This document shows positions 1 through 64,000 of a DNA stretch of 64,000 nt, piece by piece. The notes under the pieces are model-generated. The model was not told where the DNA came from. It saw only the letters and a list, made by a program, of their open reading frames with translations, and searched no databases. The DNA comes from Methanococcoides orientis (GTDB lineage: Archaea > Halobacteriota > Methanosarcinia > Methanosarcinales > Methanosarcinaceae): positions 806,001 through 870,000 of the forward strand of contig NZ_CP073710.1 of NCBI RefSeq assembly GCF_021184045.1. The letters run 5' to 3'. Position numbers and translations under genes: made by a program. Every line of letters begins with the position of its first letter. Positions within the stretch are counted from its first letter, which is position 1.

Positions 1-174
1 GAACTATTGAACAGCATCCCTATGAAACAGATCGAAGCTATTTTTTCACCCACGGAGATCACGGCACTTTTTGCGCGTGCAAAGGGTGAGAAATGTGTAA
101 GACAATATCTTTACAATGCCAGAAAGAAGTATCAAACTTTTGAAGATGTTTTTGGAGTTAAGCTCACTATTTAA
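1..174 (+). CDS. C-terminal end of an unidentified protein (5' cut by the window)
   Basis: An open frame runs from the first base to a TAA at 172-174, giving the last 57 residues of a protein whose start lies outside the window. The tail is basic and rich in aromatic residues, and ends in a segment reading FEDVFGVKLTI. I see no recognisable motif or membrane segment and do not identify the family. Its base composition is close to normal for the region, whereas the DNA directly after the stop turns extremely AT-rich, so the gene end marks a sharp composition boundary. Coding status is inferred from the uninterrupted frame and sensible amino-acid mix only. Confidence 0.45.
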   Translation, partial: ELLNSIPMKQIEAIFSPTEITALFARAKGEKCVRQYLYNARKKYQTFEDVFGVKLTI

Positions 175-2160
175 AATTTCGGCTTATAGTTGCGCTTTTT
201 GAAAGTAAAAATACATAAATAGTCAATATGTAATAGTATAATATTACAATAATTAATTTAAAAAATATAATTTAAATTTATTATTTAATTATATACTAAA
301 TGACAAATTAAACGTTTGACAGATGTATTTAATTATAAATGTTAAAATCTGACCAAACAAAATAAACATAATTAATTTTTTAGATGAGAAAAAATGATTA
401 AATAATAGATTATTATAATGACTACTAAATTTAAAAATGTTGCCCAATTTTGCCCTATGTTTTTTTAGGCATTTTTAAATTGCAGAGTGTATATGTTACA
501 AACTGAAAAATGCAAAGAACACATAGGCACATTTTTAAAAAATAATTGCGGATATTTTGTTAACTACAAGAAAAAGAGGAAGAAAAGAAGGTCTTTACTA
601 AAATTTAACTCGAAAACATGAGTGATACTTTAGTATTAAATAATGTCTCACTTTTTACTTATGTGATTCAATAGAACAATTAAATATGGGCGAAAAATGC
701 CTATGCTTTGTGAGCAGAATATTAGTTGCAACCTATACCAGTTGTAATCTGAAAAACTATAGAAAAGCATAGTCATTTTTTGAGTAATAATCGACTAAGC
801 TTGAACATATAATTGAAATAATTAGGACAAATTGGATCTGCTTAATGATCATACGTGGCATAACTGAGAAGTCAAAAAGATAGAAACCTTGTATCCTAAA
901 GTATGTATGTATGAATTGCAGTGGCATATCTATTGTGCATTTCTCGATTATTTTTTGCAGAGAATAGGGGGTCTGCAAAATCTTACCACCGTATTCATAT
1001 AGTGTTTGTAATAAACAAGTTCACACAATTGGACGTTTTAGCTCGGTCGGTCGTGCTATTCATATAATATGTATGAATGGAACTCGGGCATTATTTGAAC
1101 AGACTTTTCTGAGTCATTTGTGAACAAAACTCAGAAATTTAAAAAAATAAAATCAAAAACGTAGAATTTTTTTGAAATAATTAGATATGTATTTTAAAAA
1201 ATGTCTGAATTTCTAATTTAATTCCCAACATTGTTATATAATTGCAAAAGTAATGCTATGCGAATTGACTAATATTCGGATTCTCACATGTAGACTAAAT
1301 AGACAATAAACTATTATATAAATATAGGCATATATTTATTAAACCGTAAGTAAACATATATAATAATATAGATTATTTATTACATATAATTTATTATGAG
1401 GTATAACATGCCATTTAATGTATACTTTGTATTAAACAATTCCTTCTAATAAACAGACGTAACATTTAATATATAATAAAATATACATAATAATATAACG
1501 TTTTAAAAAAAATAACTAATTATGGTTATATTATTGATTATGTATAATCTAACATATATATTAACTAGAATTGTAAATATGTATAATATGATATATTATA
1601 AAAAAAGTATATCTTTAAATGTATAAATTGGACTGCAATAATTTATAACATAGTAAATATTATAATAATTGCGCGCTATGTGTATTTAGCATAATTAAAG
1701 TTTAATACTATGGACAATTTAGTGTAAAAACTAATAGATACACATAGCCTTATAAAATTAAAATTATAAATATAATAACTGCTTTCTCACAGGTAATTAT
1801 AAGCAAAACAGCTTGATCCCATAATTAATATGACATTTATAATTTTGTTTATATGGACATAGTTGCCAAATCGAATAATGTGTGCAATTAATATGTTTAA
1901 ATTTTATAAAAATAAATGATAATACATAGTTGCTTTAAAAGTATACTATGAAATAATTATATTTAAAAATAAACTTTATATCATAACTATTATTATATCA
2001 TTATTGTACTTGTTGCAAAATGTAAATTGACTATACAATTAATAATAGACATATTACAATATGTAAAACAAAAATAGATATTTAATAAAATAAATATTAA
2101 AATGGATATTTGTTTATGAATATAACTAAAAAACTGATACTAAACATATATTAAATGGAA
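175..2160. other. Gene-free, extremely AT-rich 2 kb stretch
   Basis: Nearly 2 kb with no convincing reading frame on either strand, dominated by runs of A and T (by eye far above the AT content of flanking genes). It holds several short inverted repeats. One has 11-base arms GCTATGTGTAT at 1675-1685 and ATACACATAGC at 1738-1748. Another has 7-base arms CCTATGT near 454 and ACATAGG near 520. No tRNA, rRNA or CRISPR pattern is visible. It could be a replication origin, an integration hotspot, a long untranslated RNA locus or decayed mobile DNA. Nothing in the sequence decides between these. Confidence 0.6.
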
Positions 2161-2367
2161 GGCCCACGTCCCGAATAATGCTTAAAGAAAGACTCTTTTC
2201 GAACAAGATCCTCGCCTGTCGTGTTATTACCGGATGTATCCTTATTTCTATACATCTTATCAGGAGGTGGTCTCGATCTAGATCGGAATGCTTCTAATAA
2301 GGTATTGCACCTGCATCAGGATTATTACATTGGCTAAGAGTCAAACACAAAAAATGAGAGAAGGACA

Positions 2368-3234
2368 TCAGTCTTCTCGAAGCCATTCATTTACTTTTTC
2401 AGGATTGTTCTCGATCCATTTTGCAGCAGCCTCTTCTGAATGCATGCCATACTCCATAGCAAGCATTACAAACTGTGCATCTTCATGCGACCAGTGGAAC
2501 TTTGTGAGCACACGATGAACTTCTGGCATGTCTTCTTCAAACCCTATACGTGTAAGAGTATCCACATTATCTTCAAGACTAAATACGCCCTCAGGATCAT
2601 CAAGATACTTAAGGTCCCATCGACTGAAGGCCCAGTGAGGAGACCACAACGTAACAACAATAGGTTCCTTAGCACCCATAGCCCTGCTAAGCTTAGCAGT
2701 CATAGCAGCCTGACTCCCTGGAACGAGCCTGTAATCAAGATCATATATCTCAATCGTAGTGATAGTATTACGCATAATACCTGCACTAGGATCGATACCA
2801 ATTATCTCAGAATCGAATACTTCCTTGTTTGCATTGAGCTCTTCGATAGAGTCGATCTCAACATATGCAGGAACCGCAAGCCCCAGTTGACACCCTTCTA
2901 GATTATGCCTTACATTAACGATCTGATCGCCATAATAATTCCAGTAATTCTCATGGGTGACTGGCAACCAGGCAGATGTTGTAAAATCAATATCTCCCTC
3001 AGCAAGACCTTTGTAAAGTGTTCCTGCATCAACTGCTCTGATCTCTACCTCATACCCCTTCATTTCAAGTACCTGTTTTATCACATTGGTACTTGCAATC
3101 TCTCCATCCCAGAGTACATAACCAACTGTTATCTTTTCAGAAACTGTAATGTCTTTATTTTGATCGGCCTGTTCGGCACAACCAGATGCAACAAGTGCCA
3201 GCACTAACATTAAGATCAAAGTAACTGATTTCAT
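2368..3234 (-). CDS. Glycine betaine/choline-type ABC transporter substrate-binding lipoprotein (OpuAC/ProX-like)
   Basis: A 288-residue extracellular solute-binding protein. The chosen ATG at 3234 gives a signal peptide with a lipobox ending in Cys19 (LVASGC), so the protein is probably a lipid-anchored receptor. Aromatic motifs typical of the quaternary-amine family are present: YVLWDG near residue 40, SAWLP followed by ENYWNYYGD near 95, and LWSPHWAF near 205. These supply the Trp/Tyr box that binds the trimethylammonium group. A TTG 60 bases upstream would also be in frame, but it lies inside the TATA box at 3284-3291 and is rejected. No ATPase or permease gene is adjacent, so the receptor is solitary here. 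Likely ligand: glycine betaine, an osmolyte and, in some relatives, a methyl donor. Confidence 0.88.
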   Translation of the reverse strand: MKSVTLILMLVLALVASGCAEQADQNKDITVSEKITVGYVLWDGEIASTNVIKQVLEMKGYEVEIRAVDAGTLYKGLAEGDIDFTTSAWLPVTHENYWNYYGDQIVNVRHNLEGCQLGLAVPAYVEIDSIEELNANKEVFDSEIIGIDPSAGIMRNTITTIEIYDLDYRLVPGSQAAMTAKLSRAMGAKEPIVVTLWSPHWAFSRWDLKYLDDPEGVFSLEDNVDTLTRIGFEEDMPEVHRVLTKFHWSHEDAQFVMLAMEYGMHSEEAAAKWIENNPEKVNEWLRED

Positions 3235-3283
3235 GGTCTCGATTGAAGTAGAAATATTTTTTGAATTCTGCAATTCATTTTTG

Positions 3284-3291
3284 TATATATA
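3284..3291 (-). promoter_or_regulatory. TATA box of the OpuAC-like lipoprotein gene
   Basis: TATATATA on the minus strand, 50 bases upstream of the ATG at 3234. With the usual archaeal spacing of about 25 bases the transcript would start near 3258 and carry a leader of about 24 bases. This fixes the lipoprotein start and excludes the upstream TTG. Confidence 0.6.
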
Positions 3292-3437
3292 CAATGTTCG
3301 TTTCTGCTTTATAAATATGATTAAAAAAATGATAAGATTTTACCCGAGATTCAACAATAAAAATATACTAAGTAGATATATACCAAATAGAGGAGATATC
3401 AAGTAATAGACTATTTGGGGATTATCGGGGGCATTTA

Positions 3438-5552
3438 ATGAATACATATGATGATGACAAAAGAAAGCCGAACAGGCTGGTCCATGAAAAAAGTCCGTAC
3501 CTTTTACAGCACGCATACAATCCAGTGGACTGGTACCCATGGGGGACAGAAGCATTCAAAAAAGCAAAAGATGAGAACAAACCTATATTCCTATCCATAG
3601 GATATTCGACCTGTCACTGGTGCCACGTGATGGAAAGGGAGTCTTTTGAACATCAGGATCTGGCAGACATAATGAACAACAATTTTGTTGCTATAAAAGT
3701 TGACAGGGAAGAAAGACCAGATATTGATGCTGTCTATATGGAAGTATGTCAGGCTATGAATGGAAACGGTGGCTGGCCGCTTACAATAATAATGACGCCT
3801 GAAAAAGTGCCCTTTGTAGCTGCAACGTACATGCCAAAAAAGAGTATTCTAGGGCGCATTGGGCTGATGGAGCTTCTACCACAGATAAATGAGATATGGA
3901 CCAAAGAGTATCACAAGATCGAAGAGCAGACATCTATGATACGTTTCCATTTCTCTGAAAGAACAACTAAGAAGCCTATGGGAAAAGGAACAATTGATGA
4001 TAATGTCCTGTATCTGGCCTTCAAGCATCTTGAGAATACGTTCGATGAAGAAAATGGCGGGTTTGGAAATGCACCTAAGTTCCCATCCCCACACAACCTC
4101 ATGTACCTTCTTCGATACTGGAACCGGAGCGGTGATGAAAGAGCACTGAAAATTGTGGAAAAAACGCTCAGTGCAATGAGATCCGGGGGGATCTATGACC
4201 ATATCGGTTTTGGATTTCACAGGTATTCCACGGATAGCACGTGGCTAGTGCCTCACTTTGAAAAGATGTTATACGACCAGGGAATGCTGGCAATAGCTTA
4301 TTCAGAAGCATACCAGGCAACAGGCAAGCCTGAATTCGCAGAAACGGTTAGAGAGATATTCGAGTATGTTGAAAGATATATGACATCCCCGGAAGGCGGG
4401 TTCTATTGTGCTGAAGATGCCGACAGCGAGGGTGTTGAAGGAAAGTTCTACGGTTGGGACATTGAAGAGATCAAGGAGATCCTTGAAGAAGCTGATGCAG
4501 AGTTGTTCATAGATCATTTCAACGTAGAAAAAAGCGGCAATTTCCTTGATGAAAGCACTCGTCAACGTACCGGGAAGAACATATTACACATTAAAACTGG
4601 TCCTGATGAGACCGCACGTAAACACAACATAACGATCGAAAAATTTCAAAGTGCCATTGAGAAAAGCAGGCAGAAGCTCTTTAAAGTTCGTGAGAAAAGA
4701 GTTCACCCTTCAAAGGATGACAAAATACTCACTGACTGGAACGGACTGATGATAGCTTCACTGGCAATCGCTTCAAGAGCACTTGGAGAACTGAGATATA
4801 CATATATGGCTAAAAGATGTGCAGACCTGATTCTCACCAGCACCTACATGAGAACAGGCAGTCTTTCCCATCTGTGTAGCGAAAGAACAGAAACACCGTC
4901 ATTCCTGGAAGACCATGCATTCCTAATATGGGGACTGATCGAGCTATATGAGACTACTTTTGAAACATCATATCTAAATGCAGCATTGAAGCTCAATGAA
5001 TACCTGCTTGATAATTACTGGGATGAGGATAATGGTGGATTCTACCAGACAGCCAGAACTTCGGAAAGCCTTCTTTTCAGGAAGAAAGAAGTTTATGACG
5101 GCGCGATCCCAAGTGGTAATTCTATTGCTTTTTCTAACCTGATCCGCCTTGGAAGAATGACTGGGAACACCGAACTTGAGAAGAAGGCCTATGAGATCAT
5201 GAAGGCATTTTCCGGAACAATTTCAGCCATACCCATAGGATACACACAGTTCCTGTCGGGTGTAAACTTTATTCTGGGACCCTCAAGTGAAGTTGTGATC
5301 GCAGGTGATCTTAATTCTGAGGATACAAAATTGATGCTATCACAGCTTCATAAGGAGTATCTTCCTAACAAGGTCGTGATGGTCAAACCACCGGGAACCG
5401 AAGGGAATGCGATCACCAGGATCGCGGAGTACACTGAGAATATTGTTATGAAAGATGGAAAAGCAACTGCTTACGTATGCAGAGATCTAAGCTGCAAAGA
5501 ACCAACTACTGATCCGGAAAAGATGATGCAGTTGATTAAAGATAAGAAATAA
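3438..5552 (+). CDS. DUF255/YyaL (SSP411-like) protein: thioredoxin-fold domain plus alpha/alpha barrel
   Basis: 704 residues, full length for the family. The N-terminal half is the DUF255 thioredoxin-like domain: it opens with [18 protein letters not shown], carries Cys59-His-Trp-Cys62-His where thioredoxins have CGPC, and continues with [10 protein letters not shown] and GGWPLT. The C-terminal half is an (alpha/alpha)6-barrel-like region resembling sugar epimerases and glycosidases. Members are widespread, cytoplasmic and of unproven biochemical role; a redox-linked sugar or protein modification is inferred only. The ATG at 3438 begins just upstream of the conserved domain. After the TAA, the same frame continues into the tail of a DUF3179-like gene, a chance or rearrangement junction described separately. 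Confidence 0.9.
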
Positions 5553-5609
5553 GCAAAAGATAGAAAGGGACGAAGTGAGAATTGTCACCATAACCAACCG
5601 GATACTAGG

Positions 5610-5798
5610 GAAGAAATAGTCAAAGAAAGGGACTTCTGGTTCGCATGGTATGCATTCCATCCCGAAACCGAGCTGTATCTCCCTGAAGGAGTGGTTCTTG
5701 AGCCTCCGGTGGATGAGCAGGATAGCCCCTTAAGCCCGGCAATTGCACTTCTTTGCGTAGCTATAGCTTTTGCTATTCTAAGAAAGAAGACAAAATAA
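5610..5798 (+). pseudogene. Remnant of a DUF3179-family protein (C-terminal end only)
   Basis: About 60 codons ending in TAA at 5796-5798 encode KERDFWFAWYAFHPETELY, followed by an acidic Pro-rich spacer, a hydrophobic segment (SPAIALLCVAIAFAIL) and a basic tail RKKTK. The FWFAWxAFxPxTxxY block is the characteristic last motif of DUF3179 proteins, and the tail looks like a C-terminal membrane or surface anchor. Everything upstream of that block is missing: the frame runs straight back into the stop codon of the DUF255 gene with no start codon. This is best read as the end of a deleted gene. Whether the fragment is transcribed cannot be judged. Confidence 0.6.
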
Positions 5799-5853
5799 GA
5801 GAACTGAAGAATTAAGCCATAAAAAGAAAGGAGGTCGTGTACAGTTTCGATGA

Positions 5854-6327
5854 TCACTCATCGAGTATCTGGAACACAATCTCAACTACTCCATTTTTGA
5901 ATGTCATTTTTGAGCTTTCAGGATCTACCTTTGGTTCAAGCTCAACATGCTGGGTAAAGAGCTGTTCTTCAGTCTCGAACTGAAGTTCAAGTTCAGAACC
6001 TGATGCGGTGTATGATACATCATCAACATCAACTCCGGTATCAACTGTAACGTACAGTTTATCATCAACCTCAGTGCACTCTACGACTGCATCCTTCTTT
6101 GAAACATAAAAGAAGTTATTATCGCCCAGTTTTATGGTGGAGAAGTGCTGCTCCTCAGAGTTATCAGCTCCATTGTAGACTACGGAAAAACCATAAAATG
6201 CAGGTTTTTCGAATCCTTCTTCAGCCATTTCATCCATGATACGCTCAATAAGGGATCTGACAATTTCTTCCAGTTCCTTCATCGGAAGAGGAACTGAACC
6301 ATCATCGTTGTTTTCTTTTTCGGTCAT
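5854..6327 (-). CDS. Hsp20/alpha-crystallin-like small heat-shock protein
   Basis: 157 residues. After an acidic N-terminal helix (PMKELEEIVRSLIERIMDEM) comes an FYGFSVVYNG segment and a beta-rich region with alternating hydrophobic residues. It ends in a short amphipathic strand (GVVEIVFQILDE) that resembles the C-terminal arm of archaeal Hsp20-like and GvpH-like proteins. Such proteins are ATP-independent holdases in the cytoplasm. The classical A-x-x-x-n-G-v-L motif is weak: the closest match is TFKNGVVEI. The family assignment is therefore moderately secure. The gene faces away from the DUF2115 gene, with a 240-base shared upstream region that contains an 18-base inverted repeat. Confidence 0.65.
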   Translation of the reverse strand: MTEKENNDDGSVPLPMKELEEIVRSLIERIMDEMAEEGFEKPAFYGFSVVYNGADNSEEQHFSTIKLGDNNFFYVSKKDAVVECTEVDDKLYVTVDTGVDVDDVSYTASGSELELQFETEEQLFTQHVELEPKVDPESSKMTFKNGVVEIVFQILDE

Positions 6328-6436
6328 GGTTTGCCTCCAGCAATTGTTTTTTGTTTCAAGGTCGATTCAAACAAGAAAAGAAAAAAGTGTAAGTAATTAA
6401 GTAAATTAGTTAAAGAAAATAAGAGTTACTACCAAC

Positions 6437-6454
6437 GTTCGTGTATATACGAAC
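6437..6454. promoter_or_regulatory. Inverted repeat in the divergent promoter region of the Hsp20-like and DUF2115 genes
   Basis: GTTCGT, then GTATAT, then ACGAAC: perfect 6-base arms around a 6-base centre. It lies about 110 bases upstream of each start and 7 bases from a TATA-like TTATATAAAT near 6460. Position between divergent genes suggests an operator. The regulator is unknown. Confidence 0.4.
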
Positions 6455-6568
6455 TGGCGTTATATAAATGTTTCTGTCAGGTTAAAAGTGACATTAAATG
6501 AAGTTAATAAAATATGACATTACGAATTCTTACAAATTTTTAAATGAAAGAAGGACACAATATCTCTT

Positions 6569-7090
6569 ATGAACACTGCAGATCTTCTTAGCTCGCTTCA
6601 AAAATCTGCACGAAGCGTTCCTATATCCGATATTATGAAAGCAAGGGCCTTCATGGTCAGATCAGCTTCCAGCTTGCCTAAAAAGTACAGGGAAGCATAT
6701 TCAACTGAGCTTTTCAACTATCTATATACAATCTTCACAGAGATCAGTAATTCAAAACAACCTGAAATGAATGAGACCATTGATGCAGAAGAGTATGATG
6801 ATCTTATGAAAAGGCTCGAACAAATGGGTATTTCAGAAGATAAGAATCAGAAGTATTTCAATCAATTAGTGAATCTTACAGCACCCTATCTTGTATTCAT
6901 TGTCAAAAAACCGATCCATCCAATAGGGATGGTCTTTCCGGGAGGAGATCAGGTCCTGGAAAAGGATGGAATATACTATTGCCCTGTGAAAGACAAGCAG
7001 AATAATGTGGAGTGTGCTCTCTGTAAATTCTGTATTTGCAGGGATGCAGAAGAACTGATAAAAGGAGATAAGTGGAAAATGGAGGTTTAA
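6569..7090 (+). CDS. DUF2115 (UPF0305) methanogen-specific protein
   Basis: 173 residues. An all-helical N-terminal part with the conserved RSASSLPKKYREAY and LYTIF stretches is followed by PIHPIGMVFPGG and a Cys-rich C-terminus (CPVKDKQNNVECALCKFCICRD). This arrangement is typical of DUF2115, a family largely restricted to methanogens. The clustered cysteines could bind zinc or an iron-sulfur cluster, which is inference. The biological role is unknown. The gene is monocistronic by appearance: the next gene lies on the other strand, convergent and only 8 bases away. Confidence 0.85.
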   Translation: MNTADLLSSLQKSARSVPISDIMKARAFMVRSASSLPKKYREAYSTELFNYLYTIFTEISNSKQPEMNETIDAEEYDDLMKRLEQMGISEDKNQKYFNQLVNLTAPYLVFIVKKPIHPIGMVFPGGDQVLEKDGIYYCPVKDKQNNVECALCKFCICRDAEELIKGDKWKMEV

Positions 7091-7098
7091 GATGAAGC

Positions 7099-7278
7099 TT
7101 AGATGTTAGCTCCATCCAAAACACGCTTGAAAAATGCAGTAGACATACCATCTTCATCTACTTGACCAACAAACTTGACTAATTCCCAGCCATCAAGACC
7201 CATCTGATTAAGATCTTCTTTTGTCTTACCAACTTCACCCATTCGAACGGACTTAATATCATATTCCCAACATGCCAT
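7099..7278 (-). CDS. DUF4177-like small protein
   Basis: A 59-residue protein, complete from ATG at 7276-7278 to TAA at 7099-7101. It has the hallmark of DUF4177 proteins: an N-terminal strand WEYDIKSV, then LNQMGLDGWELVKFVGQ, then a strand ending in FFKR. The Gly-Trp-Glu-Leu-Val core is diagnostic. Function is unknown; members are small alpha/beta proteins of about 55-70 residues. A promoter-like AT-rich region lies upstream, and the gene converges on the DUF2115 gene. Confidence 0.75.
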   Translation of the reverse strand: MACWEYDIKSVRMGEVGKTKEDLNQMGLDGWELVKFVGQVDEDGMSTAFFKRVLDGANI

Positions 7279-7528
7279 GACTACACCTCTTTTTGAGTTT
7301 TATGTTATAATAATAAATAGCCTATTGATGGTATATAACTGTTTTTAAAAATTATATTTAACATATAGTCAACTAAAATTGATTAAAATGGTTCAATAAA
7401 AACCGAACATATCCGCAATGAACAATTTGGTAATTCAAATCATTAAATATCCATAAAAAGCAGCTTCGAATTCAATTCCTTCATGAGACATGACCCTATA
7501 AATAGTTAGAAACAGAAAATATGTATAG

Positions 7529-8779
7529 ATGGACCAGAATGGCTGTGAACCAAAAAAACCAAGGCTTTTTCCTTTACTGTTAATCAACTTTATCAATACC
7601 CTTGGCTTTGGAATAGTCATCCCATTCCTTGTTTTTCTGGTAGAGAGATTTGGTGGAAATGCCATCGTTTACGGATTCATTGGTGCCATGTATCCAGCAT
7701 TCCAGCTAATAGGAGCTCCCATACTTGGAAGATGGTCTGATATTCATGGAAGAAAGAAGATATTGTTAATATCCCAGGCAGGCACATTGTTATCCTGGAT
7801 CATATTCCTCCTTGCATTTTTCACCCCCGTAAAGAGCCTTGTGAGCGTCAATTCAGCCTTTTTTGGAGCATTTGTTATCACGATACCACTTCTGATACTT
7901 TTCATCGCCAGAAGCTTTGACGGACTTACGGGAGGGAACATAGCCGTAGCAAATGCTTACCTTGCAGACATAACTGAAGAAAAGGACCGCAATAAGAACT
8001 TTGGAAAAATGTCCATTTCTGCAAATCTCGGATTCATAATAGGACCAGCACTTGCAGGCCTGCTTAGCATAACGATCTATGGAGAACTTATTCCGGTACT
8101 TGCTGCTGCCCTCATATCCCTTGCAGGAACTATTGCAATAGTTCTGTATCTGCCTGAATCAAGGCAGTGCACCATAAGTAAAGCAAAGAAGATCAGCTTC
8201 AGGGAAGTGATCGGGCTAAAGAACATACCATATATGTTACTGCTATATTTCCTGATATTCCTCGGATTCAACATATTCTACACAGCATTCCCACTTCATG
8301 CGATCCGCACTCTTCAGTGGTCTGTTGCTGACATGGGAATCTATTTTTCAGTACTCGGCATCCTGATGATCGTAGTTCAGGGACCGATCCTCAGCATGGC
8401 GGTAAAGAGGCATTCAGATGCTTACCTTGCAATAGCAGGAAGCATCATACTTGGCACGAACTTCCTTCTGCTGGTATCCGGAAATATTGCTCTTACATAC
8501 CTTGCAGCCGCTTTCTTTGCACTTGGGAACGGACTTATGTGGCCTTCGATCCTTTCCATAATCTCAAAACTTGCAGGCAAGGAACATCAGGGTGCCGTAC
8601 AGGGTTTTGCCAGTAGCTTTTCAAGCCTTGCCAGCATTGCAGGACTGATCCTTGGAGGATTCCTCTATGAGATACTTGGAGGAGTGTCGTTCATAGTAGC
8701 AGCAGTGATAATTTACACAGTATTCCTGCTGTCTTTCAGGATGCTTTCTTTTGAAAAGGAAGTGCAGGAAGAGGTTTGA
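7529..8779 (+). CDS. Major facilitator superfamily exporter (TetA/multidrug-type)
   Basis: 416 residues with about twelve hydrophobic segments, full length for a drug:H+ antiporter. The loop between segments 2 and 3 carries the MFS motif A, GRWSDIHGRKK. The start of segment 5 has GFIIGPALAGLL, resembling antiporter motif C. The likely role is proton-driven efflux of small hydrophobic compounds from the cytoplasm. The ATG at 7529 has no ribosome-binding site but sits close behind an AT-rich promoter, so a very short or absent leader is plausible. The substrate cannot be predicted. It converges on acs, with a hairpin between them. Confidence 0.88.
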   Translation: MDQNGCEPKKPRLFPLLLINFINTLGFGIVIPFLVFLVERFGGNAIVYGFIGAMYPAFQLIGAPILGRWSDIHGRKKILLISQAGTLLSWIIFLLAFFTPVKSLVSVNSAFFGAFVITIPLLILFIARSFDGLTGGNIAVANAYLADITEEKDRNKNFGKMSISANLGFIIGPALAGLLSITIYGELIPVLAAALISLAGTIAIVLYLPESRQCTISKAKKISFREVIGLKNIPYMLLLYFLIFLGFNIFYTAFPLHAIRTLQWSVADMGIYFSVLGILMIVVQGPILSMAVKRHSDAYLAIAGSIILGTNFLLLVSGNIALTYLAAAFFALGNGLMWPSILSIISKLAGKEHQGAVQGFASSFSSLASIAGLILGGFLYEILGGVSFIVAAVIIYTVFLLSFRMLSFEKEVQEEV

Positions 8780-8882
8780 GAGAAAATAGGACATATTTCG
8801 GATAATTGCAGGATGCCAGGATCCAGAGAACGTTTAGTCTAATGCTCATGTGAAAGAAATTGGAAGGATCGCATGTTAAAAT

Positions 8883-8909
8883 GAGGTGGTGAGCGTAGCT
8901 CATCACCTC
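8883..8909. terminator. Hairpin between the convergent MFS and acs genes
   Basis: GAGGTGGTGAGC, loop GTA, GCTCATCACCTC: a 12-base stem with one G-T mismatch, 104 bases after the MFS stop and 31 bases after the acs stop. There is no U-tract, so it is a likely bidirectional structure rather than a classic terminator. Confidence 0.45.
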
Positions 8910-8939
8910 GTTCCGCGCTCCAGAAGCGATATCTGGAAC

Positions 8940-10829
8940 TCAGTCTTCCAAAGAGGATACATCCCCGGGATCCATTCCAAGCTCCTGTGCCTTAAGCAAC
9001 CTTCGCATGATCTTACCGCTGCGGGTCTTTGGCAGCGAGTCAACAATTTCGATCTCGGAAGGCATTGCAATTGGGCCCAGATTCATTCTTACATGATACA
9101 TAAGATCAAGCTTCAGTTTTTCGGAATAGTTGAAGCCCATGCGAAGTATGACGAAAGCTTTGATGGAATCACCTTTCAGAGGATCAGGTTTTCCTATTAC
9201 AGCAGCTTCAGCCACGGCCTCATGGGATACAAGCGCACTCTCGACCTCTGCACTGCCAATGTTGTGGCCAGCAACGATAAGTACATCGTCAGAACGCCCC
9301 TGTATCATGATATAGCCATCCTCATCCTTTACGGCCAAGTCACCTGCACTGTAGTAATTCTGGATCGTTGTCCAATACTGGCGATATCTTTCATCATTGC
9401 CATGAACGGTTCTCATCATGGAAGGCCAGGGTTGTTTTATCACAAGGAAACCACCTGTTCCTGCAGGTACCGGGTCACCATTCTCATCCACAACATCAGC
9501 AACCACACCTGGGACAGGCCTTCCTGTGAATCCCGGTTTCATGGGTTCTCCAACCGCTGTGGTGAGCATATGCATGCCTGTCTCGGTCTGCCACCAGGTA
9601 TCCAGAATCGGACATTTTTCCTTGCCGATAACACGATAATACCACTTGAACGCTTCGGGATTTAGAGGTTCTCCGACCGAACCCAGGATCCTCAGGGAGC
9701 TCAGGTTGTACTTCCCGGGCCATTCTTCCCCTAGTCTCATGAACATGCGTATCGCTGTTGGTGCCGTATAAAAGACACTCACATCGAACTCCTCAATTAT
9801 GTTCCACCATACACCTGGATCCGGATAGTCGGGTGTTGTCTCGGAAATGAGGATCGTTGCACCCATAGAAAGAGGACCATAGACAATGTAGCTGTGGCCT
9901 GTGATCCATCCGGGATCTGCAGTACACCACATGACATCATTTTCCTTCAGGTCCAGAATATTCTTTGTGGTGTAGTAGGTGCCTACCATATAGCCACCGC
10001 ATGCATGAACTATTCCCTTGGCCGGACCGGTTGTTCCACTGGTGTAGAGGATGAACAGAGGGTCCTCGGAATCCATCATCTCAGGTTCACATTCCTTTTC
10101 CACATCTTCCATGATCTCATAGAAGTCAACCTCGATCTCAGAAAAGAGTTCCATTTGGGGAGTCATTCTTCTCAGGACCACTATCTTCTCAACACATGAG
10201 GCATTGACCACAGCTTCATCCACAAGAGACTTCAGATCAATGCGCTTACCACGCCGAAGGCTTGCATCTGCAGTAATGACGATCTTTGCCTGTGCATCCT
10301 TTATCCTGGAATGTAATGCTTTGGCACCGAAGCCTCCGAAAACGACACTGTGGACCGCACCGATACGTGCACATGCAAGCATGGCCACGATCTGCTCAGG
10401 AACCTGTGGCATATATATGCACACTTTATCCCCTTTCTCAACACCGAGGGATTTGAGACCATTGGAAAATCTCATGACATCACGGTAAAGCTGACGATAT
10501 GTGATAACCTGCTCTTCTCCACCATCGCCTATCCAGATCATTGCGACCTTGTTCCTTTTCCCATTGAATACATGGCGTTCAAGGCAATTGGAGGTTATGT
10601 TCATCCTGGCATTGGTAAACCATTTTGCATAAGGATGGTCCCATTCCAAAACCTTGTCCCACTTTTCGAACCATTCAAGTTCCTCTGCTACACTTTCCCA
10701 GTGTTTTTCAGGATCCTTGAGAGATTCACTATAGATCTTTTCATAATCCTGCATCCAGGAATTTTCCTTTACCGATGGATCAGGATAGTAACATTTACTG
10801 TCAAGCTTAATATCTAAATTTTCAGACAT
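8940..10829 (-). CDS. acs: Acetyl-coenzyme A synthetase, AMP-forming
   Basis: 629 residues, close to the usual 630-650. It catalyses acetate + ATP + CoA to acetyl-CoA + AMP + PPi in the cytoplasm. Visible motifs: the P-loop YTSGTTGPAKG; DTWWQTETG, whose Trp limits the pocket to short acyl groups; YSAGDLAVKDEDGY; GRSDDVLIVAGHNIGSAEVE; and PKTRSGKIMRR with the catalytic, acetylation-prone Lys606. ATG is at 10829. Relatives in Methanosarcinaceae assimilate or scavenge acetate; propionate is a possible alternative substrate. The gene stands alone, with a 450-base upstream region that includes a strong hairpin at 11013-11040. Confidence 0.93.
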   Translation of the reverse strand: MSENLDIKLDSKCYYPDPSVKENSWMQDYEKIYSESLKDPEKHWESVAEELEWFEKWDKVLEWDHPYAKWFTNARMNITSNCLERHVFNGKRNKVAMIWIGDGGEEQVITYRQLYRDVMRFSNGLKSLGVEKGDKVCIYMPQVPEQIVAMLACARIGAVHSVVFGGFGAKALHSRIKDAQAKIVITADASLRRGKRIDLKSLVDEAVVNASCVEKIVVLRRMTPQMELFSEIEVDFYEIMEDVEKECEPEMMDSEDPLFILYTSGTTGPAKGIVHACGGYMVGTYYTTKNILDLKENDVMWCTADPGWITGHSYIVYGPLSMGATILISETTPDYPDPGVWWNIIEEFDVSVFYTAPTAIRMFMRLGEEWPGKYNLSSLRILGSVGEPLNPEAFKWYYRVIGKEKCPILDTWWQTETGMHMLTTAVGEPMKPGFTGRPVPGVVADVVDENGDPVPAGTGGFLVIKQPWPSMMRTVHGNDERYRQYWTTIQNYYSAGDLAVKDEDGYIMIQGRSDDVLIVAGHNIGSAEVESALVSHEAVAEAAVIGKPDPLKGDSIKAFVILRMGFNYSEKLKLDLMYHVRMNLGPIAMPSEIEIVDSLPKTRSGKIMRRLLKAQELGMDPGDVSSLED

Positions 10830-11012
10830 GTTTCTCTATTCCTAACTAATATTCATTACAGATTTCACATGACCTGACTTCGTTTCAGATCAAATGAACT
10901 CAGCTTTGGAACCATGCAAGAGATTCCACTAGGAGGAGAATACAGCTGCCTGCTATGGAAATCGATGGGACCAAATAAGGAAGAGATAATGAAACCACAG
11001 GTTAATAGTTCC

Positions 11013-11040
11013 CATCCATCATGAATAATGATGATGGATG
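11013..11040. promoter_or_regulatory. Perfect 10-base inverted repeat upstream of acs
   Basis: CATCCATCAT and ATGATGGATG flank an 8-base centre, about 185 bases upstream of the acs ATG, in a 454-base region (10830-11283) that holds no gene. It could be an operator or a structure in the acs leader, or a terminator for the M28 gene read from the other side, although it lies 240 bases past that stop. Confidence 0.35.
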
Positions 11041-11283
11041 TATTTATCTGTTGTGGTCTTTGGATTAGCAACCCATTGAATAAAAAAAGACATCAATGGA
11101 ACCAAAAATACAGAAATGCCATAATATAGACTCCTGTTGTTCGCAAAGAAAATGATAAAAAAAGGATGTATGACCATCAGTTATTAGAGACCACAATCTC
11201 AATGCAAGTGTACAACCTTTTGAAATAGATTAAACTAATTTTATAGACTCCTTTGAAGAATTTTGCTCTAAAAAAATCAGCAG

Positions 11284-12513
11284 TTAATCACAATTCTCTA
11301 CAATATCCTTTAATGCAGCTGCAACTTCCACAAGTTTATCGCAGTCAATAATGTCTGGTATATCTTTTTCTGTATGTGTAATTGTTTTCATCAAAAAAGG
11401 AATACACTCAGATGTTAATGCCATCGTTTCTATGCTATTTTGTGCAAATATCATATGGTCTCCGCTATACCAGGGTCCCCCCTCTGTTAGGCCCTTGTAG
11501 TTTGATAAAGTGCCACAGATATTTCGTTTTGTTTTATCTGAACACTCATAGAATGAATAAGCAGTTTTACCTTTTTTGTAACCAACATCATCTATATTGA
11601 TTGCCAGAATTATTTTATCAAACTCTTTTTGATATTTATGCAGGTAATCCATCTGCCCTGCTACACTGTAGTGATCCTCCCCATTGAAAGCCACAATTTC
11701 AATACAAATATTGCTTTGATGATCGGAAAGCATTTCAGCAAGGAGTAATAGGACCACTGTCCCTGAAGCATTATCTGATGCACCTGGTGTGCTTGCCCTT
11801 GAATCTATGTGTGCACAAATAACAATTTTCTTATCTGCGTCTGGATTTTTCCGCACAATGACATTACAGGCAGTTGAAGGGATTCTTTTGGAATTGATCC
11901 TTAACTTGAACATGCCCCCTGTTCCTTTAGCTATTTCATCACCAACATCGTCCGTGCAATATGCAGAAGGGATGTCAAAATCACCATCTTCTATAAGAGG
12001 ATAGGGATATATTGCCCCTACAAGTTCGGGTTTGATTTCTGTCGCAGTGACTATAGCTGCTGGTTCTTTTGTTTCTAAAAGAGAATATATTTTCTTATGA
12101 TCTTCCGGGTTATAGAACACAAAATTTTTAGGCATCAGCGGTTCATCGCATATTTTACCTTTCATCAATAGGATCTTGCCCCTACAGTTGCATTTTTCTA
12201 ATTCTTCAACGGTAGTAACCGTTTCTAATTCCGCTTCTACATCACACCCAAGAGAAAAAGGGCTTGGATATATCTCAAACGATCTGTCAATAGCTCTAAG
12301 GGAAGATTCCCCGCTCTCAAAATCCATGCAACTAAAGGACTCGCTTTCAACTGCATATCCATAAGGGCTGACAATCCTCGCAAAAAAGTCTGTTGCTTCA
12401 CGATTGCCTGCCGAACCAGTGCTTCTGGTAGGCTTTACATCACATAAAGCATTCAAATAGACCTTTGCTTTTTCTGAATATTCTTCATTCTCAGTTCTTA
12501 TATTAAATTTCAT
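11284..12513 (-). CDS. M28-family zinc aminopeptidase
   Basis: 409 residues, cytoplasmic (no signal peptide). All five expected metal ligands of the M28 co-catalytic zinc site can be placed: His235 (AHIDSR), Asp247 (GASDNASG), Glu279 with its preceding catalytic-base region (FNGEDH), Asp308 (NIDDVG) and His380 (ITHTEKD). An apical or PA-like insertion region lies around residues 90-215. The enzyme probably removes N-terminal residues from peptides. The ATG start at 12513 is followed directly by coding sequence with no alternative. The gene is separate from its neighbours and faces away from the GyrI-like gene. Confidence 0.88.
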   Translation of the reverse strand: MKFNIRTENEEYSEKAKVYLNALCDVKPTRSTGSAGNREATDFFARIVSPYGYAVESESFSCMDFESGESSLRAIDRSFEIYPSPFSLGCDVEAELETVTTVEELEKCNCRGKILLMKGKICDEPLMPKNFVFYNPEDHKKIYSLLETKEPAAIVTATEIKPELVGAIYPYPLIEDGDFDIPSAYCTDDVGDEIAKGTGGMFKLRINSKRIPSTACNVIVRKNPDADKKIVICAHIDSRASTPGASDNASGTVVLLLLAEMLSDHQSNICIEIVAFNGEDHYSVAGQMDYLHKYQKEFDKIILAINIDDVGYKKGKTAYSFYECSDKTKRNICGTLSNYKGLTEGGPWYSGDHMIFAQNSIETMALTSECIPFLMKTITHTEKDIPDIIDCDKLVEVAAALKDIVENCD

Positions 12514-12855
12514 ATTAATTTCTCCAAGAATTGATCTAACCCATCTTTGCCAGTCAGAAGACAGCTCCTTATTTTAATGTGAATTAATCTGTACCCATCC
12601 ATACATAGATCTTCATCGTAAAAAATCTATTTGCTATAATCAACATTTAATAATAGTCAATCAACATTCCTAGTTGACATTTTTCCACCCCTTGAGTTTA
12701 ACTGTGCCTTTTGGAATTGAATAAATAATCAATTGCATGATGTTCCCATACAGGATTTTCTGGTAAGGAATGATTGTTACTTTCAATCAACTTACTATGA
12801 GTTTTTATAGTACTTATTACAGAAAATAATTTGAAATTAAAAGTGGGTGATAAGC
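12514..12855. other. Divergent intergenic region between the M28 peptidase and the GyrI-like gene
   Basis: 340 bases holding the two promoters. A TATA-like TTTTTATAG near 12800 serves the plus-strand gene. On the minus strand a short run (ENPVWEHHAIDYLF, about 12725-12775) looks protein-like but is soon broken by stops in every frame. I do not call a gene. Confidence 0.4.
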
Positions 12856-13344
12856 TTGGAAATTCTAAAAGAAACAGAGATAACAGAATTAGAAGAAAGA
12901 ACCGTAGCATGCGTTTCCTTTGTCGGCAACTATGTGGGTAAGGTCGAGGTCTTTGCAGAGCTGTTCGGTAAATTGGGCAACTGGGCAGGCCCGAAGCAAT
13001 TGATAGGACCGAATACTCTTTTTATGTCTGCCTATTACGATGATCCGGGTGTTACCCCTCCAGAAGAACTTAAACTGGATGCGTGCATGACCATCGACGA
13101 TGATGTTGAAGTTGAGGGTGAGATCAAGAAGCAGAAACTTCCCGGTGGAAAGTATGTAGTAATGCATGCAGAACTGAAAGGAGCAGAAGAATATGGCCCT
13201 GCATGGGAAAAGATCGTAGGGTGGCTTATGGAAAATAATCTTGAAATGGATATGTCCCGGGCAAGTTATGAGATATATTTGAATGATCCAGAGGAGCATC
13301 CGGAAAAGCATCATATTCTTGATATATGCATGCCAGTCAAGTGA
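12856..13344 (+). CDS. GyrI-like (AraC effector-binding/SOUL-fold) small-molecule-binding protein
   Basis: 162 residues forming a stand-alone GyrI-like domain, the ligand-binding module also found at the C-terminus of MerR/AraC regulators. Recognisable blocks are ERTVACVSFVGNY near the start, AYYDDP, and the C-terminal ASYEIYLNDPEEHPEKH followed by a final strand DICMPV. The start is set by the ribosome-binding site GGTGAT (12846-12851), an exact match to the 16S tail, which fits the TTG at 12856. The in-frame GTG at 12847 overlaps that site and is rejected. It may sense lipophilic cations or amphiphiles. The domain also occurs at the end of the MerR regulator at 43.6 kb. Confidence 0.82.
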   Translation: MEILKETEITELEERTVACVSFVGNYVGKVEVFAELFGKLGNWAGPKQLIGPNTLFMSAYYDDPGVTPPEELKLDACMTIDDDVEVEGEIKKQKLPGGKYVVMHAELKGAEEYGPAWEKIVGWLMENNLEMDMSRASYEIYLNDPEEHPEKHHILDICMPVK

Positions 13345-13456
13345 ATAAGAACCAGAGGGGCATTTCTGAAATGTAAATGCTTCTCTTAACAATCGTAATC
13401 TGGGATTGGAAGTATGGGATAGAAGGAGTAGTGGAAAAGTTTGAAAAATGGTAATC

Positions 13457-13478
13457 AGAAAGGTTGTTAACCCTTTCT
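13457..13478. terminator. Hairpin between the convergent GyrI-like and SDH-protease genes
   Basis: AGAAAGG and CCTTTCT form a 7-base stem that can extend through TT/AA with one bulged C, centred between the two convergent gene ends and followed by AT-rich DNA on both sides. Confidence 0.5.
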
Positions 13479-13505
13479 TAAAATCAAGTAATTCAAAAAA
13501 TCAAT

Positions 13506-14273
13506 TTACTCAATATATTCCACGCTCATCTTTGCAGACCTGAAAAACTTCATGAAATCATGGACTTCTGAAGGCAATTCAGTGCTGACCGGCAGCCCCA
13601 GTTCAATAGCCTCTTTTGCAGAGATCGGAGTGACATGTATCATCTCTCCACTTAATAGTTTTTGAGCAACGGAGTTCCTTTTTTCTTCATCTTGAATTTT
13701 GTCCTCAAGCAATTCCATGATAACATCTTTTGTAAGCTCCATTGCTTTTTTTGAGATCTCGCTCATGATGATGGTAGTGTCATCAGCATCCATTCCTTTC
13801 TTTTCGGCTGCATAGATCCATGAGGGTGCCGGGTATGTTCCACGAATGAGATCACCCACCTGTGGGTCTATTGGACCTATGACTGCATCAGGATCCATTA
13901 AAATCTCATCTGCAGCAAGGGCAATGATGGTACCCCCTGACATGCAATAGTGTGGAATCATTATCCTGACCTTTTCTTTATGATTATTAAGAGCCCGTGC
14001 GATCTGTATGCTGGCATGCATTTGACCTCCAGGTGTTTGCATGATAATATCTATGGGCCGGTCACCGGTCTCCCTGATGGCTCGAAGTACCTGTTCAGCA
14101 TCCTCAACATCTATGTATTGATAGACAGGAAAACCTAACATGGAAACTGCTTCTTTCCTGTGTATCATGGTAAGAACCTTTGTGCCCCACATGCGCTCCA
14201 TCCGTTTGATCATGGAAAGCCTTTGCATCTTAATTTTCTTGAGCTGGGACTGAGGATAGACAAAAGCGTACAA
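13506..14273 (-). CDS. SDH-family (ClpP/SppA-fold) membrane serine protease; true start probably upstream
   Basis: A serine-dehydrogenase-proteinase (PF01972-type) protein. After a basic linker come VLTMIHRKE, IDIIMQTPGG (oxyanion-hole loop, about residues 75-83), PHYCMSGG with the nucleophile Ser112, and DPDAVIGPIDPQVG. These belong to the ClpP/crotonase-fold protease found in many archaea. The first ATG/GTG/TTG codon in frame is TTG at 14273, but this starts inside a hydrophobic helix that continues upstream in the same frame (EILIILFLIFFLYAFVYP). Relatives carry this N-terminal membrane anchor. A purine-rich AAGGGGG at 14344-14350 precedes ATC/ATT/CTG codons near 14334-14342, so an unusual start there is likely. 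Confidence 0.82.
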   Translation of the reverse strand: MYAFVYPQSQLKKIKMQRLSMIKRMERMWGTKVLTMIHRKEAVSMLGFPVYQYIDVEDAEQVLRAIRETGDRPIDIIMQTPGGQMHASIQIARALNNHKEKVRIMIPHYCMSGGTIIALAADEILMDPDAVIGPIDPQVGDLIRGTYPAPSWIYAAEKKGMDADDTTIIMSEISKKAMELTKDVIMELLEDKIQDEEKRNSVAQKLLSGEMIHVTPISAKEAIELGLPVSTELPSEVHDFMKFFRSAKMSVEYIE

Positions 14274-14385
14274 GAAGAAGATCAGAAATAAGATTATCAG
14301 AATTTCTGTGACGGTGATTTCGGAAATCGAGACCAGAATGATACCCCCTTGATCAGAAATAATATTTACTATATTACTTTTTAGT

Positions 14386-15003
14386 TACATAACCCATATA
14401 ACCTTACTTTTCTAATCTTTTTCTACATCAATGAGATTGTCAAATTAGAAGCTAAAGTAAAAGAGTTGGGTTCAGTCCATGCATATATGGATACTGATTC
14501 CATCTTTGTTCCTCCTGAGCAAGCCCAGGAGATTGTTGATCTTACTGTAATGAACCTGATCGAGAAGGGAGTTGTAGATAACAAGGACTTTGTGAGGACT
14601 GAGAGTTTTTCATTAAGGCTTAGACCTACTGGAGCAAGGAAGGTTACTGAAGAGTTCAATTCAGTAATGAACCACAAGACAAGGTCGAATACAGGAAAAA
14701 GAACAGTTCTTGGGATCTGTCCTGTTGTTGAAGGCAAGGGAGTTAAGCCATCAGCTTGTTGGAAAGAGGAAAACGATTGAGTTTAGCAGACCTGTTTATG
14801 TAGCTCAAAGAGATGATTCTGATCTGCTGAGGAAGAGGATCATTGACATGCCTTACACCGAATGGAAGGAGATGGGATTCTCTAAGGGTACATTGCTTTA
14901 CATGAAGCAGAATGCCAAGAGTGATAAGCCGTTTACTCTCAATGCTCATGTAAGGACAAGATTAGAGATGGGGATGCATCTTAAAAAGAGCATGATGGCT
15001 TAA
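14386..15003 (+). pseudogene. Collapsed PolB-Cas1 remnant (casposon-like)
   Basis: Two overlapping frames. The first (open 14386-14780) reads HAYMDTDSIFVPPEQAQEI, the YxDTDS catalytic C-motif of a family B DNA polymerase. It passes without a break into VDLTVMNLIEKGVVDNKDF, which resembles the C-terminal helical domain of Cas1. A +1 shift near 14710-14770 then continues with KARELSHQLVGKRKTI (the Cas1 end motif) and an appended helix-turn-helix-like tail (IIDMPYTEWKEMGFSKGTL) ending at TAA 15001-15003. PolB next to a Cas1 with an extra C-terminal DNA-binding domain is the gene pair of casposons. Here most of PolB and the first half of Cas1 are gone. The assignment rests on motif recognition, not a database match. 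Confidence 0.55.
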
Positions 15004-15110
15004 GCTATGATTAAATATAATGTTGCCTTTGATTCAGAACGATTTAGCAAAAAAATCAAAGAAGGGTTAGATTACCCTTCAGAATTCTCAATAAGCATAA
15101 TGATGGTCTC

Positions 15111-16139
15111 TGCGTCTTTGATCAGCTCTTCAGCGACCTTGACAACGGCATTTCCAACCTCAAATTGGTGCGGGAGCAACTCAAGATATACCATCAGGCA
15201 GTCTTGAAGAAGGCCTTTGAGGGAGAGCTTACGAGGGAATGGAGGGAACAGCAGACTAATCTTCCGGATGCGGAGGATTTGCTAGAGCAGATTCGGGTGG
15301 AACGGGAAGAGAGTTACAAGAAGAAGCTTGAGGAATGGAAAAGAGCTGTTAAAGAGTGGGAGGATGCAGGGAAAGAAGGAAAGAAACCCAGTCGACCCAA
15401 GAAACCCAAAGAAACAAAACCACTCACTATCAATGAGCTTTCCAAATTACAAATTACCCCCCAAGAGTGGAAATGGACGAAAATTGGAAATTTAACACTT
15501 GGGGTAGAATATGGAACATCTGCAAAATCACAAAAATCAGGAGATGTTCCGGTATTACGAATGGGAAATATTCAAAATGGGAAATTTGATTGGGGAGATT
15601 TGGTTTTTACAAGCGACAAGGCAGAAATTGAAAAATATTTACTAAAAAAAGATGATGTTCTTTTCAACCGCACAAATAGCCCCGAATTAGTTGGTAAAAC
15701 TGCCATTTACAAAAGTGAAAGACCTTCTGTTTTTGCAGGCTATTTGATAAGGATAAATCAACTTCAAAAATATATAGTTGCAGATTTTCTAAACTATTTT
15801 CTGAACTCCCACACTGCAAAAATGCATGGAAATTCAGTAAAAACAGATGGTGTAAACCAATCAAACATAAATGGAGAAAAACTTAGCAATTATCCATTCC
15901 CACTCTGTTCCTTCCTCGAACAACAAGCCATCGTAACCGAAATCGAAACACGCCTTTCGGTTTGTGATAAAGTCGAACAGGACATCGAAGAAAACCTTGA
16001 AAGGGCCGAAGCATTGCGACAGAGCATCTTGAAAAAAGCGTTTGAAGGAAAGCTACTCAATGAACGGGAGCTGGAAGAGGCACGAAACGCTCCAGATTGG
16101 GAACCTGCCGAAGTTTTGTTGGAACAAATTAAGACCTAA
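15111..16139 (+). pseudogene. hsdS: Type I restriction-modification specificity subunit HsdS, 5'-truncated
   Basis: About 342 codons covering the second half of an HsdS. It has the central conserved helix (LFSDLDNGISNLK ... LKIYHQAVLKKAFEGEL), a second target-recognition domain (about 15450-15900: WKWTKIGNLTLG ... DVPVLRMGNIQNG), and the C-terminal conserved helix (LEQQAIVTEIETRLSVCD ... LRQSILKKAFEGKLL). The two conserved helices repeat each other, as in intact HsdS. The first recognition domain is absent: homology stops abruptly near 15111 with no start codon, beside the PolB-Cas1 remnant. A TTG at 15165 could start a half-length protein. No hsdM or hsdR is present. Half-HsdS proteins can dimerise, so activity is not excluded. 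Confidence 0.75.
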
Positions 16140-16160
16140 AAAGCGAACAAAAAATAATTC

Positions 16161-16784
16161 TCATGCCTTATTGACCCTTTCGACCCGGTCCTGTTCCTCC
16201 CATTTATCCCTGTACTTGTACAATGTACTTGCAGGAACGTTCATCACCCTCGAGATTTCGGACCATGTCAGACCCTTATCCCTGTACTTCATGACCTCTT
16301 TTTTGTTCGGCTCTTTGGTGGGTCTCCCCCATGTTTTCTTTTCCCTCCGGTGGCGCTCTATGCCAACCTTTATCCGTTCCCTCATGATCCTCTTCTCATT
16401 TTCTGCAACCCATCCAAAGATAGATATTAACAGCTTCCTGTAATGAGGGTCACCAGATGTGGACCATGCCTCACTGGGGCTCAAGGAGACCACCCTGACG
16501 CCTTTATCTTCAAATTCCATAAGATTAAGGGTGTCGATAAAAGTCCTCCCAAGCCGCGAGATTTCGAACAGATAGATCGTCTTCACTTCATGAGACTCGA
16601 TATATTTCAGGAGCTTTTTGAACCCGGGTCGCTCTGGAGCCGGAACACTCCCACTGATGCCCTCGTCAAAGAATATCTGCTCCGGAGGAATGCCCTTGTT
16701 CTTGAGCTGGACTATTTGGGTATCGATGTTCTGATCTTTCGTACTTGTCCTTGCATATCCAACTGAATTTTCAGAAGATTCCAT
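16161..16784 (-). CDS. Serine recombinase (resolvase/invertase family)
   Basis: 207 residues. The N-terminal catalytic domain has the active Ser14 in YARTSTKDQN, plus FDEGISGS and IYLFEISRLGRTFIDTL, which contributes catalytic arginines. It is followed by the E-helix region ENEKRIMRERIKVGIERHR. The C-terminus is a Hin/resolvase-type helix-turn-helix (LTWSEISRVMNVPASTLYKYRDKW) after a WGRPTK hinge. Such enzymes cut and exchange DNA at short inverted or direct sites. The gene is intact with an ATG start, and converges on the truncated hsdS 21 bases away. It may have caused the rearrangements seen here or be the integrase of a small element. Confidence 0.9.
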   Translation of the reverse strand: MESSENSVGYARTSTKDQNIDTQIVQLKNKGIPPEQIFFDEGISGSVPAPERPGFKKLLKYIESHEVKTIYLFEISRLGRTFIDTLNLMEFEDKGVRVVSLSPSEAWSTSGDPHYRKLLISIFGWVAENEKRIMRERIKVGIERHRREKKTWGRPTKEPNKKEVMKYRDKGLTWSEISRVMNVPASTLYKYRDKWEEQDRVERVNKA

Positions 16785-16899
16785 TAAACATATTTTGTGT
16801 TACAGATCTTTTATAAAGTTGTTCTCATTGTTTTATGGAACCAAATAGACATGTATTGTGGGATCTAATTCAAAAAAAAAGAAATATGCGAGGATGGCC

Positions 16900-17142
16900 T
16901 TATGGTTTATAAGAACCACGTTTATAGGTGATGCTTTTGATTTTATCAATAGGTATAAACTCAGATTCATCGGAATCTTCTACAATAATACCATTATATA
17001 AGAATACGATTTTATCTAATTCATCAAACAAGTCTTCTTGGCAACCATCGTTATCTTCTTCGAGAAATTTTTCTCTATATTCAATCGATACATTTGATAT
17101 CGGTCCAATTTCATATGTTATAGTATAACCTCCTACTTCCAA
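16900..17142 (-). CDS. Small acidic hypothetical protein
   Basis: About 80 codons with a composition typical of a soluble acidic protein: FLEEDNDGCQEDLFDELDKI in the middle and a final strand IDKIKSITYKRGSYKP. I do not recognise a family. The only standard start codon is TTG at 17142. However, a strong ribosome-binding sequence GGAGGT lies just inside it at 17127-17132, which suggests the true start may be a few codons later at a non-standard codon such as ATA. The next gene upstream is divergent. It belongs to the accessory island. Confidence 0.45.
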   Translation of the reverse strand: MEVGGYTITYEIGPISNVSIEYREKFLEEDNDGCQEDLFDELDKIVFLYNGIIVEDSDESEFIPIDKIKSITYKRGSYKP

Positions 17143-17408
17143 TAAAATGTGATATTACTTATACATATTCATATTAAGTATTATCACTTACCTTAATGGG
17201 TATCATTGTGCACTTCATTTTAACCCCCTCCATTCTCCTATTGCAACCATATGTTCTGAGGCTTCCGAGAATCATCCAGATTAAGCTTTTTTGGGTGGAG
17301 TTATGTCATCGCATGGAATGGACTAAAAACGCTTAAAACTGCTTGTTATAAGAGTAAAAAATAATTTACCCTTAAACATTTAAATATTATTTTTGCATTG
17401 AATAAACA

Positions 17409-18134
17409 ATGAAGTGGCAAAAAATTTCAGAGGAAGATGTTGCTGATAAATTATACGATTTTATAAAAGAATACTTTGACGACTTTGGCCATAAAATTGG
17501 AACCAATTGGTGGTTTACACCTTCATGGTCACCCTTTGTAGAAGCTTGTTTTTTGATATGGGGTGAGAAATTAAACTATAAAGTAGGGGCTTCTTATACT
17601 CAGGATAATGTTCCTATATTTTTAAGAGAAATTGGAGTCATTTCAGATATAGATAAATTTCAAAAACCTATTGACAGAGGCTTCGATTTGTCTTGGCATA
17701 CTGAAAATTACGACTTCATATTGGGGCTAGAGCATGAAGAAACAATAAAAGGTAATTTTGGAAACACGGTCGAAAATCACCTCCAGAACATATATGATGA
17801 AATCGAAAAATTACGATCGTATTAGGGAAAATTCAAAATTATCGTCACAAGACCTCGCCTGCGAAAAATCAATGGAATAAAAGATAATTACCCTGATGTA
17901 ATAACGCATTATAGGGATAAATTGTCAGAGAGACTTTTAGAAATCACTCCTCATGATGATGAAAAATGGATAATAATCTTAATTGCTCCTGAGAAAAATT
18001 TAGGAACAAAACAAAGGACTACAAAAATATTGTTTTATTCATATATGTGGGAAACTGATCAACTATCACAAATAACTGAAAAAAGTTTCGAAGTATTCGT
18101 GGATGATGATTTTATGGTAAAAAGAAAAAAATAA
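17409..18134 (+). CDS. Hypothetical protein with one internal in-frame TAG (candidate pyrrolysine or read-through codon)
   Basis: From ATG at 17409 a single frame runs 241 sense/TAG codons to TAA at 18132-18134, broken only by TAG at 17823-17825 after codon 138. The part before is a soluble protein with aromatic clusters (GTNWWFTPSWSPFVEACF). The part after, 102 codons, remains open in AT-rich DNA and has regular beta-type hydrophobic patterning (KWIIILIAPEK, TKILFYSYMWE), so it looks coding rather than accidental. In a pyrrolysine-decoding methanogen the TAG may be translated. Otherwise it truncates the protein to 138 residues and a TTG at 17922 would have to start a 70-residue second product. 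I recognise no family. The neighbour is an HNH nuclease on the other strand. Confidence 0.6.
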
Positions 18135-18192
18135 GGTTGCTATTAGCCAACTTCCAACATACTAAATTTGGATAAAAGATATTTACAATTTA

Positions 18193-19266
18193 TTAATAAT
18201 GACCCAATATTTCTTCCCAAGATACACCTATCAAACATTCCAGGAGATCATCTTTCCTTTTGTCATATAGTACCTTTAAGCTATCTTTTTTTTCATCAAT
18301 TGTCGCATGATGTAATCGCCTATGGCAGTTCGGACAAAGAGACACAATGTTACTCGGCACATCTAAACTCCAATTGAATTCCCCTTGTTTCCCCATAGGG
18401 ATTAAGTGATGAGCTTCTACAAAATTTTCATCCGTTTTGGAGGAAGTAAATGTTTTATGTCCGATATCGATTTCACAAAGGTAGTTCGAATTTTCCAAAC
18501 TCTCTTTCGCAACTTTGGGGTCTCTGGTCCACACTTCCTTTCCATGACTTGTAGTTGATTTCGGCTTTTTTTGTGGCCTTTTTGGAGTACTCGAAGCTTT
18601 TGCATAAATCACTTCACTTTGATATTCTTCATCTTCAATATCGTCGATATCAGTTGTCAATATTCTGTCCGCAAACCTTTCAAAACTCCCAACTCGCCCC
18701 GTTAACTCGCGATAGATGCCGACTAATTTTATGAGATCACTTGTCAATTGCTTGTCATTCGGCAAATCATCTTTTGAATAAAATTTGCCACAAATATGGC
18801 CCAGTTGATATCCTACGGCAAGATTCTTTTTACTTTTTAAATCAATCTTTTCGAGTGGAAAATCCATTGATGATGGATTTAATAGTTTTCTAAATTCATT
18901 TGCAACTGTTACAATGTTTTCCCGCCCTTCTTTGATTCCATATTCCTCTTTGTAATAAGTCCAACCCTGGTTAAGTGATAAATAAAAACCGGACATATCA
19001 GCCCTAAAGAGATATACAATGTAGTAGCCTTCACTTGCACCCGTAGTGATTTTTTTATCAAATATCGCAACCCAAGGAATTTCAGCCCAATTTTTTCTCC
19101 TTCCGGGAGAGCCCTCAATTTTATAGTACGATGTATCAATAAGTGTTGTTTTTTCAATAGATGCTTTTGGAATATGCCTTACATAATGTGCAAAATCACT
19201 GCCAGGAAGTGGTTTCGTTTTTTCAACTAAATAATTATCCATTATTTTTAGAAAAGACTCTTGCAT
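18193..19266 (-). CDS. MrcB_N (DUF3578)-HNH endonuclease, type IV-like restriction protein
   Basis: 357 residues. Residues 1 to about 170 resemble the DUF3578/MrcB N-terminal domain (YYKIEGSPGRRKNWAEIPWVAIFD, then GFYLSLNQGW), which reads modified cytosine in McrBC-like systems. A linker is followed by a C-terminal HNH nuclease: EAHHLIPMG, then NIVSLCPNCHRRLHH, with His-His, Asn and His ligands in order. The fusion suggests modification-dependent DNA cleavage, a defence role. The start at ATG 19266 is preceded by AGGTGA at optimal spacing; a TTG at 19287 lies upstream of that site and is rejected. It sits alone among island genes. Confidence 0.82.
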   Translation of the reverse strand: MQESFLKIMDNYLVEKTKPLPGSDFAHYVRHIPKASIEKTTLIDTSYYKIEGSPGRRKNWAEIPWVAIFDKKITTGASEGYYIVYLFRADMSGFYLSLNQGWTYYKEEYGIKEGRENIVTVANEFRKLLNPSSMDFPLEKIDLKSKKNLAVGYQLGHICGKFYSKDDLPNDKQLTSDLIKLVGIYRELTGRVGSFERFADRILTTDIDDIEDEEYQSEVIYAKASSTPKRPQKKPKSTTSHGKEVWTRDPKVAKESLENSNYLCEIDIGHKTFTSSKTDENFVEAHHLIPMGKQGEFNWSLDVPSNIVSLCPNCHRRLHHATIDEKKDSLKVLYDKRKDDLLECLIGVSWEEILGHY

Positions 19267-19379
19267 AAATTTCACCTGATTGAACAATATGATAAAATAT
19301 ATTAAATAATTATTGATAATTTTAGAACAGTTTTTTACATAAGAATGTTTTGTTTTAACCGTTCATCGTTTCCGAAAAA

Positions 19380-19607
19380 TCACTTGGGAGGGGGAATAAT
19401 CCTCACCTCTTTCTCCGACTTTTCCGGTATATACTTGGAGTCCAAAATCTTCTTCTCCGAGACCACCTTGGAGACCACGTATAGGCCGTCTCTACGCCTC
19501 AAGAGGAAGAACCCACACTCTTCTATCTCCTTAGCTGTTAACCTCCTTATGAGCCTTTTCTGGACCATTTCGGAGGCAGTTCTGTCGTCATATATGATAA
19601 TCTTTTC
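19380..19607 (-). pseudogene. Truncated copy of the 3' end of the winged-helix gene at 22.5 kb
   Basis: About 75 codons matching the C-terminus of the protein encoded at 22543-23622, residue for residue at most positions: IYDDRTASEM, IEECGF, DGLYVVSKVV, EKKILD, and KEVRIIPPPK before TGA. The DNA similarity also runs a few bases past both stops. The match ends abruptly at about 19607, with no start codon or promoter. Together with the full-length gene it brackets the NHL-repeat gene in direct orientation. Confidence 0.75.
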
Positions 19608-19710
19608 ATTTTATTACAAAGGAAAATGCTTCACGGAACGTTAAAGAAAAATACTGAAAACCACCAAAAAAAGAATTGTGGAGAAAATTGTATTCCCCAC
19701 ACTTAAACAA

Positions 19711-22197
19711 TCACTTTGTTTTGTGGATCTTGATTGAACCTCCACCAATTTCTGTTGTTGGATCTTCATCCTCATCTTCACCCGGCATGTTGTCATAGAC
19801 CACAACATCGTTGTTGTCTTTGTCCCATATCTTTATCCTGAACATGTCAACGTCGGTGCTTGGTGTGAGTTCTGCGTCGATGGCGGTAAGCATGAATCCG
19901 TAGTTACCTTCACCATTGATGGTTCCAGTTCCCTTGTACATTGCTTTGTGTTTGCTGACTACAAGCCAATCATAACTGTCTGAGTGGAAGTTGAGATCAC
20001 CTGCACGGAACTGGAATTCAGTATTACCAACAGGATAATCTTTATTTTTCACGTACTTTGAAACAAAGCCAAAGTTTGCTTTTCCTTCAAGGGTTGGCTC
20101 CGCCAGATATGCTCCCGACTCAGACCAAATCCATCCACCACCGGTTACAAATCCGCCATCTGGGTCGTACACCACTACGTACTGATACAGTTCTGTATCG
20201 AACCCACCGTCATCATCTGTAATCGTGAGATTGACTGTGTACACTCCAGCTGTTGTGTAGGTATGATTATCTATTACAGGACTAGTGGTAGGAAGAGGAC
20301 CTGTTATTATTCCATCACCCCAGTCTATTGTGTACGATGCTTCAGGTTCAAATACTTGAATTCGATGGTTAAAAGTGTCTGCAACATAAACATTTCCGGA
20401 AGAATTCACAGCAATACCAAATGGATCATCAAATTGACCATCACCGCTTCCTTCAGATCCCCATTTTGTCAGGAAAGTTCCAGAGGAATCAAATTTTTGG
20501 ATTCGATGATTCCAAACGTCTACAACAAAAACATTTCCTGAGGAATCCACGGCAACAGTAAATGGATAATAAAATTGACCATCACCGGCTCCATGCGATC
20601 CCCATTTCATCAAGAAAGTACCTGAGGAATCAAATTTTTGGATTCTATCATTCCAAACGTCTCCAACATAAACATTACCGGAAGAATCCACAGCAATACC
20701 GTGTGGATATCCGAATTGTCCATCACCTGAGCCAGGAGTACCCCATTTCATTAAGAAATTACCAGATGAGTCGAATTTTTGGATTCGATGGTTCCAACCA
20801 TCTCCAACATAAACATTGCCTGAAGAATCTACATCAATTCCAAGCGGATCATCAAACTGTCCATCACTAGTTCCTTCAGACCCCCATTTCATCAAGAAAT
20901 TACCAGAAGAATCGAATTTTTGAATTCGATCGTTAAACTTGTCTGTAACGTAAACATTACCGGAAGAATCCACAGCAATATCCGTTGGATAATCGAATTG
21001 CCCATCACCAATTCCAAGAGATCCCCATTTTGTCAGGAAAGTACCAGATGAGTCGAATTTTTGGATTCGATGGTTTTGATTGTCTGCAACATAAACATTC
21101 CCCGAAGAGTCTACGGCAACCCCAACTGGATGATTAAATTGCCCATCACCAATTCCATACGATCCAAATTTATCGACAAAAACATAATTTTCTGTATCAT
21201 GAGAACCAGGATAAGTGAATGTGGCAAATAAATCGACTTCACTACCAACTTCAATTGGTTCAGTGGGTTGCACGGTTAGGGATGTTATTTTTGGAATGTC
21301 AAGTTCAAATACTTGAACCCGATAGTTGTAGGTGTCCATAACATAAACATATCCGGTAGCATTTATGGCAACATCTAGTGGATAATTGAATTGTCCATCA
21401 TCTGAGCCAGGAGTACCCCATTTTGTCAAGAGATTGCCCGAAGAATCATATTTTTGAATCCGATAATTCCAACCGTCAGTAACATAAACATTGTCGCAAG
21501 CATCTATGCCAACACCATATGCGCCACTTGATCCCCATTTTGTCAAGAAATTACCAGAGGAATCAAATTTTTGAATTCGAACGTTCTGAGAGTCTACAAC
21601 ATAAACATTGTCGGAAGAATCCACGGCAACATCTGTTGGATAATTGAATTGATCATCACCAGTTCCAAGAGATCCCCATTTCATCAAGAAATTGCCAGAA
21701 GAGTCGAATTTTTGAATTCGATGATTTTCAGCGTCTGTAATATAAACATTCCCGGAAGAATCAATGGCAACTCCATATGGATATCTGAATTGTCCATCAC
21801 CAGTTCCAGAAGATCCCCATTTCATCAAGAAATTGCCAGAAGAGTCGAATTTTTGAATTCGATGGTTAAAAAGGTCTGAAACATAAACATTGTCGGAAGA
21901 ATCCACAGCAACACGGAGTGGTTGATTAAATTGTCCATCACCGGTTCCAGAAGATCCCCATTTCATCAAAAAATTTCCAGATGAGTCGAATTTTTGGATT
22001 CGATGGTTAAAAGTGTCTGCAACATAAACATTCCCGGAAGAATCTATGGCAACACTCGATGAATACGCGAATTGTCCGTCACCAGATCCTTGTGATCCAA
22101 ATTTGTCAACAAAAACATAATCTGCCGATGCAGTTCCAATGGTAATTAATACCAAAGCTATTCCAAAACAAATCAGTATACTTTGTTTAATTCTCAT
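19711..22197 (-). CDS. Secreted double NHL-repeat beta-propeller protein with a split PKD domain
   Basis: 828 residues, exported (signal peptide MRIKQSILICFGIALVLITIG). It contains two six-bladed NHL propellers built from 40-47-residue repeats of the form VAVDSSGNVYVAD-x-NHRIQKFDSSGNF-x-KWGS-GDGQF. Between them is the first half of a PKD domain (PTEPIEVGSEVDLFATFTYP). After the second propeller the PKD resumes (SYTIDWGDG, then HTYTTAGVYTVNLTITDDDGG). A C-terminal beta-rich domain of about 140 residues follows. The protein probably acts at the cell surface in adhesion or matrix formation. ATG 22197 is chosen because GGTGGTGG lies just upstream; the earlier TTG is rejected. Blade 5 of propeller 1 is shortened. 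Very similar repeats make the locus prone to recombination. Confidence 0.88.
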   Translation of the reverse strand: MRIKQSILICFGIALVLITIGTASADYVFVDKFGSQGSGDGQFAYSSSVAIDSSGNVYVADTFNHRIQKFDSSGNFLMKWGSSGTGDGQFNQPLRVAVDSSDNVYVSDLFNHRIQKFDSSGNFLMKWGSSGTGDGQFRYPYGVAIDSSGNVYITDAENHRIQKFDSSGNFLMKWGSLGTGDDQFNYPTDVAVDSSDNVYVVDSQNVRIQKFDSSGNFLTKWGSSGAYGVGIDACDNVYVTDGWNYRIQKYDSSGNLLTKWGTPGSDDGQFNYPLDVAINATGYVYVMDTYNYRVQVFELDIPKITSLTVQPTEPIEVGSEVDLFATFTYPGSHDTENYVFVDKFGSYGIGDGQFNHPVGVAVDSSGNVYVADNQNHRIQKFDSSGTFLTKWGSLGIGDGQFDYPTDIAVDSSGNVYVTDKFNDRIQKFDSSGNFLMKWGSEGTSDGQFDDPLGIDVDSSGNVYVGDGWNHRIQKFDSSGNFLMKWGTPGSGDGQFGYPHGIAVDSSGNVYVGDVWNDRIQKFDSSGTFLMKWGSHGAGDGQFYYPFTVAVDSSGNVFVVDVWNHRIQKFDSSGTFLTKWGSEGSGDGQFDDPFGIAVNSSGNVYVADTFNHRIQVFEPEASYTIDWGDGIITGPLPTTSPVIDNHTYTTAGVYTVNLTITDDDGGFDTELYQYVVVYDPDGGFVTGGGWIWSESGAYLAEPTLEGKANFGFVSKYVKNKDYPVGNTEFQFRAGDLNFHSDSYDWLVVSKHKAMYKGTGTINGEGNYGFMLTAIDAELTPSTDVDMFRIKIWDKDNNDVVVYDNMPGEDEDEDPTTEIGGGSIKIHKTK

Positions 22198-22542
22198 TAT
22201 TTCCACCACCAAATAATATCTCTTTAAAAATTAATGATAGCCTTATAATTTTCATCTGAAAATTGACTTATCACTAATATTTCCCCAAATTATACTTGGG
22301 TGAAATAATTATTTAAGCCACTCGGTCTATTTTTTTGTGATGTGTATATACAGAAGGATACATCCATTTTGAAGGCTCATTTCTAAAAAAATAGTGTTTT
22401 TCCTCATCCAAAGCAACATTATAGTTCTGCTCTTCAAACATTATCAGTCACTTTTATCCTGTGATCTCTCCAAATACCCAGCTACATTAATAACTCCGTG
22501 TAGATTTTTGTGGAAGAAATCGAAATCTCATGATCGGTGAAA
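22198..22542. other. Intergenic region upstream of the NHL protein gene
   Basis: About 345 bases with no reading frame of note. On the minus strand AT-rich stretches near 22300-22345 could contain the promoter of the NHL gene. Nothing else is visible. Confidence 0.4.
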
Positions 22543-23622
22543 TCACTTGGAGGGAGGGACAATCCTCACCTCTTTTTCCGTTTTTCCCAGTATATACTTC
22601 GCATCCAAGATCTTCTTTTCCGGGACCACTTTGGAGACCACGTATAAGCCATCTGGACGCCTCTGGAGGGTGAACCCACATTCTTCTATCTCCGGGGCCG
22701 ATAACTTCCGGATGAGGCCTTTCTTGGCCATTTCGGAGGCTGTCCTTTTGTCATAAATGACAATCTCTCCACCTTTGAGCTTGTATCCCATGAGTTCCCG
22801 AACATTACTGGACCCGATGACTCTGTAAGGGTAATGCCAAACCTCCGGGAAATCGAAGAACTTTTTTCGGAGTTGTTTTTTCAAATACCCCTTCATCACA
22901 TTATACCGATTTTCATTCGCTTGGAGGGTTTTTGGAGATTCTGGAGGTTTTGGAGAATTTTCCTCCACAAATGTTCCTCTCTGTGAAGCAATTATTCTCT
23001 GAAGTTTCTGATTTTCCTCCATTATTTTCCGTTCCCGACTCGAAATTCCTCCGTTAACAGCATTTTTCTCCACATCGACTCCCTCATCCTCCAGGATCTT
23101 GTCCCTCATACGAACAGGAATTTGCCTTGTGAGAGTCTTGTAGATGGTCTCTGCCTTGTTCGGATGCTCTGCGACGATCCTCTCGATGATCCTTGGGTTC
23201 TGAAGAAGGTTGGCGATTTCCGCATCGATTCTATTGTCGATAAAACCCTCCATCTTGACATAGAAATTCTCCCTGTATAGAAAAGGATTCTCAGCATGTT
23301 CCATGCCTCTCGGTGTAAGCATGTATCTATAGGGTTTTCCACCGACTTTCGTTAGGTATCCGTATTTGCAATAGCGATAAAGGCTTGTCCTTAAGGATCC
23401 ATACTTTACAAAGGGAACCTTACTTCTAATGTCCGCACATGTAAGGGCTCCATCAAGCACAGCATTCAAAACCGCTCCCTTGACCATGCAGTCGGAGGTT
23501 GGGGAAGGGATATTTGTATTGTGGCCTGTGTGAGTAGGTCTATTGATGTTGTTTTCTTTTATTCCTTGTTCCCAACCATTGCTAGGAACCACATTGATAT
23601 TGGATGGGGATATTATGTCCAT
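22543..23622 (-). CDS. Winged-helix-like DNA-binding protein of unknown family
   Basis: 359 residues. Near the N-terminus is a winged-helix-like segment: LNAVLDGALTCADIRSKV, then YGSLRTSLYRYCKYGYLTKV, then YRYMLTPRG. A helical middle follows (IDNRIDAEIANLLQNPRIIERIVAEHP), then a basic conserved C-terminal region (IYDKRTASEMAKKGLIRKL, DGLYVVSKVVPEKKILDAKY). I do not recognise the family; the layout suggests a regulator or replication-associated protein of a mobile element. The start is ATG 23622, preceded by GGTGA; an earlier TTG overlaps that site. Upstream lies a 16-base perfect palindrome that may be its operator. A truncated copy of its C-terminus lies at 19.4 kb. Confidence 0.65.
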   Translation of the reverse strand: MDIISPSNINVVPSNGWEQGIKENNINRPTHTGHNTNIPSPTSDCMVKGAVLNAVLDGALTCADIRSKVPFVKYGSLRTSLYRYCKYGYLTKVGGKPYRYMLTPRGMEHAENPFLYRENFYVKMEGFIDNRIDAEIANLLQNPRIIERIVAEHPNKAETIYKTLTRQIPVRMRDKILEDEGVDVEKNAVNGGISSRERKIMEENQKLQRIIASQRGTFVEENSPKPPESPKTLQANENRYNVMKGYLKKQLRKKFFDFPEVWHYPYRVIGSSNVRELMGYKLKGGEIVIYDKRTASEMAKKGLIRKLSAPEIEECGFTLQRRPDGLYVVSKVVPEKKILDAKYILGKTEKEVRIVPPSK

Positions 23623-23675
23623 TTGCTTCACCAATACTTTGAGGTTGTTTGATGCTGATTTTTTGTTGGGAGGAT

Positions 23676-23738
23676 TGTTAACATATATGGAGTGACGTGT
23701 TCTTGTTGGAGTTGTTAATAGTATAATGTTAACATTAT
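23676..23738 (-). promoter_or_regulatory. Palindromic operator candidate upstream of the winged-helix gene
   Basis: A perfect 16-base palindrome, ATAATGTTAACATTAT, at 23723-23738, and a second TGTTAACA core at 23676-23683. The two TGTTAACA cores are 50 bases apart, within 120 bases of the start codon, which suggests cooperative binding by a dimeric regulator, perhaps the gene's own product. Confidence 0.5.
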
Positions 23739-24167
23739 TTGAAGAGTTCGCAGAAATTCCAATATTTTTGTTGGAAAAATGCTAAGCAGAAACAAGAGGC
23801 TTTGTATCCGTCTCCAATACCGATGGTTTGGAGGTGCATTCGAAAATATTGGTGGAAAATTGAGATTGAATATTCTTGGATTACTGGCAATTGTTCAAGA
23901 CATAATCAGGCAAAAACTGAAAATTCCCCGAGTTCCCAAAGTTCACTGAGTTCCCTAATTAACTCAAAAAATAAAAAGTAAGATAATTTGGTGAATTTAC
24001 TTAATAATTACATAGACGCGTGCTTACAAGATTGATTTTGTAAGATAATAGGGGAACTTTGGAAACTCGGTGAACGGGGTGAATTTACAAAAAAAAGCGT
24101 CATAAATCAGTTTATAAGAAAAATTGCTGATTCATGACTTGATTTTTTCAATCGACTGGAAACTATC
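23739..24167. other. Intergenic stretch in the accessory element with no convincing gene
   Basis: About 430 bases. A 56-codon plus-strand frame (ATG 23779 to TGA 23949; contains RLQYRWFGGAFENIGG) has a plausible composition but no ribosome-binding site or recognised family. Two related segments in opposite orientation are visible: one around 23930-23957 with AGTTCCCAAAGTTCACTGAG, and one around 24050-24080 with GGAACTTTGGAAACTCGG. They form a long imperfect inverted repeat that could be a replication or transposition site. Confidence 0.4.
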
Positions 24168-25696
24168 TCATTCGTCCATCAGTGCAAGAATCTTGTCAAC
24201 GCCTTTCAGTTGGGATTCAGTCAATGCACCTTTTGGAATATGTAGTATGGATTCAGTAGAATCTTGCTCTGTACGAAGTTTTGACAAAACGCTATCATCA
24301 TCATTGATTAGAAGATAGCTTCGGGCACCTGTTTCTTCGGAAACATACTTTTTGATAGTCTCTGATTCAATTAATGTTTCGATGACTTCTGTAAAATCCT
24401 TACTTTTGATTTCACAGCTCTCAAAAGGTCGGAATGACCACAAGAACCACCCTTGTCTCTTAATTTTTTCAGAACCTTCTCGATTTGATTGAATTTTTCA
24501 TCCTCTTCGAGCCTTTCAATTACGTAAATACAGGAAGGCAAAAAGTAAGTACCAACCAAATTGATTGCGACTTCAATTGATCCTTTTGTTATGGTGTAAG
24601 AAATTGGTTTTTTCCCTATTTCAATGAGCATTGAAATCTTTAGGACATAATCACTTGCCCTTCCCAATGCTGAGTTGTAAATATCGTTCTCAAATTTGTC
24701 GGCTTCCGTTTGCTATTCTCGTATTGTGTCTTGATAAAATATCAGTGCATCATCATCAAATGTCATTGCGGTAGTTTCTAATTTATTGAAGATTTGATAA
24801 ATGGCATTTCCATGCTTAATTACAGCTGCCTGATTGTCAACATCTTCATTACTCTCCATGTCAATATCCACATATGGTTTTTGATAAGTGGGTGCAGCGA
24901 ACAGGGTTCTATAGCCATACCCACATTCAAAATCCATGATATTCATGACATCACAATATCTTCTCGTTGTTGTTGCATAATACGAGTTAATGTAGGGGTC
25001 ATTAACAGTAAATTCGGTCGGACCACCTGTTTTGTTACCAGATAATGTTTTCTTTGTACCCAGCCCATCATAAAATTTACACAATTCGTCAAATATACCC
25101 TCATTGTACTTTTTATGATATTTAGCCATCAAACCAGAGGATTCATCGGAAACTAAATTTTGGTGTGAATTTAGTGCTAATGATTCTATTAGTCCATCAA
25201 CTGACTGTGCATCATCAGTAAGCTTCGTGTCTGTGACTCTTTCGTATATTTCCCTGCATTTCTTGGCAGCTGTACTTTTGCGGCTTGTTGTCGACTTTCC
25301 AAGAATTTGGACAAAAATATTGGCTTTGATTGTCACTTGTTTCGTCTTAAGAATTATTTTGCCATTGTTCCAAGCTGCCAGAAGCCACAATGCACTGCAC
25401 ACATTGTATTCGTAGTAAGCATCTGTCAAGCCCTTTACCCATCTGGTATAGACATTTATGAAATGGTCGGCAGGTAAGATTTTGGAAAGGTCAGGTATGC
25501 GTAGGTCAAGATCCTTCCATTTATTCCGGGACACTCCTTCGTTGCTAAGTATGAGGGTTCCTAACTCTTTAGGGTCAATTAAAATATTGAACATATAATA
25601 GAGGCAGGAGAACAAAAAAGTGGTTTCATCATCTGAAGCCACTTTATTGTAATCTGAATGATTCCTTTCAAGTTCAGACCTATTAAATTTAGTCAT
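24168..25696 (-). pseudogene. P-loop (DUF3987-like) element protein, interrupted by TAG and a frameshift
   Basis: About 505 codons of a replication/helicase-like protein seen in archaeal mobile elements. A Walker-A-like GKSTTSRKST follows the strand NIFVQIL, and later comes RASDYVLKISMLIEIGKKPIS. The ATG at 25696 has GAGGT upstream. The frame meets TAG at 24713-24715, then stays open in the same frame to 24371. Near 24400-24420 a one-base shift moves the sequence to another frame (HSDLLRAVK | SKDFTEVIETLIES) that ends at 24168. The TAG alone could be pyrrolysine, but the frameshift indicates decay unless it is a sequencing error. The family is inferred from overall pattern, not confirmed. It follows an 84-residue protein by 15 bases. 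Confidence 0.65.
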
Positions 25697-25711
25697 AGAA
25701 TAACCTCATGC

Positions 25712-25966
25712 CTAATCCGTACTTTCAAATAAACAAAATTTCAAAATAGACTCGATATCAGTGTCTGGAATGATATCGTCTGTTTCATCTGTGGAATCAT
25801 CAGCGTTCTTGATGGACGATTCCAAAGCTTCGAGCTTCTGATGATCTATAACAAATTGTTCATTCTTTGTTTGTTCAAATGAAGATAAAGTGGTCTGGAT
25901 ACTCGTAGTTATTCGACTTCTACTGTAAAAGCCACGTGTGGCATTCTGTAATTTAAGATATGTCAT
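25712..25966 (-). CDS. Small acidic hypothetical protein, first gene of the element operon
   Basis: 84 residues, ATG preceded by GAGGCT. The C-terminal half is strongly acidic (DDSTDETDDIIPDTDIES). No family is recognised. It is in the same frame as, and 15 bases ahead of, the P-loop protein, so the two are probably co-transcribed; both have similar GAGGYTAT leader sequences. It is the only gene in the window that ends in TAG (25712-25714). A TGA follows two codons later, so read-through would add only two residues. Confidence 0.55.
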   Translation of the reverse strand: MTYLKLQNATRGFYSRSRITTSIQTTLSSFEQTKNEQFVIDHQKLEALESSIKNADDSTDETDDIIPDTDIESILKFCLFESTD

Positions 25967-26034
25967 ATTATAGCCTCATTATTATAAATTTTCAATTAAT
26001 TGTATTTGTTCTAATTTTGCAGTTAGGCGTCTGG

Positions 26035-26196
26035 TTATGTTTCTACTGATTGAGCTTGAGCTATCTCACGAACTAATTTCGCAAGGGCACGATACAAAGT
26101 ATCTCCATGACATTCCCATCGATCCAGCTGTTCGGATTGCGTTTTCACGAGGAAATCGGAATAGGACTTGAGATCCATTTCAGAAATATTGGGCAT
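26035..26196 (-). CDS. 53-residue hypothetical protein
   Basis: Complete from ATG 26194-26196 to TAA 26035-26037, with GAGGCGG about ten bases upstream of the start. The sequence is helical and amphipathic (QLDRWECHGDTLYRALAKLVREIAQAQ). No family is recognised. It sits upstream of the 84-residue gene in the same orientation, separated by 70 bases, and is probably part of the same mobile-element operon. Confidence 0.5.
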   Translation of the reverse strand: MPNISEMDLKSYSDFLVKTQSEQLDRWECHGDTLYRALAKLVREIAQAQSVET

Positions 26197-26276
26197 TCCA
26201 AACCGCCTCTTCGAAGTTAAGGAGGGAACTCTTTAAATAGCAAAAAATGAGTGTTCTTTTTGTGAGAATCATCTTG

Positions 26277-26498
26277 TTATCTCCTTTTGGGGTTAATCAA
26301 TTTGTTCTTGCGGGTTCCAATTCCCGAAACTTTTGGTCGAGGGTCGGGAATTGGAGAAACAACCAATTTTCCTTTTTCTATAGTGATCGATACTTTTCCA
26401 CCCGGATTAATCCCGACATTTGCTGCTAGGGCAGGTGGAAGGCAGATTCTTAAGACGCCCATTTGGGCACCACTTACCTTTCTTATATTTTTCAACAT
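26277..26498 (-). CDS. AbrB/SpoVT-type DNA-binding regulator
   Basis: 73 residues. The N-terminal 45 residues form a swapped-hairpin AbrB domain: VLRICLPPALAANVGINPGGKVSITIEKGKLVVSPI, in the order strand, LPxxLAxxxGI, PGxxVxI, xxxLxV. A basic tail (KNKLINPKRR) follows. Such proteins are dimeric regulators, often antitoxins or repressors of mobile elements; no toxin gene is next to it. ATG 26498 is chosen because AGGAG lies six bases upstream. A longer frame reaching 26594 would read through the 17-base palindrome at 26523-26539 that probably regulates the gene. Confidence 0.75.
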   Translation of the reverse strand: MLKNIRKVSGAQMGVLRICLPPALAANVGINPGGKVSITIEKGKLVVSPIPDPRPKVSGIGTRKNKLINPKRR

Positions 26499-26522
26499 GG
26501 TTTTCTCCTGTTGTACTTTCCT

Positions 26523-26539
26523 TGTCAACTGAGTTGACA
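26523..26539 (-). promoter_or_regulatory. Palindrome upstream of the AbrB-type gene
   Basis: TGTCAAC, TGA, GTTGACA: perfect 7-base arms, 25 bases upstream of the chosen start. It is well placed for autoregulation by the AbrB-type dimer. Confidence 0.5.
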
Positions 26540-26594
26540 TATTTCTGTTCTCACAGACCTTTTTAATGGTTTCTATGCGCTCATAAAAGGACAA

Positions 26595-27035
26595 TCATGC
26601 AGTGTCATCAATAAAATATTTTGTTCCCATACAAATGATTGTAATAAAATGTGGGGAAGCCTATCTATTATAGGGAACGAAGTGATTTTAAAGGTATAAA
26701 AAAGTAAAAATTAATTTTTCTCCCATAATCGTGAACAATATACAACAGTACCGATTGATTGTGTTTCCTATTTTTGTAACAATTTTGCAAAATAAGAATT
26801 AATAGTATTCTTTTTCATCATTGTGCGGCATGGTTTTCAACATAAGCCATTAGGTACATGGTAAGGAGTGGTTAACCATTAAACTTATGTGAGTCTATGG
26901 TAGGTGGTTGATGTACCATTGAAGGTCATTAGGTTAGTGGTGAGTAGGTGGTTCAACCCCTATGAGATGGTTTACAGACAGATTGCAAATTCAAGTTCGT
27001 CAAAATCGATCAAAAATCTTCAGGGGCACAAAATA
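26595..27035. other. Gene-free stretch with imperfect direct repeats
   Basis: About 440 bases at the right edge of the accessory island. Two imperfect copies of a segment of about 27 bases start near 26849 and 26927 (CATTAGGT ... GTGGTT), and GTAGGTGGTT recurs exactly at 26900-26909 and 26944-26953. A TGGTTAACCA palindrome lies at about 26868-26877. No gene or RNA is recognised. The repeats may be iteron-like or the scar of an integration. Confidence 0.4.
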
Positions 27036-27074
27036 AAAAGTAAAAAAAGAAGAATGGAGAACAAATTATTCTCC
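27036..27074 (-). terminator. Terminator of the peroxiredoxin gene
   Basis: On the minus strand GGAGAA, loop TAATTTG (containing the stop codon), TTCTCC, followed by a T-rich run with seven consecutive T. This is a hairpin plus U-tract directly at the gene end. Confidence 0.6.
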
Positions 27075-27548
27075 CTTGATTCTCCTCAGTTCCTCAAGTA
27101 CTTCCATTGCATGCCCTTTGGCCTTGACCTTATCCCATACCTTCGCAACGTTCCCTTCAGGATCGATGAGGAAGGTCGTCCTGACGGTGCCCATGTATTC
27201 CTTGCCTGCCATCTTCTTTTGGTGCCACACATCATAGCTTTGTTGCAACTCAGTGCTCTCGTCTGAAAGAAGAGTGATCCCAAGTTCTTTCTTCTCAATG
27301 AACTTCTGGTGTGATTTCTGGCTGTCCTTACTGACACCAAGTATGAATGCACCTTCTTTCTCGAAATCGCTCTTAAGCTTTGTAAATTCCATGGCCTCAA
27401 TGCTACAGCCGGACGTGTTATCCCGTGGATAAAAATAGAGAACGACCCATTTTCCCTTCAGATCCTCTAATGATACATTGTTACCTTCTGCATCTGGAAG
27501 ACAGAGATTCGGAGCCTTTTCACCTGCAGAAATTGATGTTTTTGCCAT
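27066..27548 (-). CDS. bcp: Thioredoxin-dependent peroxiredoxin (BCP/PrxQ type)
   Basis: 160 residues, full length. It reduces hydroperoxides through the peroxidatic Cys48, which lies in YPRDNTSGCSIEA; the usual Thr-Pro before the Cys is Thr-Ser here, a noticeable substitution. The resolving Cys of classical BCP (five residues further on) is absent, and the only other Cys is Cys16, so this is probably a 1-Cys or atypical form. Other landmarks are GKWVVLYFYP, VSKDSQKSHQKF and VRTTFLIDPEG. It is cytoplasmic. ATG start at 27548. A broken partial copy of its 5' end lies directly upstream. Confidence 0.9.
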   Translation of the reverse strand: MAKTSISAGEKAPNLCLPDAEGNNVSLEDLKGKWVVLYFYPRDNTSGCSIEAMEFTKLKSDFEKEGAFILGVSKDSQKSHQKFIEKKELGITLLSDESTELQQSYDVWHQKKMAGKEYMGTVRTTFLIDPEGNVAKVWDKVKAKGHAMEVLEELRRIKGE

Positions 27549-27642
27549 TTTACTACCTCTCCTTTTTATTAAAGGATATGAATTAATATATTGTATGATA
27601 TGAACCTATAATTATGAAAGAAATACAAACCTCTAGCATATA

Positions 27643-27768
27643 TTAGGGATAGAAATAAAGAACTACCCATTTTCCTTTAAGGTCCTCCAAAGATACGTCG
27701 TTGCCTTCAGGATCCGGTAGACAAAGGTTTGGGGCTTTTTCGCCTGCAGTAAGTGATGTTTTAGCCAT
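27643..27768 (-). pseudogene. Partial copy of the 5' end of the peroxiredoxin gene
   Basis: 41 codons from ATG at 27766-27768 that match the first 41 residues of the neighbouring peroxiredoxin almost perfectly (MAKTS-x-AGEKAPNLCLPD ... GKWVVLYFYP), then TAA at 27643-27645. The copy breaks exactly before the catalytic RDNTSGC block. Upstream GAGGTA-type sequence is also shared. It probably arose by tandem duplication followed by deletion, and encodes no active enzyme. Confidence 0.85.
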
Positions 27769-27930
27769 TTTAGTACCTCACAATTATATTGAGCATACAG
27801 ATACAAAAACCCATCTAAGAAGTGAACATGATGGGCATAACTATCGGATGATACTTTCTTCTATCAACACGTATGGCCATAATGATAAAAAGAATTAAAA
27901 CAGCAGATAATGCAACCTCAGTTCAGTAAC

Positions 27931-28527
27931 TTATCGAAGAGCCAATGCCATCTTTTTACCAGATTCAAAGGCTTTCTCCAGAATATCTTCATCCTTTGAG
28001 ACAGCACCCTTCCTGAAGCAGCCGGTAGACAGGAATTTTTCCAGTACCTCATAACCCAGTGCTTCAAGAGGCATTCCAAGGGCCTCAAGCGTAAATCCCA
28101 TTTCTTCGGCTTTGACCTGCTCGCAGACGGTAAAGACAAGTGCTTTTCTTCCCTGATCTCCAAGTTTGCTCGAGTAGGGTCCCGGACGTTCTTCAGCAAA
28201 ATCGTAGAATGGATAGAGACGATCAATGAAGGCTTTCATGGGGGCAGTTATGTTGTAATTATAAGTGGGAGAACCAAGGATAAGGCCATCTGCAGCTTCA
28301 ATTTCCGGATAGAGCAAGTTCATACCATCATGGAACTGCGTGCAAGTACCGGCTTTCCTGCAGGCCTCACATCCAATGCAGGATTCGATAGAATAATCCC
28401 TTAGATGGAGCTTCTTTGTTTCAGCTCCTTCGGATTCTGCTCCTTTCAAAAAACTATCAAGCAGAATATCAGTATTCCCATTTTTACGAGGGCTTCCTCC
28501 GACTCCAAGAATCTTAACATTGTTCAT
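27931..28527 (-). CDS. Iron-sulfur flavoprotein (Isf-like), flavodoxin fold
   Basis: 198 residues with the NADPH-dependent FMN reductase-like flavodoxin fold. VGGSPRKNGNTD near residue 9 binds FMN phosphate. The compact cluster motif Cys50-x2-Cys53-x2-Cys56-x5-Cys62 (SCIGCEACRKAGTC) binds a [4Fe-4S] cluster in Isf, and LGSPTYNYNITAPMKAFIDR is the second flavin loop. Methanogen Isf passes electrons from ferredoxin to acceptors such as O2 or peroxide, consistent with the neighbouring peroxiredoxin. It is cytoplasmic. The start ATG at 28527 is unambiguous. Confidence 0.85.
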   Translation of the reverse strand: MNNVKILGVGGSPRKNGNTDILLDSFLKGAESEGAETKKLHLRDYSIESCIGCEACRKAGTCTQFHDGMNLLYPEIEAADGLILGSPTYNYNITAPMKAFIDRLYPFYDFAEERPGPYSSKLGDQGRKALVFTVCEQVKAEEMGFTLEALGMPLEALGYEVLEKFLSTGCFRKGAVSKDEDILEKAFESGKKMALALR

Positions 28528-28709
28528 ATTGTAGTTCCGTTCTTTAGATTAACTTTAATGAATATAACGAAAATAATCGATCAAGTGATACTAAATTTAA
28601 CTGGAATGATAAAAGTATCTTTTTGTCATAGAACTACGATCAGCTTTAAAAGCAATACAATCCCTCTTGCTAAGAAGGAACTATCTGCCAGGTAAGGGTG
28701 AATACATCA

Positions 28710-29033
28710 ATGAGCTACGTATTTCTTTTTGCAGCCATACTTTTCGAAGTCATGGGAACCACCTGCATGAAACTATCAGAAGGTTTTACCAAAACACTTC
28801 CTTCGATAATGATCTTTGTATTCTATGGAGTAAGCTTCACTCTTTTCACACTGGCCCTCAAAAGACTTGAGGTCAGCCTTGCATATGCGATCTGGTCAGG
28901 TATCGGTACACTGAGCATTACTGCGATCGGTATCTTCTATTTTGATGAAACACTGACTGCCCTTAAAGTCGGTTCCATTGCCCTTATCGTCATTGGAGTC
29001 ATCGGACTCAACTTAAGCAGTGGGATAAACTAA
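28710..29033 (+). CDS. Small multidrug resistance (SMR/EmrE-type) transporter
   Basis: 107 residues with four hydrophobic helices. The essential membrane Glu of the first helix is in ILFEVMGTTCMKLSEGF, and the family signatures SLAYAIWSGIGTL and a C-terminal VIGVIGLNLSS follow. SMR proteins export lipophilic cations or guanidinium by proton exchange as dimers. ATG 28710 is preferred because GGGTGA lies eight bases upstream; a GTG at 28698 overlaps that site. No second SMR gene is adjacent, so it probably acts as a homodimer. Confidence 0.88.
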   Translation: MSYVFLFAAILFEVMGTTCMKLSEGFTKTLPSIMIFVFYGVSFTLFTLALKRLEVSLAYAIWSGIGTLSITAIGIFYFDETLTALKVGSIALIVIGVIGLNLSSGIN

Positions 29034-29046
29034 AAAGATAAAAGGA

Positions 29047-30261
29047 TCAGCTCTTTCTTAAGGAATCCACAGGATCGAGCTTTGAAGCTTTATTTGCAGG
29101 ATAGACACCTGCGATCAGACCAACAACTACGGCTATACCAACACCAAGAACTAGGAGATATGTCGGGAAGATGTAAGGCAGGTTAAGGAAACTTACTGCA
29201 GCGTAAGAACCAACAAAGCCCAGTATCGTTCCCAGGATACCACCGATCAAACCGAGTATTATTGACTCTGTAATGAACAGGTAGAGAATATTTGATCTAG
29301 TATAACCAAGCGATTTCAAAAGCCCTATCTCTTTTGTCCTTTCGGTAACTGTCACAAGCATGATATTCATGATACCGATAGAACCGACTATCAGTGAGAT
29401 CAGAGCAACCGAGATAAAGAGGGATGTCAGACCGGCTGAGAGCTCATCAAGCTGATCAAGAATATCAGCCTGGTTAAAAATGCTATAAGGCTTTACGTCC
29501 TCATTATCAAGTTCCCTTTCAGAAACTCCAAGGCTTCTGGCGATCTTCTTATCGATCTCATCAGAAACAGGACGCACTGATTCAGCATCCTCAACTGTTA
29601 TCGAGAATCCCCCATAGTCCTCAATTCCCAGCATCTCGTTCATCGTGTCTATCGGTATGAATATCCTTACATCAGATTCAGCCCCGCTCTGGATAAAAGT
29701 AGTATCAGGACTATCAATAATACCAATCACCTTGAAGCTGCGAGATACAGGTGTACCATCCCTGCGTATGAACTCGATATCAATGGAATTACGATAGGAG
29801 ACCTTCTGATCAAACTTCTCGTATGCAACATCCGAACCCAGCACAGCAGCATACTTATCCTGCTCCGAGAAGAAATTACCAACCTCCAGCTGTATGTTGC
29901 CGATCTGTTCATAATCGGCCGAAGTCCCCTGAATATCAACCTGCCGGAGAGTACTGATATATGTAACACCCGCCAATTGCTGTCGGATAGGTGACACTCC
30001 TTCGACCTTTGGAGTGTTCTTTATTACATCAAGCTGATTGTCATAGAAGAGATTAATATCCTCACTGTAAATAACAATGAAATTCGACCCCTGGGAGCCA
30101 AGCTCATCAACGAAGAACTGGTTGAAGCTGGCACCAAGAGATACATTTGCAACAACAGCAGCTATTCCTATGATAATACCAAGAGTTGTAAGTGCAGACC
30201 GCAGCTTGTAGCTGCTGATACTGCCAATGGACAGATGCAGAGCCTGTGAGAATTTCAGCAT
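29047..30261 (-). CDS. MacB/FtsX-family ABC permease (second of the operon)
   Basis: 404 residues. The N-terminal helix sits in SSYKLRSALTTLGIIIGIAAVV, a MacB-type start. A large extracytoplasmic domain (about residues 45-275) follows, then three C-terminal helices with the family signature LVTVTERTKEIGLLKSLGYT and PANKASKLDPVDSLR at the end. It partners with the ATPase at 32.8-33.5 kb. It is a close paralogue of the permease immediately upstream, so the pair arose by tandem duplication and may form a heterodimer. The 39-base gap to its paralogue supports co-transcription. The role is export or mechanotransmission at the cell surface; the substrate is unknown. Confidence 0.88.
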   Translation of the reverse strand: MLKFSQALHLSIGSISSYKLRSALTTLGIIIGIAAVVANVSLGASFNQFFVDELGSQGSNFIVIYSEDINLFYDNQLDVIKNTPKVEGVSPIRQQLAGVTYISTLRQVDIQGTSADYEQIGNIQLEVGNFFSEQDKYAAVLGSDVAYEKFDQKVSYRNSIDIEFIRRDGTPVSRSFKVIGIIDSPDTTFIQSGAESDVRIFIPIDTMNEMLGIEDYGGFSITVEDAESVRPVSDEIDKKIARSLGVSERELDNEDVKPYSIFNQADILDQLDELSAGLTSLFISVALISLIVGSIGIMNIMLVTVTERTKEIGLLKSLGYTRSNILYLFITESIILGLIGGILGTILGFVGSYAAVSFLNLPYIFPTYLLVLGVGIAVVVGLIAGVYPANKASKLDPVDSLRKS

Positions 30262-30300
30262 CCGGTAACACCTCTTTCATTCATAACATTACACGTACCA

Positions 30301-31515
30301 TCATTCATATCTCAACGACTCCCCAGGGTCCATTCTAGCTGCTTTATTAGCAGGATATACTCCTGATATGACACCTACAAAGAGTGCGATACCAAATCCC
30401 AGGAAAACAAGGGATATCGGGAAGATGAACGGTACATCAAGGTACTGGTTCACAATGTAAGAGCCTATAACTCCGAGGATAACACCAAAGATACCGCCTA
30501 AGAAACCAATAATAGCCGATTCCACAACAAAGATCGTCAGAATATCCCTGTAGGTATATCCAAGGGACTTGAGGATACCTATCTCTTTTGTCCTTTCGGT
30601 AACTGTCACGAGCATGATGTTGGTAATACCGATAGAACCAACAAGAAGGGCTATCAATGCGATCGCTGTCAGGATCGAGGTGAGTGCATTGGAGATCTGG
30701 TTTAACTGCTCAAGGATCTCCTGCTGGCTGAAGATCACATAGGGTTTTGCGTCCTCATTATCAATATCACGACTTGGAACACCAACGGACCTTGCAAGGT
30801 TCTCGTCAACCTCATCAGTAGTAGCTTCAAGGGTCTCAAGGCTCTCAGCTTTTATGAAAAAGCCACCGATATCATTTACACCCTGCATCTCCTGCATAAC
30901 ATCCAGAGGAATAAATACCCTGAACCTTGGATCGACCTCCGGAGCAATATATGTAGCATCCGGATCCTGAACGATACCTTTCACCGTGAACTTGCGGGTG
31001 CTTACAGTACCATCTATCCTGTTAATTGAAATGTTGATGGAGTTCTTTACAGAAAGATTCCTTTCAAATTTATCATATGCTATATCCGAACCTATCACAG
31101 CAACGTACTGGTCCTGGTCAGTAAGGAACTGACCTTTTTCCATCAAAATGTTCCCGACTTCCTCATATTCGGAACTAACACCATTTATTGAGGCACTCCT
31201 GCTTGAAGATTGATACGTGAGAGTACCTATTTGTCCATTAACAGGCGATACCGCCTCGACACCTGCTGTGTTCTTTACAACCTCAAGCTGGTTATCATGG
31301 AAGACATTGTTCTTTTGAGTAAAAACAACAATAAAATTAGAGCCCACAGCTCCAATGTTATCTTCAAAGCTCTGGCTGAATCCCACACCAAGCGAAATGT
31401 TCACAATAACAGCAGCTACGCCTATGACAATACCAAGAGTGGTCAAAGCAGAGCGTACCTTAGCACTACGTATGCTACCAAGTGCGATCTTCGTTGCCTG
31501 TGAGAGATTTACCAT
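30301..31515 (-). CDS. MacB/FtsX-family ABC permease (first of the operon)
   Basis: 404 residues, the same length and layout as its downstream paralogue. An N-terminal anchor (KVRSALTTLGIVIGVAAVI) is followed by an extracytoplasmic domain and three terminal helices with LVTVTERTKEIGILKSLGYT and ANKAARMDPGESLR. ATG 31515 follows the stop of the exported protein gene by only four bases, so the two are translated from one message. Together with the ATPase this forms a type VII (MacB-like) ABC system. Confidence 0.88.
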   Translation of the reverse strand: MVNLSQATKIALGSIRSAKVRSALTTLGIVIGVAAVIVNISLGVGFSQSFEDNIGAVGSNFIVVFTQKNNVFHDNQLEVVKNTAGVEAVSPVNGQIGTLTYQSSSRSASINGVSSEYEEVGNILMEKGQFLTDQDQYVAVIGSDIAYDKFERNLSVKNSINISINRIDGTVSTRKFTVKGIVQDPDATYIAPEVDPRFRVFIPLDVMQEMQGVNDIGGFFIKAESLETLEATTDEVDENLARSVGVPSRDIDNEDAKPYVIFSQQEILEQLNQISNALTSILTAIALIALLVGSIGITNIMLVTVTERTKEIGILKSLGYTYRDILTIFVVESAIIGFLGGIFGVILGVIGSYIVNQYLDVPFIFPISLVFLGFGIALFVGVISGVYPANKAARMDPGESLRYE

Positions 31516-31519
31516 TGTT

Positions 31520-32767
31520 TCAGCGGTCCATAGATATTCTCAGGCCTTTCTTCCTGTACATGTAATAGGCAACAGCTACAATGATACCACCGATCAATAG
31601 TATCGCAAGTGCAGTATTATTGCCGTCCTCCTCCACATGTTCCAGTGTAAGAACATGTGATCCAATGACCTCCTCGTGTTCGTTCAAACCGTTCCTGTAA
31701 TCCGTGTAGATGGTGAGGTTCACCGGACCGGTCTTATCAGGGTCTTCTGCCTGTGCTTCGATCTCAATGGTAAACAGCTCATCAGGATCCATGGATCCCA
31801 CGAAATATTCCTGTGGAAGAAATTCCACATCATCTGCTTCAAGTTTTACCAGCACAGAGGACAATGCATTCGGATGGATGTTCGCAACATCAAACTCAAG
31901 GTCAGCCTTGCCATTTTCCAGGACAAGAGGCACTGAAGGGATTACCCTCACAGCAGAGGAATCCACAACAACCGGAACCATCCAGTTGTTATTGAAAGAA
32001 TGGGAGTTACCTATCATGACCAGATCAAGGAAATAAGTGCCATCATCCATCGAATCACTAACCTTGATGTTATAGGTGACCTGCACGAAATCCCCGGGGC
32101 CTAGTACACCCTTTCCTTCATACGGCTGACTGGTCACTGTTATCATATCAGTACCCATGAGTGTTGCTGACTGCACTCTAGCATAGGTATCATAGATCTG
32201 ATCGTCAATAGTGATCGTACTCTGCTGAGCAGTATTTGTCAAAGTGAAACTTACACTTCCTTCATCACCCGGCATGAATACCTCAGGAGAGGAGATCACG
32301 TTTGAGAGTCCTACCGTACCCTTACTATCAAAAGTGGTGGAGCCTACTTTGATATCAAAAGTGGTCTTTTGCCAGGAAGATTCGTCACTTGCACGATACA
32401 GTATGTCAAAACTTCCTGTACCTGCCTTTGCGCCATCATCTACATAAAGACGATACTCATGGATAGCAGTCCTTTCAGGAGGCAAGTTACCAAAGTTCTT
32501 GATTGCATTATTCTCTGAATCAAGTGAAAAAGGATACTCTGGTTCGATCTTTATTGAAACGTCTTCAGCAGTACCTGATGCAAAGTTCTCAATTTTGATC
32601 CAGACATCTACGTAGGAACCTATTTCCGCAGGATAAGGATCATACCTCAACAGGTCCACTCTTAATGTACTGCTGGAAGATGCTGCACCAGCAATTATGG
32701 GAACTGCAGTAACAAATAGTAACATCAACAATACCAGGATCCCTATTGGTTTTTTATAATTCATCAT
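31520..32767 (-). CDS. Exported COG1361/CARDB-like S-layer-type protein with C-terminal anchor
   Basis: 415 residues. Signal peptide (IGILVLLMLLFVTAVPIIAGA), then several Ig-like repeats of the COG1361 type (YVDVWIKIENFASGTAEDVSI, GSVSFTLTNTAQQSTITID, ADLEFDVANIHPNALSSVLV). A C-terminal transmembrane helix follows (ALAILLIGGIIVAVAYYMY) with a basic tail. In archaeal MacB-like operons such proteins may be the extracytoplasmic partner replacing the bacterial MacA adaptor; this is inference. ATG 32767 is used because GGTGGAG precedes it; the GTG at 32779 is inside that site. It is embedded between the ATPase and permease genes. Confidence 0.8.
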   Translation of the reverse strand: MMNYKKPIGILVLLMLLFVTAVPIIAGAASSSSTLRVDLLRYDPYPAEIGSYVDVWIKIENFASGTAEDVSIKIEPEYPFSLDSENNAIKNFGNLPPERTAIHEYRLYVDDGAKAGTGSFDILYRASDESSWQKTTFDIKVGSTTFDSKGTVGLSNVISSPEVFMPGDEGSVSFTLTNTAQQSTITIDDQIYDTYARVQSATLMGTDMITVTSQPYEGKGVLGPGDFVQVTYNIKVSDSMDDGTYFLDLVMIGNSHSFNNNWMVPVVVDSSAVRVIPSVPLVLENGKADLEFDVANIHPNALSSVLVKLEADDVEFLPQEYFVGSMDPDELFTIEIEAQAEDPDKTGPVNLTIYTDYRNGLNEHEEVIGSHVLTLEHVEEDGNNTALAILLIGGIIVAVAYYMYRKKGLRISMDR

Positions 32768-32805
32768 AATATACTCCACCTTTAATCAGTTAATCCATCC
32801 TTCTA

Positions 32806-33528
32806 TCAGTTAGCAACATCAGTACGGTCTTCGACATACCCATCTTTCAGGTATACCACCCGGTCAGCATATTTTTTTGCAAGATTCGGATCATGCGTGA
32901 TCATTATGATCGTGCGTCCTTTATTATTGAGATCCGTGAACAACTCCATGATCTCCTTACCGGTCTTTGAATCAAGGTTACCGGTAGGCTCATCAGCAAG
33001 GATAAGCGACGGATCATTAATCAAAGCACGTGCAACAGCAACTCTCTGAGATTGACCTCCTGAAAGCTCAGTTGGACGGTAATTCATTCGGTCTTCCAGC
33101 CCCACCAGTTCCAGAAGCTCCCTTGCATGTTTTCGATTATCAACACCAGGCCTGCTATTGGCATAAGTAGGAAGTTCTACATTCTCAAGAGCGGTAAGTC
33201 TTGGAACAAGGTTGAAGCTCTGGAACACAAAACCAATCTCAAGACCCCGAAGTTTTGCCAGTTCATTGTCAGAGATACTGTTCACATCTTTCCCCATAAG
33301 AAGCACAGCACCACATGTGGGACGGTCCAGACAACCTATCAGGTTCATAAGTGTACTTTTACCCGACCCCGAGGGACCCATTATGGCTATAAATTCTCCT
33401 TTTTTAACGACCATATTCACATTTTTAAGAACAGGGATAGTCATCTCACCTACCTGATAATCACGACAGACATTATCAGCTTTTACAACAGCGGGATCTT
33501 CAATATCCGAATTTGGGATCGTTTCCAA
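32806..33528 (-). CDS. ABC transporter ATPase, MacB/LolD type
   Basis: 240 residues. Walker A GPSGSGKST at 51-59, the Q-loop in GFVFQSFNLVPRL, the signature ELSGGQSQRVAVARAL, Walker B LILADEPTGNLDSKTG and the switch His in MITHDP are all present, so the enzyme should be active. The LDRPTCGAVLLMGKDV stretch is typical of the MacB/LolD subgroup. First gene of a four-gene minus-strand operon (ATPase, exported Ig-like protein, two permeases). The promoter should lie in 33529-33750. Confidence 0.93.
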   Translation of the reverse strand: METIPNSDIEDPAVVKADNVCRDYQVGEMTIPVLKNVNMVVKKGEFIAIMGPSGSGKSTLMNLIGCLDRPTCGAVLLMGKDVNSISDNELAKLRGLEIGFVFQSFNLVPRLTALENVELPTYANSRPGVDNRKHARELLELVGLEDRMNYRPTELSGGQSQRVAVARALINDPSLILADEPTGNLDSKTGKEIMELFTDLNNKGRTIIMITHDPNLAKKYADRVVYLKDGYVEDRTDVAN

Positions 33529-33758
33529 ATATTCACCTCTAAAGGATCACAAGTAGATTGCCAGCACGCCTGAATGATATTTCAACATAATAATATGCAC
33601 AAAGGCTGCTTATTACAATAAGCCATTACAATATTAGTATATCATTAGTACAATAACTCTATAGAAATATTAGGCTTATGTTTATTTAAGTGTTAGTATA
33701 CAAAAAAAGAAAGGCAGAGACAGCATAAATAACAAAGGTAGAATGAATAACATATCAC

Positions 33759-33956
33759 TTATTCGTCATCGAAGATGAAAACCTCGTCAATAGTTGTGTT
33801 CAAAGCTTTTGCAACATTGTGTGCAAGCTTTAAAGAGGGATTGTAAGTACCCTTTTCCATGAAAAGGACGGTCTCCCTTCTTGCACCAAACAATTTTGCC
33901 AGATCTGCTTGCGTGAGGTTATATCTTGCTCTGAATTATTTTATCCGGGTTCTCAT
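33759..33956 (-). pseudogene. XRE-family regulator with a premature TAA at codon 7
   Basis: ATG at 33954-33956 overlaps the TGA of the DUF2178 gene (ATGA), a classic coupled start. The reading MRTRIK[26 protein letters not shown], then [19 protein letters not shown], is a typical short helix-turn-helix regulator of the type paired with DUF2178 proteins. Codon 7, usually Glu (GAA), is TAA at 33936-33938. TAA is not a pyrrolysine codon, so the gene is probably dead unless translation restarts downstream at a non-ATG codon. The rest of the frame, to TAA at 33759, is intact, so the mutation looks recent. Confidence 0.75.
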
Positions 33957-34294
33957 ATAAATTCCACTTTCCTGTTAAAGTACCAGCGCAATCCTGCATA
34001 AAGCAGGATGTTAAAAAGTAATGCAATAATGAGAAACACGCTTGAATCAAGCACAGGTAGACCCATAGAAAGGTTCTCGGAAAGAAATGCATAGTATAGA
34101 AGACCCAGCAGGAAATATGTCATTACCATGACCGTTACACGTCCGGCCATCCCTTCTACTTTCATAGTTCTTTCATCTTTCAGGGTAAAACCTTCTTTAC
34201 TTTCTTTGTAATTGCGCCAGAAGACCTTTAGAAAAAGGATAAACACCACCAAAATTAGTATTGCAGGTGCTAGTATCATTATTATTTCAGCCAT
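33953..34294 (-). CDS. DUF2178 membrane protein
   Basis: 113 residues with three or four hydrophobic helices: MAEIIMILAPAILILVVFIL, a central helix after the DERTMKVEGMAGRV loop, and a terminal pair. The DER motif followed by a small-residue helix is characteristic of DUF2178. These membrane proteins are commonly translationally coupled to a small XRE regulator, exactly the layout here, although the partner is broken. The precise role is unknown; a membrane-associated sensor or antirepressor is one possibility. Confidence 0.72.
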   Translation of the reverse strand: MAEIIMILAPAILILVVFILFLKVFWRNYKESKEGFTLKDERTMKVEGMAGRVTVMVMTYFLLGLLYYAFLSENLSMGLPVLDSSVFLIIALLFNILLYAGLRWYFNRKVEFI

Positions 34295-34489
34295 TTTCTC
34301 ACTCCATAATAAGCATTCATAAAATTAAATGAGTTATATCTAACTAATTATTGGAAATAATTAATATCTATATTTTATTGATAAGTATTCAGATAGTTGA
34401 AAAAATTAGAATTAATTTCAGGATAGAAATTTTCAATGACCAACAGGCATAAAAACTACTGAAAGAATAAATGATATTCGGGAGATGTT

Positions 34490-35554
34490 ATGGGTAAAAT
34501 AATTCATGCGGGTTCCAGAAAAGTAGGTGTTGCTCCCGGAACACTGATCCATATTGGAAAAAAGCAGCTAACAGAGCCAAAAATAACTGTTATTGATTAC
34601 AATGAGGATAATTTCCAGGAACTGGTAGCAGAAAATATCGAGGAAGCATATCCATTTAAAGATAGTGAAAACGTTTCCTGGATCAATATTCACGGAGTAC
34701 ATCATGTAGACCTGATCGAAAAGATAGGTACTAACTTTGGAATCCACCCCCTCGTACTTGAAGACATCGTCCATACTGATCAACGACCAAAAGTAGAGTT
34801 CTTCGATTCTTATATCTACATCGTTCTGAAGATGCTACAATATGATAAGGAAAAAGAAGAGATTATAGCTGAGCAGGTCAGTATTATCCTCGGCTCAAAT
34901 TTTGTAATTTCGTTCCAGGAAATTCTGGGGGACACTTTCGATCCGATAAGAGATCGAATAAGAACATCAAAGGGCCGGATCCGAAAGCAAGGTCCGGACT
35001 ATCTGACTTATGCACTTCTGGATTCTATAGTTGACAGCTATTTTGTTATGCTTGAGATAATAGGTGAAAATATAGAAGCGCTAGATGACGAACTTTTGGA
35101 TAGTCCTACACCAAAAACTCTCGAAAGCATCCATCGATTAAAGAAAGAAGTTATTCTTTTAAGAAAATTCGTCTGGCCTTTAAGAGAAGTTGTTAACAGT
35201 TTGCAGAGGGATGAATCATTTTTTGTTAAAGAGACAACATCATTTTTCTTGAAAGATATCTATGACCACATAATTCAGGTAATGGATACAATTGAATCAT
35301 ATAGAGATATTCTCTCCACGATGCTTGACCTTTACCTTTCGACTGCAAGCAATAAAATGAACGAGATCATGAAGGTGCTTACCATCATAGCCACCATCTT
35401 TATTCCCCTCACTTTTATTGCAGGGATATATGGTATGAACTTTGAATATATGCCAGAGCTGAAATGGCATTTGGGATATCCTGTGATCTGGGCACTAATG
35501 ATAGCTGTAGCTATTGTAATGCTTGCTTATTTCAGAAAACTTAAATGGATCTGA
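34490..35554 (+). CDS. corA: CorA-type magnesium/cobalt transporter
   Basis: 354 residues. A large cytoplasmic alpha/beta domain is followed by a long coiled stalk (residues about 180-290) and two C-terminal helices. The pore signature Gly-Met-Asn is at 315-317 (AGIYGMNFEYMPEL), and the protein ends in the basic RKLKWI. Homopentameric CorA channels bring in Mg2+ or Co2+ (or Ni2+), the latter two relevant to corrinoid and F430 enzymes of methanogens. ATG 34490 has GGGAG six bases upstream. It is convergent with marC, with a 17-base gap. Confidence 0.93.
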   Translation: MGKIIHAGSRKVGVAPGTLIHIGKKQLTEPKITVIDYNEDNFQELVAENIEEAYPFKDSENVSWINIHGVHHVDLIEKIGTNFGIHPLVLEDIVHTDQRPKVEFFDSYIYIVLKMLQYDKEKEEIIAEQVSIILGSNFVISFQEILGDTFDPIRDRIRTSKGRIRKQGPDYLTYALLDSIVDSYFVMLEIIGENIEALDDELLDSPTPKTLESIHRLKKEVILLRKFVWPLREVVNSLQRDESFFVKETTSFFLKDIYDHIIQVMDTIESYRDILSTMLDLYLSTASNKMNEIMKVLTIIATIFIPLTFIAGIYGMNFEYMPELKWHLGYPVIWALMIAVAIVMLAYFRKLKWI

Positions 35555-35571
35555 AAAACATTAAAACTGGA

Positions 35572-36216
35572 TCAAGTTGGCAATGCGATCATGCTAAGGT
35601 AAATTCCCCAGATACCACTTGCGATCATAGTTACTGAGATCGCACCCAGGAACAGACCGAATAGTCTGGTAAGTACCAGCATTCCATTGTATCCCATTTT
35701 CTTGTGTATTCTCCTCGAAAAGAGAAATGTTACCAGGGCTATTGAATAGGTCAGGACTGTTGCAAGTATTACGAGCAATTTTTCCTGGACCACTTCAGCG
35801 GTCTCTGTAAGAATTATAGCTGTTGTTATAGTGGCAGGACCGGTTAGAATAGGCATTGCAATTGGGAAGATCCAGAGATCTTCACGATCAGCGGATGCAT
35901 CTATCTCTTTGTCAGTAATGCTTTCTCTTGATATCTTGGCATGCATCATATCAAAAGATATCGTGAAAAGTAACAATCCACCGGCAACCTTCAACGAATC
36001 AAGACTTATCCCAAGAATATCAAGAATAATGTTTCCCGTTAAAATGAAGAACATGGCAATAACAAATGCCAACAAAACGGATTTCTTTGCGATCACATTC
36101 TTTGCATTCAGAGTGAGACCATTGGTTAGTGTTATAAAAGTAATTACTCCGGTAATAGGGCTTACAATAATAAATAAAGTGACAAAAGAATAGATAAAAT
36201 ATCCGATTAAGTCCAT
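35572..36216 (-). CDS. MarC-family (UPF0056) membrane protein
   Basis: 214 residues with six hydrophobic segments. Family marks are an N-terminal SPITGVITFITLTNGLT, the KSVLLAF and GGLLLFTISFDMM segments, and the central FPIAMPILTGPATITTAIIL. MarC proteins are integral membrane proteins of uncertain function; a link to multiple antibiotic resistance proved unfounded in E. coli, and some archaeal relatives have been tied to amino-acid transport. The ATG at 36216 begins the first helix (MDLIGYFIYSFVTLF). Monocistronic by appearance. Confidence 0.85.
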   Translation of the reverse strand: MDLIGYFIYSFVTLFIIVSPITGVITFITLTNGLTLNAKNVIAKKSVLLAFVIAMFFILTGNIILDILGISLDSLKVAGGLLLFTISFDMMHAKISRESITDKEIDASADREDLWIFPIAMPILTGPATITTAIILTETAEVVQEKLLVILATVLTYSIALVTFLFSRRIHKKMGYNGMLVLTRLFGLFLGAISVTMIASGIWGIYLSMIALPT

Positions 36217-36550
36217 TAATTAGTAAAAGGCCATGGTATTTTAAAAAGCATGCGATTGAGGAATCTACTTTTGCTCAATGTAGATAGATGGTACATCACT
36301 CAACAATTTTTTGTTTGTTAACACTATTAACATAAAGTTTAAGTTGTATGCTATTTATTATTACAAAAATTAAAATTCGTAATAATAAATAACTGAAATA
36401 TTATACAACATAGCATTTGATTGTTGCAAATGATCATACCAATAGAACCTAAAACAAAGATAAATGCAGCCATAAACAGGAATTTAACTTAAAAATTCAG
36501 GTTCTGTTCATGAAGAACATTTGTAACATCATATCGGTGGTGTTAACAAA
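36217..36550 (+). promoter_or_regulatory. AT-rich control region of the iron-type ABC importer, with inverted repeats
   Basis: No gene. It contains 12-base inverted repeats TATTTATTATTA (36352-36363) and TAATAATAAATA (36380-36391) around a 16-base centre, and a shorter repeat GTTAA/TTAAC at 36317-36331. The location upstream of the substrate-binding gene suggests operator sites for a metal-responsive repressor. The arms are AT-only, so chance is a real alternative. Confidence 0.4.
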
Positions 36551-37669
36551 ATGAAATTCAAAGCATATAGTGGAATACTAATTATTCTCGTACTGATGCT
36601 GTCCTGTATCGGTGCTGGTTGTCTTTCAGGCTCCGGCCAGTCATCAGAGGAAAATGTTGAAGTTCAGACCATAACCGATGGTCTTGGCAGAAAAGTAACT
36701 GTCCCTGTTGGTCCTGAAAGAATTGTCTGTCAGGGGCCAGGGGCATTAAGGTATATTTGCTATCTTGGTGCACAGGATGCAGTTGTTGGTGTGGAAGACA
36801 TTGAATTGAGAAAAGATGAAAATAGAAGACCCTATGCTATTGCTAATCCTCAATTCCAGAACATGCCCCTGATCGGCGAATACAGGGGAAACACTGACCC
36901 CGAAAAGATCGTTACTGTCGATCCGGATGTGATCTTCTGGACATACGTACAGTCAGCTAATGATGCAGATGAACTTCAGGCAAAGACAGGGATCCCTGTG
37001 GTAGCTCTTAATTATGGAGATCTCGGCGTCTACCGCAATGATATGTACTTTTCACTACATACCATGGCAGAAGTAATGGGGAAAGAAGAGAGAGCTGAAG
37101 AGGTCATTAAGTTCTTCGATATGACAATTGAAGACTTAGAATCCCGGACATCGGATATCCCTGAAGACGAAAAGACATCAGTCTATGTCGGTGGCATAGC
37201 ATACAGGGGTCCGCACGGATTCCAGTCAACAGAACCGTCCTACCCGCCATTTACGCTGATAAACGCAAAGAATGCAGCAACTTCACTTGGGACCGAGCAC
37301 GCTGATGTGTCAAAGGAAGCTATCATTGAATGGGACCCCGAGATCATTTTTGTTGATCTTTCAACATACCAGACCACGCCTTCAGCAGTTGATGAGCTAG
37401 AAACTGATCCCGCATATACATCATTGACAGCTGTAAAGAGCGGCGAAGTTTATGGCATACTACCTTACAACTGGTACACTACAAACCATGGTTCAGTCCT
37501 TGCTGCTGCTTACTATTCAGGAAAGGTGATCTACCCTGAAAGGTTCCAGGATATCGAACCTTCCGACAAAGCAGATGAGATCTATACATTCCTCCTTGGG
37601 GAACCAGTTTATGAAAACCTGAGCTCCGGATTCAGTGCAGGATTCGGACAGATCGAACTGGATCAATAA
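36551..37669 (+). CDS. Iron-chelate/cobalamin-type ABC transporter substrate-binding lipoprotein
   Basis: 372 residues. Signal peptide with lipobox IGAGC and lipidated Cys24, then a class III (BtuF/FhuD-like) binding protein. The family opening VTDGLGRKVTVP appears here as ITDGLGRKVTVPVGPERIV. PEKIVTVDPDVIFW and SKEAIIEWDPEIIFVDLST end the two lobes, joined by a long central helix. Ligand: ferric siderophore, haem or corrinoid; the sequence does not decide. First of three genes in order (binding protein, permease, ATPase), with a 35-base gap to the permease. Confidence 0.88.
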   Translation: MKFKAYSGILIILVLMLSCIGAGCLSGSGQSSEENVEVQTITDGLGRKVTVPVGPERIVCQGPGALRYICYLGAQDAVVGVEDIELRKDENRRPYAIANPQFQNMPLIGEYRGNTDPEKIVTVDPDVIFWTYVQSANDADELQAKTGIPVVALNYGDLGVYRNDMYFSLHTMAEVMGKEERAEEVIKFFDMTIEDLESRTSDIPEDEKTSVYVGGIAYRGPHGFQSTEPSYPPFTLINAKNAATSLGTEHADVSKEAIIEWDPEIIFVDLSTYQTTPSAVDELETDPAYTSLTAVKSGEVYGILPYNWYTTNHGSVLAAAYYSGKVIYPERFQDIEPSDKADEIYTFLLGEPVYENLSSGFSAGFGQIELDQ

Positions 37670-37704
37670 AGAGTGAGTGGGACCTGGAGACTATCGGAGG
37701 AAAA

Positions 37705-38796
37705 ATGGAATTTACAGCAGATAAAATGGATGATCTAAAGGAAGATACACTTCCTTTGGACTATACAGGTTACATAAGAAAGAAGATATCATTCATAATG
37801 ATCTCATCAATCCTTTTGTTACTGTTACTCATCCATTCCATATCCGTAGGTGCTGCAAATATTTCTTTTACGGATGTAATGGCTGCACTGCTTGGCCACG
37901 ATGTTGGAAATGTTTCCACCATTATATGGAACATACGTCTCCCAAGAGCACTGACAGCCATTGTTTCAGGTATAGGCCTATCTGTTGCAGGCGTAGCGCT
38001 CCAGTCAATCCTCCGAAACCCGCTTGGTTCACCATACACGCTGGGAATATCACATGCTGCTGCATTCGGTGCAGCATTCTCAGTGATCGTTCTTGGCAGC
38101 GGCAGTATGCGAAGCACAGGAGCAGATGCGGTCATGCTGAACAATCCTTACATGACAACAGCGGTTGCATTCTTGTTCTCCATGATAGCCACATTCATCC
38201 TGATAGCTATCGCAAGGTACAGGAACGCTTCCCCGGAAGTTATGATCCTCACAGGGGTTGCACTGGCATCTCTTTTTACTGCGGGTACAATGTTCCTACA
38301 GTATTTTGCAGACGATGTCCAGCTTGCAGCAGTAGTTTTCTGGACCTTCGGGGACGTCGGGAGAGCCGATTGGGGAGATCTCGGGATACTGACAGCCGTC
38401 ATTGTTCCTTCAATGGCATATTTCATCCTCAACCGCTGGAACTACAATGCCATTGATGCAGGAGATGAAACAGCCAAAGGACTTGGTGTTGACGTGGAAA
38501 AGATCCGCCTCTGGGGTATGCTTGTAGCATCCCTGATGACCGCTTTTGTCGTGGCGTTCCTGGGTGTGATCGGTTTTGTCGGGCTGGTCTGTCCGCATAT
38601 TGCACGCAAGTTCGTAGGTGATGAACAAAGATTCCTCCTGCCGGCCTCCTGCCTTACAGGTGGCCTGTTGTTACTTGGTGCAGACACTGCAGCACGCCTT
38701 ATGCTCGCACCCCACGAGCTTCCGGTAGCTATACTGACCGCTTTTATGGGTGCTCCGCTATTCCTTTACTTGCTTATCAGGGGGTATCAACACTAA
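37705..38796 (+). CDS. FecCD-family ABC permease
   Basis: 363 residues with about ten hydrophobic helices. The family landmarks are present: IWNIRLPRALTAIVSGIGLSV, AGVALQSILRNPLGSPYTLG, and GFVGLVCPHIARKFVGDEQR, the coupling helix that contacts the ATPase. It forms a homodimeric channel for iron chelates or cobalamin. A hydrophilic N-terminal extension of about 25 residues precedes the first helix. Its stop TAA overlaps the ATG of the ATPase gene (TAATG), so the two are translationally coupled. Confidence 0.92.
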   Translation: MEFTADKMDDLKEDTLPLDYTGYIRKKISFIMISSILLLLLLIHSISVGAANISFTDVMAALLGHDVGNVSTIIWNIRLPRALTAIVSGIGLSVAGVALQSILRNPLGSPYTLGISHAAAFGAAFSVIVLGSGSMRSTGADAVMLNNPYMTTAVAFLFSMIATFILIAIARYRNASPEVMILTGVALASLFTAGTMFLQYFADDVQLAAVVFWTFGDVGRADWGDLGILTAVIVPSMAYFILNRWNYNAIDAGDETAKGLGVDVEKIRLWGMLVASLMTAFVVAFLGVIGFVGLVCPHIARKFVGDEQRFLLPASCLTGGLLLLGADTAARLMLAPHELPVAILTAFMGAPLFLYLLIRGYQH

Positions 38797-39551
38797 TGTT
38801 GAATGTAGAAGGGCTTGGCTTTAACTATAAGACCAGAAAAGTACTCGAGCAAATACACTTCGGCTTAAGGCCAGGTGAGATCCTTGCCATCCTTGGCCCC
38901 AATGGTGTTGGGAAATCGACACTTCTCAGATGCATAAATACCATACATCCACCTGCTACAGGGACTATTTTCGTTGATGGTGAAGAGGTCCTTTCTCTTG
39001 AAAAACATGAGGTCGCAAAGAGGATCGGTTATGTTCCACAAAGATCTGAGGTCGGAAGGCTAACTGCCTATGATGCTATCCTGCTCGGAAGGAAGCCGCA
39101 TATTGGCTGGAACATCAGAGAAAAGGATCACCGGATCGTTGAGTCCATCATTATGAGGCTGGAACTGGAAAAACTTGCACTCAGGTACATCAATGAAATA
39201 AGTGGAGGGGAACTTCAAAGAGTTGCAATAGCAAGAGCCCTCGTTCAGGAACCAAAGCTGTTATTGCTTGATGAGCCGACCAGCAGTCTTGACCTTAAAA
39301 AACAACTGGAGATACTACGTACTGTCAGACAGGTTGTAAAAGATAACAGGGTGTCTGCTGTCATAACAATGCATGACATTAATCTTGCACTCCGTTTCGC
39401 GGACAGGTATATTTTTCTGAAAGATGGAAACATTTTCGCCCATGGGGGACATGAGATAGTCGTGCCTGAAACTATTGAACAGGTATACGGTGTTTCTGCA
39501 ACCGTGGAAGAATTGAATGGATTCCGCATCGTTGTACCAAACGAAGAGTGA
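38796..39551 (+). CDS. FecE/BtuD-type ABC ATPase
   Basis: 251 residues. Walker A GPNGVGKST at 34-42, signature ISGGELQRVAIARAL, Walker B LLLDEPTSSLDLKKQ and switch His in TMHDINLAL are complete. YVPQRSEVGRLTAYDAILLGRKP is typical of the siderophore/haem/B12 importer subgroup. Start ATG overlaps the permease stop. Last gene of the importer operon; a pentanucleotide repeat follows 40 bases after its stop. Confidence 0.93.
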   Translation: MLNVEGLGFNYKTRKVLEQIHFGLRPGEILAILGPNGVGKSTLLRCINTIHPPATGTIFVDGEEVLSLEKHEVAKRIGYVPQRSEVGRLTAYDAILLGRKPHIGWNIREKDHRIVESIIMRLELEKLALRYINEISGGELQRVAIARALVQEPKLLLLDEPTSSLDLKKQLEILRTVRQVVKDNRVSAVITMHDINLALRFADRYIFLKDGNIFAHGGHEIVVPETIEQVYGVSATVEELNGFRIVVPNEE

Positions 39552-39590
39552 TGTGTAATAATAATTTATTACGCAACGAAGGAAAAGAAA

Positions 39591-39620
39591 AATGAAATGA
39601 AATGAAATGAAATGAAATGA
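39591..39620. repeat. Pentanucleotide microsatellite (AATGA)6
   Basis: Six perfect AATGA units, flanked by further near-units, in the gap between the ABC ATPase gene and a convergent hypothetical gene. No coding consequence is evident. Confidence 0.9.
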
Positions 39621-39733
39621 AAAAATGAAATAAACGTAAGCTGAAACGAAAAAAGATATAGCAAAAAATAAGGATAATGGATGTGTCAAAGGAAGTAAAA
39701 TTACATCCATTCAGCTTCTTTTCCGATCTTGGA

Positions 39734-40342
39734 TCAATAAACACTACCCCTGACAGAAGTACACTCTGCAGAGTTCCCAAAAATGTGATTTTTAATATTG
39801 AATCCCAAAAGGAAAGAACCAATGCACTGTTCTTTGCTGTTAGGATGCAACCTTGATCTTATATATTCATCCGTAAAACGGGAAGGTGAAGCCATGAGAG
39901 CATCGGAAATGCCTGGGATGTGGCCTATGTGAGGGAATGGTTTCGGATTAACTACCATACAGATAGAATCAGCAGAATCCCCTTTTTTTACTAACTTATC
40001 AAGTTCTACAACGATATTTCCAAAAACACAGTAACCTGAATGTTCCTGGTACTCCTGAAGTTTGACAGGATCAGTCACATCACCGCCTATTATCTTATCG
40101 CCATGCATCAATTTGATATTATTAGCCGGCCATCCAAACTCCTTGTTCGTCATGAAAGCCATCATTACATCACAATCAAGAACCTGCTTGACACCAAGGT
40201 TGTTCTTTTTACCGAAGAGAACTGATTTGACCTTTTCATCCTCCCCCTCAAGTTCAATTATTTTCCTTCGGTCCACATTATTAAGAAGCACTATTTGATC
40301 GATACCCCTTGTGGAATTTAGCTTGATCCTCACTTTGTCCAT
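39734..40342 (-). CDS. Hypothetical protein (methanogen-type, unknown family)
   Basis: 202 residues with a normal soluble composition. Possible landmarks are NLGVKQVLDCDVMMAFMTNKEFGW, SGYCVFGNIVVELDKLVKKGDSAD and NPKPFPHIGHIPGISDALM. No signal peptide, membrane helix or known catalytic motif is seen, and I do not recognise the family. The start ATG at 40342 lies behind an AT-rich 320-base upstream region. Codon use and the absence of strong alternatives support coding. Confidence 0.6.
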   Translation of the reverse strand: MDKVRIKLNSTRGIDQIVLLNNVDRRKIIELEGEDEKVKSVLFGKKNNLGVKQVLDCDVMMAFMTNKEFGWPANNIKLMHGDKIIGGDVTDPVKLQEYQEHSGYCVFGNIVVELDKLVKKGDSADSICMVVNPKPFPHIGHIPGISDALMASPSRFTDEYIRSRLHPNSKEQCIGSFLLGFNIKNHIFGNSAECTSVRGSVY

Positions 40343-40664
40343 TGTGTCTTCGTATGATATGGTATGACCCCCTATGAAATACCAGTATTTTTACTAAAAA
40401 AAACCAATATATAGTATTGTAATTCAATCATATTTAAGTCTTGTTTTGTTGATTTAGAAAATAAGGATGAAAATATACCTGTAAGTCCATATAAAGAAGA
40501 GAATCGGCCAAGACACTATATTTTAGTAGAAATCAGATTCAATAGACATGATAAATATTATAAATTTAAAAGCAGGAAGAATTGGATTAAATGAAAATTG
40601 AAAAGACAGTTAGAAAAAAAGAAAAGTAAAGTTAAGTGAAGTAAATAAAAAGATGCTAAGAATA
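40343..40664. other. AT-rich intergenic region without a gene
   Basis: About 320 bases between two minus-strand genes. It should contain the promoter of the hypothetical gene at its left edge and the 3' end of the Rsm22-like transcript's trailer at its right. No repeat, RNA or reading frame is convincing. Confidence 0.4.
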
Positions 40665-42155
40665 TTACTTCACCTTTTTAACAATGCTTTGTTTGCTCAA
40701 AAGCAGATTGTATGCACCTTTATCTTTGTTGTACTTAACAAGGACATTATGGAGCTCAAGAACATTTCCATAACTTTCCTCTTTGAGAAGCGCATTTTCA
40801 TAAACGACATTATGTGAAGGTAAGACAGCATATACCTGCTTATTTGAAGTTCCATCACATACCTTATAGACGGAATATTTATTGTCACCAAGATCTCCGG
40901 ACATGAGGGAACAAACAACGTTAATGCGTTTGTCAACATACTTTTTCATATCAGACAATCTGGCAAATTTTGCTTTTAGTGGTACCTTGTAGCTTACTTT
41001 GGACAAATTATCCTTCCTCATTATGGCATATGAATATTTGATATCAGTGTTAAGGTACCTGAAAGGCTCCTCGCATTCTGCGAGTTTTGACATCAGGATA
41101 GGTGGTTTGATGTCCTCTTTCTGCTCAAAGCTCCAGCACTCGTCAGGGTTACAGCCCCTGCACCAGATAAAGGAACATGGACTATAGATCCCAAGACCAA
41201 GATGCTTAAGAGCAAGAGTAAGCTTCCTGAACTCGGTTGAATTAACCCTGTCCGCAGGCTCGATAAGAACAATATTTCCATCGCCTGTGAGCTTCTCGGA
41301 CAGTTTTTTGACAAGCTGTGCTTTCTCATCGATTGTAAGCTCTTTGATCTCATTGAGAACATTGGAGAATACCATCAGGTCGATCTTATCAGGTAGATCC
41401 TCAGACTTAAGGTCCACGATATTGGCCTTAATAGGTTTTTCCACGGATACTCTTGCTTTGTTCTTTGCATATTCCGGCACGATGTGATCATATGCCTCGA
41501 TGTTCTCATCATAGAGTTCAACGCTATGGATAGATGCTTCTGCAACGTCGAGTCGCTTGTAGAAGTCAATAATAGAAAGTGGTACTGTACCCGGGCCGGT
41601 GCCTATATCAAGGATCTTCATCCTTGTCTTCAGCATGCCATCAAGTGCCATACTGTAGAGGATGTGTTCGAACTGTACGAAATAGACCGGAAACTGATAA
41701 GCAAGATAGGCAAGGATGCTATAGCCTTTTTCATAAGAGATATTCCTGGACTTCCCTGATTTCCAGTAAGCATTCTTCTGTGCTACTATCGCTTTTCTTA
41801 TTTTTTCCAGAACCAGAGGGTCATCCCAGTCCTTTGTAGTCTTATATTCGATGTACTGCTCAATATCCTTCTGGAGTTGTTTTGAGACAACAGGAGACCT
41901 GAAGAATGACCTGGTCCTACCCTGCTCTTCAACTGTAAGCTCCAGCTTTTCTTTACTGAGAGCACGAGTCATCCTGAAATCTTCATCCTGAGGTGTTGCA
42001 TTGATCTTAAGATCGAATAAGAATGGTGATACGGCTTTATAGATGTCCTGTGTTGACATCTCTTCTTCTATGTAATCCTTTATCTCCGATAGCATGAACT
42101 CCTTGTTCATACGTGAGACGTACTTCAGCACGGAGAGTATATTATTTTGGGGCAT
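40665..42155 (-). CDS. Rsm22-like SAM-dependent methyltransferase with cysteine cluster
   Basis: 496 residues. After an N-terminal helical region come RNISYEKGYSILAYLAYQFPVYF and the SAM-binding loop MKILDIGTGPGTVPLS. The acidic motif follows, then FSNVLNEI. A Cys-rich segment (YSPCSFIWCRGCNPDECWSF) resembles the metal-binding insertion of mitochondrial Rsm22/METTL17 proteins, which act in small-subunit ribosome assembly and carry an iron-sulfur cluster. Overall layout fits Rsm22-like family members in archaea; the rRNA target is unproven. Cytoplasmic, apparently monocistronic, ATG at 42155. Confidence 0.65.
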   Translation of the reverse strand: MPQNNILSVLKYVSRMNKEFMLSEIKDYIEEEMSTQDIYKAVSPFLFDLKINATPQDEDFRMTRALSKEKLELTVEEQGRTRSFFRSPVVSKQLQKDIEQYIEYKTTKDWDDPLVLEKIRKAIVAQKNAYWKSGKSRNISYEKGYSILAYLAYQFPVYFVQFEHILYSMALDGMLKTRMKILDIGTGPGTVPLSIIDFYKRLDVAEASIHSVELYDENIEAYDHIVPEYAKNKARVSVEKPIKANIVDLKSEDLPDKIDLMVFSNVLNEIKELTIDEKAQLVKKLSEKLTGDGNIVLIEPADRVNSTEFRKLTLALKHLGLGIYSPCSFIWCRGCNPDECWSFEQKEDIKPPILMSKLAECEEPFRYLNTDIKYSYAIMRKDNLSKVSYKVPLKAKFARLSDMKKYVDKRINVVCSLMSGDLGDNKYSVYKVCDGTSNKQVYAVLPSHNVVYENALLKEESYGNVLELHNVLVKYNKDKGAYNLLLSKQSIVKKVK

Positions 42156-42306
42156 CTTTTGAGAGGAAGGATCGCAAGTAATTAAAGCATTTTGGGAAAA
42201 GAAGAAAAAAGAACAGAAATGAAGAATTAGATGAAGAAAAGTTCATCGATATCTCAAGATGAGGGGAGATCCTTCGAACTTCTTCAAACAATGATTAGTA
42301 TAAAGA

Positions 42307-42579
42307 TCAGCTTCTTGCAAGGGAGTATTCGCCAAGCACCTTCAGGTATTCATCATCAACTTCCATCAGTACCGTCTCAAACATGGCCACATGGATCATT
42401 TCTTCTCTTGCAACATCAAGAAGTATCGCCCTGAGATCTTCATCATCGGTAAGAGCAGCCATTTGCTCATAAAGGTTGACAGCATCCAGTTCAGCTATCA
42501 TGGAAAGCCTCATGAGCTCCTTGTCAATATTTTTCTTATCCACTTTTTCAAGTTCAATAGGTATTTCTGATAACATCAC
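42307..42579 (-). CDS. EncFtn-like ferritin-fold diiron protein (copy 2)
   Basis: 90 residues, two-helix ferritin-like protein. Metal ligands Glu29, Glu59 and His62 (ELDAVNLYEQ, then REEMIH) have exactly the 30- and 3-residue spacing of encapsulated ferritins (Glu32, Glu62 and His65 in EncFtn). That family assembles diiron ferroxidase sites between subunits. AGGAGG precedes the ATG. It is 59% or so identical by eye to the gene just upstream, 11 bases away, so the two form an operon. No encapsulin shell gene is in the window, and no obvious C-terminal targeting peptide is seen; a free ferroxidase or rubrerythrin-like role is an alternative. Confidence 0.75.
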   Translation of the reverse strand: MMLSEIPIELEKVDKKNIDKELMRLSMIAELDAVNLYEQMAALTDDEDLRAILLDVAREEMIHVAMFETVLMEVDDEYLKVLGEYSLARS

Positions 42580-42590
42580 AGGAGCCTCCT

Positions 42591-42875
42591 TTATTTTTCG
42601 AGCTTTTCTTCAACTTCCTTTTTGCCCATCTTTAGCTCATAGTCCTGCTGTTCATCTTCTTTGAGCAAAAGTGTCTGAAACTCACCTACATGGGTCTTTT
42701 CTTCTTTTGCAACATCCAGAAGTACACGTTTTACTTCAACATTGTCTGTAAGAGCAGCCATTTGCTCATAGAGACTTATAGCATCTAATTCGGCAATTAC
42801 CCCAAGCCTCAGGATTTCTTTATTGACGTCTTCAGCAGCTACTTTTGAAAAGTCGATCGGTATTTTTGATAGCAT
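42591..42875 (-). CDS. EncFtn-like ferritin-fold diiron protein (copy 1)
   Basis: 94 residues, a paralogue of the downstream copy with the same ligands Glu29, Glu59 and His62 (ELDAISLYEQMAAL, then KEEKTHVGEF). The start MLSKIPIDF mirrors MLSEIPIEL of copy 2. The C-terminus differs: a highly charged tail (KMGKKEVEEKLEK) replaces the hydrophobic GEYSLARS of its partner, so the copies may form a heteromer. Iron oxidation and storage are inferred from the ligand spacing. Divergent from the cupredoxin gene with a 205-base shared promoter region. Confidence 0.75.
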   Translation of the reverse strand: MLSKIPIDFSKVAAEDVNKEILRLGVIAELDAISLYEQMAALTDNVEVKRVLLDVAKEEKTHVGEFQTLLLKEDEQQDYELKMGKKEVEEKLEK

Positions 42876-43080
42876 GTTTGCACCCTTTAAAGCTATGATG
42901 ATATCGAGTCGATCATAGTAAGCATTTAAACAAAAACAAAAATGCTACAACTCGATAAAACTCCCAATCAAATATCATCAACTTAACTATTAATAAATTT
43001 CGCAGGACTTTCGTTGGCAAAATGCATATTATTGATGTTAACCTAAATTTAGTTAATTTAGAAATAATCAAGGGGGACTT

Positions 43081-43533
43081 ATGATGAGAGCATTAATTGT
43101 ATTTATCGTCCTATTGACGACTATATTAATGGCAGGATGTGTACAGGATAGTGAACAACCTGCACAGGAAACAGATATAACCACAACAGAAGATACGGGT
43201 GAAGCCACAACAGAAGAAGACATTGTCGAGGATGCTGAAGATGAGGTAGAAGTAGCCGATGATGTCGATGAAACTCTGTCAAAGGACCATGAGGTTCTGA
43301 TCGAGGACTTTGAGTTCAAACCTGCCACCCTCCAGATATCAGTTGGTGACACTGTCACATGGATCAATATGGATTCAGCACCACACACAGCCACCTCTAA
43401 TGATGAGGGATTTGATTCAGGAAGTCTTTCAAAAGGTGAAAGTTTCAGCTTTACTTTCGAAGAAAAAGGAATTTTTGACTATATATGCACTTTCCATCCA
43501 TATATGGAAGGAGACATCACAGTAGAAGCTTAA
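43081..43533 (+). CDS. Cupredoxin (plastocyanin-like) lipoprotein
   Basis: 150 residues. Signal peptide with lipobox LMAGC and lipidated Cys20, then an acidic Thr/Glu/Asp-rich linker (about 22-68), then a blue copper domain. Copper ligands are His102 (SAPHTATS), Cys136 (YICTFHP), His139 and Met142, the type 1 set. It is anchored outside the membrane and probably carries electrons or buffers copper; in methanogens its partners are unknown. Two consecutive ATGs start the frame. The following hairpin is shared with the convergent MerR gene. Confidence 0.9.
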   Translation: MMRALIVFIVLLTTILMAGCVQDSEQPAQETDITTTEDTGEATTEEDIVEDAEDEVEVADDVDETLSKDHEVLIEDFEFKPATLQISVGDTVTWINMDSAPHTATSNDEGFDSGSLSKGESFSFTFEEKGIFDYICTFHPYMEGDITVEA

Positions 43534-43569
43534 AATAATTGCCTGAAACTGAGTATTTTGGATAAAAAA

Positions 43570-43586
43570 GGATGGAAATTCCATCC
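43570..43586. terminator. Bidirectional terminator between the cupredoxin and MerR genes
   Basis: GGATGG, loop AAATT, CCATCC, flanked by a T-rich stretch on each strand's 3' side (CATTTTTA on plus, TTTTTTATC on minus). Located between two convergent gene ends. Confidence 0.65.
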
Positions 43587-43623
43587 ACCCATTTTTATTC
43601 TGCCACTTTATTTTAGTTAGATT

Positions 43624-44460
43624 TTATCGTATAGGGACCTGTACTTCTGTCAATAACTCCTCCCCTGGAACCTCATTCGGATCATTAAGATAAAGAGCTC
43701 TGGAAGGACCTGACTGTTCCATCTCATTTTCAGCCATATATTCGAAAATCCGGGAATATGCAACATCAACTTCCTGATATGGTCCTTTATGGATCACAGA
43801 TACTGCCTTAATAGCAGGTAGTGTCGTAAGGACAATAGAGGATGTTTCCAAGCCAATGTTGCCTGAGATTGGTAGTGAAACTTCTATATCCGCATCATTT
43901 TCCCTATACTCTTTATCATGACAAAGGAACATTACCGGACCAGTCAACTTAATATTCTTACCTGACCTACTTGAGTTCCCAACAAACCCAAGCAATTCGC
44001 CGACCAGTTTTCCAATCGTTACTTCATAGCTTCCTGTTTCACGCATACTAAGTACACGCATCTTTGGTATTTCTTTCGTTGTTGGTTCTGATACTGACAT
44101 ACTAATCAACTCCAGTGTATCTGTCTGATTGAGCAAAAGATTCTGTATTTTTTGAAGCCTCCGGATCTCCAGCTGAGTTTCAGTATATCTTTTTTGCATC
44201 ATCCCACCAATGAATTCACCATCCCTTTGTTTTTCTGCCTCTAACAAAGAGGATATTTCATCCAACCCGAATCCCATCCACGATAGTATACGAATCTTAA
44301 CACCCCTTTCGATCTGATGAGAAGTGTAGCATCGGTAGCCTGAGAAAGCATCTTTTGCTTCGGGGACAAGAAGCCCTTTCTGGTCGTATAACCTGAGAGC
44401 TTTTTGGGTTAAGTGAGTCATTAATGAGAATTTGCCAATTGGTATTCGATCGAATTTCAT
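43624..44460 (-). CDS. MerR-type regulator with GyrI-like effector-binding domain
   Basis: 278 residues. N-terminal winged-helix MerR domain (KFSLMTHLTQKALRLYDQKGLLVPEAKD, then GYRCYTSHQIERGVKIRIL) and a dimerisation helix. A C-terminal GyrI-like ligand domain follows (LPAIKAVSVIHKGPYQEVDVAYSRIF ... SRALYLNDPNEVPGEELLTEVQVP). This BmrR-like layout senses lipophilic drugs or cations and activates efflux genes. ATG 44460 is chosen; TTG at 44469 is weaker, and the TATA-like TTATATA near 44490 would leave it little leader. The target gene is not evident: the nearest exporters are far away. Confidence 0.85.
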   Translation of the reverse strand: MKFDRIPIGKFSLMTHLTQKALRLYDQKGLLVPEAKDAFSGYRCYTSHQIERGVKIRILSWMGFGLDEISSLLEAEKQRDGEFIGGMMQKRYTETQLEIRRLQKIQNLLLNQTDTLELISMSVSEPTTKEIPKMRVLSMRETGSYEVTIGKLVGELLGFVGNSSRSGKNIKLTGPVMFLCHDKEYRENDADIEVSLPISGNIGLETSSIVLTTLPAIKAVSVIHKGPYQEVDVAYSRIFEYMAENEMEQSGPSRALYLNDPNEVPGEELLTEVQVPIR

Positions 44461-44661
44461 TGTGCTCAACAGATGATCGACTTAAAAGTATATAAGAGAA
44501 TTTTTTCTGACGCGGGGGAGAGTTTTCAACTAAGATTGAAATAAAAGACATTAAAGTAACAAAAAACAGAACATTAAAATAAGCCCTATTTAAAACATAC
44601 ATTCATTCAAGGAAAAATAATTCTTAAAACTGATCATCACTAAAAAAACAGAGGGTTCAAA

Positions 44662-45696
44662 TTGACAGATCTAACACCAAAAGAAAGGTTCATGCGAGCT
44701 TTAGAATGCAAAGATGTAGACAAGGTTCCGGTCTGTTCAGTTACCCAGACAGGCACTATTCAACTTATGGAGATCACAGGTGCAAAATGGCCGGAAGCAC
44801 ATTTTGATGCAGAGAAAATGGCAACCCTTGCAATTGCAGGACATGAGGTTGCAGGACTTGAAGCAGTAAGATATCCTTTTGATGGAACAGATATTCCACA
44901 GACACTTGGATGCAAGATAATCGAAGGAACTTATGATACACAGCCATCTATTGTTGATTTCCCCTGCAAAAAATCGAAAGATGTGAATGATCTGGATATT
45001 CCTGAGAATCTCCTTGAATGTGAAAGGGTAGCAACTCTCCTGAAAACAACAGATATTGTTAAAGAACGAGTCAGTGACGAGATCCCGGTAGTTGCAGGAA
45101 TGCTCGGACCTGCAGCACTTGCAATGTCACTGGTAGGTGCAAAGAACTATCTCATGTGGTTCATTTCAAAACCCGACACCATAAAGGAACTTCTCACGAT
45201 CGGAACTGATATATGTATAGAATATTCCAATGCTCTTTTAGAACATGGGGCTGATGTGATCTGCCTTCCTGATTCCGAAGCCGGACCTGACCTGATACCA
45301 CCTGAGTTCTTCGAAACGATGATACTGGACGAGTATAAGAGGCTCAATCAAAAAGTTCACGGGAAGACAATCGCACACATTTGCGGAGATGCTTCCGACA
45401 TCCTCGAGCCCCTGTCAACTTCCGGCTTTGACGGCATAAGTATCGAGGAAAAGGTCGATGTCGGATATGCAAAGAGCATCATCGGGAACAAAGCCTGCCT
45501 GATAGGAAATATATCACCGGTACATACACTTCTCGGAATGCCTCCGGAAAAGCTAAAGGAAGAGGCAAAAGCATGTATAGACGATGATATCGACATACTT
45601 GCACCCGGATGTGGATTAGCTCCGCACACCTCACTTAAGAATTTGAAGGCGTTCGTTGATTCAAGAGATGAGTATTATCTGGAGAAAGAGGGGTAA
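44662..45696 (+). CDS. mtaA: Methylcobamide:coenzyme M methyltransferase, MtaA/MtbA family
   Basis: 344 residues, UroD-like fold. It moves a methyl group from a corrinoid protein to coenzyme M, giving methyl-CoM for methanogenesis from methanol or methylamines. The zinc ligands His239 and Cys241 (IAHICGD) and Cys317 (LAPGCGLAP) are in place. VDKVPVCSVTQTGTIQLM and WPEAH resemble MtaA more than MtbA, so a methanol- or other methyl-substrate-linked role is favoured but not proven. The start is TTG at 44662 with GAGGG just upstream. No corrinoid protein or substrate methyltransferase gene is adjacent, so this is a solitary copy. Confidence 0.88.
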   Translation: MTDLTPKERFMRALECKDVDKVPVCSVTQTGTIQLMEITGAKWPEAHFDAEKMATLAIAGHEVAGLEAVRYPFDGTDIPQTLGCKIIEGTYDTQPSIVDFPCKKSKDVNDLDIPENLLECERVATLLKTTDIVKERVSDEIPVVAGMLGPAALAMSLVGAKNYLMWFISKPDTIKELLTIGTDICIEYSNALLEHGADVICLPDSEAGPDLIPPEFFETMILDEYKRLNQKVHGKTIAHICGDASDILEPLSTSGFDGISIEEKVDVGYAKSIIGNKACLIGNISPVHTLLGMPPEKLKEEAKACIDDDIDILAPGCGLAPHTSLKNLKAFVDSRDEYYLEKEG

Positions 45697-46003
45697 TAGG
45701 TTTATATTACCCTATAATTTTAGCATTCACATGCTAGGAAAGGTTAACTGCGTCAAATTTAAGATCCGGTTTCGAAGGATTTTAAAAAGAGGGATTTTTC
45801 CATACGAACACATATAACATTTTCAGATAAACTATAAAAATAAAAATTTGTCGCGGATAAACGTACCATTCTGGTCGTTGAAGTCCGCGATCTTGGAATG
45901 CCTTACTTTACATTACTTTACTTTCTCCCCATCTAATCCCATTCTATCGATCCCCTACAAGAATTCTAAACTCTCCCATACCTTTGAGGATCTGGGGGTG
46001 TCC
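45697..46003. other. Intergenic region between mtaA and the convergent Cache lipoprotein gene
   Basis: About 300 bases without a convincing gene. It contains an inverted repeat with 7-base arms TCGCGGA (45851-45857) and TCCGCGA (45884-45890) and a direct repeat of CATTACTTTA/CTTTACTTTC near 45910. It may hold the terminators of both convergent genes. Confidence 0.4.
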
Positions 46004-46546
46004 TCACACAGCCTGCGAATCGTATATACCAGCTCCGAGGAACCACTCCTCGTCCACCATCATAACGTAACTGAGCTTTTGTTTGACCGTGAAGTTATCT
46101 GCAGGGTCTACATAGAGATACCGGAAGAAACTCCCGTTGGACTGTGCGGTGGCTGCCATTTCCTGGATATATGCTGTACCGTTCGCATCTGTGATGTTCC
46201 ATCGGTCCGTCCCGATTACCTCAGGCTGGAATGGAAGGGCCAGTGTGGTGCCATCTATATCATAAGCAAAGATGTAGAGTTCGCCGTCAACGAACTGACC
46301 AGTCCGGTTATTGAATTCACGAAGAGCGGCTTCCTGCCCTTGAACGTTCGCATATTCATAAGCATTCTCGACGAATGCTATAAGTTCCTCCGGAGATGCA
46401 GTGGAACTGAGGTCTGGAGACAATGTGCCGGTCAACGATGCTTCCGATTGATTCTGAGAAGGTTCGGGATTGGCATCCATGCATCCAGCACCAAGAATAG
46501 CCATCAGCACGAGTGTAATTACAAGAAGAATATTATAAGTTCTCAT
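46004..46546 (-). CDS. Cache-domain lipoprotein
   Basis: 180 residues. Signal peptide with lipobox LGAGC, lipidated Cys22. A linker is followed by one sCache_2-type sensor domain: LIAFVENAYEYANVQGQEAALREF, FVDGELYIFAYDIDGTTLALP, then KLSYVMMVDEEWFLGAGIY. Cache domains bind small ligands outside the membrane and usually belong to chemoreceptors or kinases. Here the domain stands alone on a lipid anchor, so it may present ligand to a separate receptor or have an unknown surface role. Confidence 0.85.
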   Translation of the reverse strand: MRTYNILLVITLVLMAILGAGCMDANPEPSQNQSEASLTGTLSPDLSSTASPEELIAFVENAYEYANVQGQEAALREFNNRTGQFVDGELYIFAYDIDGTTLALPFQPEVIGTDRWNITDANGTAYIQEMAATAQSNGSFFRYLYVDPADNFTVKQKLSYVMMVDEEWFLGAGIYDSQAV

Positions 46547-46801
46547 ACAGCAGAATTAGGGATAGTATCAATTAAAAATTTGTCCCTTTCAAGATTGCTT
46601 CAGAATTTACCATAATTTTCTTATAATCACAACCATACTTCTAGCCTCCATGAACATTAAAAGTAAAAGCTTAGTACCTCCACCATTCTGATAACAGACG
46701 TGGATTATTAGAAATGTTGTACCATATGCTCTGGAGAAAGGCAAGCTCTAAACTTAAAGAGCTGCCTTCTCCAGAGATCGATCTATAAGGAACTATCTTT
46801 T

Positions 46802-47626
46802 TTATTTCCACGTAACTCTTGGAGGCTCTCTTCCCGGAATTCCCTTCACCTTGTGCTCAGGGTGTCCAAACATCATGCAATACTGGATCGCATGTCCTTG
46901 AGGAAGTTCCAGTTCATCAATTAGTGGTTTGTAAGATGCAGCTGCAATGGCAAGGAATCCTGCCCAGCATGTTCCGACCTCAAAGACCTGCGCTGCAAGT
47001 TCGAACCATGAAAGTGCTATGATACTGTCAGTGTAACCGGTCGGGCTCTCAGTTGGTGTGTGTGCTATTACCAGATGTGGAGCTCCCCTGCAGATCGGAT
47101 CCACACCCATTTCATAAGCAGAGATCAGACCAGGCATCAATGGCTTAAGAGGGTGATCGTCTTCGCTTGCAACAACCTCACGCATCCAGTCAATGCTCAA
47201 ACCGGCGATCTTTTTCACTTCTTCAGGATCATGAACGATGGTCCAGTGTACAGGCTGCTTGTTCATTCCGGAAGGAGCATAACGGGCTATGTCAAGTATT
47301 TTCTCTATTGTGTCCTTGTCAACGGATTCGTCCTTGTAACTCCTGATCGAGCGGCGCATTACCATATATTTTCCTAGCTCTGAAGGAGGTATGGTAGGGA
47401 ATTCATCATCCTGAAGCTGATAGTAAGTTGAATCGAACAAAGTAGAAATAGCACCTTCAGGGCAGAATACCTCGCAATGCCCACATTTTGCACAATATTC
47501 AGCAGCATCCTCAGGCGAGTAAGGGGTTTCGCCTTCCTTTGAAGGAAGGATTATAGACATCGGACAGATCTCTACGCATATCTCACAATTCGTACACAAT
47601 TCTGGTTCAATTGATATTACAGTCAT
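46802..47626 (-). CDS. Ferredoxin-nitroreductase fusion protein
   Basis: 274 residues. The N-terminus is a 2x[4Fe-4S] ferredoxin domain: Cys11-x2-Cys14-x2-Cys17-x3-Cys21-Pro and Cys45-x2-Cys48-x2-Cys51-x3-Cys55-Pro. From about residue 88 follows an FMN-dependent nitroreductase domain with RRSIRSYKD, ARYAPSGMNKQPVHWTIV and a later GTCWAGFLAIA. Electrons from the clusters would reach the flavin and reduce an unknown substrate in the cytoplasm. Common in anaerobic archaea; substrate unknown. ATG at 47626. No operon partner. Confidence 0.9.
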   Translation of the reverse strand: MTVISIEPELCTNCEICVEICPMSIILPSKEGETPYSPEDAAEYCAKCGHCEVFCPEGAISTLFDSTYYQLQDDEFPTIPPSELGKYMVMRRSIRSYKDESVDKDTIEKILDIARYAPSGMNKQPVHWTIVHDPEEVKKIAGLSIDWMREVVASEDDHPLKPLMPGLISAYEMGVDPICRGAPHLVIAHTPTESPTGYTDSIIALSWFELAAQVFEVGTCWAGFLAIAAASYKPLIDELELPQGHAIQYCMMFGHPEHKVKGIPGREPPRVTWK

Positions 47627-47835
47627 TAAGTCACCTCAGCTCCCGAAAATATATCCATTCAATGTTGGTCGCTGAAGGTTATAAGCTTTTCATCTGTTGA
47701 AAGGAAAATAGCAATGGAAACGATCAAACGAATTATCATATCAGATAAAAAAGACAAAACTTATTCAAATGATCAATATTGTGGAATTCATACAAGAAAC
47801 AACAAATAATTGATGAAATTTAAAAAGTAAAAAAA

Positions 47836-47855
47836 GAGCAGAATAAACTCTGCCC
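47836..47855 (-). terminator. Terminator of the first PGF-CTERM gene
   Basis: On the minus strand GGGCAGA, loop GTTTAT, TCTGCTC (one G-U pair), followed by seven T. The hairpin begins 14 bases after the stop codon. Similar hairpins end the other two genes of the array. Confidence 0.75.
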
Positions 47856-47868
47856 TTTAATTCAGGAA

Positions 47869-50856
47869 TCAGTTCCTTCTTCTGATAACAACTGCTGCGA
47901 TCGCGAGCAATGCTGTTGAGAAGAGCATTGTGAATCCAGGAGTTGATTCAGTACTTGCTTCCTCAGACTCAGCTTCAACTTCAGTTGTATCTTCTGCTGC
48001 AACTGATCCATCATTTCCTGCTTCTGAAGCTTCATCCCCAACAATACTGAATACGGAGAATCCAGGTGTCTGAGCAGTGAATTGAAGGAACTCGCCATCA
48101 TCACTGATCTGGATGGTTGGAAGCTCCTGCCACTCCCCATCATGGAACCTCATGAGACGGATTGTGGAGAGATCGATGCTGTTCTCATTGACCCATTCCC
48201 AACTTACCTTGAAGTTGATGATAATGTTATCAGCATTCTCATCTGAGATAGTACCAGCATGTCCAAGAGTTATGCTCATGTGCTCATATGGAATTCCATC
48301 AGGGTGCTCACCAACATCATCAGGAATATCTTTCAGAACCTGAACATTACCAACTACAAGACCCTTGTCCTCTTTAGGCTCAAAGCTTATTCCAAGGACT
48401 GGACCTTCTGAACCACCGAAATCATACTCTGCCTTGTCACCACCAGTTATACGCTGGATAGAAGAACCTGTAGATTCCACATCTTCAGGAGGCTGGCTTG
48501 GACCAACATATGCACGGCTGCCGGAACTGCTCTTCTTCTCAACTGGAGCAGGTGCTGGAGCAGGTGCAAGAGGCAGGAAGTCGAATTCAGTTTCTGAGAC
48601 GTTGTATTGCTTGTCACAGATACCGTCCTCATTGGAGTCTGCTGTATCAACACTAAATCCGGTTCCATTAGGGTGTACCCAGTAGTTTCCACCAAGGGAA
48701 GGTCCGCCAACAATGTTGGTTCCGGCGGTCTTGTTGATGCTCCAGTTGTTTAGAGACTCGGTTTCCTCAATGAACGTTATTTCTGCTTCAAAGACATCAC
48801 GTCCAAAAGTATCGGATATAACGTTAACATTATTGTTGAAATAGTTATTATAGATCAAGTTACTTCTTGAGAATTCAATTAGCAAACCACCCTGCTCACA
48901 ATTACTGATCTTGTTCTCTGAGAAAGTACTATAATCTGTACCCTGTAACGTGAGACCTGTTGAATTAGAATTCATTACAACGTTGGCAGTAACTGTTGCG
49001 TAGTCAGAGGAACCAACAAGTATTCCAGCTTCCATGCATCTAGGTTCAACTGTATTTATCTCTTCAACAGTATTATCTAAAAGAGTGGAGTTGTCAGAGC
49101 CAGACAGTAAGATTCCAATTTGGTTTCCACAATCGATATCTGTGACATTACCATTTTCAATGTCTAGGTACATGATGTCATTTCCAGAGGCAGTTGTGTT
49201 AAAGGAATCTGCTATTCTTATTCCTGTCTGCTTTCCAACAAAGTCCGCATAGACATTAGTGATCAAGTTTTCACTAATCGTATTTCCCTCAGACTGCCAT
49301 ATAAAAATTCCACTCTGTTTATCATTTCCCTCGGGGCTAACAGGGTTAGTGAACTTTATATCATCTACTACATTGTTCATGAAATCAGAGTAGTAAACAT
49401 ATTTAGTCTGTATTCCTGACTGGCGAAGATGTTCACTAGATATTGAAGAGTTATTAATTGACAATGACTTTATTGTGTTGTCCTCAACAGAAACATAATA
49501 ATAATCCATTACATCAATTCCATACTGCTTTGAAATTGATGCATTGTCGACGTAAAGTCCTTCAATTGTGTTGGAATTAATGGAAGATACAACTTCAAGA
49601 TCATCTTCACCAAAATGCACAGAAATGCCCTCTTGCCGATTAGCATCTGATGTATTGGTTATGTAGAAGGAATGAACCTTGTTTTGGGAAATTGTCAGTT
49701 TGTCAGCGTAACTTGTCTTTATACCTGATTGCCTATTAAAATTCATATTGTATGTTCCATTCATTGCATAGAATGAGTTAATATCATTACCAATAATTGT
49801 TATATCAGTTGCATTCCTCACCTTGATACCAGATTCATGCCATAAGTCGTAATTATAATCTCGATCACCAGAAGATAGATAATCCTCCAGCTCAAGTTCA
49901 TCAGCATAGAAATTGCTTATTGTGTTATCAGTTATTGTACAATTTACAATTCCATTATAATCACAACCAGCTTTTATTCCAAACAAACCTCCTACGCTAT
50001 AATTATAGGGGAGTGGAACATTAGCAAGAGAAACGTTATCAATTGTATTGCCGGAAACAATGGAGTCATTTGACATAACTTCAATACCTCTGTCTCCAAT
50101 GCCAGAGATCGTATTATCCGTTATGTAAAGCCCAGTACCGGTTTCATAGTTCCAGAAATAATCATAACTACCGCTGGTACTATTATGTACAATATCTCTA
50201 AACAGGCAGGATTTTATACCCCTGTTGACTTCTGAGATCTCATTGTTTGTAATATAGATGTTCTCACCAGAGGCATATCCAACACCAGCAAAAGCATCTG
50301 ATAGAATGTTATTATCAACAGTAACATCAGAACAATTTAATAACACTACAAGAGAGTAATCAACTCTTGCCCATTCTTCAGCTGTAGCTGTCTCCCAGTC
50401 ATCATAATGGTCTGGCAATCCCTCTGTTGTTACATTAAATACTTCATTGTTCTGGATGCTTACATTATCAACTTCAAAAATAAAGATACCAGAAATTGAA
50501 GTGTTATTTGCATCAACATTGAAACCGTCGATGATAACATCATTTGCTGTCACATTAATAACAGGAAGATCTGATGAATTTGATTTTATCAAAGCACCAT
50601 CTGCATCAGCAAACAATGAAACACTTTTGTTAACTTCGAAGTTTTCATAATTACCATCAAGAACTATAATTGTATCATAATTATCTGCTGCATTTATAGC
50701 AGCCTGTACTGTGGTAAAACCAGTTTCGTTACTAGCATTTACATAATGAGTAGTAGCGCTTGCTGTACCTGCAAAAGCGATCATTGATGTCATCAGAACG
50801 ATGAAGAGCATCAAACCTGCTTTTGTCGTCATTTTATTTTTTTTACATATATTCAT
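47869..50856 (-). CDS. Beta-helix (NosD-like) surface protein with PGF-pre-PGF and PGF-CTERM
   Basis: 995 residues. Signal peptide (KAGLMLFIVLMTSMIAFAGTASA) is followed by FTTVQAAINAADNYDTIIVLDG, the usual entry into a right-handed parallel beta-helix. Many N-x-I-x-x-N repeats continue to about residue 730 (NTISGIGDRGIEVMSNDSIVSGNTI and the like). A PGF-pre-PGF domain follows (GISFEPKEDKGLVVGNVQVL ... FTAQTPGFSVFSIVGDE), then an acidic spacer and the PGF-CTERM anchor (TPGFTMLF ... RRRN) cut by archaeosortase with lipid attachment. A glycosylated cell-surface protein is likely. First of three tandem paralogues; a hairpin terminator separates them. Confidence 0.9.
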   Translation of the reverse strand: MNICKKNKMTTKAGLMLFIVLMTSMIAFAGTASATTHYVNASNETGFTTVQAAINAADNYDTIIVLDGNYENFEVNKSVSLFADADGALIKSNSSDLPVINVTANDVIIDGFNVDANNTSISGIFIFEVDNVSIQNNEVFNVTTEGLPDHYDDWETATAEEWARVDYSLVVLLNCSDVTVDNNILSDAFAGVGYASGENIYITNNEISEVNRGIKSCLFRDIVHNSTSGSYDYFWNYETGTGLYITDNTISGIGDRGIEVMSNDSIVSGNTIDNVSLANVPLPYNYSVGGLFGIKAGCDYNGIVNCTITDNTISNFYADELELEDYLSSGDRDYNYDLWHESGIKVRNATDITIIGNDINSFYAMNGTYNMNFNRQSGIKTSYADKLTISQNKVHSFYITNTSDANRQEGISVHFGEDDLEVVSSINSNTIEGLYVDNASISKQYGIDVMDYYYVSVEDNTIKSLSINNSSISSEHLRQSGIQTKYVYYSDFMNNVVDDIKFTNPVSPEGNDKQSGIFIWQSEGNTISENLITNVYADFVGKQTGIRIADSFNTTASGNDIMYLDIENGNVTDIDCGNQIGILLSGSDNSTLLDNTVEEINTVEPRCMEAGILVGSSDYATVTANVVMNSNSTGLTLQGTDYSTFSENKISNCEQGGLLIEFSRSNLIYNNYFNNNVNVISDTFGRDVFEAEITFIEETESLNNWSINKTAGTNIVGGPSLGGNYWVHPNGTGFSVDTADSNEDGICDKQYNVSETEFDFLPLAPAPAPAPVEKKSSSGSRAYVGPSQPPEDVESTGSSIQRITGGDKAEYDFGGSEGPVLGISFEPKEDKGLVVGNVQVLKDIPDDVGEHPDGIPYEHMSITLGHAGTISDENADNIIINFKVSWEWVNENSIDLSTIRLMRFHDGEWQELPTIQISDDGEFLQFTAQTPGFSVFSIVGDEASEAGNDGSVAAEDTTEVEAESEEASTESTPGFTMLFSTALLAIAAVVIRRRN

Positions 50857-51144
50857 TTGAATACCACCTATTCATACCTATAAAGAAAATTAGTTTCATA
50901 ACGCGAACATAATATAAAAATATATCTATACAGATATAGATATATATTTGTGAACATTAATAAATAATTATAATAAAAGTACAATTTATAAAGATTTTAT
51001 ATACAGGCCACCCTATTAAATAAATTGAATATAACGTAAATTTAAAAGTTAAAGATCAATTATCCTATCGATCAATAGCATAATAATGAACAAATAAACT
51101 AATCGAGAAATTTTCCCCTGATTTAACTTAAAAATAAAAAAGAA
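50857..51144 (-). repeat. Upstream region of PGF-CTERM gene 1, duplicated ahead of gene 2
   Basis: Gene-free. The first ~160 bases upstream of the start are nearly identical to the region upstream of gene 2 (54244-54420), including TTTGAATACCACCTATTCAT right before the ATG and a TATATATTTGTGAACATT box. This indicates duplication of the whole transcription unit and probably shared regulation. Confidence 0.75.
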
Positions 51145-51164
51145 GAGCAGAAAGAATTCTGCCC
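51145..51164 (-). terminator. Terminator of the second PGF-CTERM gene
   Basis: Minus strand GGGCAGAA, short loop, TTCTGCTC, followed by a T-rich tract; same position relative to the stop as in gene 1. Confidence 0.7.
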
Positions 51165-51177
51165 TTTTATTCAGGAA

Positions 51178-54100
51178 TCAGTTCCTTCTTCTGATAACAA
51201 CTGCTGCAATTGCAAGCAGTGTTGTTGAGAAGAGCATTGTGAATCCAGGAATGGATTCAGTACTTGCTTCCTCAGGCTCACCTGCAACTGCATTAGTGCC
51301 ATCTTCTGCTACAACAGCCTTTTCATTTTCTGCTTCGTCCCCGACAATACTGAAGACAGAGAATCCCGGAGTCTGGGCAGCGAAATGAATTACCTCGCCA
51401 TCATCGCTGACCATGGTGGTTGGAAGTTCCTGCCACTCACCGTCATGGAACCTCATGAGACGAATTGTGGAGAGATCGATATTATTCTCATTGATCCATT
51501 CCCTGGTTACCTGGAAATTGATGATGATGTTATCAGCAGTCTCTTCAGAGATCGTACCTTCCGGACCAAGAGTTATGCTCATGATCTGATATTGTTTTCC
51601 TTCCGGAGATCTTCCAACCTCTGCAGGAGCACCGTTCAGAACCTGGACGTTACCGACCACAAGACCCTGGTCTTCCTTGGAATCAAAGCTTATTCCAAGA
51701 ACAGGACCATTACCGAAATCATACTCCATACGTTGACCACCGGTTACACGCAGGATAGAAGAATCTGTGGATTCCACATCTTCAGAAGGCTGACTTGGAC
51801 CAACATATGCACGGGTTCCTGAACTGCTTCTCTTGTCTAAAGCATCAGCAAGAGGCAGGAAGTCGGTGTTGTTCTCATTGATCATATATGCCTTTTCAGC
51901 AATACCATCACTATTTGTATCCTTGTTCTCAATGCTGAATCCTGTTCCATCAGGATGTGCCCAGTAATTTCCGGCAATGTAAGGAGTCCCAATGATGCTG
52001 GTTCCGGAGGTCTTTGGAATGTTCCAGACTGTGTTGACGTTGGTATCATCATCCAGCATTGTGTTGTTTATGTTTCTGAAGTAGTTGTTATATATGGTTG
52101 TGTTCTCTGAATTTGTCAGGTACAGACCATACATGGTACTACCTTTGACTTCATTTCCTTCTATTGTGTTGTCATAATTCACAGAACTCTGAATATCTGT
52201 AGTCTCGAAATCAGTTGTTATTGCGGAAATGTCAATTGAATCAGCTGTAAAGGAGCCAGGTAGGTAGGCACCTATTTCTGAGAAACCTCTATATGGAATA
52301 TCGCTTAGAAGTATACCATAGTCAGTGCCAGAGACAACATTACTGCTCATCTCATTGTTCCAGGAAAATCTCATCTTAAGTCCGATGGATGCACCATCAA
52401 CCCTGTTGTACATTATGGAAGAATTCTCGTTTCCAAATAGTACCACGCCGATACTTTCATCTTCCGGACTCAGGGAGATCACATTGTCGATCACTGTATT
52501 GTTAAAACCAATTGCAATTGCAACACCTGCTCCGGAACTGTTCCATGTTCCGTTATTAATGATATTGTTCTGCACTGTTGTATTGGCCATGAACAATGCC
52601 AACATGCCAGTACGTGTGTTATCAAATGTATTGCCGATGACCTTTCCTTCATAGGGAATGGACGGCAATATAGAGGAACTCTGAACTCCCATTAAATATG
52701 GATCAAATGAAAGTACACCCATGCGGGTCATGTTGAAATCGTTGTCAATGACATCTATTCCTCTGGAGATGGACAGTACTCCGATAGTTACGTTCTCAAC
52801 GGTGTTTCCTTCTATTACAGTTGGAATTGGTTCCATAAATTCGTACATGTCAATGTTTCCAATACCGCCAAATGTGTATTCCCCTGCACCCATGATCGTG
52901 TTGTTTGTAATGGAAGAATTGAGAAGGATCGTAGCAATACCGAAATTATCTCCCATGAATGGAAGTGCTGCGACTTGGGGCCTTGGTCTGTATGTCATGC
53001 TCACAGAATTGTTTTCAATTACAGATTGTTCATGACTGGGGATATCCTCCGGGATGTATCCTTGTATGGAAAAAGAGTCATAACTATAAACTGGTATGCT
53101 GGTTGCAGCAATTCCTCCCCAATAAGGATCGATGACCTGATTATCCATAATGTTTGTAGTATTGACAACTTCGGTAACTATGCCAATGTAGTATGCATCT
53201 TTTACGTAATTATTTGTGATATTCACAAAATCAACGCATTGTGTATAGATACCATATCCTGTAGTGTTAATGGTATTATTGTTGATTTCAGCGATGCCAC
53301 TTTCATCAACATATATCGCAGATTCTGCCATATTTATGATATTATCATTGGCATGCATATCATTGATATTTAAAATATAAATCCCATCAGATGATACATC
53401 TTCAATAAAGTTCAAGTTTACCTGAGTTGCATTTGCATTCCAAATCACAATACCACATCTAGAACTGTTCATAAATGTATTATTGATCAGATTGACACTT
53501 TCTGTTGCATTTATGTAACAGCTATCGTAAATGGAATCATTTACAAAATTGTTTCTGACATCTGCAAGATTACCGTTTTCAACAGTGATACCTTCCTCAT
53601 CAGTGTCTTCGATTTCATTGTTCCAGATATATGTATCATTTACATATAAGGTTTCGATACCGACATCGGCGATGCAAAATATGGTGTTGTTGAGAATATA
53701 GGCAACATCAGTATTTTCAACATCAATACCATCACTATCATTTACATATGAAACAACATTGTCATTTATATAAATATAATCGGTAGCGTTTGCATAAATA
53801 CCATAATAATATGTATCGTTGATTATGTTCTCATTAATATTGATGATTCCACAATTTTCAAAATTGAATCCGGCAAACGAGGTACCATTTCCTTCAATGG
53901 TAAATCCACTGATCGTGAAGTTTACATTATAACCTCTAATTACAGGTGCATCGATATCGTTTGTTATAATTATTGTATCGGAAGGATCTGTGGAACTTGC
54001 TTCCAGTGTCAATGTCTTGGTGATAATGACATTCTCGGAATAGATACCCGGTTCCACAATAATTATGTCTCCCGGATTTGATTCATTTATAGCATCCTGT

Positions 54101-54243
54101 ATCGTTACATAATCAGCTCCTCCACTGGCATTCACAGTGGAAGCGCTGGCTGTACCTGCAAAAGTAACAATTGATACCATCAGAATGATGAATAGCATCA
54201 AGCCTGCTTTTGTAGTCATTTTGTTTTTTTTTAATATATTCAT
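51178..54243 (-). CDS. Beta-helix (NosD-like) surface protein with PGF-CTERM, paralogue 2
   Basis: 1021 residues with the same plan as its neighbours: signal peptide (KAGLMLFIILMVSIVTFAGTASA), YVTIQDAINESNPGDIIIVEPG, about twenty-five beta-helix turns, PGF-pre-PGF domain (GISFDSKEDQGLVVGNVQVL ... FAAQTPGFSVFSIVGDE) and the PGF-CTERM anchor. Its C-terminal 350 residues are much closer to paralogue 3 than to paralogue 1 (for example SENTTIYNNYFRN and NKDTNSDGIAEKAYMINENNTDFLP). It provides the intact comparison for the TAG-interrupted third gene. Surface location is inferred from the sorting signal. Confidence 0.9.
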   Translation of the reverse strand: MNILKKNKMTTKAGLMLFIILMVSIVTFAGTASASTVNASGGADYVTIQDAINESNPGDIIIVEPGIYSENVIITKTLTLEASSTDPSDTIIITNDIDAPVIRGYNVNFTISGFTIEGNGTSFAGFNFENCGIININENIINDTYYYGIYANATDYIYINDNVVSYVNDSDGIDVENTDVAYILNNTIFCIADVGIETLYVNDTYIWNNEIEDTDEEGITVENGNLADVRNNFVNDSIYDSCYINATESVNLINNTFMNSSRCGIVIWNANATQVNLNFIEDVSSDGIYILNINDMHANDNIINMAESAIYVDESGIAEINNNTINTTGYGIYTQCVDFVNITNNYVKDAYYIGIVTEVVNTTNIMDNQVIDPYWGGIAATSIPVYSYDSFSIQGYIPEDIPSHEQSVIENNSVSMTYRPRPQVAALPFMGDNFGIATILLNSSITNNTIMGAGEYTFGGIGNIDMYEFMEPIPTVIEGNTVENVTIGVLSISRGIDVIDNDFNMTRMGVLSFDPYLMGVQSSSILPSIPYEGKVIGNTFDNTRTGMLALFMANTTVQNNIINNGTWNSSGAGVAIAIGFNNTVIDNVISLSPEDESIGVVLFGNENSSIMYNRVDGASIGLKMRFSWNNEMSSNVVSGTDYGILLSDIPYRGFSEIGAYLPGSFTADSIDISAITTDFETTDIQSSVNYDNTIEGNEVKGSTMYGLYLTNSENTTIYNNYFRNINNTMLDDDTNVNTVWNIPKTSGTSIIGTPYIAGNYWAHPDGTGFSIENKDTNSDGIAEKAYMINENNTDFLPLADALDKRSSSGTRAYVGPSQPSEDVESTDSSILRVTGGQRMEYDFGNGPVLGISFDSKEDQGLVVGNVQVLNGAPAEVGRSPEGKQYQIMSITLGPEGTISEETADNIIINFQVTREWINENNIDLSTIRLMRFHDGEWQELPTTMVSDDGEVIHFAAQTPGFSVFSIVGDEAENEKAVVAEDGTNAVAGEPEEASTESIPGFTMLFSTTLLAIAAVVIRRRN

Positions 54244-54536
54244 TTGAATACCACCTATTCATACCTATAAAGAAAATTAGTTTCATAACACAAGCATAAT
54301 ATAAAAATATATGTATATAGATGTGAATATATATTTGTGAACATTAATAAATAATTAAAATAAAAGTAAAATTTATAAAGAATTTGTACCCATGTCGAAC
54401 TATTAAATAAATAAATAAATAAATAAATTATGGTGTGAATTTAAAAGTTAAAGATCAATTATCCCACTGATCAATAGCACAACAATGAACAAATAGAGAA
54501 ATTGTCCCCTGATTTAACTTAAAAATAAAAAGAGAA
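54244..54536 (-). repeat. Upstream region of PGF-CTERM gene 2, duplicate of 50857-51144
   Basis: Gene-free. Shares the start-proximal ~160 bases with the gene 1 upstream region at high identity, then diverges through an (AAAT)n run near 54403-54430. Contains the presumed promoter. Confidence 0.75.
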
Positions 54537-54556
54537 GGACAGAAAGATTCCTGCCC
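54537..54556 (-). terminator. Terminator of the third PGF-CTERM gene
   Basis: Minus strand GGGCAG, loop of eight, CTGTCC with one G-U pair, then a pyrimidine-rich tract. Weaker than the other two but at the same place. Confidence 0.55.
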
Positions 54557-54569
54557 TTTTGTTCAGAAA

Positions 54570-57500
54570 TCAGTTCCTTCTTCTAACAACAATCGCTGCA
54601 ATTACAAGCAGTGTTGTTGAAAGGAACATTGTGAATCCCGGAGTTGATTCAGTACTTGCTTCCTCAGGCTCGCCTGAGATCACAGTATCTTCTTCTGCTG
54701 AAACAGTCCCTTCATTTCCGGCTTCATCCCCGACAATACTGAAGACAGAGAATCCCGGAATCTGGGCAGCGAAATGAATTATCTCGCCATCATCGCTGAT
54801 CATGGTGGTTGGAAGTTCCTGCCACTCACCATCATGGAACCTCATGAGACGAATTGTGGAGAGATCGATATTGTTCTCATTGATCCATTCCCTGGTTACC
54901 TGGAAGTTGATGATGATATTTTCAGCAGTCTCTTCAGAGATCGTACCTTCAGGACCAAGAGTTATGCTCATGATCTGATATTGTTTTCCTTCCGGAGACC
55001 TTCCAACCTCTGCAGGAGCACCGTTCAAGACCTGGACGTTACCGACCACAAGACCCTGGTCTTCCTTGGAATCAAAGCTTATTCCAAGAACAGGTCCCTG
55101 TGAATTGCTGAAATCATATTCCATACGCGCTCCACCGGTTACACGCAGGACAGAAGAATCTGTGGATTCCACATCTTCAGGAGGGTGGCTTTGACCAACA
55201 TAAGCACGGGTGCCATAACTTCTTCTCTTCTCGACAAAAGCAGCTGCAAGAGGTAGGTAATCGGTGTTGTTCTCATTGATCACATATTTCTTTTCTGAGA
55301 TACCGTCACCCGTTGTATCCTTGTTCTCAATGCTGAATCCTGTACCGTCAGGATGTACCCAGTAGTTTCCTGCAATGTAAGGACTGTCAATGATGCTGGT
55401 TCCAGATGTTTTGGCAATATTCCAAACAGTATTATTGTTGGAAGCATCATCCAACATTGTGTTGTTGAAGTTCTTGAAGTAGTTGTTATATATGGTTGTG
55501 TTCTCTGAATTTGTCAGGTACAGACCATACATGGTGCTGTCTTTTATTATGTTTCCTTTGACGGCATTGTTGTAATTCACAGGTTCAGAATCAGGTAAAC
55601 TTCCTGTAATCTCAAATTCCGTAGACATAATGGAAGTGTCAAATGAATCGATAGCAATTCTAGGATGATAGCTGCTTGTTTCAACAAAACTCATGAATGG
55701 AACATTGTTAAGAAGCCTTCCTTTTTCGGTGCTATCGACAGCAAAGCTGCCTATATCATCACTCAGAACATATTTACTTATATTGAGGCCAACAGATGCA
55801 CCCTCAACATAATTGTCCATGATCGTAGAGTTCTCAAAGCTTAACAACTCTATACCGACACTGTCTCCTTCAGGGCTAAGGGATATTGTATTGTCCTGGA
55901 TTGTATTGTTTATTCCATAGTAAATAGTAAATCCTGCTCCTGATTCTGTCCTTGTTCCATTATGGATGCTATTGTCCCGGATAGTTGTGTTTATCAGAAA
56001 GTCAGAATATATCCCGGTGTATGTATTATCAAAGGTATTGTTCCTAATTGTAGTATTTATTAGATACTCAGAAGCTATTCCGAGGTCAGTGTTATCAAAG
56101 GTGTTATCAGCGATCTGTTCATCATAATTTTCATTCGCATTCAGACTAATAAGCGTCATATTGACTTTATTGCCAATAATATCCGTACTGGAGGAGATAG
56201 TCTATATTCCAACAAAAACATCATCTACAGTATTTCCTTCGATGTTCGTGTTCATCGTTGATTCTTTGGTATTGAGACTGGCAATGCCTGCAAAAATATG
56301 ATTAATACCTGCACCATTAATCACATTATCTTCAACAGATGTATTTATGTTCAATGCCGCAATACCGAATGGAGGGTATTCTAATACTGCTGTTGGTGTT
56401 GGGAGAGGTACATATTCCATAGTTATGGAATTATGCTCAATAACTGATGGTTCATATTTTTGAGTGGAATCCAGCTCTAAAGCAGTTGTCTCTATTTCCA
56501 GAGCAGTTGATTCCAATTCCATGTCAATAAAATCATCATCTAGCTCTGTTGACTCCAAACCCATGACAGCCATTTGTACACCAAAGACATCATTCACTGC
56601 TCCATTGGTAGCTACGATACCAGCTCCATAATAATCATTGATTTGGGTGCCAATTATGTTGTCAATTATGTATGTTGTATTAACATATTCAACAACTATA
56701 CTCTCGTAAGTATCGTCAATTAAATTGTTTGTAATATTTACAAAATCAACGTCATCTGTATAGATTCCAGATTTAGCGTCTAGAAATATGTTATTATCAA
56801 TTTCTAGCAAATAACCATCATCAAAATCGATTATTTCGTAAGATCCATTGATTGAATTATGATTAATGTAAGTTTCATTGATGTCATCGAGTTCTATTCC
56901 CGCATCTGATGTATTTGTGACTGAGTTGTACTTTATATTTGTAATATTAGAATAGCGCACATCAATACCATCAGCTCCACTTATGTTTGTAATGTTGTTG
57001 TTGATCACATTAACGAATTCGACATAGTATATATAACATCCATCACTAACAAGATCAGCAATTTCATTATCCCTTATATCTGCAAGGTTTCCATATCTAA
57101 CATCGATAGCATCATCTCTAATTTCAGAAATGTCATTATTTAGGACGTATGTATCATTTACATAATATGTATCGATAGCATCATCTTCAATATTCAGGAA
57201 AGTGTTGTTGAGGATATACAAGAGATCTGAATGCTTGGCATCGATACCATCAGACTCATACCACGAATCGTTCAGGTTTGTAAAATAATTATCTGCTATG
57301 TGGATTGTGTTGGTATCATTTACATACACTCCATTTTCAGTGGTATCATTAATTGTGTTCTCACTAATCGTGATGACACCACAGTTTTCAAAACGAATAC
57401 CATTTTCTGAAGTTCCGTTTCCTTCAACAGTAAATCCACTAATAGTGATGTTTATTTTAATATCTTCAGAAGATCCATTTATCACAGGGAAATAACTATC

Positions 57501-57791
57501 ATTTGTTATAATAACGGTCTCAGACGGGTCTGTGGAATTTGCTATTAAGCTCAATGTCTTGTTGATAAAGACATTTTCAGAATATATTCCTGGTTCCACA
57601 ATGATCTCATCGCCGGAACTTGATGCATTTACAGCTTCCTGTATCGTTTCAAAGTCAGCTCCGCCACTCGCATCTACATAATGAGTAATAGCACTGGCTG
57701 TACCTGCAAAAGCAACGATTGATGCCATTAGAATGATGCAAATCATCAACCCTGCCTTTGTAGGCGCTTTATTTTTTATATATACATTCAT
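54570..57791 (-). CDS. Beta-helix PGF-CTERM surface protein, paralogue 3, with an internal in-frame TAG
   Basis: One frame of 1073 codons from ATG 57791 to TGA at 54570, interrupted only by TAG at 56202-56204 (codon 530). Before it: signal peptide, FETIQEAVNASSSGDEIIVEPG and beta-helix repeats. After it: more repeats, PGF-pre-PGF domain and PGF-CTERM. Length and order match the 1021-residue neighbour. At the TAG the neighbour reads GVLSISRGIDVIDNDFN and this gene reads GI-TAG-TISSSTDIIGNKVN, so the TAG stands where the paralogue has Leu. If TAG is decoded as pyrrolysine the protein is complete and anchored. If not, the product is secreted without an anchor, and an ATG at 56159 could only make an unexported C-terminal half. 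Confidence 0.75.
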
Positions 57792-58097
57792 TCGAATACT
57801 ACCTATAAGTATCTATAAAAGAAATTGCTTTAAAAGATACAAAATACTATTAAAATATTACTATACATGCCAGAATATATTTAGTTGTACCTTAATAATT
57901 TATTAAAATATATATTAAAAATAAATGTAACCCGCTACGCCAAAATTGAAATTTTAATCAGTAGCTAACCAAAAAAAATGTAGATAAAGATCTTATCGAT
58001 CATACTCATCACACATATCTACAGCCCTTCATGGAAATGAACAGATATAGAAAACTCTCATATAATATCAGGCAAGCATACATTATGGGGTATTATC
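57792..58097. other. Divergent AT-rich promoter region
   Basis: About 305 bases between PGF-CTERM gene 3 and pirin. The region upstream of gene 3 shares only the start-proximal TACCTATAAGTATCTATAAA pattern with the other two, so its promoter has diverged. No gene is seen. Confidence 0.45.
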
Positions 58098-59015
58098 ATG
58101 GGAGTTACAAGATCCATCAAAAAGATAATGAAGAGCATGCCGACCATTGAAGGAGCAGGAGTTCACCTGAAAAGAGCCTTCGGATTCAATCATGTACCAC
58201 AACTGGATCCTTTTCTGCTGCTTGATGATTTCCATTCGAATGATCCGAAAGAATATATCATGGGTTTTCCATGGCACCCCCACAGAGGAATTGAAACTAT
58301 AACCTATATGTTGTCCGGAGAAGTTGAACACGGAGACAGCATGGGGAACAAGGGTCTCATTGAGTCAGGTGACGTGCAGTGGATGACCGCCGGAAGCGGG
58401 ATCATTCACCAGGAAATGCCAAAGGGTCAGGAAGGAACAACTCTCTGGGGGTTCCAGCTTTGGGCTAATCTGCCGGCATCTCACAAAATGATGGAACCAC
58501 GATATCAGGAAGTTAAGAGCGAGCAGATACCGGAGGTGGCAACGGATAATGGTATCTGGATAAAGATCATTTGCGGTGAAGTTAATGGTACAAAAGGTCC
58601 TGTACAGGACATTGTAACAGACCCGGAATACCTGGATATTACAATTCCTCCTGAAACATCATTTTCACATCCAACAAAACCCGGATATACTGTCTTTGCC
58701 TATGTTCTCGAAGGTGAAGGCTCTTTTGGAAAAGATCAGGAACCATATTCCTTCGAAGTGGAGGGGGCAAAATATTTTGATCTCAATGAACCATCAACGA
58801 TCGGTCCTGAGAATCTGGTTATGTTCGATGATGGTGATGAGATAGTAGCAACGGCGGGAAATAAAGGGTTAAGATTCCTGCTTATTTCGGGTAAGCCCAT
58901 CAATGAGCCGGTTGCCTGGTATGGTCCGATCGTGATGAACACACAGGAAGAATTGAAGGTGGCTTTTGAGGAATATAGGAATGGGACTTTTATTAAGTCG
59001 GGAAATTCAGATTGA
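58098..59015 (+). CDS. Pirin-family cupin protein
   Basis: 305 residues, bicupin. The N-terminal cupin holds the metal-binding signature: FPWHPHRGIETITYML (two His) and GSGIIHQEMP (His and Glu). The conserved LDPFLLLDDF lies upstream, and a second cupin with SFEVEGAKYFDL comes later. Pirins bind Fe and act as quercetinase-like oxygenases or as redox-sensing regulators; which applies in an anaerobe is unclear. ATG 58098. Monocistronic. Confidence 0.92.
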   Translation: MGVTRSIKKIMKSMPTIEGAGVHLKRAFGFNHVPQLDPFLLLDDFHSNDPKEYIMGFPWHPHRGIETITYMLSGEVEHGDSMGNKGLIESGDVQWMTAGSGIIHQEMPKGQEGTTLWGFQLWANLPASHKMMEPRYQEVKSEQIPEVATDNGIWIKIICGEVNGTKGPVQDIVTDPEYLDITIPPETSFSHPTKPGYTVFAYVLEGEGSFGKDQEPYSFEVEGAKYFDLNEPSTIGPENLVMFDDGDEIVATAGNKGLRFLLISGKPINEPVAWYGPIVMNTQEELKVAFEEYRNGTFIKSGNSD

Positions 59016-59118
59016 CCCACTCTTTTTTGTTTTCAGAGAATGATTACATTTATATACTGAAAGTATGTTTTACGAACCCTGATAACTTTAATAGGAGATC
59101 TCTAAAAGGATCGAAATA

Positions 59119-59312
59119 ATGGAATTCGAGAAATATATCATAGATCATTCCTGAATGATCTAAAAACAGGTTTTATTCTAGCAATTGTAGCACTTCCAAT
59201 TGCCTTTGCAATAACTTCTGGCCCGGAACCGATGATAGTTCTTTGTGATGCTATCATTAGAGGCCTGCTTGTTTTTTCCTTTGATAATTCACAGCATTCC
59301 CTATTCAGATAA
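59119..59312 (+). pseudogene. Remnant of a SulP-family anion transporter (N-terminal fragment)
   Basis: A frame ending at TAA 59310-59312 encodes NDLKTGFILAIVALPIAFAITSG and AIIRGLLVFSF, matching the first two helices of SulP transporters of the DLKAG-x-VAIVALPLAIAFAI type. The ATG at 59119 (MEFEKYIIDHS) is in another frame and stops after 11 codons. The rest of the gene is absent. It lies 130 bases upstream of an intact SulP gene of a different subtype, so it is a relic of a second transporter. Confidence 0.65.
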
Positions 59313-59441
59313 GTAGTCACCAGATTCCTCGATCTGGAATTACATTATCATTAAGTTCCAAAATTTATTTTGGTAACTTTTCAGTTTCAACCGTTGGCAT
59401 AACTTACGGGTGCATAGCAATCTTTAAAATTTGGTATAAAT

Positions 59442-60980
59442 ATGGCATTTATAGAACAACTAAAGAACGATCAATTGAATTTCAAAAATGAGGTATTATC
59501 CGGGATGACAGTTTCACTGGCACTTGTGCCTGAAGCTGTAGCCTTTTCAATAATAGCAAATGTAAGTCCATTGGTTGGACTTTATTCTGCATTCATCATT
59601 GGATTGATAACCGCAATTATCGGTGGCAGACCGGGAATGATATCAGGTGCTACGGGTGCAATAGCAGTTGTAGTTGTGGCTCTGGTGATCAGGCACGGAG
59701 TCGAGTATCTTTTCGCTGCTGTAATTCTGATGGGTATTATTCAAATGACCATTGGCTTTTTTAAGCTGGGTAAATTTATTCGGCTTGTACCACATGCAGT
59801 AATGTTCGGCTTTGTAAATGGGCTGGCAATCGTGATCTTCATGGCCCAGCTTTCCCAGTTCAAATTTACTGATATTAACGGGATCGAACATTGGCTGGGA
59901 GGACAGACACTTCTGGTCATGTTAGGTTTAGTAGGATTGACCATGGGTATTATCTATATAATGCCAAAATTAACAAAAGCAGTTCCTGCTTCACTAACTG
60001 CGATCATAGTTGTTTCAGCCATTGTCATCTATTTCCAGGTCCAGACAAGAACAGTTGGAGATATTGCATCAATTGCAGGCGGCTTTCCTGAATTCCACAT
60101 ACCACAGGTACCACTAAATCTGGAAACACTGAAAATTGTTTTCCCGTATTCAATCGTCATGGCATTGGTTGGATTGATCGAAAGTCTGTTGACGCTCACA
60201 GTGATCGATGAAATGACAGAAACAAGAAGCAGGGCTAATAAAGAAAGTGTTGCACAGGGTATTGCCAACTTTGTTTGCGGACTCTTTGGAGGTATGGGCG
60301 GCTGTGCCATGATAGGCCAGAGTCTCATCAACATAAACTCAGGTGCCAGAAACAGAACCTCAGGTATCGTTGCAGCTGTGGGCCTATTACTTATTGTGTT
60401 AGTAGGTGCTCCTCTTATCGAAAAGATACCAATGGCAGCATTGGTTGGTGTGATGTTCGTGGTTGCCATCGGAACATTCGAATGGGCATCATTAAAAATA
60501 TTCAGAAAAGTGCCCATTACGGACGTACTTGTTATGGTGGTCGTAGCAGGCATAACAGTCATTTACCACAACCTTGCAGTAGCTGTAATCGCAGGTGTCG
60601 TTATTTCTGCACTGGCTTTTGCATGGGAAAATGCAAAACTTGTCCGTGCAAGGGAAATAATTGATGATAACGGGATCAAGCACTACGAATTTTTTGGTCC
60701 GTTGTTCTTTGGTTCAGTTACTGAATTCCAAAACAAATTTGATGTGTTAAATGACCCTGACGAGATAATAATCGATCTCAAAGAATCAAGAGTTGCTGAT
60801 CATTCTGCCATCGAAGCATTGAATAAGATAACTGAACGCTATGCAAAGGTTGGTAAAAAGGTCCATCTTCGACACTTAAGCGAAGATTGTCTGGTACTGC
60901 TGGACAATGCATCTGCCATAATTGATGTCAATCACTGGGAAGATCCGCATTACAAAGTACCCTCTGATATACTGGGATAA
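59442..60980 (+). CDS. SulP (SLC26)-family anion transporter with STAS domain
   Basis: 512 residues. Ten to twelve membrane helices with the family signatures SGMTVSLALVPEAVAFSIIA, SPLVGLYSAFIIGLITAIIGGRPGMISG and a central ESLLTLTVIDEMTETRS. Cytoplasmic C-terminal STAS domain from about residue 400 (FFGPLFFGSVTEF, ... IIIDLKESRVADHSAIEAL). Likely substrates are sulfate, bicarbonate or another anion. ATG 59442 lies directly behind a TATAAAT box, suggesting a leaderless or very short leader. A strong terminator follows 26 bases after the stop. Confidence 0.92.
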   Translation: MAFIEQLKNDQLNFKNEVLSGMTVSLALVPEAVAFSIIANVSPLVGLYSAFIIGLITAIIGGRPGMISGATGAIAVVVVALVIRHGVEYLFAAVILMGIIQMTIGFFKLGKFIRLVPHAVMFGFVNGLAIVIFMAQLSQFKFTDINGIEHWLGGQTLLVMLGLVGLTMGIIYIMPKLTKAVPASLTAIIVVSAIVIYFQVQTRTVGDIASIAGGFPEFHIPQVPLNLETLKIVFPYSIVMALVGLIESLLTLTVIDEMTETRSRANKESVAQGIANFVCGLFGGMGGCAMIGQSLININSGARNRTSGIVAAVGLLLIVLVGAPLIEKIPMAALVGVMFVVAIGTFEWASLKIFRKVPITDVLVMVVVAGITVIYHNLAVAVIAGVVISALAFAWENAKLVRAREIIDDNGIKHYEFFGPLFFGSVTEFQNKFDVLNDPDEIIIDLKESRVADHSAIEALNKITERYAKVGKKVHLRHLSEDCLVLLDNASAIIDVNHWEDPHYKVPSDILG

Positions 60981-61005
60981 GAAAAATCCAACATCATTTC
61001 GAAAT

Positions 61006-61029
61006 ATGAATTCCAATTCTGGAATTCAT
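61006..61029 (+). terminator. Intrinsic-type terminator after the SulP gene
   Basis: ATGAATTCCA, loop ATTC, TGGAATTCAT: a perfect 10-base stem, followed within five bases by nine T. The clearest terminator in the window. Confidence 0.85.
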
Positions 61030-61131
61030 TGCTCTTTTTTTTTAAGTTAGCAATTTGCTTTATCTCCAAATCAATTCAATTCTTTATCATGGAAGATGAA
61101 AAGCAGAAGATATTCCTTGAATTCAAGTATA

Positions 61132-61201
61132 TCTTATCATCTTATGTAACGCTTCTTGTTGCCAGAATTGACTAAAAGAAGCGCTATGACGTATCATAAG
61201 A
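61132..61201. other. Two-part inverted repeat of unknown role
   Basis: Outer arms TCTTAT (61132-61137) and ATAAGA (61196-61201), symmetrical 12-base internal loops, inner arms CGCTTCTT (61150-61157) and AAGAAGCG (61176-61183) and an 18-base terminal loop. It lies in the 340-base gap between SulP and the DMT permease. It could be a small structured RNA, a decayed mobile-element end, or chance. Confidence 0.35.
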
Positions 61202-61324
61202 ACAAAGCCGTATAGGTGGGGAAAACAAAGAAGGAGGGATCTGAAATTCCCTAAAAATATAGAAAAATAAGAGGCATAAACCCAAATAGCTTCACCATAA
61301 TAGTTATTTCAGGAGAATAGAAAA

Positions 61325-62173
61325 ATGATACCTGCTGAATTCCTTGTGGTTTTCTTTGGACTTATGGCAGCCATATCCTGGGGTGCCGGAGATTTCAGCG
61401 GCGGATTCGCATCCAAACGTGCGAATGTCTATAGTGTAGTCCTGATAACTCAGGCAGTCGGAGTATTCCTTCTTGCAGCTTCAGCTCATCTGATGGCAGA
61501 AGAAATGCCACCTCTTGGCGGTATGATATGGGGAGCTGTTGCCGGAGTTTTCATCAGTATCGGGCTTCTGGCACTTTACCGTGGTCTCTCACAGGGACGG
61601 ATGGGATTTGTTGCACCAATTTCCGCAGTTGTAGCTGCTACCGTACCAGCCATCTATGGTACATTCTATGAAGGATTGCCTGCTGTTCATCAAATGGTCG
61701 GGTTTGCTTTTGCACTTGTAGCAGTCTGGCTCATTGCCGGCGGAGGAGATGAGAGTAGCAAGATCGAACGCACAGATCTTATACTGCCATTGATCGCCGG
61801 AACAGGATTCGGACTATTCTTCATATCAATTGACAAAGTTAGTGATACGGCTGTACTCTGGCCCCTTACCGCTGCAAGGATAGCAGCCGTGATAACATTG
61901 ATCGTATTTATCGCTTTGAGCAAACAGGTCTACTTACCACCAAAAAATGTCCTTCCGATAATTATCATTGCAGGAGTTTTTGATACAGGAGGAAACACCT
62001 TTTTTGCACTGGCTTCCCAGGCAGGTAGGCTCGATATAGCATCCATTATATCTTCACTTTACCCTGCAGGAACAGTCTTGCTTGCATGGCTGATACTCAA
62101 GGAAAAACTATCCCTAAAGCAATGGATTGGTGTAGCTGCTGCACTTATTGCTATTGTGTTCATCTCGGCTTGA
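61325..62173 (+). CDS. EamA/DMT-family transporter
   Basis: 282 residues with ten hydrophobic helices in two EamA repeats. The first repeat opens with LMAAISWGAGDFSGGFAS and closes with FALVAVWLIAGG; the second ends with SLYPAGTVLLAWLILKEKLSLKQWIGVAAALIAI, the typical EamA end. It is a drug/metabolite exporter or importer of unknown substrate. ATG 61325 has AGGAG upstream at good spacing. A decayed copy of its 5' end lies 165 bases downstream. Confidence 0.9.
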   Translation: MIPAEFLVVFFGLMAAISWGAGDFSGGFASKRANVYSVVLITQAVGVFLLAASAHLMAEEMPPLGGMIWGAVAGVFISIGLLALYRGLSQGRMGFVAPISAVVAATVPAIYGTFYEGLPAVHQMVGFAFALVAVWLIAGGGDESSKIERTDLILPLIAGTGFGLFFISIDKVSDTAVLWPLTAARIAAVITLIVFIALSKQVYLPPKNVLPIIIIAGVFDTGGNTFFALASQAGRLDIASIISSLYPAGTVLLAWLILKEKLSLKQWIGVAAALIAIVFISA

Positions 62174-62337
62174 GTTTAGATAAAATTTTATGAGATTTTG
62201 GCTCTGTAAAAATCATCTACTCGAAATTCGTGACCATATAGGAATTAAATAATTTCTTTTTTAAAAATATATCATACAGAAAGCGGAAAGTATAAATCCA
62301 AATTACTTCAATAATATATTTATTCTAAGAGAATAAA

Positions 62338-62456
62338 TGTATAGCACCTGCTGAATTTCGGATGGTTTTGTTTGGACTTATGGTCGCTATATCATGAGGT
62401 GACAGAGATTTCAGCGGTGAATTAAGTTATCAACGCACATATCTCCTTATGAAGTA
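62338..62456 (+). pseudogene. Decayed copy of the 5' end of the DMT permease gene
   Basis: About 40 codons similar to the start of the intact gene (APAEFRMVLFGLMVAIS-stop-GDRDFSGEL against IPAEFLVVFFGLMAAISWGAGDFSGGF). The Trp codon TGG has become TGA, the start region is out of frame, and the match ends in a stop near 62456. A duplication remnant with no coding capacity. Confidence 0.75.
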
Positions 62457-62542
62457 AAGAGCTTCAATAGGAGAAAGTGTAAATTATATATTCAAAAATT
62501 GAAAGAAAATGAGGGGATGAAATAAAACTAAAAAACATCTTT

Positions 62543-62908
62543 TTGTTGTTTCTTGTATTGAATTCTATGTTTATTTTAGGATATACTTTAGGGATAAATA
62601 ATATAGAAGTGTCATTTGAAAATAGCACAAAACTGTCTTTTGGAAATAAAAATAATATATCTGATAATTTCCAAGTCGAAAATGATTATGTATTTAAAAT
62701 TGGTGAAAATGTAAGTACATCGAAATAGTTTAATACAGCCAGTCGTAGCTTTTCAGGAACAGTTGTGGATATTAATTATTATGAAACTGGAAATATTTTA
62801 ACAATTTATAATTCTTCAACTGATGAGACTAAAATGCTAAATGAAGAGTGGATTGCAGAATTTGGACAAAGAAAATTCGACTTGATAAATGATGGAAACA
62901 ATTACTGA
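62543..62908 (+). CDS. Small exported hypothetical protein with an internal in-frame TAG
   Basis: A hydrophobic leader (LLFLVLNSMFILGYTLGI) precedes a short beta-rich domain. The frame is interrupted by TAG at 62726-62728 and then stays open for 59 more codons (SFSGTVVDINYYETGNILTIYN ...) to TGA at 62906-62908. The part after the TAG keeps beta-strand patterning, so it looks coding. No family is recognised. The start is unclear: the frame is open from 62513 behind GAGGGG, but only TTG codons (62540, 62543) are standard starts. An ATG at 62517 would fit only if one A were missing from the following A-run. It is either a TAG-decoded protein or a young pseudogene. Confidence 0.45.
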
Positions 62909-63045
62909 AAGGACACTAGACACCGCTATTGTTGAAGGTTTCGTTGATTTATGGAGTGTTCCATAATAGGTAACGAATTTGTAGAGATGATTCAACAGAT
63001 AGATTTATTATTAACTGTCCCCAATTCTTATTGGGGGCTTCTGCA

Positions 63046-63870
63046 ATGAACAAATACAAGATCACATTCCTTTTATTTTCAACATTGATCGTAGCTGCTG
63101 TTTCAGGCTGCACGACCTACGGACCGGACTTTGGAGCTGAAGAGATAGAATATTTCAGCGGAGAATATGAAGCAGATAGAAACACAACCTTGGCCGTTAA
63201 CAGCATAAACGGACAGATCGAGATCAATAGCTGGGATGGCGATAAAGTCGAATTGGAAGCTGTCAAAAGAACAAATTATGGTGAAGATGAACTTGAAAAA
63301 GTCCATATTATTGTCAATGAGATCGATGATGTGCTAAAAGTAGAAACAAAATATCCTGCTATTGAAAATGTCAGAGTTTCAGTTGATATGAAGATCAAGG
63401 TTCCGGAGAATGTTACAGTTGATATTATAGAAACAACCAACGGAAACATAGTGATCTCAAACACAAAGGGAAATACTACAGCTATAACCACTAATGGAGC
63501 TGTGACGATAACCAACGTCGAAGGTTACATAACTGCAAGATCAAGCAACGGTGCACTGGACATACAGAGAACAACAGGCATCAACGACCTGAAGACCACT
63601 AATGGTAAAATAGAAGCCCAGATACTTGACATTAAAAACGATGTCGACATCAGATGCACTAATGGAGCGGTCATAATCCACATCGATCCGTCACTGGACG
63701 CGGAGATAGAAGTGGAAACAACCAATGGCCAGATCTCAATGAATGAAGTGGAATTGGTAGTAACAAAGCTGGAATCAACTCATGTAGAAGGGATCCTTGG
63801 TGAAGGTGGAAGTAAAATAAGTATAAAGACAACAAATGGAAATGTGAACCTGAACAAACTTGTCGTTTGA
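63046..63870 (+). CDS. DUF4097-type beta-helical lipoprotein
   Basis: 274 residues. Signal peptide with lipobox VSGC (Cys at about residue 21), then a DUF4097 domain of short repeated strands. The hallmark is a series of TTNGNI, TTNGAVTI, SSNGALDI, TTNGKI, CTNGAVII and TTNGQI turns that stack into a beta-solenoid. Cell-surface anchored; function unknown, often near envelope stress or adhesion genes. ATG 63046 gives a clean signal peptide; the TTG at 63031 adds five residues and is not favoured. A T-rich tract follows the stop and may end the transcript. Confidence 0.85.
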   Translation: MNKYKITFLLFSTLIVAAVSGCTTYGPDFGAEEIEYFSGEYEADRNTTLAVNSINGQIEINSWDGDKVELEAVKRTNYGEDELEKVHIIVNEIDDVLKVETKYPAIENVRVSVDMKIKVPENVTVDIIETTNGNIVISNTKGNTTAITTNGAVTITNVEGYITARSSNGALDIQRTTGINDLKTTNGKIEAQILDIKNDVDIRCTNGAVIIHIDPSLDAEIEVETTNGQISMNEVELVVTKLESTHVEGILGEGGSKISIKTTNGNVNLNKLVV

Positions 63871-64000
63871 TCAGGGTTCATTTCTATTTCATATTTAATT
63901 TTATTTCCATTTTTATTTGTATCTCTTATTTTTTTGTGTTGTCAGGATATGTTGTTTCCATTAGAATAACACAAAGATAAAACCAACTATCCCCAACATG

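Follow-up and report, generated by a model that had tools for sequence, protein, structure and literature searches.

Casposons are jumping genes that are kin to the ancestor of CRISPR spacer capture. In the Methanosarcinaceae, the family-2 casposons MetBur-C1 to MetBur-C3 and MetMaz-C1 have been described (PMC4046053, PMC10359463), and the helix-turn-helix (HTH) domain of the casposase is essential for integration (PMC6977970). The window analysed here is a stretch of 64,000 nucleotides (positions 806001-870000) of a Methanococcoides orientis chromosome that is assembled as a single contig of 2,494,162 bp. Pieces of two genes of this casposon family were found fused in it, about 93 bp of polB followed on the same strand by about 460 bp from the 3' end of cas1, with the features listed below.

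14447..14540 (+): PolB fragment, residues 565-595, with polymerase motif C HAYMDTDSIFVPPEQAQEIVD (tblastn)
14532..14541 (+): fusion junction with microhomology, ATT exact and ATT.TTGAT 8/9 (PolB and Cas1 parents compared)
14532..14711 (+): casposase residues ~252-314, sharing the frame of the PolB piece (tblastn, 6OPM)
14671..15003 (+): casposase C-terminus in the +1 frame with the HTH tail, through the stop codon (tblastn, 6OPM, tail profile)

Identity of the fused pieces

The polymerase C-motif recognised in the preliminary description was found to belong to a family-2 casposon polymerase, as the 31 residues encoded at 14448-14540 (+) are 93.5% identical to PolB of the MetBur-C1 type (tblastn, E 1.4e-12), where the reference is the polymerase of the intact casposon in the related genome of M. 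burtonii. The DNA of this fragment is 82-91% identical to other polB copies. PolB has shrunk here to motif C plus a few residues on either side, so the casposon-type polymerase is represented by this short piece only. The reading that the motif runs in frame into a Cas1-like C-terminal domain and then, by a +1 shift, into ARELSHQLVGK and an HTH tail also held. The first frame (14532-14711) corresponds to casposase residues 252-314 with E 8e-23 and the second (14671-14967) to residues 295-395 with E 1.2e-42 (tblastn), and the C-terminus in the second frame also matches a tail profile of the genus (E 5.5e-31). The top solved structure for both frames is 6OPM, the Methanosarcina mazei casposase, with E 1.7e-14 and 9.4e-27 respectively. 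The Cas1 piece contains indels and shows 80-84% DNA identity to other cas1 copies.

Profile searches had been proposed as a check on these family assignments. The first Cas1 frame scored 21.5 bits (E 1.5e-4) against Pfam Cas_Cas1, slightly below the cut-off of 22.3 bits, and this score is marginal because the piece is short. On the 31-residue PolB piece neither Pfam (PF00136) nor NCBIfam called a polymerase, whereas the parent polymerase of that piece matches PF00136 at 8.9e-7. Judged from sequence comparison, the PolB and Cas1 match scores exclude chance. Both halves are casposon genes and the Cas1 half has at its C-terminus the additional HTH by which family-2 casposases are defined, in agreement with the casposon signature originally noted, and the stretch is thus a casposon-derived relic in the sense of decayed casposon-gene sequence. 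The casposon DNA begins at about 14447 rather than at 14386 as first drawn, the earlier bases being a flank common to the sister species.

Loss of coding capacity and of element ends

The Cas1 piece starts at IVDL (residue 252), downstream of the parent motifs EGGVAW (162), HEMN (232) and QEPF (246), which presumably carry the catalytic Glu-His-Glu residues of Cas1. The N-terminal catalytic half is therefore absent, and the Cas1 homologue with its C-terminal HTH extension is present as a frameshifted C-terminal fragment. Since the frame changes inside the Cas1 part (14671-14711), no single open reading frame spans PolB and Cas1 and a functional fusion protein with both domains is not encoded. 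A genome-wide search with a terminal inverted repeat (TIR) pattern, which found other elements and gave 0 hits in the reversed control, detected no TIR tip GGGGATATA/GGGATATATA in the window, and with no TIR-bounded ends there is no target site duplication (TSD, ~14 bp) at the piece either. The TIRs and target duplications whose search had been suggested do occur at intact casposons elsewhere in this genome, though none flank the window piece. No tRNA gene was found within the window, and tblastn with all five core proteins (Cas1, PolB, HNH and two HTH proteins) returned only the polB and cas1 pieces there.

With the catalytic half of Cas1 and most of PolB gone, the frame broken and TIR and TSD lacking, the stretch is unable to act as a casposase. 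These losses indicate a dead, non-coding relic of family-2 casposons that has no working casposase or polymerase product. Taken alone, the window piece is ordinary pseudogene debris.

The junction and the sister locus

At the join, the window was compared with PolB and Cas1 parents of about ten loci. The polB copies read GAGAT(T/C)AT(A/T)(G/A)A(T/C)TAT and the cas1 copies TT(T/C)(A/G)TTGT(T/G/A)GATCT, where the window has GAGATTGTTGATCTT. The crossover lies within ATT, which is exact over 3 bp, and the enclosing 9-bp ATT.TTGAT has one mismatch between the closest parents. The suggestion that the peptide EIVD occurs in both parents was close, although PolB has EIID and Cas1 has FIVD.

In every intact relative examined that carries both genes, polB and cas1 were observed to be divergent (casposons A and B of this genome, the three of M. 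burtonii, two of the Methanococcoides MAG G008 and single ones in G006 and G010), while the two pieces in the window are co-directional, so that gene order and orientation do not fit a single collapsed casposon. The closest sister genome, the draft G006, has a contig (C13) that is collinear with window positions 4633-14533 at about 95% identity and that contains the same polB piece with the same left boundary and the same flank (L064:~9947). There polB extends to KPEKE and is followed in frame by an N-terminal Cas1 piece EYVFSPKRMDIDSIVVYG, giving the junction KPEKE|EYVFSPKRMD, after which come a DJ-1-like gene and then a cas1 tail. This DJ-1 gene and cas1 tail correspond to positions 1416513-1417549 of the present genome (97% identical), on the other strand and 0.6 Mb distant. 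The right flank of the window fusion (16163-26969) matches a separate G006 contig, C9. Shared gene order therefore stops at the fusion, and the Cas1 half in the window is not the ortholog of the Cas1 half in G006.

Neighbourhood of the fusion

Further casposon traces and associated genes were located on both sides of the fusion.

8803..8869 (+): another, shorter cas1-tail relic, with an MFS gene on one side and an acetyl-CoA synthetase-like gene on the other (nhmmer)
13398..13440 (+): final ~25-30 bp of a cas1 tail, bordering the SDH-protease gene unit (side-by-side sequences, weak alone)
15057..15078 (no strand): terminator-like inverted repeat GAAGGGTTAGATTACCCTTC, 3' of the cas1 tail (read from sequence)
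15060..15131 (-): final ~22 codons of an antisense gene that ends ...IENSEG-stop (M. vulcani comparison)
15085..16139 (+): 5'-truncated hsdS, type I restriction specificity subunit (PF01420, 1.8e-11)

The relic at 8803..8869 is common to the sister species and was detected with E 1.5e-4 (the best of five shuffles reached 0.7), or E 1.4e-3 genome-wide. The trace at 13398..13440 is continuous with a longer cas1 tail in M. vulcani L098, and the GyrI-like, SDH-protease, MFS and acetyl-CoA synthetase-like units of the window meet at such tail traces. A comparable inverted repeat follows the cas1 tails of M. vulcani, where full genes with the IENSEG ending come after the cas1 tails in L113 and L097. 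In the intact casposon A, cas1 is followed by hsdM, hsdS, a SIR2-like gene and hsdR, all inside the TIRs, and because of this order of cas1 and then hsd cargo, the window hsdS is plausibly former casposon cargo.

A serine recombinase gene (window 16161-16784, -) adjoins the relic, and a truncated relative of it (L066:1256-1642) adjoins MetBur-C1.

Cas1 and polB tails across Methanococcoides

A sequence profile built on the final 120 bp of cas1 detected 20 tail copies in this genome, two in intact casposases and 18 as relics, nearly all of which are intergenic. All 11 Methanococcoides genomes surveyed with it have between 12 and 44 copies each; most genera outside Methanococcoides have none, and one other genus has 19. 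In a second survey, a query running from polB to cas1 mapped 123 remnants in six genomes. Remnants of cas1 were centred in the last quarter of the gene in 61 of 84 cases (p 8e-20) and those of polB fell in the 3' quarter in 30 of 37 (p 1e-12); as some remnants may share descent, these p values somewhat overstate the evidence. Only 2 of the 123 belong to genes between polB and cas1. Intact elements vary more in the 3' quarters of both genes, and the 3' bias is therefore not explained by detection. Closely spaced polB and cas1 remnants are co-directional in 12 of 18 pairs, the window pair included. We found no description of this pattern (12-44 tails per genome, biased to the 3' end and placed between accessory genes) in the literature searched.

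Two explanations for the tails were rejected. The full polB-to-cas1 query excluded an artefact of querying with the window piece, and the idea that the tails are element ends carrying a TIR failed because intact elements have 1-8.5 kb between cas1 and the TIR. Only one tail was seen to reach the element end, at L115:1364 in M. vulcani, where a cas1-tail relic (L115:1280-1456) leads into the TIR tip TATATATCCC and on through a duplication-like stretch to a tRNA-Leu 3' end.

In an island of the present genome (L021:4500-8503, G000:C1:1416501-1420503), pieces of cas1 and polB alternate with ordinary genes (DJ-1-like, oxidoreductase-like, acetyltransferase and flavodoxin), and everything lies on the same strand. 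The island differs from G006 (L064) by an extra 2-kb segment between two CCTTGAAGCT copies, without a TIR.

The tails may reflect cargo retention, in which mobility genes would be deleted from within while the cargo is kept and the gene end touching the cargo would be lost last. As a working idea, the 3' ends of cas1 and polB would be the last to go because they face the cargo at both ends of the element. We favour cargo retention, as the simpler account, over exchange at the tails, although taken alone it leaves the direct orientation of neighbouring tails unexplained.

Origin of the fusion

The sister has the same PolB piece joined to another Cas1 piece whose partner lies 0.6 Mb away in this genome, which points to a composite. 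The window fusion lies at a synteny break and is probably a composite relic of two or more casposon copies, not one collapsed casposon. The preliminary description had taken it for a single element collapsed by one deletion through microhomology. Short microhomology is indeed present at the join, but with polB and cas1 divergent in all intact relatives, a single deletion cannot bring both onto one strand. Collapse in place, through an internal inversion and a deletion or through one deletion in a co-directional element, is accordingly unlikely in our estimate. Both genes do come from the same element family, an inversion within one casposon followed by a deletion would also leave co-directional pieces, and another remnant of this genome (1580607-1581144) is a simple internal deletion, although its orientation is the standard divergent one; against this, no co-directional casposon occurs among the intact elements, the sister ortholog has a different Cas1 junction with its downstream partner elsewhere here, and neither TIR nor TSD is found at the piece. 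An assembly artefact that fused two casposon copies hardly deserves credence. Repeats are common sites of assembly failure and M. vulcani contigs break near this gene, but the left half and its boundary recur in the independent genome G006 and the present genome is one contig. The 97-aa HTH open reading frame at 14710-15003 might instead encode a domesticated small DNA-binding protein, as the frame spans the HTH tail and this domain is needed by the casposase for integration; the indels within the Cas1 domain, the lack of an intact ortholog at the sister locus and the varied points at which other tails are cut make this very improbable, if slightly less so than a faulty assembly.

A further possibility, somewhat better placed than collapse in place and still doubtful, is that the cas1 and polB tails are recombination handles, so that units of a gene and its tail move by homologous recombination between directly repeated tails, with the window piece as one boundary. 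Most tails that lie close together are direct repeats (14 of 17 within 3 kb, p 0.013, and 24 of 32 within 5 kb, p 0.007), and single genes are enclosed by tails (an acetyltransferase gene in L089 and one for a GyrI-like protein in L118). In the window, a tail trace marks the meeting point of the SDH-protease and GyrI-like units, whereas in M. vulcani each has its own tail beside it, and the window piece stands at a synteny break. The orientation bias is modest, however, and comes from a partial list of tails, the tails are about 80% identical and hence now poor substrates for homologous recombination, and a matched pair of empty and filled sites was not found. The general form of this proposal, that 3' relics of cas1 (and polB) form a scattered set of direct repeats on both sides of single accessory genes, which are exchanged at these points, is equally tentative. 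Exchange at tails is compatible with a composite relic and does not exclude it. If it were true, a dead transposon family would be a joint for genome reshuffling and the window fusion a joint at a synteny break; and relics that marked cargo or points of exchange would map what casposons delivered to their hosts.

For the composite relic that we prefer, casposon debris with a sense-strand polB piece would already have adjoined the SDH-protease gene in the common ancestor of the two species. Illegitimate recombination at ATT.TTGAT may then, in the present lineage, have joined the debris to a 5'-truncated cas1 tail, which together with its hsdS cargo would have come from another casposon copy during a chromosomal rearrangement. 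The piece would then survive among many intergenic 3'-end relics of cas1 and polB, which may act only passively, as short repeats open to recombination. The polarity could also be the opposite, with the G006 arrangement as the derived state, as the locus was compared without an outgroup, and G006 being a draft, C13 and C9 could be closer together than they appear.

Intact casposons and CRISPR-Cas cargo

Inverted repeats of the GGGATATA type and duplications of ~12-14 bp at tRNA 3' ends characterise the intact copies in this genome. These copies and a related element are listed below.

1397735-1414614 (G000:C1, L020): casposon A, TIR GGGGATATA... and tRNA 3'-end duplication
G000:C1:965493-985324 (L019:10493-20000, L026:1-10324): casposon B', 19.8 kb, bounded by TIR and TSD
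G010:C1:1905367-1941969 (L132, L093, L133): related element from a different species, with a 14-bp duplication CGCATTTTAAGAAT

As cargo, casposon A has a complete type I restriction system together with the SIR2-like gene, and its 12-bp duplication is followed by the left end of another casposon. Casposon B' has a 14-bp duplication AAAAGAAAAGTGCG, inverted repeats of 189 bp that are 88% identical and a tRNA-Leu 3' end at its right. It encloses the casposase, polB and an entire CRISPR-Cas locus of type I-B with cas3, cas5, cas7, a gene in the cas8 position for which no family match was found, cas6, an array, cas2, cas1 (TIGR03641, 484 bits) and cas4, and a second, decayed array lies beside the left TIR. 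Identity of the CRISPR leader with the TIR was considered and set aside, as the 189 bp in common are simply the inverted repeat, and the decayed array on the left is the only one adjoining it. The cas2 gene of B' (L026:~8130-8450, -) has an in-frame TAG. Amber codons can be read as pyrrolysine in the Methanosarcinaceae and have reportedly been seen in MetBur-C3, so neither the cas2 TAG nor those ambers need be inactivating. The G010 casposon has the same kind of casposase with a different CRISPR effector set and arrays, and a CRISPR cas1 was not found inside it. CRISPR-like repeats in L164 were rejected as coding repeats of a beta-helix protein. CRISPR-Cas loci enclosed by casposon inverted repeats bear on the link between casposons and CRISPR adaptation; a 2019 review describes the known casposons as lacking Cas2 (PMC6452270), and no paper on a casposon with a CRISPR-Cas locus was found in the literature searched.

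In M. burtonii (G005, which we take to be strain DSM 6242), MetBur-C1 to MetBur-C3 (L066:1957-10391; L067:1462-11583 and neighbours) have GGGGATATAGG-type inverted repeats and 13-14-bp duplications, and MetBur-C1 is inverted relative to the other two. These TIRs and target duplications are new here, none of the TIRs having been found in the 2014 study (PMC4046053).

Comparison with known casposons

The window relic shares with the family-2 casposons of the Methanosarcinaceae the polB and cas1 genes, the C-terminal HTH and the host family. It differs from them in being made of fragments of two of the five core genes, without TIR, TSD or catalytic residues, and in having polB and cas1 on one strand where the casposons have them divergent. 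The C-terminal part of Cas1 and the HTH align with the M. mazei casposase (PDB 6OPM; PMC6977970) over the full fragment, but the fragment is frameshifted and lacks the N-terminal domain with the catalytic residues. The nearest parallel in decay is the remnant casposon of Methanolobus psychrophilus R15 (PMC4046053), which is likewise decayed casposon DNA without recognisable TIRs. That genome has one adjacent remnant (PMC4046053), whereas Methanococcoides has dozens of dispersed 3'-end relics per genome, throughout the genus.

Follow-up and report, generated by a model that had tools for sequence, protein, structure and literature searches.

We hypothesize that TAG in the genome of Methanococcoides orientis is very probably read as pyrrolysine, the 22nd amino acid, and that four genes which appear to be interrupted by a TAG are therefore probably whole. 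These genes lie in the 64,000-nucleotide stretch of DNA analysed here (herein referred to as the window; NCBI RefSeq assembly GCF_021184045.1, contig NZ_CP073710.1, positions 806,001 to 870,000), for which a first-pass annotation had proposed pyrrolysine decoding, an interpretation that is supported by the pyl operon, the rarity of TAG as a terminator and purifying selection past TAG. All four genes that it had listed as carrying an internal TAG in an open frame do so, and each frame continues to the next TAA or TGA over the length given below; none of the four extensions has accumulated TAA or TGA codons.

17409..18134, + strand: gene 1, a 241-aa read-through frame with no family assigned and TAG as codon 139
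17823..17825, + strand: in-frame TAG of gene 1, then 102 open codons; the aligned residue is Pro in the relative G005 and falls in a Lys region in G034
24371..25696, - strand: gene 2, a DUF3987/primase-like (PF13148, PHROG DNA primase) 441-aa read-through frame with TAG as codon 328
24713..24715, - strand: in-frame TAG of gene 2, then 113 open codons; TGG (Trp) in both orthologues
54570..57791, - strand: gene A, a 1073-aa secreted beta-helix (NosD-type) protein with TAG as codon 530
56202..56204, - strand: in-frame TAG of gene A, then 543 open codons; CTG (Leu) in paralogue B
62522..62908, + strand: gene 4, a short exported protein with a 128-codon read-through frame
62726..62728, + strand: in-frame TAG of gene 4, then 59 open codons; also TAG in G006, TAT (Tyr) in G005

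The genome that contains the window (2.49 Mb, a single contig) holds a complete pylTSBCD set outside the window. pylS is a full-length ORF of 413 aa that exceeds the curated cut-off of TIGR02367 (419 bits); the gene for tRNA-Pyl (pylT, anticodon CTA, that is CUA) lies directly upstream of it, and pylB, pylC and pylD, each above the cut-off of its equivalog (TIGR03910, TIGR03909 and TIGR03911, respectively), lie downstream. The mtmB family is represented by four genes, two with one in-frame TAG each and two further homologues without. Among 60 relatives, pylS is found above cut-off in 34, and the ten other Methanococcoides are all among these.

Genes in this genome hardly ever terminate in TAG. 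In a 464-kb sample of the 2.49-Mb genome, made up of the window and 20 stretches of 20 kb at even spacing, ORFs of at least 120 aa end in TGA 172 times, in TAA 164 times and in TAG only eight times (21, 18 and 3, respectively, in the window), and more than 40 open codons follow the stop in all eight TAG-ended ORFs versus 58 of the 335 that end in TAA or TGA (p=1.3e-6). One of the eight (L049) looks antisense and is not coding by the coding model. This fourth-order model, trained on long ORFs, called 398 genes in the same 464 kb, with 195 ending in TGA, 193 in TAA and 10 in TAG; at least 20 coding-like codons continue in the same frame past seven of the ten TAG ends, as against 26 of 388 TAA or TGA ends (p~1.4e-6). 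The remaining three TAG ends are that at 25712 (one codon, then a conserved TGA), that of pylB and that of a 58-aa call, the latter two being possible true TAG stops.

The same pattern recurs in the near relative G006, where coding extensions follow nine of ten TAG ends versus 27 of 348 TAA or TGA ends (p=3.6e-9), and in G005 (four of 12 TAG ends, p=0.02). In G013, a family member that has pylS, 12% of gene ends are TAG and the excess of extensions (4/40 versus 14/289) is not significant; the avoidance of TAG and its use as sense are thus a lineage trait rather than an artefact of the method. A stop count verified by homology was discarded, as near-identical genomes match in wrong frames too, seemingly also in an rRNA region. 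The four genes had been described as a possible local cluster, a view that these counts do not bear out: TAG-ended long ORFs make up 3 of 42 in the window and 5 of 302 elsewhere (p=0.06), and TAG decoding is a genome-wide (genus-wide) property.

The genome also contains TAG inside other genes, in two of the sampled ones within a conserved domain. In a secreted subtilase TAG is codon 565, inside the Peptidase_S8 match (250-578); in a sensor kinase it is codon 788, inside the HATPase_c match (762-871); and a QueG/reductive-dehalogenase-like protein has it as codon 68. A CcmF-like protein has TAG as codon 178 in seven of the ten matched Methanococcoides (M. orientis, G003-G007 and G010), the position being His (CAT) in the other three, and the aligned sequences from other genera have Ser or Thr there. 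Purifying selection acts past this TAG: over the following 150 codons, dN/dS between M. orientis and G006, G004 and G010 is 0.13, 0.12 and 0.07, respectively, and about 0.06 (0.059) against G005, where dS is saturated, with all pairs far from neutral (p down to 2e-19). As TAG is present in both members of each pair, these comparisons are the cleanest sequence-only evidence for sense TAG in the genus.

The same sites bear on whether UAG is instead ambiguous, mostly terminating, with partial or growth-dependent read-through, so that each protein would exist in a short and a long version. aRF1 is present and full-length with its NIKS and YxCxxxF motifs intact, such that UAG should still be recognised; a reporter UAG in M. 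acetivorans still mostly terminates, with 20-30% read-through (PMC2933860); and the TAG end of pylB is kept across the genus. Against these points stand the near-complete loss of TAG as a gene end, the persistence of the CcmF-like TAG in seven species and the positions of TAG within the catalytic domains of the subtilase and the kinase (HATPase_c), where truncation would kill the enzymes, and we regard an ambiguous UAG of this kind as conceivable but rather doubtful. The machinery, the rarity of TAG as a stop, the coding extensions, the in-domain TAGs and the constraint on the CcmF-like gene together argue that TAG is a working sense codon here.

Within the window, gene A provides the strongest of the four cases. 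Two paralogues without TAG lie in tandem downstream of it, B being the nearest:

51178..54243, - strand: paralogue B of gene A, 1021 aa
47869..50856, - strand: paralogue C of gene A, 995 aa

Past the TAG of gene A come a PGF-pre-PGF domain (residues 870-1021) and, at the C terminus, a hydrophobic tail that contains PGF, and no further disabling changes were found in the gene. On the gene A branch, polarised by the G004 homologue, 60 nonsynonymous and 50 synonymous changes past the TAG depart from neutrality (p=4e-8), a constraint that resembles that of the intact paralogue, and some of the counted changes may be older than the TAG. The predicted structure (pLDDT 52 overall) places the TAG in a strand of local pLDDT ~74, which is supportive only. 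Both halves of the frame are 529 aa in the mechanical ORF list and could on that ground be taken for adjacent surface-protein genes parted by a TAG stop; such a reading is extremely improbable: gene A aligns through this region with B and C, each of which is one continuous gene, and the second half of its frame lacks a start resembling a signal peptide but does contain the PGF-pre-PGF domain and the tail. Gene A is hence very likely translated through its TAG into a full-length protein.

Gene 4 shares its TAG with a G006 copy that is 94% identical, and the 59 codons past it differ between the two by three nonsynonymous and six synonymous changes (p=0.003), again indicating purifying selection. 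The start codon is ATA in the window where both G006 and G005 have ATG, such that initiation of the window copy is doubtful; the TAG itself is probably sense. For gene 1, alignments to two homologues span the TAG site, namely one in G005 (44% identical, split by a transposase gene) and an intact 250-aa ORF in G034 (29%). Its 102-codon extension has a coding score of 32.7, and no further disabling changes were found in the gene. Searches for gene 1 among defence systems, phage and PDB entries returned nothing convincing, and its predicted structure (pLDDT 53) was unusable for a fold search. The open frame and the distant homologues make it likely that gene 1 is translated through its TAG.

Gene 2 is the least settled of the four, and two further features belong with it:

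24170..24411, - strand: last 79 codons of gene 2, shifted out of frame in the window by a 1-bp deletion at ~24411
25706..25966, - strand: 84-aa ORF upstream of gene 2, with the end GAT TAG GCA TGA

The gene is open at the TAG site in its orthologues from G006 (88% identical) and G001 (M. alaskense; 82%). Changes on the window branch past the TAG number six nonsynonymous to seven synonymous (p=0.01), some of which may likewise predate the TAG. The frameshift that the first-pass annotation had noticed is real, one A being absent at ~24411 relative to the G006 orthologue, and reflects decay that is very recent or else an error in the sequence; in the relative's frame the last 79 codons are stop-free and mildly constrained (dN/dS 0.35, p=0.046). 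Gene 2 may thus be decaying, and, although its TAG is probably sense, we see only about an even chance that the gene, frameshifted near its end, is translated through it into a full-length protein. The TAG at 25712-25714 in the upstream ORF had been interpreted as a stop with a backup TGA two codons on. The TGA (25706-25708) is indeed there and is conserved, and the TAG is CAG (Gln) in G006 (GGT CAG TCA TGA); it fits a penultimate sense codon better than a stop with a backup.

The evidence from these genes also has to be weighed against nonsense decay, by which some or all of the four would be pseudogenes, TAG a mutational stop and the downstream part a relic. Several features are what decay might leave behind: a single G-to-A change converts TGG to TAG in gene 2, which carries the 1-bp deletion as well; gene 4 has the ATA start; and genes 1 and 2 are patchy in distribution, the G005 homologue of gene 1 being the one split by a transposase gene. 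Decay is nevertheless unlikely, as the extensions are without any TAA or TGA, only TAG is over-represented genome-wide ahead of coding extensions, the gene 4 TAG is common to two species with purifying selection past it, and the 543 codons past the gene A TAG, those of the PGF-pre-PGF domain among them, remain constrained. Indeed, the relaxed constraint that decay predicts past the stop is seen in none of genes A, 4 and 2 at the p values given above. We therefore favor, with considerable confidence, a reading in which UAG is routinely decoded as pyrrolysine and the four genes would each yield a full-length protein with one pyrrolysine.

We infer the following route for this decoding. PylB, PylC and PylD would synthesise pyrrolysine, with which PylS would charge the amber tRNA pylT, and the charged tRNA would outcompete aRF1 at UAG, with no special signal 3' of the codon required. 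A change in the aRF1 motifs as the cause of TAG reassignment was considered and rejected, and as these motifs are unchanged, competition between tRNA-Pyl and aRF1 is the most likely mode of decoding. Directly past the UAG of the four sites, no stable, PYLIS-like RNA stem-loop was detected (z = -0.51, -1.75, -0.17 and +0.41), which agrees with the published view that decoding can do without a PYLIS element (PMC2933860). The efficiency of insertion may be incomplete, given that the M. acetivorans reporter UAG mostly terminates (PMC2933860). Codons for Trp, Tyr, Leu, Gln and other residues would drift near-neutrally to TAG in ordinary genes, and the resulting TAG codons would persist: with so few genes ending in TAG, read-through does little harm. 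Since the aligned residues vary among relatives (Leu, Trp, Tyr, Pro/Lys), the four TAG sites are presumably drifted sense positions rather than functional pyrrolysine sites.

The conserved TAG end of pylB invites a more speculative proposal. At the pylB-pylC junction (TAG G ATG), plentiful charged tRNA-Pyl could allow ribosomes to pass the pylB TAG and to cross the pylC start in another frame, which would lower pylC translation and so provide feedback on pyrrolysine synthesis; UAG would in this view have become a true sense codon in Methanococcoides, and the pylB end, the one conserved UAG that still closes a gene, would act as a switch. We put this forward as a long shot.

Gene finders that take TAG as a stop will split or discard such genes, among them those of the surface protein, the protease, the sensor kinases and the CcmF-like protein, and annotation of the genus is hence liable to error at TAG sites. 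Whether pyrrolysine outside the methyltransferases is ever useful or only tolerated can be asked at two concrete places, the conserved TAG of the CcmF-like gene and the end of pylB.

The closest known system is the pyrrolysine decoding of Methanosarcinaceae (pylTSBCD; MtmB, MtbB, MttB), with which M. orientis shares the cassette, the codon, the organism family and mtmB genes with in-frame TAG; in contrast, none of the four genes described here encodes a methylamine methyltransferase, and conservation of their TAG positions does not extend across the family. Kivenson et al. (in Science, 2025) reportedly describe an archaeal "Pyl code" in which all TAG is pyrrolysine. The sampled statistics here fit such a genome-wide sense TAG in archaea, whereas the pylB TAG is a possible exception to it. 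As pyrrolysine decoding, low use of TAG as a stop and drifted TAG codons have already been published for Methanosarcinaceae (PMC2933860, PMC3941956, PMC3639795), the four genes are new members of a known decoding system. Near-neutral drift to pyrrolysine has been proposed for Thg1 of M. acetivorans (PMC2933860) and for other candidates (PMC3639795), which likewise have TAG in one lineage of an ordinary gene and other residues in relatives; unlike those cases, the genes here belong to other protein families, and TAG is so depleted as a stop that nearly all clear sampled cases are sense.

Coordinates of three of the loci described below:

Window 47869-57791, minus strand: three tandem paralogous secreted beta-helix/PGF-pre-PGF proteins, including A (54570-57791, with an in-frame TAG) and B (51178-54243)
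G000:C1:1353795-1354778 (L205): CcmF-like gene (cytochrome c haem lyase type); copies compared in L204-L213
L064:4128 (genome position 2364128): terminal TAG of pylB; relatives in L164-L177 and L181-L183

Between A and B, dS is 0.20 over the last 210 codons and exceeds 1 over the first 740, and this far greater likeness of the C-terminal parts suggests, from sequence comparison, that they underwent recent gene conversion. In G005, the 17409 gene has a homologue that is interrupted by a transposase-like gene (L039:492-1433).

Across L204-L213, codon 178 of the CcmF-like gene is TAG in seven Methanococcoides species and His in three others; among the non-methyltransferase TAGs seen in the analysis, it was the most highly conserved. 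The close relative G006 carries a sensor kinase (L184:13548-14588) with two in-frame TAGs within a single frame (codons 163 and 347 of 650) and a UvrD-like helicase (L184:2163) in which TAG, at codon 306, is followed by 712 more codons. One aRF1 (release factor) gene was seen in Methanococcoides genomes, whereas G020 has two full-length copies (L129 and G020:C1:3286598-3287815).

The pylC ATG directly follows the terminal TAG of pylB, separated by one G (TAG G ATG). All 11 Methanococcoides and most other family members examined share this arrangement, which may possibly provide feedback on pyrrolysine synthesis; in the two genomes of the G013 genus, pylB terminates instead with TGA. The TAG end of pylB has already been noted for M. 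mazei, M. acetivorans and M. burtonii (PMC2933860).
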